NCBI GenBank assembly: GCA_947179485.1
Contig: OX359246.1
Span: 42,325,632-42,389,631, forward strand
DNA: 64,000 bases
Source: Allacma fusca
Lineage: Eukaryota; Arthropoda; Collembola; Symphypleona; Sminthuridae
Direction of reading: 5' to 3'
The position numbers were made by a program, and so were the translations under genes. The notes under the pieces are model-generated. The model saw only the letters and a list, made by a program, of their open reading frames with translations, made no database searches and was not told the DNA's origin. Of the stretch, positions 1 through 64,000 are shown piece after piece. Every line of letters begins with the position of its first letter. The first letter of the stretch is position 1.

Positions 1-508
1 TTAAATTTAGATAAAAATACTGATTTAAAACAAAAAATTTAAAATAGGTGCAAATTGTAGTAGCTAATGAAGTAAAATATCGTTCCTTTGGCGCAGCTAT
101 TTTCATAGATGCTATTTATCCTGGCCAAACAATTGGCAGTTATGAATAAACCCCTCGACCCCCCTTTTATGCTTTAAATTAGTGTTTTTTATCTACATTT
201 AAGTCTAGGCGGCACGGGGGGGGGGGTTGGATCATTGTTGTGCATACTGTATGTGATGGTGTACACAAATAAATTCGGTTGCTGTACTTTAGTTTTAGTG
301 AACAAATAAATAATGTTTTCTTGACAAGAGCCAGTGTTATACTTACACTTACAATTAGACAAATCCCCATTGCAATTATTTCTTAGAGTTTTTCTGCATT
401 TACAAGTTTTTCTATTTTTTATTGGATTTCCCAGCAGCATCTGTCTACTACGTACAATTTATCGTTCTGTGTAAACTCATAATTACTTAAGCATTTTGTG
501 CCTCTTAC
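1..508. other. Gene-free left edge
   Basis: AT-rich sequence with a G/C homopolymer near 214-226. A minus-strand open stretch (189-440) has several Cys-x-Cys pairs but no start context, splice signals or recognisable family, so it is not called a gene. The segment probably holds the promoter of the gene starting at 509. Confidence 0.4.
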
Positions 509-3500
509 ATGATGAACGTTGTAAAAATCTTAAAATGGGTTTACATAATTCTTTCAATATTTACTCAAACTGTCCACACATGGGATACCTCCATGCCCGG
601 TGGCTTGAAAATAGGCATTAATGGAAAAATTTATAGTTTTACTACCGACGTCTGTTCAGGCGGGGTATTTTTCAAGCACCCTGTTCCAGTAGAATTTGTG
701 TGTACACATGGGTAGTGAGTATTTCTTTACAGTACTAATTCTCCCTTCATACAGTAATTTTTGTAAAAATTAATCAAAGTTTCTTAAAACATGATACTCT
801 TTTTTATGGAGTTTTTTCCGGAGACCAAACGGTTGCTTAATGGCTGACAGTGACGTCATCGCTGGTCGTAGCTACGTTTGTCTAAATCAATCAACCGACT
901 TAGATTCCTCTGCAAACCAACAAAAGAAGCAGAATTTCGTAAGAGATGTCCCTCATTTCGTTGGTGCAAACTTTACCTAATATTGACTGTATTATAAGAT
1001 CTTTCTCGTGCAGGTTCAAGCATTCATTCCTCTAACAACTCCAGAGTTACCCCTTGAACATACCATAGCATTTTATGATGACGCAGATACGTTAAGAAAT
1101 TTTAGAAGGTACTCGTTCCTCAAAGGGTTACATCATATGTACGACCCACATGATCCAGGGTCCTCTGGAGTAGTTATTAGCAACTCACATAACACTCCTG
1201 AAATTAATATCGGCAAATTATGCTATCAAGGGATACCAGCTACAGGTGGAGCTGCATTTGTTGCAAATCTTTCATTTGACTTTTCTGGAGGTTAGTAATT
1301 ATGTCTACCTTTTTTTCTCAGGTTCTATAAAAAAAATCGTTAAAAGCATTAGGTGTGTACGTAAAAATTGATTGTATTTTGTATGCTATTTTATAAGTTC
1401 TATTTCTATTTTCTATGTTTTATGTGTACATTTTTTGTTGTTATTCCAGAACCGGACGGCTTCTTCTCTCGACGGTGCAAGAAATCCAGTATTTATTTCC
1501 CATGGCGCAAAACAATCCGATTTGATTTCACAGAGGGGTGTAAGTTCCTGCCAGAATAATTATTAGATTAAACCTTTGTAACTCAATAGGTACTCCCTTA
1601 TAAGAGCATGCTTCTGTCAGGGCAGATTCATTTGGGCAAATTCCGCTTTACCATAATGTTAAGTTCCTTCCGTATGCGAGCATTTCGATATGACAGTCAA
1701 ACGTTGGGGCTTTTATGGTGCTTTTATAACCAGAATTCGCGGAATTTTTACATTTTTATGCCATTGCTGGAAACAATTGATTAATTTGATTTTGAACGTT
1801 AAGCTTCGGATCCGCACCATTTTGCACGGGAAATCCAAGCAGTTCCTGGGGGAGAGTCTTACACGGAATCCACAACACATGAATACACCACAGAAGTCCC
1901 TACAATTACAACAACAACAACAACAGAGCTACTCCAGCAGCAAACAGAAACATATCTGGACCTGTTATCAATCGAGGAGGATGAAGTAACCACGGAAGGT
2001 ACCTATTATTACAGCGATGAAAATTATACATTGGAACCAGTTGAACCATTGGAAAGTAGTACAACAACAACTTTTCCAGATATTTCTGACAACTCAGAAG
2101 AAACATCAGAAGCTTCAACAACAACAACAACAACAACAACAGCAAAAATAACAACAACAAACACACTAAATGAAATTACAACTACTGAGAGATCCCTGAG
2201 TCGTTCAGATGAACGAACAACTAGTAAATCAGAAGATTTTGATCTAATTAAAAATATTGCTGAGCAAATCGCAGCTGGCCTGCAAGAGCAAGAGCAATTT
2301 ATAGCTAATAAAGAAGGGACTAATCTCAGTGACATAAAAGGCACCCTGGAACAAGTCTCTAGTTCATTAGACCAGCCCTATTCTGACAAGGTAAAGGAGG
2401 AAAAAGAAGATGCTGATTTTTTAGAAAACATTTTGAAACATCTTCCCAATCTCTTTCCCAATGAAAAAGGGGAGTATGCCGGCCCAATTTCTAAATTAAT
2501 GGAAGAGGAGAATAAGACGGAAGAAGAACTTTACACGTATGTCATCGGTGACCAAAATCATGATTCTGAAAACGTTGCTACTGATGTTCAAACGACAAGT
2601 ACAACGTTAATTGTAAATATTTCGGGAACGTATAGTACTATTCCCAAGGAAAAATATGGCATCACTACACCTGTTAGTGAAATTTCAGGAGAGATCACTT
2701 CTGAGGAAGATGCGTCATCAAGTGGTAGTATTTCAGAATCCGATTCCGGAGAAGAGGAAGAGCAAATTGCCACTACTTCAACAATAGCTGACCTTGCTTC
2801 AACCACAGAAATCATGACGACAACCAATAAACCTCCGAATATATTAGACTCGAGTTCAGATGAAGTACTCAAAGAGTCTCGGGAAAATGAAGAATCTGAC
2901 AAAATTATTGTGAATGAAATATATCGTCACAGTCCTATTCAGCTTAAATTCGGACCAATTATTTACCCTGATCTTGCTGTTAGCAACCGAATTAAATTTA
3001 TAATAATTTATTTGACTGGAGTGGTAAATGTTTTCTTGTTTATTTATTTTTTCTGTAATGATCTCTTTCCCAGAGCTGGGACCCTTACGTTGAGGAAGCA
3101 GTGTTTTTGGCTAAAACAATGTTCCGAAAGGAGTTTCAACCTCCGGGTTGCAAAGTCCCCACTGGAATGCCACATGGGGGAACAAAATGGTTTGCTATTT
3201 TAAAAGCGATTGTTCCCATAGTAAAGACACTCTCACTAGAGGAGCTCATTCCTGGTGACTTTTTCGAGAATGTTGTGGACTTATTTGGTTATGTTTTCCG
3301 GACGATACCAGACGATGGTCAAAATATGGATGAATCCATATTTCAAAGTATTTTAAAGGTTTTTAGCAAATGTGCCCAAACAAGTCCGACATTTTTGGTC
3401 CATGTCACTGGATGTCCAAAAAAGGTTTGTTAAGAAATTAAATGGAAAGTAAATAGACCAGGAATAGTCATATGAGTATGTAGTATTTGAAAAAAAAAGT

Positions 3501-5762
3501 TACTGATATTAGGCCCGTACAGTGACAACTACTGACATTTAAATATGAAATGGTGTAGTTCAATAAATTAGATCTTCAAAAGGCTGATGGATCGAAGGCT
3601 CGGATGAGACTCCATAAACTCCCACCAAAAACAAGTGCATTTCGGAGTCATCGTAACGACGTGGTGGTGGAATCCATGTGGACTTTGTTGGACATTGCTT
3701 TATGCACTTGCTACGCTACGTTCCTGTCAGATAATATCAATGGGTATTACCGTTTGCAATCATACATGAAGCAGATCTTCCTGAATGAGCGAGTTCAAAA
3801 GCGATGGTAATAATTCGAAGGGTCTACTGTATTGTTAACAGAAATAAAATGGTTACAAAATCCTTTCTTCAACTTTGGAACTTTCGCTAATAAATCTGAT
3901 TTTATATGACGAAGGTTCGTTGCCTTCAAAGGTGTTGACACTTACTCGGGTCTTCTCCCCTTCGGGGACTACAAAACGTTAATGTATAATTTGGACAAAG
4001 TTAAAGCTGCGGCTCATACTCAATGCAGCGGTGCAGAATGGCATCCGAGACCAGAACTTGTTGGGCCTGACTATTCCCAGAGAAACATTTTCAAAACGAG
4101 AGTAAGTCATAATGGGGAGCCCGGCCAAAGATCCCGATTGTATGACTCCCAGAAACCTGGAGATAATCCGGATCCTTTTGTAATTGGCAATGAGGAGATA
4201 AAAATTTGGAGGCCTTTCAAATCGAGACCAAAAACTAAAATTGGGACGAGCTGGAGAGTCAAGTAAGTTATCTGGTGAAGTTAAATGTAAAAGTATAGGA
4301 TTATAAATTCTGACAAAATAATAACTTACAAGTATATATTACATTTGGAGGGTAAATTATTTTCACTTATTTAAATGCTATGTTTTCATTGTAGACGAGA
4401 TATTACCCAGCAAGGGAATATTCTGGATTTTATTCGATCTCAGCCAGAACCATTACGGAATGGTGGAGCTATTAGGAGCCTTATGGATAATGATTCAAAC
4501 AAACCTTTTGCTGGTGTTGAGATAAGCGATCAAATAGAAAACACATTGTCTGCTTCAAAAAATAGTGATGGAGACGAGCCGGAAAAACTTGGGTGAGAAA
4601 AAGTTAGCACTTAAATACTTGTTAGTCAAAACAATTTAAAAACTATCATTATCATTTTTATCAGCCCAAATTGACATTATTTGTTGTACAGGTTCAAACC
4701 TTCCCAGTTAGAGATTTGGGATGGGATGGCCTACTGCCTTCAGGCCAACTACGAACAAACGCCAGATGGCAAACTTCGAATGCGAGGAATTACACCCTCT
4801 GTGGAATCCTTACTCGAGTACTGTGATGAAAACGATCTCGCAGCAGAATTCCTTCACCAAAAGCCGTATCCAAACCCTTATGAAAAGAAGGGACGCAGAA
4901 GGAATTGAAAACTATGAAGATGTGCTACCCAAACAGATGGATTACCTCAATAATAAATACATTAAAGAGTGTAGCTTACACTTTCTCGCGAAAGATCGCA
5001 TTTCAGACGAGTCATGGTTCTTATTTCCGGCTTATAATCATACTGTAGAATATGGGGGACCATATTTTTACAAAAAATATGGCGTAGTTCCAATCAAAAA
5101 TATGACTCTGCCTCTGCCTAATGAGCCATCCGCGTACATGTTCCGCCATTCGTACCATGAAAGTGCACTGGGAAGTTCCCACCATGTGCTCTGTCATAAT
5201 CGAACCTAACTTGATACCATTGGTTGGTGCACCAATGGTAAGTGTGTACACGTGATCTGGAATCATAGCTAATATTGCAAATACCTCGACTTGACCGGGA
5301 CCACTGGTTTACCCCCTAAAATAAGACAAACTGATAGTAAAGGATTTTCTGTTTAGAACAGATTATATTTATGACTCATGGGTTAAAAAACATATCCCAA
5401 AGCTCACCAAACGTGTACTATCAAAGTCACCACGAACTGTTCCAGCTGACGCAAAAACTAATGAATTTCTTGGCCGGGTCTGTAATCCACCAGGGAGCAG
5501 GTTCAAGCAGTCCCTTCCTCTAGTCGGTGCAGCCCTGGCTCCCGCAACATGCTTCGTTCGGAATGTGTCCCAATTTTGCGCATTGGCTACACTTATCAGC
5601 AAGCAACCTGATAGTATCAGTACTAAAATTACTAGTTTGTGGCAAAGCATTTTTGGCCCCATTCTCAAAGAGCTGATTCGATTTTCGAGACTGAAGGAAT
5701 GTCAGCCAGGCTTTAAAGAAAGAAGGTTTTTATATAAATGCTATTTGTATAAAAAATATTAG
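509..5762 (+). CDS. Uncharacterised secreted protein with Thr-rich acidic domain (11 exons)
   Basis: I do not recognise the family. Proposed exons: 509-697, 1014-1290, 1450-1539, 1621-1671, 1804-3023, 3074-3424, 3583-3806, 3915-4262, 4395-4592, 4692-5238, 5343-5762. Their phases agree and sum to 1304 codons plus stop. The first 24 residues look like a signal peptide (hydrophobic core VYIILSIFTQTVHT) and no later membrane segment is evident, so the product is probably secreted. Exon 5 encodes about 400 residues that open with Thr runs (ACA repeats) and continue acidic and Ser/Thr-rich, like an O-glycosylated stalk. The part from exon 6 on is Cys-containing and more globular, with several N-x-S/T sites. 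The ends of exons 1 and 4 are the least certain. Exon 10 needs a shift of frame near 4870-4900 and a compensating shift near 5110-5200; its total length still keeps phase, so either two opposite small indels or unusual splicing is present. The gene is tail-to-tail with its neighbour. Confidence 0.7.
2106..2160 (+). repeat. ACA trinucleotide repeat (poly-Thr coding)
   Basis: A run of ACA triplets with one AGC/AAA interruption lies inside exon 5 of the secreted-protein gene and encodes consecutive threonines. A second, shorter ACA run is at about 1905-1925. Such codon runs vary in length by slippage; here they build the mucin-like section. Confidence 0.85.
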
Positions 5763-5966
5763 GCTCTATATTTTTAGGACATCTACTCGGAAATTTTCCC
5801 GTGAAAGTGTCAGAATACGGATGTTCATATGATATATGATCATATGCTGGAGTTTTATTGCAAAACCGTCAAATGCAACAAGTGTTAACTACAACTGTCC
5901 AAATATCCCTGGAAATAGTCAATATGGTTTCCTTAAATTCCATGGACATAAATGAACACTTTAAAT

Positions 5967-5972
5967 AATAAA
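5967..5972 (+). terminator. Candidate poly(A) signal of the secreted-protein gene
   Basis: AATAAA occurs about 200 nt past the TAG at 5760-5762, in AT-rich sequence ahead of the convergent neighbour's stop. Confidence 0.5.
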
Positions 5973-6406
5973 TTGAATGAAAAAAGGTACTCGGTTGTGT
6001 ATTTGCGATTATTAATTACAAACCTATACTTCCACTCACCATTAGTTAATTTTGGAAATGCAACTTATTTACTGTCGCTGTTATGAAGAATTATTTTTAG
6101 TCACTTCTGCACACGAAATTCAATCATTATGATGCATACTGCAAAATATTTGACATTTTCCCACTTCCTCTCTTCAAAATAAAATAACCTAGCATTTTGA
6201 AGGTAACAAAATCCTTCAAGAGAGCATACATAAAAATTATTTGGAGTACTGCGGAAGGAACCCGCCATGAAATTAATGTAGAAGGCAAAGTTAAACGATT
6301 GTTTTTATGTAATCCAGCGCGTTAATACAAAATTGTCCTACAATGTGGGAATGTTCAGAGTATAAGCTTTAACAGACGATGAAAGAACTAAAAAAAAAAC
6401 TCCATA

Positions 6407-8184
6407 TTAGTTATTAGATCGATCGCCATTTTCGGATGTTTTGTTCCCTCCGCAGACGCAGGTAAATGACTGGTTCCCTGTCCTAGCCTCAGGTTCAAAG
6501 CCAGTATTATCTACTCCTCCATCTTGTGTATCATTCTCTGGAAGCGTGGAGATTACGGAGCAGAAGCATGGCGGAGGATCCTCAGCAGCCAATTCGTCAT
6601 ATGTCGGGGGAAGATCCTATTTAAATACATATTTTTTATAAACTCCCCATAAAAATGAAATGGTACTCAATCTTTTAAAGATTGATAAAAATAAATAAAA
6701 ATAAATAAAAACAATCGATAAATTACAAAAGTACAAAACACAATAGATATGGATACTTTGCATCAAAATAAGTCCAAAATCTTAGACTTTTTAAATGGAA
6801 ATGTAAGGACTCTTTAAGTAAAAATAAATTGTATATGGGATTTTGTGCAAAAGGAAAAAACTCTATTTTTTGTACTCACATTTGGGGGGCTGCTGACAGT
6901 GACAGGACCGCCCCGTCGCCTTGAATTTAAAGTGTTGACTTGTTTATGGTAGCAAATGAGGAAGACTATGACCGTTGGGGCCATTACAAAAAATACTACC
7001 GCTAAAACAGCTGTCCAAAAGAATCCTGCTTCCCAGTCTGCGGGGAAAAATTAACGTTTGGAAAATGTAAGATTTTGTCAATGACCTACATAAAATTATG
7101 GACAATTCACAGTAGTTTAATTCACATCTCATGGAAAATCTACAACTTACAGCATCCCGAAGGGTGGCTGTGACACTCATCCTTAGGCACACATGTATCT
7201 TCCGACTCATCCGCATTACAGGTCATCCCACAGTTGGCATGAGAATTGCACGTCAAATTCCTATGAATGCATCGTGGTTTACTGTCATCCACCTGCCCAC
7301 CCAGAATCAGATCATCATACAGCAATGAACCCTTGCAGCTACTTCTTTTCCCATCACAGCAAAATGTGCCTGGCCTGCATGAGGAACACTCATTTGTTTC
7401 TGGAAGAATCAATTATTTTTATCATCAGTTATTATCACAAACTACGATTTTAACAATAGCTATTTACAAACTCTGGAGCTTTACCATAATAAATGGTGAC
7501 GACAATCTGCGCAGTCACCGTATCCCAATTCCCACTCGTCGTTATCTTAATGTTCGTATGATTCGCGGAGAACACTGTAATATCATGGAAATCCGAATTG
7601 CTGTGGTCGAAATCATCGCATATAATGACTTTCTTCCCACCAAAATCATAGTCCAGCTGGAATCACATTTAAAAATGTTTAAGATTTATAAGGGATTTTC
7701 TTCATTGACAGCAATTAACAAACCGTTTAAATAAACTGGTAAATAACTAAATATACACATGTAAATTATGTATTAAAAAACATCCCATACTGTAATATGA
7801 GGACTAGTTTCACTGCTACAATTTAAATCCGGCCCTGCGTTCATTTCCTCCACAACCAGGTTAAGTTTCCATGTTGAATTTTCGTCAGGAGGAGCCCCAC
7901 TGTTTATGAAGATGTCAAACTCCGTTTCCGTTGTGTTGGAGTCTAATGTAATTAAGGCTGTCGCACTATTATCAAAATCCAGTGCTATATTCACAATCTC
8001 TGTAAAAAAACGGATTTTTTTAAAACAATTCCTCAAAAGCTTTTAAAACATTAAAAATTTAATATAAAAGTGAAAGGAACTTACCAGCGTTCAAATTAAC
8101 GGCATTCAAAATGCTTATGTGACAAGAAGCTATTAAAACTATTAAGAGAAAAACCCTTGAGTCTTTTCGTCTCTTCATTCTCAT
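6407..8184 (-). CDS. Type I single-pass receptor-like protein with Cys-rich ectodomain and PPxY tail
   Basis: Family not recognised. Exons on the minus strand: 8184-8085, 7999-7791, 7656-7485, 7399-7151, 7037-6880, 6616-6407. All junctions are GT-AG, phases match, and the sum is 365 codons plus stop. The N-terminus is basic then hydrophobic (core VFLLIVLIASCHISIL), a signal peptide. Exons 2-3 encode a beta-rich-looking, N-glycosylatable ectodomain. Exon 4 encodes a Cys-rich module of about 80 residues starting TNECSSCRPGTFCC. Exon 5 holds one membrane helix (FFWTAVLAVVFFVMAPTVIV) followed by RRR, which favours extracellular N-terminus and cytosolic C-terminus. Exon 6 encodes the cytosolic tail, which opens with DLPPTYDEL, a PPxY motif that in other membrane proteins binds WW domains of Nedd4-type ubiquitin ligases. 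Ligand and function are unknown. Confidence 0.8.
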
Positions 8185-11100
8185 TGATTTTTTTTTAATA
8201 CTCTAATAACAGTTAATAATTTCACCTGAGCGAATAATATATTGTTACAAATGTGTGAGTCCACAATACATGGGAGATTCTCAGGTGGAGAGGTAAATCG
8301 TTAAAATGGCAGTTGATGCGTACATGTGTAGGTGTTATAAGCTTTTTTTAAGGGTATGATATGATTTATCATATTATCGTACAATCATGCAAAAGTATTG
8401 GTTTATATGATCATGCATTGAGCCTCGTAAAATAGATACTGATATAAAACGAACATTTGTTAGATTAGTCGTAGGTTATCACTTTGATAACGTATTTACG
8501 GGAGATGAAAGTGCGCTCGATTGTGTCCACAAACATCAAAATATGTCCAAAGTCGTTAAGGACCTTACGTCACGCTCAAATTGCACATAATTAATAGATA
8601 TGTATGCTGTACATAGGATATGTACACTCCATACGTTTGTATATAACCGTGGATTGGGCAAGCTGAAGTTATGAATTTTACAGCATGTCACAAGTGTTGA
8701 TGCTCTGTGATAAAGTTTCTCTGATATCCCTGATAAAAGTCAATGTTTGAAAAATTAGTAGTAGTTTGTACAAATACGGCTAGGCACGGGATGCAAATAT
8801 ATGTAAGTGTGCATCCAATAATAATTTATATTGCTGTTTATATTTAACAATTTCAAATGTATTTGATACATAGTGCGAAGCAGGATCAAACACAAATAAT
8901 CGTTCATGTTTGTGGCAAATAAATTTTTGAGATCAGTCATATTTGAGATTTTTGTAAATACTGAGAATGCATAAAAATATATTAAGTTAAGCCTAGGACT
9001 TCAAGACTATAGTTTTGTAACAATGCAATTACCTTACCACCTGCAAACCTGGAGATTGAACTTTTCCTACGAAAGATATACAGAATCCTTCAATAGATAT
9101 TTTAGCAGATACTAAAAGTCATTGGAGTGAATATTAAATATGTATGTACGAAATGTACGGAGAAATCATCTGTTATTCGTAACAAGTTCTAACAAGCCAA
9201 GGTTATTTTTTTCAGATAAAAAAAACACTTTGCTGAGGCATTATAGTTCCTTTTTGTAGTAACTTGCTTCTCCAACTATATACAATATGTATATTGTTAT
9301 ATGCATGCGATATTCATAGAAACGTAATTACTGAGTTGCATTACAAACTATGTTGATTAAACTCACAATTTGTTGTGATTTTATATTTAATTACATGTTT
9401 ACTAAGCTATGTAAATGTAGTAGGCATCGGTAGCCTCCGTACATATTTTATTCAATGAGCCATTCTTGTTTTTATTATTGTGGACTAATGAATATTACAA
9501 TATAACTATTTACTATGGCGGATTCTCGTTTAAACTAGGGGTAAATCTGTGTCAGGATGTCAACACATTGTCTATATTCAAATTGCGTTCAATAATTTTA
9601 GCCGATTGGATATTTACCTCAGGTTTACTTCATTGTTTGAGAATAATATTAAAACACATAAACAACACATGTGAGAACGTAAAGATTGAGAAATGCTAAC
9701 ATGCTATCAGTATTCCGATTGTCTGTCTGACAACAAGAGACAAATTACATTAATTTATGTCCCTGAGCGTCTAACATATGTAATTACATATACGAATGCA
9801 CACATTCATAATTATGTATAGCCATACATATGTATGTAGATGCGCTGTGGCTTTACACAAATCATCATTTATAATCATAATTGATATTGCAGATATTTGC
9901 TCATTGTGTCCCTTTTCCAAAATTCTACCAGACTGTCATTCAGTGATTGAAGATATAATCTGCAGGTGATCATTTGGATTTCCAGCCAAGGTAAAAATCA
10001 TCAATGGATTCGTGTACAGTGTGTTTGTGAAATAAAGCAATTCCAGACAATTTAGTAATAATTTGTAATATTCAATATTTTTTTCCAAGCTGATTTTCGG
10101 ACGCGTGGAGGTGTGTGCACGTGCGTATGTATTATTATGTCATAATGAATTAAACTTTTTGCTTTCGGGACTAGCTTCTGGAACATGCAATTCTTATGTA
10201 TGTATACCTGAGTAACCTAATAAAACAATAAAAGTATGTATATGCTTCAAACTTCGAGAGTACTGATGCAACGTGCAGTATCATTGCAATTAAATATTTC
10301 TGACGTATTTGAACCTTAGTCTTTGGTAGTGCAACAATTATTATTACAGCTGGACGAACTGGACAATGTTATCATGACGTATGTACCTACATGTAACTGT
10401 ACAGTGCAATATCTGTAACTGGGACTTAGTACTGTGTTTGTTATAAATCTATACCCAACATTTAGAATGAATGTAGGTGAGTGTAGTGAATGCAGAATGA
10501 AACATTGCAGTAATTAAATGAGAGTGCCAAGTATTTTCACCTGTGGTACATTTTAATTAATAAATTAGCAAAAAATTACAGCGGTTCTGAGGTCTTAATA
10601 GAAATTGCATGTGTTTTCAGAAACGTTTCTTAAAAATAAATACCGGACATGTGTACGCACCAAATACAATTGACAGTAATACTTGAATATTATGCCCATG
10701 GCACAGTCTTACAAATGCCCCACTATGCATCTCTTAATTAGCACAACTGTGCTTCTTATCAAAAAGAACATTCACCGTTCCAACTATATATTCATTTCCC
10801 AAGAAACTTTCCTAGCTCCAGTCCGACTACTAATATACTCTGCTCCTTAATTTTTAATACAATTTCCAATGCTTACAAATAGATTTACAGTTATAATAAA
10901 AAGAGCTCCACAAAATTCCAAAACCAGGTAGCGACACTCATTTATCCACGCACATTTGCTACACCCATGTATAAATTACAAGAACGTATTTGACAGAGAT
11001 TACTTCAGGAGGTTTGGCTGGAGGCGTTGTTCAGATTATAATGGAAATATAATGCGATGCAGCCAAATGACAATTGCAGATAAAATATTTCAAGTAACTA

Positions 11101-14100
11101 TCTGTAAAACATTTTAACCGTAAAACATTAGGGCTTGAAATATCATTTTAATATTTCCATTTTTAAAACAAAATACACAAACATCCGGTTATGTCTTGCC
11201 AGTACGTTGTATTATTAGATGAGAAAACAGCTGAAAAACTTTCCCAAGCTATTTTAGTATTCTCTTCATCTTTTCCCGGTGAAGATATACCTTGTACATA
11301 CATTTGAGCGTGTATAATTAAGTATATAGCGCCCCATTGTAATCAATTGCAGGGATGTGATTAGTTTCAAGAGCAACCTATGCACATGTAAGTAATTACA
11401 CGTTTATGTATTTCTGTGAGAATTGGCGCTATATTGTAGAAATGATTTGACATGCAACAAAGTTGGACTCAAACTACAAATCAGCAGTTACAATTGGAAA
11501 CAAGCAGTTGGAACAAGTAATACCTCCAGTTAAACCCTAGCGAACAAATAGCTTGAATTAATTGCTATGTTTAATATAAGAGGTCTCACAGCTCTGATAA
11601 GGAATGCCCGTTGGAAGAGATAACTTATTTTGCATGCAATGCATGGCCAAGGCTACTGACCATTGGAATGAATGGAACTAAGTATGTATGTATGTTCCTG
11701 ATGAGGACAGTAAATAGTAGTTAGTCGAAATGCCAGGAGCAACTCTAACAATACACACGGTGGTCCCAGTTATGTCGTCAGAACCCTTCCTTATAATTAA
11801 GGAAGCACAGCTTCAACTTGTAGTAACCCCTCGCTTCTCGTTAGTATGTACATCCAAGATACTGGGAATTCTGAGGAAATCAAATCAATTACGTAAGTAT
11901 TAACTGGAAATACGCAAGAAACCTCACATGCAAACTGACAATTACTCCAAACTAATATGACTGTAACAAATTACCCATCGTTGGTGAAGAAGCAAAATGT
12001 TCTACATGTATTTTTAATTGGAAGTCAAAGATTTGGAAGCAGTCTCTTGAAATTCAAATGAATGGTCAGGTGCATTCAAAATTAAAAGGCAAATCATCCA
12101 CATGCAACTCATCATAAAAGCAAATTGAACTACTCTCATCCTATCTTTTAGCATGCAATAAAATACATAGATATTTTTTTATTTATATTTTTTTTTTGGT
12201 GAAAACTATACAGGTACGTTATTTTACATTTATTGAGAAGAGAGTCTTGCAACTGGTTGATTTTGCCTTGAAGGGAAAAGTCAAGGATTTTATTTTGCTC
12301 TTAATAGCCAAAAAGCACCTAGACCATTTTGTCTCTTCATCCATGACATATGTATGTAGTACAGAATTTTAATGAAAAATAGGAATAATCAGGAATCAGC
12401 ATTACCCAAGAGGGTTTCTATCTCCTACCCCAAATTACATTTAATTTTCCCTGTGAATTTCCAGGAGTAATTTCCAAATGACGCCATGGAATCGGGAGAT
12501 AATAATGAGACATCCCAGGAAAATAGCACACGGTCCTTGTTTGTATGAAAACAAAATTTACTACGAGGGGCACAATGACAATTCTTATCAATGAGCTTGC
12601 TGGAAGCTTTTGTGTATGTACACAGTTACATAGCTTGCCTTCAGTCGGATCTGACATGAATGCAAATCAATGTAAACAGACTACTGTCTGGAGATGATGG
12701 AAGTCGTAATTATGAACTCAGAGATAAATACAAGGCACAGGACTCCTGTATCTACTCTTTCCCAGGATCTCTAGCTTGTGGCACCCTTCGTTACACCTGT
12801 CAGCGTCTGTGTTTACCTCTCTAATTTTTTTTTTTGCCAAAGTAAGTTATTACATAAAATCACGTTTGTACAAGTTAAGTTAGTGTACTGTCGAACCTAC
12901 TATTTTGCTTTGTAAATCTCATAAGTGTGGAGCTCGCACCCAGACATAAAACACTTGCTTCTGTTGGAATCAGTTCATTGAGGGCTTTTACTACAATAGA
13001 GAGTGTGTGGCTCTGTCAAAATATTTGCTACCGACATTTACTACAGATACTGACATTGCAATAATAATCCTTTTGCTTGCATAGAAAAGTGTAGATGTTT
13101 GGAGAGGAAATTAGACAAAGATTCTGTGTACTCATCATTAATAATAGTCGTGTCTCATTATGCTAATGCCCCCAAGCGTTTGGGCATAACCAAAGTTCGC
13201 AAATAAGAATAATTATTATTATTGTTGTTCAAATTTTACGGCCTCAGTTTATGCTAATTTTTAGGAGTAAACACAATCAGAGGTACAAATGTACCCACAG
13301 AACTTATACGTATAGCTTGGATTTATTCTCGAAATAATCCAATGACAATAGTAAAATGAACAATTTCCAGTAGATATTTTTTCACACTTGTGAAGGTTAA
13401 TTGAGACCGAGTTTCCTCCTCAGTATATTTTGTACATATGTGTGTGACTCAGGAATCCTATAATTCCACTCCCTCCAGCACTTTACACATAGATAACTAT
13501 TTCCCCATCATTTACGTCTCACATAACCCTTGTGCGTAAGTTGTGGTTACAAGCCTGCGTTGATATGATTTATTTCCTGTGGAATTCCATCTCCGTTTCT
13601 AGTGAATTCTAATTCAATCGGATTTTTCCTTGTTCTACTATAGAAACACACTACATCCTATAAATATAATATGACAGAGGTACTTGTTGTACAGTATTGT
13701 CTATATGTTTACAAAATCATTATATAGGGTTACCCCTAAAACCTTAATAAGCAGATATGAAGGGGTTTGCAAAATTTTAGTGGCTATTAAAGAGATACCT
13801 ATAAAAACTGGAGTTGCCAATGTTCAGAGAAGAGTATAAGTTTGTATATATACATAGAGAGAGTATCATTAAATTGTAACCTATAATTGCATGCATATTT
13901 GTTGTATGCAATTATTCCTGAAGCAATTTCCCTTTTTTCAGTAGGCTTTTGCATATTGACTACTTGCCCCTATGATTTGTACAGACTAGTCATAATTGAA
14001 GGTTTACTCTGACAGTTCACCAACAGCAGTTTCTTTTGTAGAAAATGTATTAGCATATTTATTAAAACTATTATGCATGACTGGCTCCCCTATTCCGATA

Positions 14101-14340
14101 CAAGTAGTAATAGTAGGGAATATACGGAGCTTTCCACTCATATATGATATCATCCTTGTGGAATTTTTTGTCTTGCATTATACATGGGTCCTCCCTCTCC
14201 CATTGCAAAGCATGTACATAAAATGCCATTTCTAATACTAACTAATCTTTTTTTCCGTGAGGCAGGTTATTCTACGAAACTGATGCGGCAGTCTTTGCAC
14301 CTCAACAGAACAAGTCATTCCTAGAATCTCCTCTGGGCTG
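8185..14340. other. 6-kb gene-poor interval
   Basis: No open frame with coding character, no RNA gene and no transposon termini could be supported. The sequence is AT-rich and repeatedly carries TATGTA/TACATA words (for example near 9285, 9780-9840, 11685, 13430). It separates the minus-strand receptor-like gene from the plus-strand sugar transporter, so it holds both promoters and probably regulatory DNA. Confidence 0.5.
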
Positions 14341-14361
14341 CCCTACAAATTCCTTCCTCTC

Positions 14362-14407
14362 TATATAGTATACACTTGCCACGCAGGAACCTCATCCACT
14401 AGTCAGT
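14362..14407 (+). promoter_or_regulatory. Candidate core promoter of the sugar transporter
   Basis: TATATAGTATA (14362-14372) is followed 31-43 nt later by TCAGT (14403-14407), the arthropod initiator consensus. The start codon at 14421 would then have a very short leader. Spacing is slightly long for a standard TATA-Inr pair, so this is tentative. Confidence 0.35.
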
Positions 14408-14420
14408 TTGCGAAATCCAA

Positions 14421-16128
14421 ATGGAAACAACAAATAGATCAGCAGACGGGAGGAAGCTGCCACAATACATTGCGGCATTAGCGGGTAGGCCTATTGTAAC
14501 ATTATTTTTCTTTTTAATTCTATTGTTATAAAATAATTATTGCAAAAAAAAAAAATTAAGCCAAAAATGTCACAGACAGTATGTATATAAATAACAAAAA
14601 ATATGTTTATTACACAGCATGCCTTGGAGCCTTTTGCCTTGGAACGGTGTTAGGATGGTCCTCCCCAGCGGTCCCTGAACTTCGCAGGGACCCTGCTTGG
14701 GGTAACTTGGTCCCAATAAATGGAACTGATACGGGGGAGAAATGGCCCCCTGCACAGTGGATCGGGTCACTAGTGGCCCTCGGAGCTTTAATTTCCGGCC
14801 CGATAGCGGGCTTCAGTATTGACTTCTTCGGGAGGAAGACCACGATGATGATCTTATCTGCCCCTTTTGTTCTTGGATGGATGCTCATAACTTTCGCTCC
14901 CGCCCACAACCTGGCCATGATTTACGCTGGAAGATTTCTGACCGGATTTTGTGGCGGGGCTGTTTCTCTCGCCGCCCCTGTGTACATTGGTGAGACTGCT
15001 GAGGATAGTATTAGAGGGACTCTCGGGACTGGGTTCCAGTTGATGGTCACAATTGGGATATTATTCACGTGAGATTAATTTTTTTTATATTGTGTCTTTA
15101 TAATTTTGTGGCTAATCGGGGGGATAATAATATTTTATGATTGTAATTTAACGAGTAATATTAATTTGTTTTTTAGGTATATTGTGGGGGTCGCACTATC
15201 TTGGAAATGGTTGTCTTTAGTTTGTGGCTTCGGTCCAGTAGCTTTTTTAATTATGTTGATATTCCCACCTGAATCCCCCCGATGGTTAATAAGCAAGGGG
15301 AAGCATGCAGAGGCCTCCGAAGCCTTAAGATGGCTCCGAGGGGCAAAATCCAGTCAGCAAGTTGAGGAGGAGTTGGAGGGGATCCAAAGAGGTGTGGACG
15401 AAGGGAAGCAGGAATCAAGTTCTTTTGTGGATCTTCTGAAACCAGCGGTGTTGAAGCCGACGCTGATCTGTTTAGGACTAATGGTGTTCCAGCAACTGAG
15501 TGGAATTAATGCGGTCATTTTTTACACGACGGATATTTTTACGGATGCGGGGAGCTCCTTGTCCCCCTCGACCTGCACTATTATCGTTGGGGTGGTTCAA
15601 GTCGTGGCCACGGTTGGTTCCAGCTTACTCATGGATCGACTGGGTCGGAAGATCTTACTCCTGTTCTCAGAAATTACTATGGGGATTTTTCTGGTGGCTC
15701 TTGGGGTCTTCTTTTATACAAAAGCGACCCATCCGGAGACTGCTATTGGGATCGGTTGGCTCCCGTTAGTATCCTTGATAGTTTTTATTATTGCCTTCTC
15801 CATGGGCTTTGGACCCGTGCCTTGGTTAATGATGGGGGAGTTGTTGCCACCGAACATGAAAGGGCCTGCATCCGCATTGGCAACCTCATCCAATTGGATT
15901 TTAGCATTTGCTGTGACCCTGTGCTTTGAAGATATTAAGCTGGCCATTGGACCTGAATGGTGCTATTGGATGTTTGCTATTATTTGTGCCGTGGGGACGG
16001 CCTTTGTATTTATTTTCGTTCCGGAAACCAAAGGCAAGAGTTTGGATGAGATTCAGGAACATTTTGGAGCCAAACATCCACCAACCACAAATTTCGTGAA
16101 AAAGGCTGGTGATAATACTGACTGCTGA
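14421..16128 (+). CDS. Tret1-like: Facilitated trehalose transporter Tret1-like (MFS sugar porter)
   Basis: Three exons (14421-14484, 14618-15068, 15177-16128) join in phase to 488 codons plus stop, the normal length for a 12-helix major-facilitator sugar porter. Signature motifs appear in order: DFFGRK after helix 2 (about residue 90), GRFLTG in helix 4, PPESPRWL after helix 6 (about 203), QQLSGINAVIFY in helix 7 (about 277), DRLGRK between helices 8 and 9 (about 324), GPVPWLMMGE in helix 10, and PETKGKSLDEI after helix 12 (about 454). These place it in the SLC2/Tret1 group of arthropods, which moves trehalose or glucose down its gradient across the plasma membrane. Assignment to trehalose rather than another hexose is inference from overall resemblance. 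The N-terminal tail is short (about 20 residues), as in the shorter Tret1 forms. Confidence 0.93.
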
Positions 16129-16292
16129 AATCGGCGATAGATCAAAGATAGCTGTTTTACTTTCCGTCAAGTTTTTATGTAGTGTAGAATATGTAATCTT
16201 TAGGCTTTGTAATATGTATTTTGAACGAACAGAACAGTTACATGTGAAACTCCTCCCGCAATTGTGATATTTTTAGTATTTGTAACTTTAAA

Positions 16293-16298
16293 AATAAA
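16293..16298 (+). terminator. Poly(A) signal of the sugar transporter
   Basis: AATAAA lies about 165 nt after the TGA at 16126-16128, the first good match downstream. Confidence 0.6.
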
Positions 16299-16739
16299 GG
16301 GATGATTTTTTTAAACCGAGACTTGTGCTGTACAATATTTAAGATTTAGAAAAAAAAAATTTTGCTGAGCATAAAATATTTGCCTGAACTTGATTTGAAC
16401 TTGAATGTCATTCATAACTGCTTGATAACATTCAGAGTTAAGATATTCAAGCTGCGTGCATCTGCAATAAATACAACTTCCATTTGCATCATGGGATAGA
16501 AGAACATGCGATTTTATTTTTTATTTTTGGACTGCGAATATGGTCTCATCTATTATTTATGGTTCACATGTTTATTGAATTTTATGCCAGTTCATTAAGC
16601 TACATGAGAATTAAGGACTATTATAAATTTTCCTACTCATTACCTCCTCAGCACAATAATTTTAAGTTATAATTTGAGATTTTCTTTCGTTTTAAAATAC
16701 AGAATTTTTTTCTACATGTTTGAGTAGACATTCTTAAAT

Positions 16740-19290
16740 TTACAACGCATTTAGGATTGACAAGGTCAATTCTTTGTCAACAAATGTCACTCTTTTAGCT
16801 CCTACCTGGGTTGGTCTGGTTCCACCAAAAGGCTCTCGGAGCAAGTGTTTCGGGATTTGAGCAGCAACAGCTTCCTTCCAGTGCGATTTTTCCTCCGTGC
16901 CAAAAATTTCGAATTTGAGAGTCGGACTTTCCAAAATAGAACGTGAGATTTTTAGAATAGTATCCATAGCAGGAGAGCCTACAACAAAATAAAGACCAGG
17001 CTTGATTAAGACTGTGTTTTTTCTTTATGGGCAGGCGACCCTAATAGAAACGAAATGTGACCCCGAAATAATAATCCTATATGACGAAAAATATTATATA
17101 TATACCTGAAAGTTATAATATTGTTATTTCCCAACTACTGTAGCAATGCTTTAATGTGTGTGTACATATTCATTACATTTCTACGTATGCGCCATTGCTG
17201 TAGTAGCCCCATCTACACTTATTGTTAGCTTTAGTTCTAGTTTTAACAAAAAATAAAAGCTCATTTAAAACTCACAGTTCACGATAATAATTTTGGAAGT
17301 AAGCCCTGGAAAGTATTTTTTGAGTTTCTTGCTAACTTCCGTTACAGTTTGTATCACTGAAATACATAAATTATTGTTGATTTGTTTTATTACAAAAATA
17401 ATATTATGGTAGGTTAAAATAAATTGTAATTTCACATATGTATATTCCAAAATTAAAGCTTTCTGTACCATCCATGGAAGCCATGTCACTAGCAGAGAGG
17501 TTTGCAACATCTTGCAACATCACCACTCCCTCTGTAGAGTTTTCGGTGAGTGGTTGACCCGCAAATTTCCTTTTGTCAAGATCCAACAAAAGTTTTTCCA
17601 CGTGAGCAAAGCCTTGTACCGAATACGTAACAACATTCTCTCGTCCCCATTCTTTGAAAAGACGTGACATGTCTATGGCACCAACCTGAAGCGTCAAAAC
17701 TTTTGGGAACATACAATGTTTTGAAATATTGGCATGATGTTAGAAGCTACACGTCTACTGATAATGAAAATTATTCGGAGGGTATACACTAGTGATGTAC
17801 AAGTCACGACTGACTGACTGCTTCAGCAAAGACTGACTGATGCAAATAACTGACTTTGGACTGAATCAAAATATTTGGAGTGAGACTGAGACTGACTGGG
17901 ACTTAGAAGTTTATATATGAAGACTGATACTGACTCCCAGTTGATTGCATAACAATGAGAGACCGTACGACATCTCTATACATAAGACACCTTATTACGT
18001 GAAATTAAAGTGATTGTTTACAAAAAACGGCACTGTGTCTCCCTATAGCTTTCAAAAATTATTAAGGAGCCTAGATATGCACACAGGAAAAGATTTGGGA
18101 TAAAGAATTTAGGGTTAGTTGGCTTGAAATTCATTTATTGGACGTCCCCATGCTAATTAAATCTATACTCATACTCCCTTGGAAGAAAACAATCCACAGG
18201 TATAGATTCTCCTGCCTAGTGAGTACTTTTAAATTAAGCGTGTCCATCATTTTAGTTGCATTTTTTGAATACCAAAACACAATTATGTTGGCTCAAATAT
18301 TTTGCTTTCAATAATCTCGTTTACCACGTTGAAATTTAAGGCAATCAAAGGAGACCGAAATTCCTGTCATTCGAATACTTAAGCAAAATATTTAAGCCAA
18401 CATGATTGTGTTTTGGTATTTAAAAAATGTAATTACAACGACGCGCAATTACAAGACTGACTGACTAGACTGAGTCCGAAACTTTATAAAGTATGGACTG
18501 ACTTTGACTCAGTATTAACGAGTCCTGGAAGGAAAAAAACTGACTTTAGTAAGGGGTTCGAGAGACTGTGTACGACTTGGACTGAACTTTCACGACTTTG
18601 TACATCACTAGTATACACCCCAAACCATGTTATTACCTAACGAACCCTCTTTCGTCACAGCATCTGCAAACATGGGGTGCGATTCTAACCAATTCTCTGG
18701 AAAGGGTTCTAGGGCGAGTGAAGATATATTATTTTCTTTCCTCCATTTTGCTGCCTGTTAAAAATTAACTTATTGTTTGTCAACAATTATTAGCAATTAT
18801 AGTAATTGAAAGTAACATAATTATTTGATGCATAATGTTATTAACTGACTTAAATTATTAAATTGCTTATACTAAATTACCATGATAGCTTCAGCTATCG
18901 CCTTGAAATGAGCAACTTACTTTCCGCAATTTCTTCTCCGCCTTCTTCACGTCCGTTTTTCCAGCTTCAGTCAATAAATTTAGAGGGTTATAGATCTACA
19001 ACAAATTCTATTTCTGGCTACAATATTCAGTGCTTTTTGACATAATTACCTCTAATCCATCGCAGAAGGTAAAAATCATCTTCGTACAAGCTATCCTCTG
19101 GAATGATGTCTTGAATGGCTGCCTTTAGCTATGAAAAGATACGGATATCATCATTTCGAATAGTTAGCTCAAAGAGACAATCATAAAAGTTATCTTATGC
19201 GGATGGACTACACAATAATACAACAAAATGCAGGGATAATTTTACCTCTGCAATGGCTCCTGTCACATCAATTCGAGTAATTTTTCCCAT
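16740..19290 (-). CDS. SEC14-like / CRAL-TRIO lipid-binding protein
   Basis: Seven exons on the minus strand: 19290-19246, 19128-19050, 18964-18921, 18754-18637, 17699-17469, 17356-17276, 16978-16740. They join in phase to 278 codons plus stop. The N-terminal CRAL-TRIO-N helices are clear: DDFYLLRWIR followed after splicing by AGKTDVKKAEKKLRK, the family's LLRWLRARKF-KKAE-LR pattern. The SEC14 lipid-binding fold follows, including KKYFPGLTSKIIIVN (usual form YPERLKRI-IVNAP) and the C-terminal KHLLREPFGGTRP, matching the LP-EFGG end of the domain. Members carry a hydrophobic lipid or tocopherol/phosphoinositide between membranes; the ligand here cannot be read. There is no GOLD domain, so this is the short form. 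Intron 4 is much longer than the others because it contains a hAT element. Confidence 0.88.
17790..18610. mobile_element. Non-autonomous hAT element with GACTGACT arrays (intronic)
   Basis: Ends are inverted: TAGTGATGTACAAGTC at the left and the complement of TAGTGATGTACAAAGTC at the right. The 8-bp target duplication GTATACAC flanks it at 17782-17789 and 18611-18618. Sub-terminal zones near both ends are packed with TGACTGACT/GACTGAGACTG words. No transposase frame. It sits in intron 4 of the SEC14-like gene and leaves the splice sites intact. Confidence 0.85.
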
Positions 19291-20413
19291 GCTAATCTGG
19301 CTAAATTTGGGATTTGCTTTTCAAAAATCTGTTCAAAGAAGTTACTAGACCTATTAAGATAATAGTTTAGAATGGGGATTGTAAGAGTGTGGGACCAAGA
19401 CTCTCTCTTCTGGGCTCTCAAATGCTGAAGTGCATCTAAAGTGTGCACTAGTAATACCTTTATGGTAACTTTTTTTTGAAACATTATGCGAGAAATATGG
19501 ATGTAAATAACGTAATAAGCTATTCCCTCTATAATTAAGTATTACAGATCATATGTGTACCTCCTGGTGATAAATAATGCTAAAAGTATTGCTATTATTA
19601 AGCCAGTGCAAATCTAACAACCAGTCAAGGTCAATGCATGCATGGACAATTGAATTTGCACGTTTACTTACAAGTGGGATTTTTTGCCCGAAAAATAAAG
19701 TGCAATAATTACAATTATCCATTAGAACTGTTCATGCGTGGGAAATTCTTACTGGAGCTTACTTAACTTTGCATTTATTTGACTTTGCTGACGTCTTACT
19801 AAGGACTAGAATAGGTGCAAGCACTGAAAGATGAGCTAATTGAAAAAATAAACTAATTTAGAATTTTTTGTCAGCCTTCATCACCCAATCAATTATTGAC
19901 GTACCTTTAGTATCTTCTTGTCATTCTTGTTACAAGGTTTTACTAGGTTTTAAATCTCAGTTCTCAGAAGCAAATAAATCCGCAAGTAATCTGGTAGTAT
20001 TGTACGGATCTGACAAAAACTGTGTTACGTATTACTTATCACTGTACTTAAAGTACTTATAACTGCAGTACCTATACAACTTATGTAGGATCATGGGAAA
20101 TATTCCACCAAAAATTTTTTTGTGCACAATTTATTTATTCACGACTTTGTTTCACCACTGTTGCCATGCACGCATATGATTATATGCACATAATTCAAAT
20201 GAATAAATTACAGGCATGAGAGAATCGCAAGAATTGTTTTGATAAACTTGAACTTAATTATTAAAACATAACGGGTTAAAAAAGGGGTTGAAAAAGTAAA
20301 CTAAAGCACAGAAGAATATACTAAGACTTATGCAAATAAAAGTTGAATTTTTTTGTGCCTAGTTGGTCCCACTTCATGGACAATTTTGACCACAACAAAG
20401 GCATGCATTCAAT
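19291..20413. other. Intergenic interval between SEC14-like and F-box genes
   Basis: Contains the promoter side of the SEC14-like gene and the 3' end of the F-box gene. Nothing else is recognisable; short open frames here lack codon character and splice context. Confidence 0.5.
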
Positions 20414-22821
20414 CTACAAAAATGGCAATTCCGGTGGGACATATTTGTTATCAAGCTGAATATAATCGGCAACAGGTTCTAATGCTGACTTCAATTCTGG
20501 AAATTCCAAAATAAACTAAATCAATAGATTTCTTTTATTTACACGTGCACATTTATGTATAGATACTGTTCAGTATTTGGTATTTGATAACTTATAATAA
20601 CTATTACCGTCGAAAGCGTTGAGGCCTTTTGACATTCTCACTGTCACTGCCAACCCCGGCAACTGTTTTAAGGCATATTCAGCTGTGACTCCAGTAATAA
20701 AATTTGGAACATGGTTTTTGTAGCAAATGCCGCAAAAGAAATCCAGTCCCTCCACAACAAATTGAAGTTGTTGCAATTCTGCAAACAATAAAATAACACG
20801 ACGTTAAAAATGCACCAGAATATTCTAATATCTTAGCTGTAAATATTGTTGCAAGTATGTTGGAGTTTTTTTGATCGCTTTGAAGTATCTACTTTAACCA
20901 AGTCTTACTTTCAATATTCAAAAGAGATACTTCAGCCTTCTGTAGCTTCGCAATTTCTTCTTGTGAAATCTTCTTCCTGGATTTGCTCCCTCGATTTAAT
21001 TCACTACAAACAGTTTCCGGAATGCCCGCTAAGACCGAATCTAAGTTACACCCTTTTGAGTCACAATGAAAACCTTTAGCCGAGTCAATGAATACACTTA
21101 AATTCTCCATTAATAACCAACTCTTGGCAATGATTGGAAAAACCATATTAAAGTGAGTTAAAGTTGATTCCATCTCTAAATGAGTGATATAGGGAAATAG
21201 CGTGACAAGATATTGAAAACAATCCGGAGATGTGCCATGTATTTTCAGCTTCTTCAAACTTTTCCCAAAAACCTGAGGCCCGAAGATATCCAAAGGGAAG
21301 AATCTTAATAAGTCCCTTTTGAGAAGCTCAAACTTAATTTCTAAACCCTCAAGACTAGGAAATAAAGAATTCACATTGCTTCCTTTAGGGAAGTAATGAT
21401 ACTCCGACTCCTGTAACGAAAGATCGCCTCGCTGGACTTCCTTTTTATTCCAGTGCACCGGTTTGTACTCCAACCCGTGAGAGTCGTCCTCCAACTGTAT
21501 AATTTGAACTGACTTCATTTGAAATTTTGCTGGGAAATAGAAGTCAAGATCTTTGGCTGCAGGGATTGTTAAGATCTTCGCAGTATCTTTGCTGGATTCT
21601 AAAATACGATGAGTATACTTCTTCATATCCATTGCACAAGTACTACTGGGATCCCACGCAGAACGCTGCAACATCACATAACTCATATAAATTTAAATGT
21701 CCTCATTCTATCTAAAATCCTTAAAACAAAAAGAACACTATATTTTCATAATTAACTTCCCCCCCCCTCAAACAATTGAAACCTCACCCCAACAATATGA
21801 TGAATATTTGGGACTGCAGCAGCTGTCAACCTCACACCCAAATCCGAAAATCTCTCCAGAAGGTACTCCGTCGAGTCATCATCTGTCTCCAGATCTTCCG
21901 GATAAGAAGTACTATAAATTATCGATCTGACTGCATCAGTTTTACGAAGCCGAGCCACAACCTCATAAGCCTTCAAAGGGACTTCCATAATTTCCTTAAC
22001 ATTAACAGCCGCCCCCAGTAGATAGTTCATATGATGAAGATGAACCGAGTCCCCAAAATATATCTTCCGAAGTTGAGGAAGAACTGTAATCCCTGAATGT
22101 GTCCACTCATCAGCAACTGTCTGGGGTTTATAACTAAAAAAACTTATACGGTTGAATTTTAACACCTGAGTATTTGAGAGGTAAGATAAATGAAGGAGAT
22201 ACTCTCCAAAGTCAAAGGGATACGGATTGCTCTGATAGTCCAGGATATGAACCTTATCCCCGAATTCGGATAGGAATGTAAGGTACAAATCCCTATCTAA
22301 ATTCAATTTTTCCCTGCCAAGGCTCAGTCGTAGCTCAATCGATATCAAGTGATGCTTTCTCAAATTCCTCAATGTCTCCAACAATCCTTCCATATTTGTC
22401 CGGCTATTTTCGGAGAATCCATCAAAACCCAGTACTTCTTCCACTTCGACTATGGCGCTAGCTCTGGAGTTACTCCGCGTAGCCTTCCCACATTTTAAGG
22501 TAATCCCGCAATAGCACATTAACGGGTCCAAAACTGACAGCCACGTTTTGTTGACTTTGCAGCAGCTGACCAAATCCGTGTAGGCAAGATTGCTAAATAC
22601 TTCCTTCAAGATCTGTCCGAATTAAAAACACAACCCATATTTAATTCATTTTTTACCTCATTAATTAAGCATAAAAAATTCTACCACAACAAACCGTGAC
22701 AGCATGGAATAATCTCTTAAAAAATATTTTAATTACAAAAAATTTGACAAAATTTGATACGTACAACAAAATTTGACAGCGCAGCCCCAATGCTGCCCAC
22801 AAAGTCTTCCTGAAATTCCAT
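20414..22821 (-). CDS. F-box protein with leucine-rich C-terminal part
   Basis: Five exons on the minus strand: 22821-22765, 22612-21788, 21665-20909, 20778-20608, 20496-20414. Phases agree and give 630 codons plus stop. Residues about 20-60 read ILKEVFSNLAYTDLVSCC followed by KVNKTWL, a good F-box: (L/I)xxIFSxLxxxDLxxCxxVCKxW. F-box proteins are substrate adaptors of SCF ubiquitin ligases and bind SKP1 through this segment. The rest has spaced leucine-rich strands (for example LKKLKIHG, ITHLEMEST, MENLSVFID), suggesting degenerate leucine-rich repeats for substrate binding, but I cannot count regular units. The start at 22821 is chosen because the short first exon splices in phase to the F-box exon. 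Substrate unknown. Confidence 0.8.
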
Positions 22822-23249
22822 GCCGGCAATTTTTTGTGAAAAAATAAAAAACCACTGCTTTTAATTTAGTTTAATTTATAAGGTGTCACCAGATTTAAAT
22901 TTATTTTAACGTGTCATAAAAACTATATTTTATTTTGGGGGATTTCATGCCGCAGGACGCAGCTGATTTTTTTATGTTGTTGATATCCTAATTTTTAAAA
23001 ATCTGCCTCTATAGTGTGATTCCCGCGTTTTGGGGACGAAGTAAAGGATTACTGCATGTGGCGAAGTGTGCTTAATATCTGAAACATTTTAAGAAATAAA
23101 TAATTATATAATTAATAATATACTTATATTTTCAAAATAGGACCTTAAAATAAAATTAAGGCTTCTATTAAGTGAAAAAAGTGACATTTTTAGCCCACAA
23201 TCGTGTATGATTATTTTTTTTAATATAAAATAAATGCTTCCATCATTAT
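22822..23249. other. Short upstream region of the F-box gene
   Basis: AT-rich sequence with no open frame of note. It lies between the F-box start codon and the left edge of the first tandem segmental copy. Confidence 0.4.
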
Positions 23250-23834
23250 AGATGCATTTTATCTTATTAAAAGGGGTCCCTCCTTGTGAAGGGTCTTGTG
23301 TAATAATGGATTTAATATTATAAGGGATATTTCCATTCCTTATAAGGTGTAAGGGATTAATTTATATTAAAACAGTCAATTTGGTAGAAGAGACTGAACA
23401 TCATCATTAAAATCTTTGGACATGAACTACTTTATGGAGCTGTTTATAGCGTAATCCGTAATGCTAATTTTTCTCCTTTTGTAAGATGTCATTTCACAAG
23501 ATTTAGGGCCAAATTTTGCTGATTTTGAAGGGAGTTTTTATAAAAAATCCTAGTTTATTAAAAGGGATTAATTTACATAGCACCACAAATTATGTAATGT
23601 ATTTTTGATGGTTCATGGATACATTTGAGAAAGGACAGCATTCTTGGATCTTTAAAATTTTGTGAAGAGCTCCTTACTTTGTATTTTGTATTTGTTATTT
23701 CCTTAATGTAAACCGCTGTCGGGAGTTGGAAGTTGTGAAGGCTGACATTTCCGACAATTAGGAACTATATGACATAGCTACACTAACCTATATGGAAAAT
23801 TTTTACTAGAATGAATATTAAATGCAATAAATAG

Positions 23835-24543
23835 ATAGATAGATAGATAGATTTATTAAGGGTCGATATGGCCTTAGCCCTTACAACCCGCTTTTCATCG
23901 CAATTAGTACAATTAAGGTTTATCTGGCGACATGGTAAAATTCACATTCACGACATGTAAAACAATTCATGGTAAATTGGAATATTGAGTAAATAAATAA
24001 ATAAATAAATGGATAAGTAATTGTGGTGTAGGTAAAAAAGGTTCCCTGCTATAACAAGGGCCGTCAAAAACCCACACTTCTTTTCATGTTAATTATATGG
24101 TTTACATTTTGTAGCTTAAGACGTTGCGAGGGCGAGTTATCTCAATTTCCACAACTTAGGTTTTGTTGGGTAGACTAGCATACGCTTCCTTTTTACTTAC
24201 GTTTCGCGTACCGGTCTTGTGGATGAGTACTATTGTGCGATGAACCTTATCTGTGTCCTTACGTTGCGTTTCTTAGTCTGATTACTTCCGTCCAGAATAG
24301 GTAAGCTCTTTTTATGTAACTGGGTTCGTCTTCTTTATCGAGGAAATATTGTATGAAGTTCTGTCGGTTTAGGTTAGTAGCTTCTGGGATGTGTTTCATT
24401 CTAATGTTATTGTAGGTTTCGCATTCACACATTATGTGGAAGCAATCTTCTGGTTCTTTGAGGCAGGAGCAGGCGACGTCATTTGGTCTACATTTAGGCT
24501 TCCATCTGTACATTATTGCCTTTAGGTTTATGCTTCTGCCTTG
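23835..24543 (-). mobile_element. 5'-truncated non-LTR retrotransposon (LINE) fragment
   Basis: On the minus strand an open frame (24513-24259) encodes a Cys/His pattern, CSCLKEPEDCFHIMCECETY, typical of the zinc-ribbon-like tail after the reverse transcriptase in arthropod LINEs. About 400 nt of 3' UTR and a (TCTA)n tail (23851-23831) follow. The insertion is bounded by an 11-bp direct repeat GCAATAAATAG (23824-23834 and 24544-24554). The corresponding places in copies B and C read straight through GCAATAAATA without insert. Confidence 0.75.
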
Positions 24544-26030
24544 GCAATAAATAGTGTATGTTCTAAATTTGCAAACCGAAAATGCAGAGTATTCTCATTA
24601 TTTCCGGATTTTTCTATGTTTGGGAGGGGGTACTGTTATTCGTCTTCACTTGCAACGTTGTTATTGTTCGTATGTAATTATTCAAGATTCAATTCCCATC
24701 TCATTTGGAAACCTATACATACGTGTATGTTATTTGCAATTTACAATAATAAGGGCATACTGTGCTTCTACCGTAAACGTAGCGCATTGGTAATGGCTCA
24801 TGACGACATAAAATAAAGCATTTAAAAAACAGGGAAAATATTACTTGGGAGAAGGTTAATTTTTAGTTAGCTTTTTTATTAGTTATTGCAGAATTTTAGG
24901 TGCTATCATTAGATAGGTTTGATTTGGTTATGTTTGAATAAGTTTAGGAAATTTCTCCTTTACAGGGAAGGTATTGTGAGCAAATATGACATCATTTGCT
25001 TGATTTTTTTTGTGGGTCAGCTTCGTAATGACACGGTAGCCTTGACTCTCCATGTAGTTCACGATTTCTTCCGCACCTCCCTTCCCGTGGACAAACTCAA
25101 CTGTGAGGACCTAATTTTTTCATACGTTTTTCAGCATTTTTTTGTAAATACCCACGCATCATAGTTTACTCCAGATCTTACCGTGATATTTATTAAGTGA
25201 AATGGAATAGTGTAGAGTACATTCATCTCAAAGCCCTCCACATCTAAGCTAAAGTAATCCACTGTCTTCACTCCTATGGAACTTAGCAGAGAGAATAAAG
25301 GGAAGCACTGCACTCTAACGGAAGATATTTTATTTTTTCCAGTTCGGGAAGATTCTGAAACATCTTCAACATTTTCTGACTTGATCTTACCGATATTAAA
25401 ATTTTGATTGAAAATAACCTAAATACATACAAAGTTTATTTAAGGTTTCAAGAGAAGTGTAGAATTTTGTCTAATAATAATTTTGCATTTTTGTCACTCA
25501 AATTAAGATCTGATACCTCATGTGGATAAGCATGAATAGACAAGCAACAAGAAGCAGCCCAGGCTTTACGATGTTTTGATATTAACAAATCAAAATTTTT
25601 AGGGTCAGCTTCTACTAACAGACCCTATATGGTATATTACGCAACAATAAATACATACATGGTAAGAATTCCTTGAAGTATTACGGTCACAAATTTGTGT
25701 AAGTGTTTTGTATAGCCCTTTTTACCTTCCAACTAAAATCCCTTTCCAATGCCAAGGTATTCGACCGGGTCTCGCCATCTAGTGCACCGCACTCTACGAA
25801 AAAACCGTTTCTCTGTATTAAAATAACTAACATTAAAAGGAAATTTAAAATAAAATAAAAATAACGCCGACTTTATTATTTACGATTTGTTGTTTTATTA
25901 CACACAAAATACACAGAACATACATACCTTCCCCTGAAAAAGTTTTTTTACGATCTCTGACTGACCCATTGATGGATCTATGTCTGGCTTTTGTAGGTTA
26001 TAGGACACATTAACAGATGGAGGTGGCTTC

Positions 26031-26854
26031 TAGAGCATCACCCCGTGGGATATTTTAGGCCCGTGCCCGCCCGTGGCTCGTAACGTTTTACCTGTACCCG
26101 CCCGGCCCGAAATTAATGTTTATCAAAAAAGCCCGGCCCGGCCCGCAAAATTAAAAAAAGCCCGTAGCCCGCCCGCAAATACCATACATCTTAAATACTG
26201 AAAAACTGTATAAATATTGGTGTTCTTGACTGTTACATACAGTCGTTAAACTACCTTGTTTATTAAGAAGGCAATACAAAAGCTTATGCTGCTATTTCGG
26301 CTTTGGTAAGCACTTCTGGTGGCGTTCTTGAATTTATTACAATGTTAACTTCTGGATTCTTATTACAAATACTTGAACTACTAGCAGGATTCATCTTCTA
26401 GACTAAATGGAATGTTCCACAGTAATGAAGAGCGAAATGAAACTTACTAAATAACAAAGGCAGGTATGCAAGAAAACTTTTCTTGCATACCTGCCTTTGT
26501 TATTTAGTAACAGTCGTATAGACGGGCACGGGCCTAAAATATCCCACGGGGTGATGCTCTATCGTACACCAAGACTTATTGTTAGTTTGTTTGAAAGCTA
26601 AAATTGCAAACGTCTGAAATTCGTTCGTCATTCAAGTCTATGACCATTCACAACCGCTGCTCCTGCATTCACAACTAATGAAATTTCTCACGGGCTTTTA
26701 CGGGCTTTCACGGTCTTTTTTAACCGCGATGAAAAGACCGTACCCGCCCGTAACCCGTCAAACGTAATAATTTTTACCCGTACCCGCTCGAAGCCCGTGC
26801 GGGCCGGGCTTTTTGCGGGCTTACCCGTAAATTTTAACCGCCCGAGATGCTCTA
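26031..26854. mobile_element. Non-autonomous hAT element with CCCGTACCCG arrays, in an exon
   Basis: Outer ends TAGAGCATC and GATGCTCTA are inverted; the 8-bp duplication GTGGCTTC flanks it (26023-26030, 26855-26862). Both flanks inside the ends are rich in CCCG/GCCCG words (ACCCGCCCGGCCCG type). No transposase. The first 38 bp (26031-26068) recur as an exact inverted copy at 26524-26561, so the element is compound. Confidence 0.88.
26444..26510. repeat. Near-perfect 33-bp-arm palindrome inside the hAT element
   Basis: Arms 26444-26476 and 26478-26510 are exact reverse complements around a single central base. The palindrome lies just before the inverted copy of the left terminus. Confidence 0.9.
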
Positions 26855-27273
26855 GTGGCTTCACAAAACCATGATTCTTGATGTAATTTAGAATTCTAGT
26901 ATCATCTTGTGGCAAACGCCCCTTAAAGTACTCCTCCAGGAAAATCTCATTCATAGTGGTAGCTGTCAATTTTTTGAAAAATACTTTAATGTAAATGTAT
27001 AACAAAATTACTTTTGTATTTCGCGATTTACAAAGAACAAGTTGGGGTTGTTGCTTAGGACGAAATATTAGAACTATAATTTTCCTAACACGATTGTTCG
27101 GTTAGCCGCCATTAGAAATGCTTACCATTTCTAGTCTTTTCATAACTGGTTGTTGATGTTTCGTCCGCACTAATTTTAATCGCACTAAATCTTCCAACAC
27201 AGAAAACAAATGCAAGCAATGCCGAAATTATAAGGCATCGCAAGATTATTCTCAATGTACTGCTGGAACGCAT

Positions 27274-28589
27274 TGGACCTCGCCTTTCGCTGGGTGAATT
27301 CAGATCCTGCTAATATTACAAAATGTAATCTGTGCGTACGTGTATTTTGAAGACATACGTTTGCCTATCAGTTTTCAATGGTATCTCACCTCATGGACTA
27401 CTATTTAATGTAATCTGTCGTAAACCTATAACTCGCCAATACAACAAGGTCCTTATCGGAAGACACACATGTATTGATTAGAAACTAAAATTTTAGTTGC
27501 ACGATAAAGAGAATTGCCTTAGTTGCGAATCTACCTGTATGTAGACTTACATAATTATAGTTATGCTATGTAACCATTTTTAAGGACCCACCATTGGAAC
27601 AAGAGGGAGTTAAATTAGCTTTAAGCGCATATTTGACCCTCAGAAAATGTTACCTTACTTACAACCAGTGGCTCAACCACGGGAGGGTACAAGGGGTATA
27701 TTGTACCTCTACTCAGACACCAAAGAGGTTACACTCAAAGACTATAGTACCCCCCCTCCCCCCAGAAAATAAATAAGAATAATTTTAAAACGTTAGAAAT
27801 AAACATTTTTTCATACTTTCTTAGTCTCCATCCGTACTTTTTTTAAATTATTGAATCAAAAGGTAAGAAGGAAGAGTGCAGAAACTCGTTCTTTGAATAC
27901 TGACGGAATAAATATTAACAGTGTCCCTCTCAAAAATTGTGGCCACGTATCATCCAATCCTGTAAGGCATGCTTTAAATAAAGCAAAAATCTTATTGCTG
28001 GTGACAACCATATGTAATAAATCCTTACTTTCCCTTACAAACGGAAGTTTAATTTTCATCATCGTCAAATCATGTTATTCCGAACATCACTTAACCCTGC
28101 GACCTCAAATATTAGCGAACGTGAATGAAGTAAATTTTATAAAATCTAACTAAAAATCTTGCTAAAAACCTAGGGATCAAATCATGAGTCATTTCCCTGA
28201 TGTAAGCTACCGGGGTTGGGAAATGATTATGGTTACTTCGTATATACTGCATTTGTCAGCTATTGTATGTTATAACGTTGTAAGGACCAATTTGTACCCC
28301 CCCAGTAAAGAATCCATGTCCTGATTTCAACGACACGTAGTTCGAAACTATTTGCGCAGATAGATAAATTGAAAATTGTGCATAGATTTGAAATTAGTTT
28401 TTATCATCTAGAACTATAAATGTAACGAGCACATTTCAGACCATTGAGGTAACTATCTACTTAAGTTATCTCTCAAATGAGTAGGATCAATATTTTTACT
28501 TAGGATAAAGGGATGGGATGTTACAAAATATGCATGCTTTCTGTTACTTATTCAGTTCATTGTTCATCCTCATCCACAGTAGTGACAAT
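27274..28589. other. 5' flank of copy A Star-like gene
   Basis: Promoter side of gene A. The sequence is shared with the corresponding parts of copies B and C, including the CAACCACGGGAGGGTACA block. The open frames near 27600 and 27850 are not conserved in B or C, so they are not genes. Confidence 0.5.
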
Positions 28590-28870
28590 CAGGGATGGGA
28601 ATGGATTATTAATCCCGGGTTTCAATTGTTTGAATAAATAAACAATCCCAGTGCTAATCGAAGGGTTGATCAAACTTGAATCTAATCCTTATTCCTCAAT
28701 CCCGGCTCAATGAATTTATTTGAATCCATAATCCTAATCCAAATTGGTTGCATTCTACGAATCAATCCTTAATCCTAATCCAATTATTGATGTAGTATGT
28801 GGTCAATCCTAACTACAAAATCCACTTCAGTTAGCAGTGTGGAACATGGATTGGATTGTTGTGCTGCCGG
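28590..28870. mobile_element. Decayed hAT copy with ATTAATCC motifs (shared with copy C)
   Basis: Starts CAGGGATGGGAATGGATTAT right after GTGACAAT, exactly as the better preserved element at 41139 in copy C. It is filled with AATCC/GGATT words, but its right end is lost in a deletion. Confidence 0.7.
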
Positions 28871-29976
28871 TAGGTTTTGTATTATATTAGTATAACTACT
28901 AATTTCATCCTATGATAATTAGCTTCCATTATTCTGCACCTTGAATTGATTGAACTTCTATCTTGTATCGCAGTTTGCACTCGCAAAGTTAACGTTTCCA
29001 AATACGACTCATGACACGCCTTTAGTTTCAAGTAGAAGTAAGTACAATGTAAAGCAAATATAAAACCGAAGACTTATTTAGTCCGAGTTAATCTAGTGTG
29101 GACTTACAGCAGATAAAAGTGGAGTGAGCCGAAAAAATAAAAATGCCTCAAAACCCAGTAAAACGATAAGTAATAATTATTCTTGATGAAAAGTTTACTG
29201 AAACTGTATACTGAAAGTAGTATAGACAAAGCAAAGTGTCTGGCAAGAGATTTTTTTGCGCAAGCGTTGTTCATGCGTTTGTTTACTTCTATATGTACAT
29301 GTAAGTTTTTTAATGAGGTAATTTTGTCTTGTAACGCAAATTCATATATATTATTAGTGGATTTATAATAATGCAAATCAAATGGGTTCTGTTTTTTAAC
29401 TGATTACACGGATTCAACAGTGCAATAATATAATTACTTTAATTTGTGTAAATAAATTAAACCTGGTAGTTAAATTATTTGGATACATTTTGATAAGTCC
29501 CTTATAGCACAAGTCAAATTCATTGGATTTTTAGGGTCAGTCTGTCAATATAAAATATGCACTCTGAATTTACTTTAACCAATCTGTAAATCTATTGAGA
29601 TTTGTAGCAAGGATAAATTTTTTATGGGTGCATTTTGTCTCATTAAAATGGATCCTTCCTTATGAAGGATATTGTGTTATAATGGATGTTGTATTATAAG
29701 GGAACTTTCCTTTATTTATAAGGGATTAATTTTTACTAAGAAAAACAGTAAACCTGCTATAAGAGACTGAACATCATCAACAAGATCTTTGGACATGGAC
29801 AGTATGGAGTCATTGCAGTTTATAGCGTTATCCGTAATGCTAATTTTTGCTCCTCTGTAAGATGTCATTTCACAAAATATAGGGGCTGAAAATTGAGATT
29901 TTGCTGATTTGAAGGGTGTTGTTATAAAAAGGTCAATTATTTTGTGAAAAGGGATTAATTTACATAGCACCACAAA

Positions 29977-30000
29977 TTATGTAATATATATATATATATC
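29977..30000. repeat. AT dinucleotide microsatellite
   Basis: Short run of TA repeats in the 3' flank of copy B; not present at that length in copy C. Confidence 0.8.
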
Positions 30001-30547
30001 TATACTATAATAATTTATTATAATAGTTCATAGATAAAATTTAGAAAAAACAACTTCCTCTGGATCTTAGGCCGAAATTTCCAACAATTAGTGTCAATGA
30101 CAAAGCTAAGCTAAACAATATTGAAAAATGTCGCCAGAGGGAATAATATGCAATAAATATTTTGTACAAAATTTAAACTGGAAAATGTAAAGTATTCTCG
30201 ATATTTTCGGAATTATTTATATTTGGGGAAGGGTACTATTATTCGTCTTCACTTTACACTTGTAAATACAATGTAATTATTCAAGATTCAATTCCGTTTA
30301 CCTCATTTGCAAATTTACGTGTATGCTAATTTACAATGACATGGGCATACCGCATGCTTCTAACACAGAAAACAGTGCATTGGTAATGACTCATGAGGAA
30401 ATAAAAATTGTACAATATTTCAAAAACGGGGGAAAATATTTAAATGGACGATGTTAAATATTAAATGGGAGAACGTTAATTTTTAGTTAGTTTATTTATT
30501 AGTTATTGCAGCCTTATACGTGATATCCTTAGATAGGTTTGATTTGC

Positions 30548-32054
30548 TTATGATTCAATAAGTGTAGGAAATTTATCCTTTACAGGGAAGGTATTGTGAG
30601 CAAATATGATATCATTTGCTAAATAATCACTACGGGTCAGCTTCGTAATGACACTGTAGCCCTTACTCTCCATGTATTTCACGATTTCTTCCGCACCTCC
30701 CCTCCCGTGGATAAACTCAACTGTGAGGACCTGATTTTTTAAACGTTTTTCAGCATTTTTTTTTAAATATCCAGGCATCATAGTTTACTCCAGATCTTAC
30801 CGTGATATTAATTAAGTGAAATGGAATAGTGTAGAGTACATCCATCTCAAAGCCCTCCACATCTAAGCTAAAGTAATCCACCGTCTTCACTCCTATGGAA
30901 CTTAGGAGAGAGAATAAAGGGAAGCACTGCACTCTAACGGAAGGTTCTTGATTTGGATTTCCAGTTCGGGATAATTCTGAAACATCTTCAACATTTTCTG
31001 ACTTGATCTTACCGATATTAAAATGTTGATTGAAAATAACCTAAATACATACAAAGTTTATTTAAAGTTTCAAGAGGTCTAGAATTACTTTTTTTTTGTT
31101 CAAATTAAGATCTGATACCTCATGTGGATAAGCATGAATAGACAAGCAACAAGAAGCAGCCCAGGCTTTACGATGTTTTGATATTAACAAATCAAAATTT
31201 TTAGGGTCAGCTTCTACTAACAGACCCTATATGGTATATTACGCAACAATAAATACATACATGGTAAGAATTCCTTGAAGTATTACGGTCACAAATTTGT
31301 GTAAGTGTTTTGTATAGCCCTTTTTACCTCCCAACTAAAATCCCTTTCCAATGCCAAGGTATTCGACCGGGTCTCGCCATCTAGTGCACCGCACTCTACG
31401 AAAAAACCGTTTCTCTGTATTAAAATAGCTCACATTAAAAGGAAATTTTGCAAAGAAAATAAAAATAACGCCGACTTTATTATTTACGATTTGTTATTTT
31501 ATCACACACAAAATACACAGAACATACATACCTTCCCCTGAAAAAGTTTTTTTACGATCTCTGACTGACCCATTGATGGATCTATGTCTGGCTTTTGTAG
31601 GTTATATGACACATTAACAGATGGAGGTGGCTTCACATAACCATGATTCTTGATGTAATTTAGAATTCTAGTATCATCTTGTGGCAAACGCCCCTTAAAG
31701 TACTCCTCCAGGAAAATGTCATTCATAGTGGTAGCTGTCAATTTTTTGAAAAAGGCTGTATTGTAAAATTGTAACAAAATTACTTTTGTATTTCGCGATT
31801 TACAAAGAACAAGTTGGGGTTGTTGCTTAGGACGAAATATTAGAACTATAATTTTCCAAACATGATTGTTCGGTTAGCCGCCATTAGAAATGCTTACCAT
31901 TTCTAGTCTTTTCATAACTGGTTGTTGATGTTTCGTCCGCACTAATTTTAATCGCACTAAATTTAATCACACTATATCTTCCAACACAGAAAACAAATGC
32001 AAGCAACGCCCAAATTATGAGGCAGATTATTCTCAATTTATTGCTGGAACTCAT
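30548..32054 (-). CDS. Star-like FkbM-domain type II membrane protein, copy B (intact)
   Basis: Six exons: 32054-31898, 31734-31532, 31414-31328, 31226-31119, 31040-30801, 30730-30548; phases agree, 325 codons plus stop. Residues about 8-27 form a signal anchor (IICLIIWALLAFVFCV), predicting a short cytosolic N-terminus and luminal domain. The luminal part has the Methyltransf_21/FkbM-type signatures seen in Star proteins: RNGFFVECGALDGETRSNT, GLLVEADP, DYFSLDVEGFE, VLTVEF. In Drosophila, Star works in the secretory pathway in EGF-ligand traffic; that role is not proven for expanded families, nor is methyltransferase activity. Between the anchor and the core lies a Pro-rich segment (VKPPPSVNVSYNL). 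Exon sizes 203, 87 and 108 nt are identical in all four paralogues here. Confidence 0.85.
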
Positions 32055-32307
32055 TGGACCTCGCCTTTCGTTGGGTGAATTCAGATCCTGCTAATATTAC
32101 AAAATGTAACCTGAAAGTACGTGTATTTTGAAAACATACGTTTGTCTATTAGTTTTCTATGGTATCTCACCTCATGGACTACTACTGTACTACTATGTAA
32201 AAGTATAACAAAATTACTTTTGTATTTCGCGATTTACTTGGAACAAGTTGGGGTTGTTGCTTAGGACGAAATATTAGAACTATAATTTTCCAAACATGAT
32301 TGTTCGT

Positions 32308-32490
32308 TTAGCCATTGAAAAGCTTTCCCTTTATAGTCTTTTCAGAACTGGTTGTTGATATTTCGTCCGCACTCATTTTAATCGCACTAAATTTAATCAC
32401 ACTAAATCTTCCAACATAAAAAACAATTGCAAGCAATGCCCAAATTATGAGGCATCGCCAGTTTATTCTCAATGTATTGTTGGAACTCAT
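32308..32490 (-). pseudogene. Duplicated first-exon relic of copy B
   Basis: A second signal-anchor exon lies upstream of gene B, with start codon context and hydrophobic core intact (LIIWALLAIVFYVGRF). The GGTAAGC donor of the true exons is GGGAAAGC here, so it cannot splice in the usual way. About 400 bp of flanking sequence (roughly 32197-32600) duplicates the region around the working exon 1 (31768-32165). Confidence 0.8.
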
Positions 32491-32698
32491 TGGACCTCGC
32501 CTTTCGTTGGGTGAATTCAGATCCTGCTAATATTACAAAATGCAACGTGTGTGTACGATGATTTTGAAAACATACGTTTTCCTATCACAGTTTCCTTGGG
32601 TATCTCCCTTCATGGAGTCCTATTTAATGTATTGTAACGTCAAATTATAACTGACCACTGCAGCAAGGTCCTTTTCGGAATCATACGTTGATCGTAAT

Positions 32699-33771
32699 CA
32701 GGGTTGGCAAAATGAAAATGCCCTCGGTTTTTTGCCTGCCCGCTTGAAAATGCCCTGAAAATGCCAAAAATGCCCTGAAAATGCCGAAAATGCCCAACTT
32801 TCAAAATTCCAGGCCATTTGGGCATTTTCGGCAGGCATTTTGGGCATTCTCGATTTTTTTTGTAAATAATCATTATTTACCGCTCTTGTTTAAAGATTTT
32901 TTTAAATATCGAACTTCATTTAAAAATATATCTTTTACAGAATGAATTAATGTAAAGCGTAGCAATTTGCAAATTGTTAGTATTCCTACATCGTTTCTTC
33001 TCCTGTGTATTACTGTATTAATCTAATTCAACAATATCCTCAACATCAACTCACCTTCGGACTCGTGAAAAGTAAAACTATAATTTTCTTCGTCATCTAA
33101 AATATTTTTTTTCCAATTAGGAGACTGCATTTATATTTTATACACATGATAATCATGTCTAATTTGTTTTGATGAACTCGGTTCTGGATTTGTTGAGAAT
33201 GATTTGACCAAAGCTGATTCTTGTGAACTTAAAGCGATTTCTTTGGTCACATCGTTATCGAGAGCAATACACGTTTTGGTACTACATTTGGATGATTCCC
33301 GTTTTACCTCCACTGGGGCTTTTAAACTTTCGTGCGAGCACGCCAGTTTATAGTATAATCCAACCGCTTGTTATGAAAGTAATTACACAACAATTTATTT
33401 TTACCAATGTCTGACCAATGAAGTTGAATATTGTCGTTGATTCGAGGTGTCGGGATTAAATCTCAAGTTAAAATGAAAAAAATGGAATGAGATTTAAAAC
33501 AATGATAATAAAAATTTTAGTATAGTGAATCAAGACACGCTACAATAATTAATGAAATTTCAGGTATGCAATTATAAAGATATTTGCATTGGTTCGAACA
33601 AAATATGTATCGAAATTTACCTTGCTAAAAATTAATAGATAGCGTCCAGTCTGAAGTATCCCAAGAAATGATTGAATATGCCCTAAATGCCTGCCCTACG
33701 CGGATTATGCCAAAAATGCCATGAATTGAAAATGCCCAAAATGCCATGACATTTTCAATTGGCCAACCCTG
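32699..33771. mobile_element. Non-autonomous hAT element with AAAATGCC arrays (1)
   Basis: Left end CAGGGTTGGCAAAATGAAAA; right end is the complement of CAGGGTTGGCCAATTGAAAA. The 8-bp duplication ATCGTAAT lies at 32691-32698 and 33772-33779. AAAATGCC(C) words crowd both ends, with unrelated AT-rich sequence between. Copy C has the empty site near 39716 (CTGATCGGAAGACAC). Confidence 0.9.
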
Positions 33772-33823
33772 ATCGTAATCACTGTTTGCAAGTTGATAGT
33801 GACTATTTCATAGTAGATACATA

Positions 33824-34766
33824 TAGGGTATGTCGATTGAAAATGCCCTGCAGTACTTGCCCGCCCAGCTGAAAATGCCCGAAATGCCTGCCCACATGCC
33901 CAAAAACTGGGCATGTGGGCAGCTTTTGAAAATGCCCTGATTTTGGGCATTTTGGGCAGGGCAAGTTGGGCATTTTGGGCATTTTCATGGCACCAAAATT
34001 GGATTACTAGCATATATTCAGAATATCCACCCAAATGCATGCAAGCGCAGCCAAGGAAAAGTTACAAATGTGGATGTCTGGTTATTCGCTTCTTCGCGTA
34101 TATTTTAATGGCAAAAACAGTCAAATCAATTTAATTTCATTGACATGAGTTGATATCATTTATCACTCCTATGAAAATAAATTTCTATGTAAACAATTAT
34201 ATGAAATAAATTTACATATGCGTCACTGACGGGCGGGCAGAAGTACTATTTTCTTTTGAAGTACGAACTCTTAAAGTAAAAATATGATGGTAATGGATCA
34301 GTCTAAATTTAAATGGGTGATGTAGCTGAATTTTATACTCATCTTGGAAAAATAGTTCCTAGAATATTTTAATTTATAGCCCTATCGTGTACTGTACAGG
34401 TGTTTCACAAATTGTAATGTTCAATATGACCTATGGTATCCAAATGTATTTCATCACCGGTTGAATTAACTTAACTCAAAATAATGACATACAGAATAAA
34501 CTTTTCAAGATAATTTCGAACGCTTTTTCTCCAAAATTACAACGAAATTTTCAAATTCATTGTCAAATTGTATAGATTGTTCTATTATATTCCACGATTC
34601 TGCCCAAAATGCCCAATTTGTCCTCGATGAAAATGCCCAAAATGCCCTTGCCCAATATGCCCTATTATGGCGCCCTCGCCCTGAAATGAAAATGCCCAAA
34701 ATGCCCTGGCATTTTGGGCGGGCGAGTTGCCCAAAATGCCGGGCATTTTCAAATCGACATACCCTA
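33824..34766. mobile_element. Non-autonomous hAT element with AAAATGCC arrays (2)
   Basis: Ends TAGGGTATGTCGATTGAAAA and the complement of TAGGGTATGTCGATTTGAAA; near-identical 8-bp flanks GATACATA (33816-33823) and GATATATA (34767-34774). The motif array is the same as in the element before it, but the outermost TIR differs. Confidence 0.85.
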
Positions 34767-35270
34767 GATATATATTAGGAAGTTAAATTAGCTTTAAACG
34801 CATATTCGAACCCCAGGAAATGTTTTCTTTACTTAAAACCAGTTGCTCAACCACGGGAGGGTACAAGGGGTACATTGTACCTCTACTCAGACACCAGAGG
34901 GGTACACTCATAGACTTGTACCCCCACCGCTCCACCCAGAAAATAAATAAGAATAATTTTTAAATGTAAGAAATAAACATTATTTGATACCTTCTTAGTC
35001 TCCATCCGTACTTTTTCAAAATTATTGAATCAAAAGGTAAGAAGGAAGAGTGGAGAAACTCGTTCTTTAGGTACTGACGGAATATGTATTAGCAGTCCCT
35101 CTCAAAAATTGGAGCCACATATCATCCAAACCTGTAAGGCATGCTTTAAATAAAACAAAAACCTTGTTCCTGGTGACAACCATATGTAATAAATCCTTAC
35201 TTTCCCTTACATCTTTGGAGGATTATCCACAATTTTTGAGGGGAACTGTTGATATTTTCTGATAATGAGA

Positions 35271-36742
35271 CCTGTGTAGAGGTGAGCTGAAATTTCATAA
35301 AAATGAGACCTGTGAGTTTAAGATTTTTTTACAGAGGCGGGGGCGCTTTTAAAGATACAATGTTTTTCTTCCGTTTTTAGTGATAAGTACACGTCTGTGA
35401 ATAAATTTAACATTTTCTACGTGTTCCCCATCTTTTTTTGATATGGTACGGAGGCGTCGTTTCCAGGACCCAATAACTTCGACACATTTTTCAGGAGTTC
35501 CTTCGTTCCATACCTTGCGAAGTTTTTTCCACAGTCCGTTCATCGTACAGTCCTTCGTCCTTTGAAGAGTTTGCGTCAAGAATCCAAAGCCGAAGAAATC
35601 CCTGGGACTCCTTTTCGGTTTCCGATTTTTCGGTTTCGAAAATTTTCGAAACAAAAATTCCACTACAATAATACAGAACCGTATGAAGACGAACGAGCAA
35701 GTTGACTTTTGACGAAGAGATTTTTACTGATCTTCCCTATAATAAGTTAAATTCCGATAATAAGTCGGAATTTGGTATTCACATCGAGTTTTACACGGTG
35801 TCGTTACTAAATTTAAAGGCATTGATGGAAACAGCAAGATTCAAAACTTGCAGAAACAACAACAAATGCAATGCTTCAATTACCGTTGTGTGTTGGATTC
35901 CTAAGTTAACATCCCACGTTTCCCCTTATTAAACAATTTCAGTTGCAACAGCTTTTAGTAATAATAGTAACTGCAGTAAAAGCTCGTAAATGAATTTAAA
36001 ATAATTATGTGAAAAGGGTCGCATTTAAAATATCTGAGTCGCCATGATTCACGACTTGTTAATACTATTTTGCCCAGTTCTCGAAAATTTTGATTCCACT
36101 GTTCGACTGCGCGTTTGGCTTAAGACGTGTCAAGTATGAAAATGCTTTTATTTTATTTTATGCTCTTCTATCTGACAGAAGTTACATCTGTGTCACATTT
36201 TTCATTGACTTATTCTGCTGATTTACAGTGTTGCCTGTCAATTTGGATAGTGACATTAATTTGGATATGGACCCCCACATTGGTGATATCAAAGCTTGCT
36301 TGTTGGATGAGAAAAATATTTTGCAAAACAGTTAATACATTTTTGTATAAGAATGTGAACGCTTTAATTTCCTCTTCAATACAAATGTAAACATTTTATA
36401 AATGATTTTTAAAAAATATTTAAGGTTTATAGCGATTGTAAAAGCAAAAACTTTGTAAGGTGTTAATTTTTTTCCAGAAAAGTAAATGTGGGACACTTTG
36501 TATATCCTATCCCTCCCTGAATTTTTACAGAGGGACGATGTACCTCCTGCCCTTCATGTTCCGCAGTGCTTGCCTGTATAAATCTTATCAAGGTTACAGC
36601 CATGCATGTGTACATATGTATTTTTCAGGCAGAACGTAATAATAGAATTTGTTTATATTTTCTTTGGATAAGGAGGTTACCCTAGCTCTATAGCCCGGTT
36701 TCTTTACATAGCATTAAATACCTTCGTATTTTGAATCCTTTG
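35271..36742. other. Single-copy spacer between copies B and C
   Basis: Not part of the segmental repeat. It holds a mariner-like fragment (separate entry) and, at 36610-36738, a dispersed repeat that recurs at 49318-49446. The open frames at 35702-35932 and 36127-36390 lack family resemblance and are not called. Confidence 0.45.
35349..35700 (-). pseudogene. Tc1/mariner-type transposase C-terminal fragment
   Basis: In one minus-strand frame the translation reads SPRDFFGFGFL, then TMNGLWKKLRKVW, then VIGSWKRRLRT. This parallels the end of Tc1/mariner transposases: SP-DFFLWG, L...I...W, Li-SMprR. Only the last third is visible and a second frame continues upstream, so it is a decayed fragment. 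The resemblance is by eye and distant. Confidence 0.45.
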
Positions 36743-36963
36743 AGATTTGTAGCAAGGATACATTTTTTACGGGTGCATTTTGTCTTATTAAAATGGATCC
36801 TTCCTTATGAAGGATATTGTGTTATAACGGATGTTGTATTATAAGGAAACTTTCCTTTATTTATAAGGGATCAATTTTTATTAAGAAAAACAGTAAATTT
36901 GCTATAAGAGACTGAACATCATCAACAAGATCTTTGGACTTGGACAGTATGGAGTCATTGCTG

Positions 36964-37309
36964 TGTAACCGGGGAAAATGATACAAATCTGCACAACGAA
37001 TACATGGAATATAATCTACGTGTAGATCTACGTCTAGCCGCGTTTATATACACGGCTGAGGTATTCCAATAGTTTACAAGACGTTTCGAATGTGTCTATT
37101 TTCGGATACATTTCCTATCTTAATTACGTTGTAACTACATTTACATAAAGCGCAATAAACTTCTTATCTTAATTTATTCAACTAAGTCGTTTCCAAAGTA
37201 TTTGTCTTTTAGGAATCCTGATACTTAATTTATGCAATTATGCATTCAATATAAATATCATCATTTGTATGTCCATAATATTCAAATGGTGTAACAACAC
37301 CTGGTTACA
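36964..37309. mobile_element. 346-bp insertion with TGTAACC ends
   Basis: Copies A and B run straight through the GAGTCATTGCAG/GCTGTTTATAGCG sequence where copy C carries this insert. It begins TGTAACCGGGG and ends CCTGGTTACA, and GCTG is repeated on both sides. Probably a MITE; superfamily not determined. Confidence 0.7.
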
Positions 37310-37995
37310 GCTGTTTATAGCGTAATCCGTAATGCTAATTTTTGCTCCTCTGTAAGATGTCATTTCACAAAATATAGGGGCTGAAAATTGAGATTTTGCT
37401 TATTTGAAGGGTGTTGTTATAAAAACGCCAATTATTTTGTTAAAATGGATTAATTCACATAGGAAAACAAATTATTTAATGCATATGCTATAATTATAAT
37501 GGTTCATAGATAAAATTTAGAAAGGAAATTCCTTTAGATCTTAGGCTGAAATTTCCGACAATTAGTGTCAGCGACAAAGCTAAGCTAAACAATATTGAAA
37601 AATGTCGCCAGAGGAAATACTATGCAATAAATATTTTGTACAAAATGTAAACTGGAAAATGTAGAGTATTCTCAATATTTTCGGATTTATTTATATTTGG
37701 GGAAGGGTAATATTATTCGTCTTCACTTTACACTTGTAAGTACAATGTAATTATTCAAGATTCTATCCCGTTTACCTCATTTGCAAATTTACGTGTATGC
37801 TAATCGCAATTTACAATGACATGGGCATACCGCATGCTTCTAACGCAAAAAAACAGCGCATTGGTAATGACTCATGAGAAAATATAATTGTATAACATTT
37901 CAAAAACGAAGGAAAATATTAAATTGGTTGTTGTTAACGTTTTTTAATAGTTATTGCAGCCTTATACGTGATATCCTTAGATAGGTTTGATTTGC

Positions 37996-39521
37996 TTAAG
38001 ATTGAATAAGCGGAGGAAATTTCTCCGTTACAGGGAAGGTATTGTGAGCAAATATGATATCATTTGCTAAATAATCAATACGGGTCAGCTTCGTAATGAC
38101 ACGGTAGCCTTTACTCTCCATGTAGTTCACGATTTCTTCCGCACCTCCCCTCCCGTGGACAAACTCAACTGTGAGGACCTGATTTTTTAAACGTTTTTCA
38201 GCATTTTTTTTTAATATCCACGCATCATAGTTTACTCCAGATCTTACCGTGATATTAATTAAGTGAAATGGAATAGTGTAGAGTACATCCATCTCAAAGC
38301 CTTCCACATCTAAACTAAAGTAATCCACCGTCTTCACTCCTATGGAACTTAGGAGAGAGAATAAAGGGAAGCACTGCACTCTAACGGAAGGTTCTTGATT
38401 TGGATTTCCAGTTCGGGAGGATTCTGAAACATCTTCAACATTTTCTGACTTGATCTTACCGATATTAAAATGTTGATTGAAAATAACCTAAATACATACA
38501 AAGTTTGTTTTTGTGTTTCAAGAGAGGTGTAGAATTTTGTCTAATAATAATTTTGCATTTTTGTCACTCAAATTAAGATCTGATACCTCATGTGGGTAAG
38601 CATGAATAGACAAGCAACAAGGAGCAGCCCAGGCTTTACGATGTTTTGATATTAACAAATCAAAATTTTTAGGATCAGCTTCTACTAACAGACCCTATAT
38701 GGTATATTACGCAACAATAAATACATTGTAAAAATTCCATGAAGTATTACGGTTACAAATTTGTGTCAGTGTTTTTGTATAGTCCTTTTTACCTCCCAAC
38801 TAAAATCCCTTTCCAATGCCAAGGTATTCGACCGGGTCTCGCCATCTAGTGCACCACACTCTACGAAAAAGCCGTTTCTCTGTAATAAAATAACGGAAGT
38901 TACAATAAAGTTTTGAAAGCAAAATAAAAATACCGCCGACTTTGTTATTAATGCACGATTAGTTTAAGTTATTTATTACACACAAGATAATTACACAGAA
39001 CATACCTTCCCCTGAAACAGTTTTTTTACGATCTCTGACTGACCCATTGATGGATCTATGTCTGGCTTTTGTAGGTTATAGGACACATTAACAGATGGAG
39101 GTGGCTTCACATAACCATGATTCTTGATGTAATTTAGAATTCTACTATCGTCTTGCAACAAACGCCCCTTAATCTGCTCTTCCAGAAAAATCGCATTCAA
39201 TGTGGTAGCTGTCAATTTTTTGAAAAATACTTTAATGTAAAAGTATAAATTATACTTTTGTATTTCCCGATTTACTAAGTTCAAGTAGCTGCCGTTCCTG
39301 TTAGGACGAAGAACCTATTAGAACTGCATAATTTTCCAAATATGATTGTTCGGTTAGCCATTGAACTGCTTACCATTTATAGTTTCGTAATAACTGGTTG
39401 GTGATGTTTTGTCAGCACTCATTTTAATCGCACTAAATCTTACAAGACAGAAAACAAATACTAGCAATGTCCAAATTATGAGGTATCGCGGTAATATTCT
39501 CAACGTATTGTTGAAACTCAT
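37996..39521 (-). CDS. Star-like FkbM-domain type II membrane protein, copy C (intact)
   Basis: Exons 39521-39374, 39208-39006, 38879-38793, 38694-38587, 38487-38248, 38178-37996 join to 322 codons plus stop. Signal anchor IIWTLLVFVFCLVRF; core motifs RNGFFVECGALDGETRSNT, GLLVEADP, SLDVEGFE, VLTVEF as in copy B. Exon 2 has diverged most (NAIFLEEQIKGRLLQDDS against NDIFLEEYFKGRLPQDDT). The last intron (38247-38179) is 69 nt, a multiple of three, and has no stop in frame, so an unspliced message would still encode protein with 23 extra residues between INIT and VLTVEF; in A and B the same intron is 71 and 70 nt and would shift frame. The downstream neighbour on the same strand is copy B. Confidence 0.88.
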
Positions 39522-41138
39522 TGGACCTCGCCTTTCGTTGGATGAATTCAGATCCTGCTAATATATTACAAAATGTAACGTGTGTGTGTGTACGTGTGTT
39601 TTGAAAACATACGTTTTCCTATCACAGTTTCTCACCGGATGGATTCCTATTTAATGTATTCTAACGTAAACCTGTAACTGGACACTACAACAAGGTCCTT
39701 ACCGGAATCATACGCTGATCGGAAGACACTATTGCAAGTTGATAGTGACTATTTCATAGTATTTATGTGTATGGACATAGCTGCTGACATAGAAAATTCC
39801 AAAACCACATCTTTGCACAATAAACAGAATTTCCTTCGTTGCTAATCTACCTGTATGCAGATATACAAATAGTTATGCTATGTAACCATTTTTAATGATC
39901 CGCGGTTGGAATGAGAGGAAGTTAAATTAGCTTCAAATGCACATTTGAACCCCAAGAAATGTTTTCTTTCTTTATAACCAGTGGCTCAATCACGGCGTGG
40001 GGGGGACAGGGGTACACTGTACCCTCTACTCAGAAACCAGAGGGGTACACTCATAGACTTGAACCCCCACCGCTCCCCCCAGAAAATAAATAAGAATAAT
40101 TTTTAAATGTAAGAAATAAACATTATTTGATACTTTCTTAGTCTCCATCTGTACTTTTTAAAAATTATTTAATCAAAAGGTAAGAAGAAACAGTGTAGAG
40201 ACCCGTTCTTTGAATACGGACGGAATATGTAATTATATATTAACAATCCCTCCCAAAAACTGAGATCACGTATCACCCAAACCAGTGAGACTTGCTTTAA
40301 ATAAAACAATCATATTTTGTTCCTGGTGACAACTGACAACCATTTGAAATAAATCATTACCTTCCCTTACATGTTTGGAGGATTATTCACAATTTTTGAG
40401 GGGAACTGTTGATATTTTCTGATAATGAGACCTGTGAATTGACATATTTTTTTAGCAGTCAGGTCTTCTAAGCTTAACTGACGGCATCAAAAGTTCCTCT
40501 TCCTCCTTCGCATTTTCTTGAAGTGAGCTCCTCGAGCATAATACCTTCTACCGGGATAATTTTCCCTTCCAAACATATCTACAACTCTCGCAATCAGCAT
40601 ATTCTTTTAAAATGGTAACCTGTAAAGTTCACAAAAGGCGCCATAATTGTATGAGAATACACAAATGAGAAATAAACCTGGACTCGCTTAACCCTGCGAC
40701 CTCAAATATTATCGATCGTAAATGAAGTAAATTTTAGAAAATCTGGCACTAAATGTGCTAAAAGCTGGGGTAACAAATCAGAAGTCATACGCCTAATGTA
40801 AGCTAGCTGGGGAAATGGATATGGTTATGGTTACTCCTTATGCTCCGCATATACTGCATTAGTCGGTTATTGGTTGGCCAATTTGTACCCCCCCCCCCGC
40901 AGTAAAAAATCGGTGGAGGAGCGCCTGCTTTCAACGACACTACTTATTGTTAGTGCGAACCTGTTTGCACAGATAAATAAATTGCAAATTGTGCATAGCT
41001 GCGGAAATTATTTTTAACATTTAGACTATACATGTAACAAGCACATTTAAGACCATTGAGGCAACTATCTACTTCAGATGTCTCTCAAATGAATAGAATA
41101 ATTACATATTGTTCATCCTCATCCACAGTAGTGACAAT
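39522..41138. other. 5' flank of copy C Star-like gene
   Basis: Promoter side of gene C, collinear with the flanks of A and B. It has the empty site for the first copy-B hAT near 39716 and a run of C near 40891. No conserved open frame. Confidence 0.5.
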
Positions 41139-42020
41139 CAGGGATGGGATTGGATTATTAATCCAGGATTAAATTAATCCCGGATTGATATTTTCAAAAT
41201 AAATAATCAATAATATATTATATTAGTACAGCTACTAATTTCATCCCCTGATAATTAGTTTCCATTATTCTGCACCAATCAGCATTGGATTGAACTTTTC
41301 TCTTGTATCACAGTTTGCACTTGCAAAGTTAACGTTTCCAAATACGACTCCCATGACACGTCAGTAGTTTCTAGTAGAAGTATGTAAAGCACGTATAAAA
41401 ACGAAGACGAAGGTTATTTAGTACGAACTTACAGTAGATACAAGACTTGTATCTACTTACAATTAGTGGAGTGAGCCTAAAAAAATTGATGGATTTAAGT
41501 ATAATAATGCATATCAAATGGCTTCTCTGTTTATTTTAACGGATAACACTGATCCAACAGTGCAATAATCTACTTTTATCTGTGTAAATGAATTGAACCC
41601 TGTAATTAAATTATTTGGATACATTTCGATAAGCCCTTTAGCGCAAGTTGAATTCATTGCATTTTTAGGGTCATATGTAGTCTATCAATGTAAAACATGC
41701 ATTTTAAATTTAGTTTGACCAATGTGTTAGTCAAAAACAAATTTTAAAATTATTCTACTTCTTCAGATAGCTGATCAAATTCAAGTTTTCAGATTATTTG
41801 CAAATCCTCAATAAGTGCAATCCGAAATTTCAAATTTTAATTCTTCAACCCGTTAATTCAATTAATTAGGATTTTTTTGACAATCCCGTAATCCAAATCC
41901 AGATTTAGGAGTTTCTTTTACTGCCGGCGAATCCCTTATTCCAAACCATACAATCTGAATTTTTGTTATTGATCCCTTAATCCCATCCACCAGCTCACCT
42001 AATTAAATTTCCCAACCCTG
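41139..42020. mobile_element. Non-autonomous hAT element with AATCC motifs
   Basis: Begins CAGGGATGGGATTGGATTAT and ends AAATTTCCCAACCCTG. Flanks are GTGACAAT (41131-41138) and ATGACAAT (42021-42028), one mismatch. AATCC/GGATT words are concentrated at both ends. The same insertion site is occupied in copy A (28590). Confidence 0.8.
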
Positions 42021-42028
42021 ATGACAAT

Positions 42029-42619
42029 GGCAAGCATATTTTCGTATATTGTGTTCGAATTGATTTATCGTCTGATACTCATCGGGACTTTCAACCTTTA
42101 CAATAAACTGTATCTACTTACAGTCCATTGAATGTCTACGGATTTCTTTTCATTTAATCATCAGGCTCTCTGACAATACATTGATGTCAAGGTGGAAGGA
42201 AATGTCAATTTTCTATAAGCTGCTCTTGTTAATTAACTCACATCAGGGGAACTTTCGTCCTTGGAAAGTGAAGTAAATCAAATGGTGACTTCAAAACCAA
42301 TTGCCAGTTTATTGAGCTACAAAAGTAAGGTAACAAGTGACGGCAATATAGACAAGATATATGTTACCATTATTCAAGTGTAAGCAGAATTATTATTCAT
42401 TGGTATATAGCTGCATATGTATGTATTTTTAGCAATAACAAAATTACATAGGTACTATTATTTTAATTCGAGGTGCTGCGCTGGCTGAAATTATCTGTAC
42501 AATCAGCAATAGTGACGATTAAAAAATCTTCATGACCATGCAAAATGTTCAGAATGCGTGCATATACATACATACAAAATCTTACAAATGTAATTTCAGT
42601 ATATAAATATCTAATAATT
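42029..42619. other. 3' flank of Star-like gene D
   Basis: AT-rich, with no open frame and no transposon termini seen. Not similar to the flanks of copies A-C. Confidence 0.4.
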
Positions 42620-43026
42620 CTATGTGTGCCACATTAATTCAGATTTCATAACTTCCGGATAACGTCCCCTCACATGGAAACTTTTGTGAGCAAATATGAC
42701 GTCATTTGCTAAATTGTCTTCGTGTATAAGTTTCGTCACAACACGGTAGTTTTTTTTCCTCATGTAAGCTATAAGTTCTTCCGGCCCCCCTGCCCCATGA
42801 GTAAATTCAACAGAGAGTACCTGAGATTTTGGAAATACAGGAAGAAGGTAAATGGAGACAACATTGTCAAAACATTCCCATAACAATATTATAAAACACA
42901 CCTGATATTAAAAACCCAAATTAAGTGTTACAGTCAGCGTACCCTGATATGAACGAGATGAAATGGGATTGTTTTGAGCACGTCCATCTCAAAACCTTCG
43001 ACATCTAAACTCAAGTAGTCCACGGT

Positions 43027-44007
43027 CAGAGCTGCTTTCAGGTAGCAAAAAATCAAGATCCGCACCTGAACCCGACCCGCACCTGAAATATCAGGTTAAT
43101 TTTTTTCGTTGACCCGAACTTGGCCCTCCGGATCCGAGTTAATATCCGCACCTGTCAGGTATTTTTGGATCAGGTATTGCTTGGCTACCCGCACCTGAAA
43201 AAATACCTGAGGTGCGGATTTCAAAACAAACCCGACCCGAACTTGAACCCGAACTTGAACCCGACTTTCAATTATTTTGTCAGAGGAAACTTATAAACAT
43301 AAGTTCTATCCTAAGACTTTATTAAAGTAAATATTATTTACAAATGACGTTAAGTTACAAATGCAAAAACTCGTACTAATTTTAAGTGACAAGCAGCACA
43401 AAAAGAATGGGAACTAGCTTTTGAAGCTTCCCCAAGTATTCTCTGAGTGATAGCTTTAGAAACAGACCGCAGATAATCATCATGCTTTTCAAATTTTAAC
43501 GAAGTTAAGGCACAAGTATACACGAAATAGATTCCAAATCGATGATGTCTATGTCTGCTACAACGCTAAGGCTATATCATGAAATTAATTAGCAAAGTTA
43601 GGTTGTTTGTTAATTTAATTGATATGGCGGCTCTCACGCATCACTGAACACATCGTGTCATTCAGCCATGTGACATTAACGTTCAGATCAGCCTGAAAGT
43701 TTCATTCACGTGAACTTAAAGTTAAATTATTAAGGTAAAAAATACTTGCAAAATACCTGAAATTGCAAGTTCGGGTTCAGGTATTTTGAATTCGTCGTAC
43801 CGAACCTGTACCTGACATTGAGCTCAGGTATATTTTTTAAACCCGAACTTGATCGTAACCCGACCTGTAAAATCAGATGCGGATCCTGGATGTACCCGCA
43901 CTTGACCCGAATCTCAGGTACTTTTTTTTGTAGCTGACCCGAACCCGACCCGAACCCGACCCGACGGGTATTTTTCAGGTACTACCTGATACCTGCAAGC
44001 AGCTCTG
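43027..44007. mobile_element. Non-autonomous hAT element with ACCCGAACCTG arrays, in an exon
   Basis: Ends CAGAGCTGCTTTCAGGTA and the complement of CAGAGCTGCTTGCAGGTA; exact 8-bp duplication TCCACGGT (43019-43026, 44008-44015). Terminal zones are made of ACCCGAAC, ACCTGA and CAGGTA words. The interior (about 43260-43720) is ordinary AT-rich sequence without a transposase frame. Confidence 0.92.
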
Positions 44008-44278
44008 TCCACGGTCCACACACCCAGGGTCCTCAGAAGAGAAAATAAGGGGAAGCATTGAGCTCTAACGGAAGATCCTGGGTCGGAAGAACCACCTGTT
44101 ACATTATCTTGTTGGATCTTTCCCTTGTTAAAATCTTGTTTGAACATTACCTATAATTATGTTCAATGGTGCAGACACGAATCAGTAAAAAAAAGTTATC
44201 AGTAATTGTAAACAGCTTCATGGTAATAATTCTTTTGGTTATAGATAATTACATTTAATTTGCTGGGGTGATATATCA

Positions 44279-44389
44279 TATATCGTCGGCTAAATTCTAA
44301 AAGGTACCATTTTCATTTGCGAACCCATTTAAAAAGCATAGGTTGTGAAATGAAAATGGTACTTTTTCGAATTTAGCCAACGATATGTA
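44279..44389. repeat. Foldback (inverted repeat) in intron 4 of gene D
   Basis: Arms 44279-44319 and 44346-44389 are almost complementary (TCGTCGGCTAAATTC against GAATTTAGCCAACGA; GGTACCATTTTCATTT against AAATGAAAATGGTAC). The loop is about 26 nt. It abuts the splice donor of exon 4. Confidence 0.75.
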
Positions 44390-45364
44390 CCTCATGAGGA
44401 TATGGGTGAATAGATAAGCAACAGCGAGACGTCCAAGCTTTGCGCTTCTTGGTTAGCAATACCTGGTAATTTTTTGGGTCGCCCTCGATTAACAGCCCCT
44501 TCAAAATTAATGCATTTTTCCAAGTCAAAAATTAAAGAGCTAAATACACGTTTTAAACATTTCCATTCAAGTATACACAGGAAGATAGAATTTCCAAATA
44601 GCAAATACCTGCCATCCATAATCCCTTTCAAGTGACAAGGTGTTTGAACGAGTCTCACCATCTAGTGCACCACATTCCACGAAAAATCCGTTTCTCTGCA
44701 CTTAAATCAGTAATAATTATTATAATTCAAACTATTCGTATGCAACTATAGTATGTCACAGTTACAGTAAAAACATGAGTTATTTATTGTTGTTTTCACA
44801 TAGCAAGGGATACCTTTCCATTAAAAAGTCTTTTCACTATGTGAGACTGGCCCGTTGAGGGGTCCCTGGTTGGTTGGTCCAGGTGATAAGACATATTACG
44901 TGGAGACGGAGGATTCAAGTAACCGTTGTTTTTAATGTAACTTATAACTCTGGGTTCGTTCTGCGCTAAAGAACCTCGCATTATTTCCTCATCTAGATTT
45001 TGACGGTTGTCTTGTTCTGAAAAAGAAAAATACACTGTATTAGTACGATGGGCTTACTATGGAAACTAAATACAGGCATCTGTAATCTGTATAAAGGTTG
45101 AAAAGAAATGTTACGACAATTAGTTCAAATGTAAAGAATAAAATCTTGAGGGTTGCGCTTAAATCATAATTAAAACTGTAGTTTCTTACTAATGGGAATG
45201 TCTTGGCTTATATTCGTGAGTATTAACTGTGTTCCATGCAGATCTTGTCCCTCTGGTTGTAAGGATGTCTTCGATCCCATGAGGAAGTAGAGAGCCAATG
45301 TTACTATCACGCACGGAAGAGCGTAGCGCAGCCTCATTTTCCAGATTTTTCGAACAATAATCAT

Positions 45365-45535
45365 AATACTGCAAAGTTACTGAAATTCCTGTAATAGCAT
45401 GTGTGTGAACGGAAATTTGAGGGTGGTATTTTTCGATCCTCAATTTTCATCCTGAATATGTGACACTGTTAATATTTTTGAAATATAAAAGCACAGTCCA
45501 CTTATTTCTAACTGCAATACAAGGTCGCACCGCTA
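45365..45535. other. Upstream region of gene D
   Basis: Candidate promoter side of gene D; no clear TATA or initiator pair was identified. Confidence 0.35.
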
Positions 45536-46199
45536 CCATAGAAACACTTTGTTTTCTGAAATATAATTGTGGAATTTTTTTCTGCATAATGTTATTTCCA
45601 AAAGGTAATTGCACAAGGTATTTCACAACGTCGGGTAATTTTCTGGTCACCTCTATGACTCCAAAATACCCTGATCATGGGCATAAGTCAAAAAATATGT
45701 TTCCGGAGAGGTGAATCGTGATCATGCCTGTGTGAAAAAAAATTAAAAACAAAACAGATTGGATTCTGAAGCCCTGGTACTTAGGCAAATCGGATGTGTT
45801 GAAAAAAATCGACCAGCTCCTTCCCATGGCTATACAGATATATGGTCTTGAATTGACCACGGGGTTCAAAATATGAATCAGGTCATGGTCCTTTACCAGA
45901 CCTAGCCCCAATTACCCCGTTTTTTTCTGTGATACTGCAACGTAATGCCACTGTACTTTTCATGTAATATAGTTATGGTTTTGTATATCTGGAGAATTTT
46001 TGGGAAATTTTTTAAATGGAATTTTTGCAACATTTTTGGAAGTGGAACAAAGTCACTGCCATGTCCACTAAGGTTATGGAATCTTCAAAACCAAGATTTT
46101 ACTAGTTTGGACACATAATGCAGTGGACTTTAAAATCACTGGATGCATTTTCCAACTGTGTTACCTCAGAAAATGCAGCTTTCAAAAGTGTTTCTATGG
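45536..46199. mobile_element. TA-flanked MITE (Tc1/mariner-like ends)
   Basis: Ends CCATAGAAACACTTTGTTTT and the complement of CCATAGAAACACTTTTGAAA, each bordered by TA. A TA target is the hallmark of Tc1/mariner insertions. Open frames inside are not transposase-like. Confidence 0.7.
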
Positions 46200-46201
46200 T
46201 A

Positions 46202-47787
46202 GTGTTGAGAACTGTTCTATACATGTAATTATTACACAAACTTGTGTGCAATTAAAGAACTAATATTTTGTGTCTTCTTCCAAAAATGAAGTATTAATTA
46301 TTGTTGCTAAAGGGTATAAATTTAGCAATGTCACTTGAGTTAAACGAATCCAATTGGATTTGGCACGACTCTTAGTTTAGTAGATTTTTTAAATGGTTGT
46401 ACTGCACGCTGTTCATTCTAATTCCGTGGCAATAAAATCACAATCGGGCGAATACTGATCCGGTTGTAAATATTTGGATAACGAGAAACATGTGTCATAC
46501 AGACACTCATGACTTGGTTTATTTTGGAAATACAAGTATCTTTCATTTGTCAAATTCAGATATGTATGCAATATGCAATCTGTTAAGTATAGTTATATAA
46601 TGCACTCCATGATAAACACTCCGTCAAAAATATAGACACCTTATCTATGTATGAGGATTTTCCATAATAAATTCCTTGCAAGCATCCATTGACAACATTA
46701 TCTTCACCGGTTACGCAATATTTGAACATTGTAAATGATTTGACTTGGAAAGATAGTCAAAATGTGTTGATATATCCTGTGCTTCTAAGGATGTATGATT
46801 CGATATTGCTTTGTTCATTGTCAATAAACTTTATTGCAATAAGCTTGTGATTTATAAAAGAACAAATATAGATATCGATTTATGCAAGTGGGCTGAAATT
46901 CACAGAACGTTTAACTTATATTCGCAGATTTTAGGAAACATAGAAAGTAGTGTAAGTACACGCCTGCGTTTCGCAAATATTGTAGGGATGAGAAGAGAAT
47001 CCTGTCATTTATGAACTTTCTTCGTTTCTACACAATTTATAGTTACTGTAGTAGAAAATCTCATGCTACCTGTGTACAGTCATTCAGGAACTTATTGTAT
47101 GTCATTATTTTCCGGCGAACTTAAAAGTTTTGGTATGATATCGTACCTCCCATTTTTTGAGAGCTTTTTACGATTTGTTTTAAAAATATAAACTTCCAGA
47201 AGACAGTGCATGCGTTAAAAAATTCTCAATATAACTTCATTTAGTAGTTCTAATAAATTTTTATGTACTTCAAATTGCGATATCATAGAGTATGTTGACT
47301 CTGGACAAATAGTTTCATGGGAAATGTGCTCTAGTTAATGACGGTGATGATTGTCAAAGGCAAGGGTTTGAAACAGAAGTATTTCTTGTACGTCTATAAC
47401 ACGAATGCCATTGAACAATTTGCCTTTTTTACTCGCTACTATTAACTCATCACAACTTGCATGACTAGCCATTAGATTGTTGAAGAATTCAGAAATTTTA
47501 TAATTCTGGTTCTAGCTATTCCAGCAGCAGCCATAATTTCATAAATTAAAAGATTCACAATAAAACAAGTTGCAATCATTTTTAACAATTATAAATAGTC
47601 ATATGACAATGAAGCACAACAGAATGTGTTTGAACACAGTCAAGGCGTTGTTTGTGAGCTGGTGTACAGGGAATGGCCTGGCCTTCTCTTTGAATATTGA
47701 TCTGGTCTAGTCCAAGTGCAGGATTATGAATCATGGTCCACCTGTAACATAAGCCTTGTCCAAACTTATGGCCAGACCAAGCGTTTT
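46202..47787. other. Gene-free interval
   Basis: AT-rich; the short open frame at 46811-47014 has no recognisable feature. No transposon ends or RNA genes were seen. Confidence 0.4.
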
Positions 47788-47795
47788 GTTCCAAA

Positions 47796-49103
47796 CAGTG
47801 CTCGGCACGGGTACGAAAAATCGGTACCCGTACCCGTATCCGTACCCGAAGTGCGGGTATTTCAATAACTGGTATCTATACCCGTACCCATACCCGAGTA
47901 TCCGGGTACAAATTTTTCGTACCCGTACCCGCAATGTAATCTCAATCCATGCACCTGTACCCGTATTGTACCCGTACCCGAAAATACGCGAAAATTGTAC
48001 CCATACTCGGGTATATCAGTGTCGTACCCGTACTCGTACCCGGGTACTTTATCCAGATTTGTTTTAATGTAATACATAGTACGTTATATGTAATAATGTA
48101 TGACACCTGAGTGGGTAATTTTGACTAGTTAGAGAGGTATTTGACATTGTATATTTTTATTGAAGAGTAGAAAACTATAAGCGTTTTTGATTAGAAGTAA
48201 AATTATCCCCATTTGATTGTTTATGGGCTGATGGGCGAAGTATTTTATAGCACCCAGTCAATATGTACATGCATTTTTGGCTTGGGACTTGGCTACTCGA
48301 TTTTTCACTTCTTGATTTATTCGGCCTTTTACGTTAATTTTCTCATCTCAGTAGCTCTGTGTACATGAAACTCATTAATATCTTGTTACAAATATCCGCC
48401 TTTTCCTAATCAACTACCAGTTACAAAAAATATCTTACCATGCCATCCAACTCATCGGAACTCTAATTTTTAAATTGTATTCATTGTGGCTACGTGAATA
48501 CGTGTCAATCAGACTATTTTTGCAATTAGTGACAAAATACTACATTATGAAGACCATTTGTATAAAATTTCGTTGAATCCTATTCTCCACTTCTATTTTG
48601 ATATTATTCCTCGTCTGTTTATTAATTATTCTTCCTAAAACATGTTTCCATAAAAATATATATTATAGATATAAATATATATTTTAGCAACACAGTCTGA
48701 AATACAGTTGCTGCATGTTGTAAGGTTAAAAGGGTATCAACAATAAGCTATATGTATTCAGAATCACTAAAAATACCGACAGAATTTTCCAACGGAAGTT
48801 CCATTATTTTCATAAAATTCATCAAAATGTCTCAAATCTCAACATATCCAAATACTCGGGTACAATGGTCGCGGGTACGGGTAAATGACACCATTATACC
48901 CGTACCCGGTGGGTATATACCCATTTTGAAATCCTTGTACCCGTACCCATACCCGTATCCGTACCCGAGATTTTGAGCCGACCAAAGTGTACCCGGGTAG
49001 TACCCGGAATTGTTCGGGTACACAAAATCCGTACCCGGGTAGTACCCATACCCGTACCCATACCCGTTTACCCGAGTATTACCCATACCCGTGCCGAGCA
49101 CTG
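47796..49103. mobile_element. Non-autonomous hAT element with CCCGTACCCGTA arrays
   Basis: Ends CAGTGCTCGGCACGGGTA at the left and its complement at the right; exact duplication GTTCCAAA (47788-47795, 49104-49111). Both ends carry about 250 bp of tandem TACCCG/CGGGTA words, with 700 bp of AT-rich interior. The tyrosine-proline repeats in the translated frames are an effect of this hexamer, not protein. Confidence 0.93.
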
Positions 49104-49111
49104 GTTCCAAA

Positions 49112-49762
49112 CATGAACTGCTAAAACGTTATTGTGAACTACCTGGAAAGGGGAGTTCAAAATATTGTGCTGAGATTCAATTTCATAAGTTTAACAATTA
49201 TTCCGATAATTCAGGGATATGATGTACATAGAGGTGTGGAAAATACATTAAATTTACGATTGAAATACAAAATACAAATACATTTTCAGAAAAGTTAAAA
49301 TACAAATATGTACACACGCATTTTTCCAGCAGAATGTAAGAATAGCATTTGTTTATATTTTCAATGGATAAGGAGATTAGCCTAACTTTATAGCCCGGTT
49401 TCTAACGGTAATACGTACATAGCATTAAACACCTTTGTATTTTTGATAATGTATGTATGATATGTAGTTATTGCCATCCTTTTAATTTATTATTTTCTCG
49501 GTGCCGTTTGCATTTCATCCACGTTTCTTAGCCAGCATATATTGATTCTAATGAAATATGTAAATTATAATACATATGCTTCTGTGTAGCAAATATCAGT
49601 ATACAGCTTTTACAGAATTTTTTCAACATTATATCGAATTTATTAAGTTAATGCTCCCTTTTTTCCGTATTTACACTGCAGTGCATGCTCACAGCATCTT
49701 GATTAAAATTTTCCAATCACGCGATTTAACAGATAACCTCCAAAATTATTAGAATAATAAAA
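49112..49762. other. Intergenic region with a dispersed repeat
   Basis: 49318-49446 is similar to 36610-36738 (shared GTTTATATTTTC, GGATAAGGAG, TATAGCCCGGTTTCT, TACATAGCATTAAA). Family unknown. The remainder holds nothing recognisable. Confidence 0.55.
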
Positions 49763-51148
49763 TTATTTATTAGTCAATATGAGTGCAACCAAATTCGTCA
49801 CGATGTAATCTACGAAGGTAGGTGTAGAAGTTCTCTCAAATGTATGAAAGCCACCAACCTTGATTCCAATGCATGGAACTGATTGAGTCATTTTTGTATT
49901 ATAAAGATGGTTAATATGAAATCTTCTTGATGATTCTCTCATCAAATTTCTAAGTTTGTTTATGGTACCAGGAACCCCAAACGCCTTGTCGTACATTAGA
50001 ACAAACAGAATAACGAAATCTAGTCCTAGAATGAAGTACGCCGCCGCCTCAACAGGGTACATCCTGTGGAATTTAAAGGCTGCGAACCAATACAGAATGG
50101 ACGATGTTATAGCGTATATTTTGTAGGAGAAACAAACATATGCAAAGTTATGATTGAAGAGTTGTATTTCCAGTTGCAGTCTTCGACAGAGCTTCAAACC
50201 CGAGTCTATGCTTTCGGATATGTCAAAATTGGTTGAACCAGGATTCCTGTAGATATCCAAAATATATTGAAATAATACCTAATTAACAGATTTTTTAACA
50301 CGAAAGTTCACGAAACTTACAGCAAATTTTGCGTCTTCTCTTCAACCAGGGAAAATACCCGGAGGAAGAACAAAACTTGAAAGAAAATTCCAACGGCAGA
50401 AACTGAAGTTGGAAAAATCAATAAGAAGATGTCCAACCCGGTGCAAGCTGCATACAGGTACTCGTGCTCATATCCAAGCTGTCGAACTAAAGTGAACACG
50501 GTGAATATTCTTTTGGGTTTGAGAAGAAACACGAACCCCCCAACAAACGTTGCCCCGTATAATGTGCACGGGGCTATGATAACAAATAGTTCTTGAAGGG
50601 AGTAGCTCTTCCAATTTATCTTTACCTTAGAATATTCTCTGTCTTGTTTCTTCTGTCGATCTACAATTTCCGAAAGTAAAGTAATTCAGTACATACATAT
50701 GTAAATAGCAACGGAAATTTGTACACGAATATGAATTTGGTTTAAAAAATGTTGAATTTGAACACGCGTTGTTTATGACAACTGGAATCTTACCTTCGTA
50801 ATTAAACATTTCATTGAAGATCAGAACCGTTGTCTCAGGCCACACCAGGTACAAACTTGTCGACCACGAGAAGAGCATTATAAAAGCAGCAATAACGACA
50901 CAGTGCATCGGAAAGTCACGAATTCTCATCATTTCTGGGTATATCAGCTGGAATAGCCATGTTGCAGTGTAAAACAGAATTTGAAAAATGGAGTAGGCGT
51001 AGTGAAAATAGAAGAGAAATCTTCTCCATCTCTGTGACTGAATCTGAATTTTCCCCGTGTTTCTGTCAACGGTGAATGGAAAGAAACATATTTGAGAAAG
51101 TATTTTCAAATGAATGATATTCCAGCGAAGTTCTCTAAGTTTGAGCAT
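49763..51148 (-). CDS. Gustatory-receptor-like 7TM chemoreceptor, copy 1
   Basis: Three exons (51148-50794, 50660-50321, 50246-49763) join in phase to 392 codons plus stop, a usual size for arthropod gustatory receptors. There are about seven hydrophobic segments (for example FYFHYAYSIFQILFYTATWL; HCVVIAAFIMLFSWSTSLYL; LFVIIAPCTLYGATFVGGFV; LDIFLLIFPTSVSAVGIFFQ), no signal peptide, and a long loop before the last two helices. The C-terminal end GGFHTFERTSTPTFVDYI resembles the 'G-F-hydroxyl-TF' end of GR proteins, although the textbook TYhhhhhQF motif is not clear. Ligand unknown. The stop codon overlaps the sequence AATAAATAA, which also offers a poly(A) signal. It is the downstream member of a tandem pair. 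Confidence 0.72.
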
Positions 51149-53192
51149 TTTTCAGAAAGGAGCTAGTTACAAACATTACTTTAAACGCTTACAATGGACC
51201 TTAGCACTGACTGACTCGTCAGACTCAAGAGAAGTTCAAAAGTATTATGCCGTTACTAATTCAAGAGCAGGCTATGGGTTCAAATATTATTCAAGTTTAG
51301 AATATTACATTTAATTTGTTTTCGCTGTGCCCTGTTCCTGTTGTTATAAAAGAAGTTGATAAGAAATTTGTTGGGAAATATGGTGCGCAAATCTGAAGTA
51401 GCTAATGCCATATTTACTAATTTTTAGTTGTTTCAAAATAACGGGAATAATTATTACTCACCCGAGAGTTTCCTGAAAACAACAGTAATTTAACCATCAC
51501 TAATTAATTGTATGAACAAATACTGCCCTGAAAGTAACTTGGACACTCACATGAAAGATTATAAACGGAAAATATTTTTGATTATTGTGTATTCAAATCA
51601 AGCAGGACTGACAACAGATTACTGGAATTACATCGCTGAGCACACACAATCACATTGTGATAGACAATTGGAAAGGTCAAGCTTGTATTTGTTATTTATT
51701 TTCCCGAATAAAAATACGTTCCTGGTTGGCTTAATTAAATTAATAGCTTGGTGAGAAAAACAGAATCACTTCCATTAAAATGCTCGCTTCATCATATTCT
51801 GAGTGCATGGGTTAAGGGCTTATCAAATATTTGTATATTTTTTATTTTGTAGTTTTCCAGTTATTTGTGTAAAAATATAAAACTCAATAACAAAAATATG
51901 GTTACGATTGATTTCTCATCAGAGAACTCATAATGTTAGAGGAAAGGGATATTTGAGCCTAGTGAAGGTGAAGATGTATGACTGGAGTTCTAGGAACTTT
52001 GAGTTTTCCTCCAGTCAAAAGATTAATTAATAATAAAAGTAATAATTAATACAGAGTGTGAGTTGATCGTTCTAGGATCCCGATTAGGATATTAGATTGT
52101 GAGAATAAAATAATTTTGTTGTACAAATATTGGAATACAAGTTAAATAGGGTTAACTGCGAGTACAAGAAGGAATAAATGTTCCAGAACAACTAAAACCA
52201 ATATTGACCTTACAATTATATACCAATGATAATAATGATAATTTCAATTGTAAATGCTCCATCTCTCAGGGAAATTATTAAGTGTCATTTTAATTATCCT
52301 TTCCATATATAAATGTATGTACATTCAAATTTTCACTCTTGAGCTGGTTTTAATTTAACTAACGTCGTTGCCATAAGTCATAAGTTAAAATTTTTATTAC
52401 AGATGGAAGTTGATTTACTACTGTGTAATGCAGAGATGTCAATTCCCAATTGTTGGATTAGTGATTACGATTAATGATTGCTTAAAAAAATGAGTCCTTA
52501 CTGATTATCTCAGAAAAATATACCCAATATTAATTACGCTTTATGACTATACTTGTGGAAAAGCTACTGATTAATGATTACGATTTACGATTAAAATGAA
52601 AACATTTGTCGCTTAAATATTACGATTGACAATTATTTTGAAAAATCTATTGATTAGTGATTTCGATTTATGATTACTTCAAAAAAGCTACCGATTAATG
52701 ACTGCGATTAATAGAAATTGAATGACATTATTTTCATGCGGTTTTCAATTCCCTATTTTCGGTAATGACTGTTTGGGGAAACAATTTTTACTACCAAGAG
52801 CAATTCATGGCTACATTTAAATCCTGTAATACGAAATCAGTTAATGAGGGATGTATTGTTTTAAAGGGTGGAATTTGTCGGTCCCACCAATAACATATTT
52901 GATTGAAGGTGGATGGATTTATACCTTACAAATGGTATAAATCATATTAGGATTCGCTGCATTTAAGGGACTAAATAAACCTGTCTCTAGGACATCTTAT
53001 ATAACAAACTTTCATATTTCTTCAAGTGGCCGGTTTGCCGCCTTCTACGAACCCTTTTTTGAAAGCTAACCTTTGAAGGCTGGACATTTCTATTTGAAAA
53101 ACTATTGAATTGATGACTAGAGTAGAGACAAGGGTGTTACTGCTTTGTGACAGCCTGAACGCGCAGCAAATAGTAGTGATTTGTGTTATTAT
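51149..53192. other. Spacer between the chemoreceptor pair
   Basis: Contains the promoter of copy 1 (initiator-like TCAGTCAGTG in the minus sense near 51210-51219) and, at 52432-52735, a block of GATTAATGATTACGATT words that looks like a decayed motif-array element. Open frames at 51114-51754 have no support. Confidence 0.45.
52432..52735. mobile_element. Probable hAT remnant with GATTA/TACGATT motif array
   Basis: Starts CAGAGATGTCAATTCCCAAT, which fits a hAT 5' end. Repeats ATTAATGATTACGATT-type words throughout, and ends in AATTGAATGACATT, a partial inverse of the start. No exact target duplication found. Confidence 0.5.
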
Positions 53193-54612
53193 TTATTTAT
53201 TAGCCAATATGAGTGCCAACAAGTTCTTGAAAATAAAATCTACGAAGGTAGGCGTAGAAGTTCTCTCAAATGTATGAAAGCCGCCGACCTTGATTCCCCT
53301 GCATGGAACTGATTGAATCATTTTTGTATTATAAAGATGGTTAATACGGAACCTTCTTGATGATTCTCTCATCAAATTTCTAAGTTTGTTTATGGTACCA
53401 GGCACCTCAAACGCTTTGTCGTACATTAGAACAAACAGAATAACGAAATCTAGTCCCAGAATGAAGTACGCTGCCCCCTCAACAGGGTACTTACTGTGGA
53501 ATTTAAAGGCTGCGAACCAGTACAGAATCGACGATGTAATACCGTAAATTTTGTAGGAGAAACAAACATATGCAAAGTTATGATTGAAGAGTTGTATTTC
53601 CAGTTGCAGTCTTCGACAGAGCTTCAAACCCGAGGCTATTCTTTCGGATATGTCAAAACTGACTGAACCAGGATTTCTATCGATATCCAGCATGTATTGA
53701 TATAATATAATACATATTCATATTGAAATAATACCTAATTAAGAGATTGTTTATCACGAATGTTCACAAAACTTACAGCAAATTTTGCGTCTTCTCTTCA
53801 ACCAGGGAAAATACTCGGAGGAAGAACAAAACTTGAAAGAAAATTCCAACGGCGGAAACTGAAGTTGGAAAAATCAATAAGAAGATGTCCAACCCGGTGC
53901 AAGCTGCATAAAGGTACGTGTGCTCAAATCCAAGCTGTCGAACTAAAGTGAACACGGTGAATATTCTTCTGGGTTTGAGAAGAAATACAAATCCTCCAAC
54001 AAATGTTGCTCCGTATAATGTGCACGGGGCTATGATAACAAATAGTTGTTGGAGGGAGTAGCTCTTCCAATTCATCTTTACGTTAGAATATTCTCTGTCT
54101 TGTTTCTTCTGTCGATCTGTAATTTCCGAAAGTAAAATAATTTAGTAATTACATACATACATATGTAATTAGCTTAGGAAATTTGTACACGCATATGAGA
54201 TTGGTTTAAAAAATGTTGAATTTATAAACACGTTGTTTCTGAAAACTGAAATCTTACCTTCGTAACTAAACATCTCATTGAAGATCAAAACCGTTGTCTC
54301 AGGCCACACCAGGTACAAGCTTGTCGACCACGAGAAGAGCATTACGAAAGCTGCAATAACGACGCAGTGCATCGGAAAGTCACGAATTCTCATCATTTCT
54401 GGGTATATCAGCTGGAATAGCCATGTTGCAGTGTAAAACAGAATTTGAAAAATAGAGTAGACGTAGTGAAAATAGAAGAGAAATCTTCTCCATCTCTGTG
54501 TCTGAATCTGAATTTTCCCCGTGTTTCTGTCAACAGTGAATGGAAAGAAACATATCTGAGAGAGAATTTTTAAATGGCTGATGTTCCAACGAACTTCCTC
54601 TATTTTGAGCAT
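53193..54612 (-). CDS. Gustatory-receptor-like 7TM chemoreceptor, copy 2
   Basis: Exons 54612-54258, 54116-53777 and 53676-53193 have lengths 355, 340 and 484 nt, exactly as in copy 1, giving 392 codons plus stop. The protein differs at scattered positions (for example LKIEEVRWNISH for LKLRELRWNIIH at the start, and VDFIFKNLLALILANK at the end), and introns and 5' flank are also alike, so duplication is recent. Topology and family reasoning are as for copy 1. AATAAA again overlaps the stop (AATAAATAAATAA). Confidence 0.72.
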
Positions 54613-54675
54613 TTTTCAGTTTGGGCCTGGTTTCAAGTGTTGAGGTGTTGTTGAGCGTTTACCCAGGATCCTTGC

Positions 54676-54717
54676 CACTGCCTACTCAGACAAAAGAGAA
54701 GGTGAAGTATATAATAC
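54676..54717 (-). promoter_or_regulatory. Candidate core promoter of chemoreceptor copy 2
   Basis: In the minus sense, ATTATATACTTC is followed about 30 nt later by GGCAGTGG, an initiator-like element. Copy 1 has CATAATACTTTTG and GTCAGTG at the same relative places, so the arrangement is conserved between paralogues. Confidence 0.4.
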
Positions 54718-54940
54718 CGTTATCAATTCAAGAATAACTGTGGTTAAAACCAACACTGTATACACTTCGTCCATCAAATATTATCTGCACATTTAAATTG
54801 ATTTCAAAAAAAGTTCTATTACTTCTATCCCTGATTGCAAATTAAGGAAAGTTTTCACGTTTAAAATTACGTTTGAAAGCGTTTTCCTGGTTTACTGTAT
54901 TTCATTAATAACCATGTGAGAAGTCTATTTAAAGGGATTA

Positions 54941-56700
54941 GGGATGTGCCACAAATGACGTCATCCAAAAATCTTGCAAATTACGACTGACTGTCTAGAT
55001 GATCATTCGTCGTCTCATCGAAGGCTGACTGACTGTGTATGACGTCATATGTGACTGTATATATGGGTATAATATAATGTCATAGGCTGCTTTATTATTT
55101 AAAAATTAGAAGATTAACAATGACTTCTACTGTGAACAAGTGAGAAACTAAAATCATCAGGTACTTGTACTAATTCATGGGTAAATTCAAATAGGTCAAA
55201 GGTAATTTGAACTGGGTCGCTCATTCGGTCAATAATTTTATTATAATGTAACAAACACATTTTACAGTAGAAAAACAATTTCACCTGTCAAATTTTGAAA
55301 ATCAGCTTACTCCTGTTTGTGCCTTAACACTTCATATAAACAAAATCACAAAGAACTGAAGTGGGGTATTGTGGTAAAATATGCGGGACAGAAAGGTAAC
55401 TTGACAGACGAATGGGCGTATACGTAGGTTTTACTTAAAAACATTTTTAATTAGGAAATTCACTCAAATCGCACGAAATAGCTTTCCGCAACATCCGGTC
55501 AATGGTGCTAATTATTACAGCTGCAAAAGAAAGTTTAAAAAATTATGGAGTCACAATAGATGGCGAGATTATTACCTTGCACTACTGTAATAATGTATAA
55601 CAAATGTGCGTTTATATGGGACATATACTTTTTCAAGGCTGGATAAATGACACTACCTCCTTTAAAATCAATACCTCTGACAATTAAACTGGTAGATAAC
55701 GTGTCCACGTGGAAATGTCGAATTATCTAGTGACGCTCATTCGGTAATAATAATTATTATTCTGATTATAGACAAGATGGAATTAATGATATTTGCAACT
55801 ATAGTATGATTTAGTGGGCTAGTATTTATTAATATAGGTATGCACTAAGAACCATTACAGTTATGCACAGTTTGGTAAATGTTGACTGCGCCACCTGTCG
55901 ATGGTGCAGGTATTAGCAGGTGTTTATATGTAACCATTTTGGTTTCCTCAGAAAGAAAATATATTCGACAGACGGTGTTTGCTGGAAGATAGGTTCAGTC
56001 TTATGATGTGAGGAAATTTAAACAAGGCATATGCACACAAATGCTTATACATACTTCTCCGACAGGTGACGCAGTCGATGTGTTTTGTATAACTTTTAGT
56101 TTCCAAGATGTGTCAATAAATCCCCACACATTTCAAATTAAAATTGTAATAGCACAATTTTAACTCACCGTTACTTAAATTGTGTTGAAACTGTCTGCTT
56201 TAAAAAACTAACAGCAGTTACTCTGTCCCGTGTATTACTTATTGATATAACTCTTCGATGTGACTTCGTGAATTATTGATGTTGTCATGTCATTGTTGTA
56301 CTAGTGATTTTGGATGATGAAATCCTTATAAATTAATGCCTAGGGATGGAGTTTGTGGCTATTAAAATTTCGCGCTCTATTTTGAAGATAAGCGCGCCAG
56401 ATTTAGGCATACAGTAAGCCTCCACGACTGGGCTTGATTTGTAAGCGGCTGACTCTACACTCACACTACCACCTCTCGAAGTAATTGTTCCTGTGAAGCA
56501 CAGGGCGGCTACTAGTCTATATTTAAACTTACGAATTCGCACGGGATTTTATGTAGAAGTAACGAAGGGTCTGGGTTAAATAGGTGCGGAAAAATGACGT
56601 CATGTTTTGAAAAAGGGTCTGACTGAGTACGTCATATTAAATCATGCAGAGGCAATATGACTGACTGACTAAATGCATGACGTCATTTGTGGCATATCCC
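54941..56700. mobile_element. Harbinger-like element (1) with TGACGTCA-bearing ends
   Basis: Inverted ends GGGATGTGCCACAAATGACG and the complement of GGGATATGCCACAAATGACG, flanked by TTA on both sides (54938-54940, 56701-56703). Three-base TWA targets and GGG-starting TIRs are typical of PIF/Harbinger. TGACGTCA/ACGTCAT and GACTGACT words recur near both ends. No transposase frame; the open frame 56333-56542 has no family resemblance. Confidence 0.7.
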
Positions 56701-57269
56701 TTATTTGATGCGTCCTTCAACGTCGGCCAAGTTTATGGGTTTGCACGTGTTGCCGTTTAAATATTTCCTTGAAGTTTGTTTGCCTTTTTTACTGCTCTCT
56801 ATTGGAGCTGTATTTCCTGAATTGTGTACATTGACGCTTTGCAATTTTTCTCTTAAACTGCCACGCTTATCGTGCATTATCTTCCCCACTTTTTGTTAGA
56901 TTGCTTGGTTTGTGCTGGAATGTCACTTAATTTGCATTTGAATCAACACTTTGAAGAGATATTTCTGTTTCCCGTTATTTTTGAAACATAATTTCATGCC
57001 TTAAATAAAAATAATCGGTGATAAGTCCTGCGTACTAACTCTGAGGGTCGCAGTGAAACGATGTTTTACGAATGTAAGGGAAGTAAAAGTGATTATATTA
57101 ATACGTACCGATAGTGCGAGGTACCCCCCTCGCTATGTAGTTTGTGATTGAAGTGAACTAGTGAATGCTTTTTTTTTACATTCAAGTAACTGCTTGCTTG
57201 TCATTGTAACTCTGCCCCTCGTAATGGACGTCAATATATCCCATCATCCCTTATTGACTTTGCACTTAA

Positions 57270-57702
57270 GGGAGCGTTCACAAATGACGTCATCAAATTA
57301 GTGGGTGGGTGCTAACGGGAGATGATGATGTTGATGACGCAGTGGTAGGGTGGATTTGACCAAATGATGATGTCATCAACCGACGAATGTTACCAACGAT
57401 TTTTTTGCTTAACCGTTAACAGTTTTGGTAGTTTGATTCAACCTGCTTCGACTTGCTTACTTGCCGAGAATGCCCAAAATGCCAGGCATGTTCAAATTAA
57501 GACATTTTCAGGACATTTTCAGGGCATTTTTAGGTAGGCATGCATAAAACCCAGGGCATTGTCAATTGTGCAGTCCTGGTGATGATGACGTCATTACATG
57601 GGGTGGGTGCGTCATTTCATCACATGATGATGTCTGATGACAAGTGTGTGACTGGGTGCCTAAAAACCAGTATTTTGGATGACGTCATTTGTGAACGCTC
57701 CC
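57270..57702. mobile_element. Harbinger-like MITE (2) with TGACGTCA-bearing ends
   Basis: Ends GGGAGCGTTCACAAATGACG and its exact complement; TAA on both sides (57267-57269, 57703-57705). Inside are many TGATGATGTCAT/GACGTCAT words, and at about 57470-57587 a decayed piece of the AAAATGCC hAT family. Confidence 0.8.
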
Positions 57703-57705
57703 TAA

Positions 57706-58412
57706 GTATTAGTCTTTCTAATATGAATAAATCTTATATATAAGTAATAACTTACTATTTGCCTACTAGCCACCTTCGCCTTGTATATTTGCTTGAATTG
57801 AAAATTAAACTCGAAATTGAATTATTTAAGCAACTTTCCATTACGTTTCTTGAACAATTCTAATGGCTAGTTTAGAACTGCCAATCAGTTCTAATTTTAA
57901 AATGTATAAATTGAGCGACGTTCAGCTGGAATCCTACTGTACACGTTAGTTCACTACGATTTTGAATAAAGCATTGTTGTGTATATAGTGGGTGTGTAGT
58001 AAAATTCCACCAAAATATTTTTTCAGGAATTGAATTCAGACCATTAATTTTAGCCTTACAGTACTTAATAGAAAATATATACGTTACATACCATATAATT
58101 ACATATGTATATGGTATCCTGGGCGGTGGAAAGTAGATTTTTCAGGGTGGCACAAATATGGCGGCGTCGTGGCAAAAATTATATTACCAAAATTTTATAC
58201 CCAGTTGTATTACATTTTTGCAGTTAATAAATTCCCACAGGCAACACTACACCTTGTAACATCTGTAGTTATTGATTATTAGTTTGTGTAACAATATTAT
58301 TCTAAAATGATCTGCTCTTTGTTAAACTGAACTTGTGTCACTTCGGACTTAACAAATGTTCTTGCAAAAACACAAAGTTGCAAGAATTCTCTCTGCTGTT
58401 GTTGAACCAAGT
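57706..58412. other. Gene-free interval
   Basis: AT-rich, no supported feature. Confidence 0.4.
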
Positions 58413-58420
58413 GACAGCAT

Positions 58421-60329
58421 TAGGCATTGGCATACCGATATAGCCATACGATATTATCGTCCATATCGCACATTTTTGGAAACGATATTGAACGATAATT
58501 ATCGTAAACTTAGAACGATCTATCGGTCAGTTTGCATATCGTAAATACGTGGTCCAGTTTCCAAAAACAGTACACAATACTACCCAAATACTAATTCACC
58601 CCCAAAATTTTAATGTCTGTTCACTAATTCAAAACATTCAGTCAGCTCATAATAATACCATGTAAATTACTATACTAGATGTAGCTTACGGGATTGCTCA
58701 TTGTCAGAACCAGTTTTTCTTTAATTAATACCAAGTTTGTTTTTGCTGGAATCACAGCAAACTTGGTGGAACCTCCGTGATTCCTTATTGTCCTCACCAG
58801 CAGGGTTGCTCAAATGAAAATGCCATGACATTTTCGGCATCATGCCTGCCAAAAATGCCCTAGCATTTTGGGCATTTTCATTTCATGGCATTTTGTGCAT
58901 CTACGGCATTTTGGGCATTTTGGTTATATTCAGCCTAGAGCAGGCATTTTAGGCATATTCGCTCCAATTTTTTAAATATATGGTTGTCGCTACCTGCTAA
59001 TTTTGCAAAATATGTCACAAAAAAGTATATTGCAAATAATTTTAATATTCAACTGGATTACATGATAAAATTATAGAAACAAACGGTTGAAACCTGGAGC
59101 AAGTTGATATAGACATATTTATGGAAAAATAATAATAATTCTATTTTACTTATTTTGTTGTAAAAATTCGCTTGTACACCGTGTCTGTAATTATTTAGAC
59201 TTCAAGAACAAACTTGTTCGGGTAAAGATGCGACACAAAAAGATAAAATAGTTGTTAAAAGATTTAAAATATCTTTTTTTGTGAGCTTCAAAACTCGTCA
59301 TCATCTACATAAATATATTTATTATATTATATTTTTATATAATATATTGTTACATTTTGGACTCCTGGAATTATTACACTGGTATACTAGGGCTAAATGC
59401 AATTTTCAAAGTCGAAACAAAATTTGCTACGGAAGCTCCAAGCTTTGACATATATTATAACCGTCGCATCTTATGTATCTAATGAAAGTATAAAATTGTC
59501 TATACTTTACACGCCATTATCAAAATCCGGAATTTGCAAACTATACTGTGCAAATTGTTCTTTCCAAATCCCAAAGTTTTTTATAATGTACAGCGTTGAA
59601 TGTTTGCAACTCCGTTGGGGCTTAATTTTTTTTAAGGATTATTGAAATAACCACTGGCCATAAGTAACGAATTGGACGAAATATTTTTTTAAATCAACTA
59701 TAACCTTTTCTAAAACTGGATGGGTTTGATTATTCTATGAAAAACTCCCTTATATTCGCTAAAGCGCAATAATGGTCATAGTGTATAAGTTTCTGTAAAA
59801 ATGCCCAATATGCCCAAAATGCCTGTCGAAAATACCCAAAATGCCGGGCATTTTCGGCGTTTTGGGCATTTTCAGGAGGGCAGGCATAGAACCTCATTTT
59901 TCATTTGCGCAACCCTGCTCACCAGTTTCAGAAAAATGAATACCAATTATGTTGTTGGTGGATATAAAATATACTTGGTTTGCCTTACGTAAATCCTCCT
60001 TGTCAGCACCAGTTTTCATTCAGTTAATACCAACTATAGTCTCTTTGGAACGGGATCAGCAAAAAGCAAAGTTCTTTGATAATGTTTCGAACAATGAGTT
60101 TTTTTGGCTATTTTTGTCGTAAACAGTAGTAATGAAGTGAGTACTTAACTAATCATCAATACTTTGGCAGTTTTTGGTCTATTATTTTTGCATTTTCCAT
60201 TATTAACCTTTGCGTTTCAAATTGAAATAAATATCGTTATATCGTCCTTCGATATCGTTATCGTCATTTTTAGGATGAACGATAACGATATTAACGATAT
60301 TTAAAAAATGACTGATATGCCAATGCCTA
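58421..60329. mobile_element. hAT-like element with CGATAT/ATCGT arrays, host of a nested hAT
   Basis: Ends TAGGCATTGGCATACC and the complement of TAGGCATTGGCATATC; exact 8-bp duplication GACAGCAT (58413-58420, 60330-60337). CGATATTATCG/ATCGTTATCG words lie inside both ends. It contains a second complete hAT; without that insertion it would be about 780 bp. Confidence 0.9.
58801..59917. mobile_element. Non-autonomous hAT element with AAAATGCC arrays (3), nested
   Basis: Ends CAGGGTTGCTCAAATGAAAA and the complement of CAGGGTTGCGCAAATGAAAA; exact duplication CTCACCAG (58793-58800, 59918-59925). The TGCCCAAAATGCC arrays match the two elements at 32.7-34.8 kb. Confidence 0.92.
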
Positions 60330-60337
60330 GACAGCAT

Positions 60338-62362
60338 ACAGTTTGATATATGTTTTACTTGAAAAATATTTTCCCCCTTAGTTTACTTAAGGAATAATGG
60401 TAAAACATGCACTCTCCCATGATTTAAAAAAAATCCTGAATTTTTAAAGATTTATTGCATCTCGCTGACTTAAAACCTCCAGATGTAGTGACCAGGATAT
60501 AAAGGAATGTCTGGATGGTTTTGGAAAAGGTCTAGTTTCAATAGTTAAAAATTAGTTACTCCAATTTCGCATTTATTTTTTAGTTTAGGAATACTGCTTG
60601 AAGGAGTTAAAACAAAGACATGTATGTATTTGACAATATAGGCTAAGGATAACATAGAATTAACTAGAAGACAATTGTGCCATTACGTAACGCAGTAATA
60701 ATTGTAAATTGTGCTAATAATTGTGACTATATATTTTTGAAAATAACATCAAAAAGAATTATGAATTCACGTCTGATGATACGTTACATTTAGTTAACTA
60801 AAATACTAAGTCACAAAATACAATGTTGGCTTAAAAATTCAATACAACTATTTTAGTTCCTTGCAGATTAATTTGATTTTGTATGCTGAAGCCACAAATG
60901 TTATAACAAAACCTCTTATAATTCCATAATTGGTTGAGACTAGGGATGCCAGTTATCGCCATTCATCTCATATCGCAATTATTGTTCTCGGGCAAATCAC
61001 ATGTTACGATATATAGCCTATCGGCGATATATCGGACCCTGTCTTCATTGAAATTAGATATGCTGGGGAAATTTATAACGTAATAATTTCAAAGTGATTC
61101 AATTAAATTTATAAATTTAATCAAGCTTATGAAAGGTTATTTTCATATAACGTAACAAATTAATCCTCTGCGTTAAAGAACATATCCGAGCAATCCTCTA
61201 AGTCAAATTGTGCGGTGACGAAACTATCGTTGTCATCCTAGTCAGCATCTTCTGACTAGTGCTGTCTATGGAAACGAAAATTTGGTACCCATAACTGTTC
61301 CTGTACCTATACCCATTTTTTCAGGAACAGGAATGTTCCTGTTCCTGCTCCCAAAAGTACTTAAAGACTAGCAGAAAAGTACAACCTACACATTTATGCC
61401 CCAGGGAACTCCATTTATGCATCGATTTAAAAAACCAAATATCAAATCGACTTTATTAAAAATAAATAACAGAAGACCATCTCCAATACATTTAGCTACT
61501 GGAATTTAAATGAGAATTCATTAACAGTCACTAAATTAGTCATCGCAGCGCAAAGTACAGTAGTAACTGAAATTAGCTAGGACAAGTAGCACTTTCAATA
61601 TACTTTTGCTAAACTAACAAGGATAAGAGCACGCTGGAGTTTTCAGAGCTGCAATTTTTTCAAGTTCCAGAGAGTTCCATTTTTGCCCCGTATTAAATAA
61701 TTATTATTTTTGTAAAATAATAACGTGTGAAAGAGTGACTTCCCAGTTAGCACAAATGACTCTTAAAGATGTCGTAAAGTGGTCGTAACCACGAAAACTC
61801 GGTGTCTTCAAGATTTCGTGGATTTGTCACTGAAGTGAACTGACGACATCTTCAAGTCATCCGTTTGTCCACGTAATCATTACGTTTAAGATTCGCAAAT
61901 GTTTCTCGATTTCTTCTTATTAAGATATTTTGAAGACAAATTCGTGATATACGGCGCATGCTGGTATTTGCACAATGATACAATCGTCTACTATGTACGC
62001 TAATATATTTAGTACCATCATTACATACCTAAAATTTAACATTTTACATTAAAAAGAAGAATACGCATTGAATAACAAAATTATTTATTGGAGCAATTCC
62101 ACATTCCTAAAAAATTAAACGATACAATCCAATGCATGAGCATGCAATTTCACAGCACTTCAAAACTCATTGTATATGATTTGTAAATAATTTAATTTGG
62201 AGTATGAGCATACAGTTGAGTATAATAACAAAATGAATTAGCAGGATGAGTTATTTCAAGAAACCAAATAGACAATACACAGTTTTAAAAAACCGTAAAC
62301 AAATAACAGCTTTTTAAACGCTGAAAAATAATTCTTGAGCTGAATTCGTCCCAAAGCTTACA
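60338..62362. other. Gene-free interval with partial elements
   Basis: 60951-61040 begins TAGGGATGCCAGTTATCG and is rich in GATATATCG words; 61259-61360 begins TAGTGCTGTCTATGG and is rich in TGTTCCTG words. Both look like one-ended remnants of motif-array hAT elements without a visible partner end. The rest is AT-rich and unassigned. Confidence 0.45.
61761..61856. repeat. Nested inverted repeat
   Basis: TCTTAAAGATGTCGT (61761-61775) pairs with ACGACATCTTCAAG (61842-61855). Within it CCACGAAAA pairs with TTCGTGG, giving a two-part stem. Function unknown. Confidence 0.5.
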
Positions 62363-64000
62363 CTAGTCCGGTAAAAGACCATTTTCATGGTCCAGTATCT
62401 GCAAAATGAAATCAATTTTAGAAATTTTAAAATCTAAATGGAAACTGGTAATATAATTGTGAAAATCAAATCCAAAAGTTCAAAATCTATATCTAATAGT
62501 ATGGAATAGTGTACATACTCCTGCCATTAGCGTGACCCTTTCAGCTTTGGTGAGCTTATCCCCAGCGTGCTGCAGCCACGACTTAATTTTGTTGCGTACT
62601 GAAATTCTGGTTTCAGAAGCTGTTCTGGGGTTTGACTTGACAACGTCTAAAAATTCCAAATTTTTACTTAAAAACTAAATTATATTTATAATTTGGTCAT
62701 TTTAATTAATATACTGAGAGTCGTAATAAAATACCCACCAAAAATTACGTCGTTTATTTCCAGAACAGAAAAGTTCGATTTGCCCCTGACACCAGTATAG
62801 TTGTAGTGGTACGCTAACGGGTAAGTCAGTACTTCCTTCAAAACATCATACACAATTTCAGTAAGATCTGAACCACCTAAGGACCCCAAATATGAGCGCT
62901 GCATACAAAATTTACAAATAAATAGTCAAATTTTGCACAACTGAATTGAATGTAAAGTAAGCTAATTGTAAAGCCAATATTTACTACATAATTCAAAACT
63001 TACAGCGGCTTGCTTAAAATTGCTCTCATTTTTTAGTTTAAGGTCAAATTCCTTTAAGCCTTCCTTTGTTTTAAATGGAAAATTGAATGCAATTTGATTT
63101 TGTGGTTGTGGATTGGAATTAATATTCTGAAGACGAGCGTTATTGACCAAACTGAATAATGCCGTCTGCATTGTGTTTTGCGTAGCCTGAATTGTGGCGA
63201 GCCGAATAAACATGTCCTTCTGAAACTCTGCAACAAATTCCAATCATTTCTGGTTCCCAAACGTTTGTGCATAAGCATACAGAGTAAAATTAGTAAAACA
63301 CATGTAAACGACAAGTTCATATCAAACCTCACCTGCGAAAAGAGACAAAAAATTTGTCGGCATATTTTCAGGTTCAGCCGGTTGAGATAATTGGTAAACC
63401 CTGCGTCCGGGAATATTTGTTATTCCGCTGATACCACTTGATCTGCTGGGAGTGGGCTGAATCGGCTTCAATATGTTCCCTGTGGAGATTGTTTCCTCCA
63501 TATTTCCACTTGGAATTTCGTGGGTATCTTTAAAGCATCTTCATCACTCGATTCGTCAGCAAATTCAAGTTTCCGTTTTGTAACTTTTCGACCAGATCCA
63601 CTCTTTTGTTTGGCACACCCGGTTTCATTCCCACTTAACTCCGAAAATTCTTCAAAATGACCAATATTTCGTTTCCCCTCTTCGAAGGACTCTTATAAAA
63701 CAGTTCAAATTATTGTATGCAATTATATGATTTTGTAATCATTATTAGCGAACATATCAGTTGTATAATAATTAAGTTGCTAAATAACTTACGAAATTGG
63801 TGCATCACCCGAGCCGAATAAGTTTTCCAATCTGATTTTACTGGAGATTTGAGGCCCTTGATAGCAGCATTTATCTTTCCAACATTTCTAAATTCTGGCC
63901 AATAACAACAAAGTTCCTCCGATTCCTCGTTTATCCACTTGGTTGGAACTAACTCCACCTCATTAGTTTCTATAAAATGCACTACGGTAAAATCTATATC
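62363..64000 (-). CDS. DUF4806 protein, 5' part outside the window, one frameshift
   Basis: Minus-strand exons visible: from beyond 64000 to 63793, 63691-63333, 63227-63004, 62898-62739, 62646-62519, 62398-62363 (stop TAG). The N-terminal part reads HFIETNEVELVPTKWI then CCYWPEF, the segment that opens many arthropod DUF4806 proteins. The domain proper is FPFKTKEGLKEFDLKLKNES, YLGSLGG, NYTGVRGKSNFS, in the usual order. Between them is a basic linker (KVTKRKLEF). DUF4806 proteins are abundant and often repeat-associated in arthropods; function unknown. In the second exon the frame breaks at the short A run in GCTTTAAAGATACC; one extra A would restore both reading frame and exon phase. The ORF upstream and downstream is otherwise open, so this is either a sequencing slip or a young null allele. 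Confidence 0.72.

Follow-up and report, generated by a model that had tools for sequence, protein, structure and literature searches.

Why does one 64-kb stretch of the Allacma fusca genome (the whole stretch analysed here, called the window) hold so many short insertions with inverted ends, and why are those ends filled with copies of a short word that changes from one group of insertions to the next? We consider it very probable (roughly 85%) that the nine elements described below are non-autonomous members of several A. fusca hAT lineages, and that their words are putative docking sites for the BED finger of the partner transposase.

Elements, target duplications and empty sites

Our strict detector called for a YAG start, a 12-bp terminal inverted repeat (TIR) with at most two mismatches, an 8-bp target site duplication (TSD) with at most one mismatch and a length below 2.5 kb. 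It returned exactly nine elements in the 64-kb window (Table 1), against 2 matches summed over 19 controls in which the second TSD was shifted, in agreement with the initial annotation, which had counted at least nine elements with inverted ends and 8-bp duplications. Under a looser rule, the yield of the window scan was indistinguishable from that of its own controls. The 8-bp TSD is exact in seven of the nine elements and has one mismatch in C and E, so that all of A, B, D, E, F, G and I carry one that is exact save in E. Several TSDs had been said to fit nTnnnnAn, and five do (A, C, D, F and H), the fit being incomplete in B, E, G and I; among 46 unique exact TSDs from the window and the fetched loci, most of which were fetched by their TIR, 35 have T as the second base and 31 have A as the seventh. 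The YARNG start reported for most of the elements describes them well as a group, including H (TAGTG) and C (CAGGG) with their short TIRs, and fails for G, which starts TAGGC and departs from the pattern at the fifth base.

Flank-joined queries for all nine elements were searched against the window and the fetched loci. Four of the nine gave spanning empty-site matches: I has two within the window, at 96% and 91%; D has a single one at 81%, which is imperfect at its TSD; B has three at 76-79%; and F matches locus L079 at 73-76%. A, C, E, G and H gave no spanning match in the same set of sequences. The second C-type left end in Table 1 looks like the same insertion as C, copied by local duplication. 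PIF/Harbinger elements are recognised by a 3-bp TSD of TWA type and a TIR starting GGG, and elements of this type lie at 54941-56700 and 57270-57702 of the window, with TSDs TTA/TTA and TAA/TAA and a GGG-starting TIR.

Table 1. Elements and element ends in the window (window coordinates; L and R, word copies at the left and right ends).
Feature	Position	Strand	TIR	TSD	Word	Remarks
Element H	17790..18610		TAGTGATGTACA	GTATACAC, exact	GACTGA (L8/R5)	Deletion derivative of BED-hAT element at C5:54213299
Element I	26031..26854		TAGAGCATC	GTGGCTTC	AGCCCG/GCCCG	Paralogous empty sites at ~31627 and ~39101
Second C-type left end	28590..28850	+			AATCC array	Left flank TGACAAT as in C; right limit approximate, right end undefined
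Element D	32699..33771		CAGGGTTGGC	ATCGTAAT	AATGCC (L9/R4)	Empty-site match in 39586-39761
Element E	33824..34766		TAGGGTATGTCGATT	GATA(C/T)ATA	AATGCC (L7/R8)	
Element C	41139..42020		CAGGGATGGGATTGGATTA / CAGGGTTGGGAA	(G/A)TGACAAT	GGATT/AATCC	Weakest array of the nine
Element B	43027..44007		CAGAGCTGCTT	TCCACGGT	ACCTGA and ACCCGA	Three paralogous empty-site matches
Element A	47796..49103		CAGTGCTCGGCACGGGTA	GTTCCAAA	TACCCG/CGGGTA (L17/R18)	Zero word copies in the middle
Element G	58421..60329		TAGGCATTGGCATA	GACAGCAT	ACGATA (L6/R7)	Element F nested inside
Element F	58801..59917		CAGGGTTGC(T/G)CA	CTCACCAG	AAAATGCC	Nested in G

Genome-wide copies and transposase-bearing partners

The end patterns of the window families match 5,637 places in the genome, compared with 12 for reversed controls (1 to 3 mismatches allowed): 1,573 for A (reversed control 0), 723 for B (8), 207 for C (2), 1,507 for D/F (0), 897 for E (2), 135 for G (0), 26 for H (0) and 569 for I (0). 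Both ends are present in 20 of 30 fetched A loci, with an exact TSD in 18 of these and one mismatch in 2. Seven distinct D/F places have both ends, and here the TSD is exact in two, has one mismatch in four and four mismatches in one.

The initial annotation expected autonomous partners with matching ends somewhere in the genome, and two window families (GACTGA, element H; AATCC, element C) do have transposase-bearing copies that match them in ends and word. H is a deletion derivative of the element in locus L088, the interior of which matches Pfam zf-BED (E 7.4e-7) and the hAT dimerisation domain (Dimer_Tnp_hAT, E 2.7e-12), and the interiors of the nine are thus not all unrelated AT-rich DNA, contrary to what had been proposed. 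Each of the five best-scoring genome places for the H-transposase query has an H-type TIR 0.7-1.6 kb upstream, a variant one in the two places at 68-69% identity; the H partner copy read across both ends has no TSD. For C, five transposase places lie 1.6-1.8 kb inside a C TIR, three of them at 98-100%, one degenerate at 61% and one a 63-residue piece at 95%, and one C transposase copy has 17 AATCC/GGATT sites in its first ~280 bp and 2 in the next ~940. The catalytic part of the C transposase is 29% identical to the H transposase query; its Pfam matches to DUF659 and rve are weak and below cut-off, a BED-like exon is seen by eye and the C-terminus falls outside the fetched sequence.

Three further transposase-bearing elements, bounded by TIRs and flanked by exact TSDs, have the same design with other words. 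The proposal of one word per transposase lineage agrees with the two families that have partners, and related transposases have a word in common: those of L064 and L088 are 51% identical at the C-terminus and both are followed by a GACTGA array, and CCTTCA is common to L007 and L008. Pfam detects no BED in the first exons of L010x, L002x and L007x, although inspection by eye shows C/H residues there. Only 6 of 22 hAT gene loci have a downstream word count (8 or more) that exceeds every control, and the high counts in L010 and L015 stem from a neighbouring element.

Three candidate partners were rejected. A 3,779-bp D copy (L087) has a 470-aa frame between its ends; D matches on both sides of it without a gap, and a separate TIR (CCCAGTTAGCACAAG) and a 2-bp TSD, AT, bound the insert (779-3448), which is thus a nested element, with a tnp2-like frame and weak DUF4218 (read by eye). 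At L064, a candidate for B, the B element (186-2026) does not include the hAT gene and is non-coding. At C1:21567848, a candidate A partner for the L001 gene, the A end lies ~5.5 kb upstream of the hAT domain, and a strict scan of L001x gave only a nested GTTCCG element. In L011-L013 an A right end lies ~650 bp from a hAT domain, with the A element on the far side.

P-like enzymes also make 8-bp target duplications, and some of the nine, notably the AATGCC group of D, E and F, might have been moved by such an enzyme or by another superfamily with that property. We regard this as unlikely. No transposase-bearing copy of A, B, D, E, F, G or I occurs among the end places listed (~100 or fewer per family, with 150 of 860 hAT-domain candidates scored and the lists compared by eye), which would suit another superfamily, as would the long ends with several binding sites described for the P-superfamily element Galileo (PMC3688188). 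However, the CAGGG/TAGGG tips and nTnnnnAn TSDs of D and F fit hAT, and the sole coding sequence found between D ends is the nested element with the 2-bp TSD.

Word arrays and the inner edge of the TIR

We scored the best word common to both ends of each element against 4,000 random genomic segment pairs treated identically. None of the 4,000 reached the score of A, and the fraction that did so was 0.0005 for E, 0.0008 for B, 0.0010 for F, 0.0013 for G, 0.0015 for H, 0.0027 for D, 0.0080 for I and 0.0398 for C. These pairs replaced first-order Markov shuffles of each end (300 shuffles, all 6-mers) because the latter allowed homopolymer words and gave broad ranges; by that measure only A, B and H lie above every one of the 300 shuffles, F equals their maximum, and C shows no excess (6 against a mean of 6.4 over 300 shuffles). 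Arrays at both ends, first described for most of the elements, are present in all nine, and are weakest in C, whose word AATCC is common throughout the window (185 exact places). One of our 19 representatives, L028, is without an array. The words are specific to groups rather than to single families, since D, E and F have one word in common and the nine elements therefore make seven word groups. Two of the words originally listed need correction: ACCCGAACCTG is absent from both strands of the window and CGATATTATCG occurs once, the measured words in their place being ACCTGA/ACCCGA and ACGATA.

The word follows the inner edge of the TIR rather than its tip. An element's own word is found at positions 10-34 in 23 of 28 ends and foreign words in 13 of 364, a difference reached in 0 of 20,000 permutations (14 of the 19 representatives; E, F, H-auto and L049 were omitted as repeats of a word group and L028 for its missing array), in a test that is partly circular because the ends used to choose the word contained the inner edge. 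B and a sister family, the ends of which match 1,881 places genome-wide (control 1), have an identical tip and inner edges that differ by one base (TCAGGT versus TCAAGT), and their counts of ACCTGA/ACTTGA are 15/4 versus 0/34; three other B copies have 17/5, 17/3 and 9/5. A tentative reading, which we put somewhat short of even odds, is that the genome is a natural record of switching in DNA-binding specificity: as their BED fingers change, sister hAT lineages would retain the tip and alter the inner edge together with tens of array sites, in some cases by a single base (ACCTGA to ACTTGA). If so, arrays would let many BED-finger specificities be read directly from genome sequence.

Replication slippage or gene conversion in low-complexity ends could in principle produce arrays as by-products with no docking role. 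Tandem Repeats Finder detects short tandem runs in several ends, L007 has a ~28-bp tandem unit containing the word, and some counts are reproduced by the Markov shuffles. We nevertheless think this origin improbable: in 16 of 19 representatives one or both ends hold copies of the word on each strand, the word agrees with the inner edge of the TIR, and edge and array vary in step. In the B, H, GTTCCG and ACTTGA arrays the bases flanking the word are low in information, which makes the short word itself the unit of repetition, and slippage leaves the common word of related transposases unexplained. In 13 A copies, conservation is 0.998 in the TIR, 0.983 in the word, 0.974 in the spacer and 0.964 in the interior (non-CpG word versus spacer, Fisher p 0.014, a statistic that ignores the relatedness of the copies). 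This gradient is only suggestive, and lends slight support to the earlier idea that amplification of sites has been selected repeatedly.

The initial annotation had also raised satellite behaviour, and that the words are ordinary satellite repeats, equally frequent without element ends, is scarcely credible: in loci not fetched by the TIR concerned (a small, selected portion of the genome), a cognate end is found within 150 bp for 32 of 49 word clusters, including all 15 D/E/F clusters, and the remainder (A 4/12, B 11/16 for its two words, H 2/6) are at or near the end of another element, except that in L057. The four leftover A clusters sit at I or B ends; leftover B clusters are at A ends in L011 and L021, adjoin A ends in L012, L013, L039, L041, L042, L049 and L050, and in two cases lie 164 and 249 bp from a B end; and of the two leftover H clusters, one forms the end of the related element L064 and the other, in L057, resembles it by eye only.

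If the elements are non-autonomous hAT copies, as we favour, each end would be read by a transposase supplied by an intact relative. An end comprises a short TIR tip, an inner edge and an array in which one 6-10 bp word, common to both ends, recurs in one orientation or in both. The catalytic part of the transposase would act at the tip; the BED zinc finger at its N-terminus would bind to the inner edge and to the sites of the array, bringing the two ends together and raising the odds of that copy's excision and reinsertion with an 8-bp duplication. That the BED finger binds the word, that arrays make an element more mobile, and that A, B, D, E, F, G and I have partners at all are inferences. 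Pairing each partner's BED finger with its own end word would give a table of protein-DNA specificities, and would put to a direct test the idea that extra docking sites make non-autonomous copies more mobile.

Comparison with known hAT systems

The families are new and the general design is already known. In maize Ac/Ds, also hAT, the Ds elements are deletion derivatives in which the gene has gone and both ends remain, as in H; their word and TIR are different. Hermes of the house fly is described as having 17 and 14 BED sites, AAG(T/C), at its two ends, concentrated near the tips, together with a quasi-palindrome just inside the left TIR and a structure of BED with STR (PMC10368747). As reported there it resembles the window elements in combining a short TIR with many copies of a short site at both ends; it is a single family, whereas here there are many parallel families, with 6-10 bp words and mostly non-coding elements. 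Herves of Anopheles gambiae is likewise a single family with a repeated family-specific subterminal motif, several copies of which are reported at both ends and bound by its transposase, and its authors state that motifs vary among hAT transposases (PMC3143072); binding is demonstrated for Herves and is predicted for our words. Goldfish Tgf2 has similar arrays with different words, given as 17 and 18 subterminal repeats, and its end binding is reported to be lost in truncations without the BED finger (PMC4890040). For four hAT-encoded BED proteins, the bound motifs are reported to match their own subterminal regions (PMC8097297). Arrays of this length, at first thought unusual, are thus in the known range of 14-18 sites per end (Hermes 17 and 14, Tgf2 17 and 18). 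The A. fusca genome contributes many families in parallel, end matches in the thousands, and related pairs with a different word but a conserved tip.

A set of hAT-type elements in the window

We find exactly nine elements in the window (A to I; see table) under a strict rule requiring a YAG start, a 12-bp TIR and an 8-bp TSD (no more than two mismatches and one mismatch, respectively) and a length below 2.5 kb, against two matches in total from 19 shifted controls; a looser rule gave no separation from controls in the window. Empty-site matches with one TSD copy are supplied for I and B by local duplications in the window, as is an imperfect match for D, and the fetched locus L079 holds empty-site matches for F; none was found for A, C, E, G or H in the window or the fetched loci. 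Paralogous empty sites for I and B fall inside open frames (31502-31873 and 37996-38487), so these two insertions struck gene copies. Local repeated blocks lie at 24544-28039, 29815-32697 and 37310-40436, with pieces 78-92% identical and frames that by eye are FkbM-like. A pair of receptor-like genes is 88% identical over 1.5 kb.

Allacma fusca is a globular springtail whose chromosome 2 is given as 75.61 Mb (PMC10427803). Across the genome, 5,637 places match eight end patterns covering the nine elements, compared with 12 for the reversed patterns. Both ends of A were in view in 20 of 30 fetched loci, with the TSD exact in 18 and differing by one base in two. Among 13 B loci the TSD is exact in eight and differs by two bases in one, and a single end is visible in four. 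Nine of 17 D/F loci show both ends and represent seven distinct places (TSD exact in two, one mismatch in four, four mismatches in one). For H, both ends are seen in four of nine loci, the TSD being exact in two (one of them the window copy) and mismatched once in another; L088, an H-type locus read at both ends, has no TSD match.

Coordinates of the elements and neighbouring features (window positions unless a locus or chromosome is named)
Feature	Position	Strand	Details
Window	C8:42325632-42389631		392.7-Mb assembly; on chromosome 2 of Allacma fusca
H	17790-18610		strict scan
I	26031-26854		strict scan
D	32699-33771		strict scan
E	33824-34766		strict scan
C	41139-42020		strict scan
B	43027-44007		strict scan
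A	47796-49103		strict scan
G	58421-60329		strict scan; F nested inside
F	58801-59917		strict scan; nested in G
Receptor-like gene	49763-51151	minus	gustatory-receptor-like, by eye
Receptor-like gene, adjacent	53193-54615	minus	gustatory-receptor-like, by eye
PIF/Harbinger-like, non-coding	54941-56700		3-bp TSD TTA; GGG-starting TIR
PIF/Harbinger-like, non-coding	57270-57702		3-bp TSD TAA; GGG-starting TIR
GTTCCG-array hAT-type element	L001x:954-1934 (joined L001+L051)	reverse	L12/R8; TIR TAGAGCTTCC; TSD TTTCTAAG
Nested element	L087:779-3448		TIR CCCAGTTAGCACAAG; 2-bp TSD AT; tnp2-like frame, weak DUF4218 match

Word arrays in the element ends

The best word common to both ends, with the first 12 bp excluded, was set against 4,000 random segment pairs under identical scoring. 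The initial annotation reported at least nine inverted-end elements, most of them with end arrays; in the nine of the strict scan the empirical frequency is at most 0.008 in eight, with C the weakest at 0.04. Ten further representatives include the H partner and two members of one family and are therefore partly dependent; nine score at most 0.014, and L028 gave no array signal (0.41). In an earlier and less clear test against 300 first-order Markov shuffles, A, B and H alone lay above every shuffle, and C was unremarkable. CGGGTA is counted 17 and 18 times in the two ends of A and GACTGA eight and five times in those of H, neither occurring in the middle. Two of the family words first listed do not fit the arrays: ACCCGAACCTG is absent from the window and CGATATTATCG occurs once.

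Such arrays might also grow by slippage of longer units, and L007 does contain a tandem unit of about 28 bp. When 8 bp on each side of the words are aligned, however, the core is conserved with little neighbouring information in B, H, the GTTCCG element and the ACTTGA sister family of B, although the core is longer in A, D and E; moreover, 16 of the 19 representatives have at least one end in which the word is present in both strands, the one-stranded cases being H, its partner and L073. These features fit the repetition of short sites better than slippage of longer units. Among 13 A copies conservation is highest in the TIR and declines through word and spacer to the interior, a gradient that is suggestive only.

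The two Harbinger-like elements share CACAAATGACGTCA in their TIRs, have TGACGTCA at both ends and carry GACTGAC or GATGATG words, and from sequence the array design may extend beyond hAT. Inside one of them (57476-57570) is a degenerate D/F-type end with AATGCC-like words, for which no left end was seen.

Transposase-bearing partners

The genome-wide search proposed for copies and autonomous partners yielded transposase-bearing copies for H and C; for the other seven elements none was found among the matches listed. Window H matches L088 (C5:54213299) over its first 196 bp at 97% and over its last 613 bp at 93%; the 3.6 kb that it lacks contain, in L088, exons encoding a BED and a hAT dimerisation domain. 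Neither TIR nor TSD is seen at the junctions, which leads us to read window H, on this alignment, as an internal deletion of the L088 element and not a nested insertion. Position 196 is joined to 3804 of that element in five of eight H loci (L081, L082, L084, L085 and L086), of which L086 is the window copy itself and L081 has a D element between the joined positions; L083 is the same place as L088, and L080 and L079 also run on into the coding interior.

The H transposase has its five best genome matches 0.7-1.6 kb downstream of H-type ends, and the same search picked up three weak matches (29% identity), all some 1.65 kb within C ends. With the C-type protein as query, five places were recovered (three at 98-100%, one degenerate at 61% and a 63-residue piece at 95%), every one of them 1.6-1.8 kb within a C end; places at 52% or less are not, as judged by eye, near any of the 100 C-end matches listed out of 207. 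One of these copies has, at its left end, AATCC/GGATT 17 times in about 280 bp and twice in the next 940, the array region being followed by an exon that by eye is BED-like. Three further transposase-bearing elements have matching TIRs and exact TSDs (L010x, AAGGCA; L002x, CCTATA; L007x, CCTTCA), with no BED recognised by Pfam in their first exons. In the hAT transposase region at L001+L051 (C1:21560617-21568100) the palindrome ACAAGCATGCTTGT recurs six times exactly over 7.5 kb, by eye in introns.

Words, inner TIR edges and known hAT systems

The L064 and L088 transposases are 51% identical over 89 C-terminal residues and both are followed by a GACTGA array, and L007 and L008 have CCTTCA in common; L010 and L002, with 69% identity over 89 residues and a common TIR tip CAGTSRTGGGCA, differ in word. 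The downstream word count exceeds the control range in six of 22 hAT gene loci, and in L010 and L015 the high count is due to a neighbouring element.

The word tracks the inner edge of the TIR rather than the tip. In 23 of 28 ends an element's own word lies at positions 10-34, as do foreign words in 13 of 364, with none of 20,000 permutations as high, in a test on 14 of the 19 representatives that is partly circular, the word having been chosen from ends that include the inner edge. The clearest case is B and a sister family (found nested in L090), which have an identical tip, CAGAGCTGC, and inner edges TCAGGT and TCAAGT, respectively: ACCTGA and ACTTGA occur 15 and four times over the whole of B, and zero and 34 times in the one full sister copy counted. 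The sister end pattern matches 1,881 genome places (control, one). In D, E and F the tips differ, and the inner edge and word are common to all three. Word switching between sister families, as in B and the ACTTGA family, is to us the most interesting of these results.

The hAT-type elements of the window, with their family-specific arrays of putative sites, are a real set; support is good for H and C, and the other seven are supported by form. These families are new, and no title or abstract start among the papers listed for Allacma transposable elements and for Collembola hAT or DNA transposons describes them; "transposable", "repeat" and "hAT" are absent as whole words from an Allacma fusca genomics paper (PMC9630974). 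The kind of design is known, and the rule originally proposed, of one binding word per transposase lineage, is correct in kind and not novel, since arrays of subterminal repeats (STRs) are considered a typical feature of hAT elements. Hermes is described with 17 and 14 BED sites (PMC10368747), Tgf2 with 17 and 18 repeats (PMC4890040) and Herves with a family-specific motif bound by its own transposase (PMC3143072), and hAT-encoded BED proteins are reported to bind motifs present in their own subterminal regions (PMC8097297).
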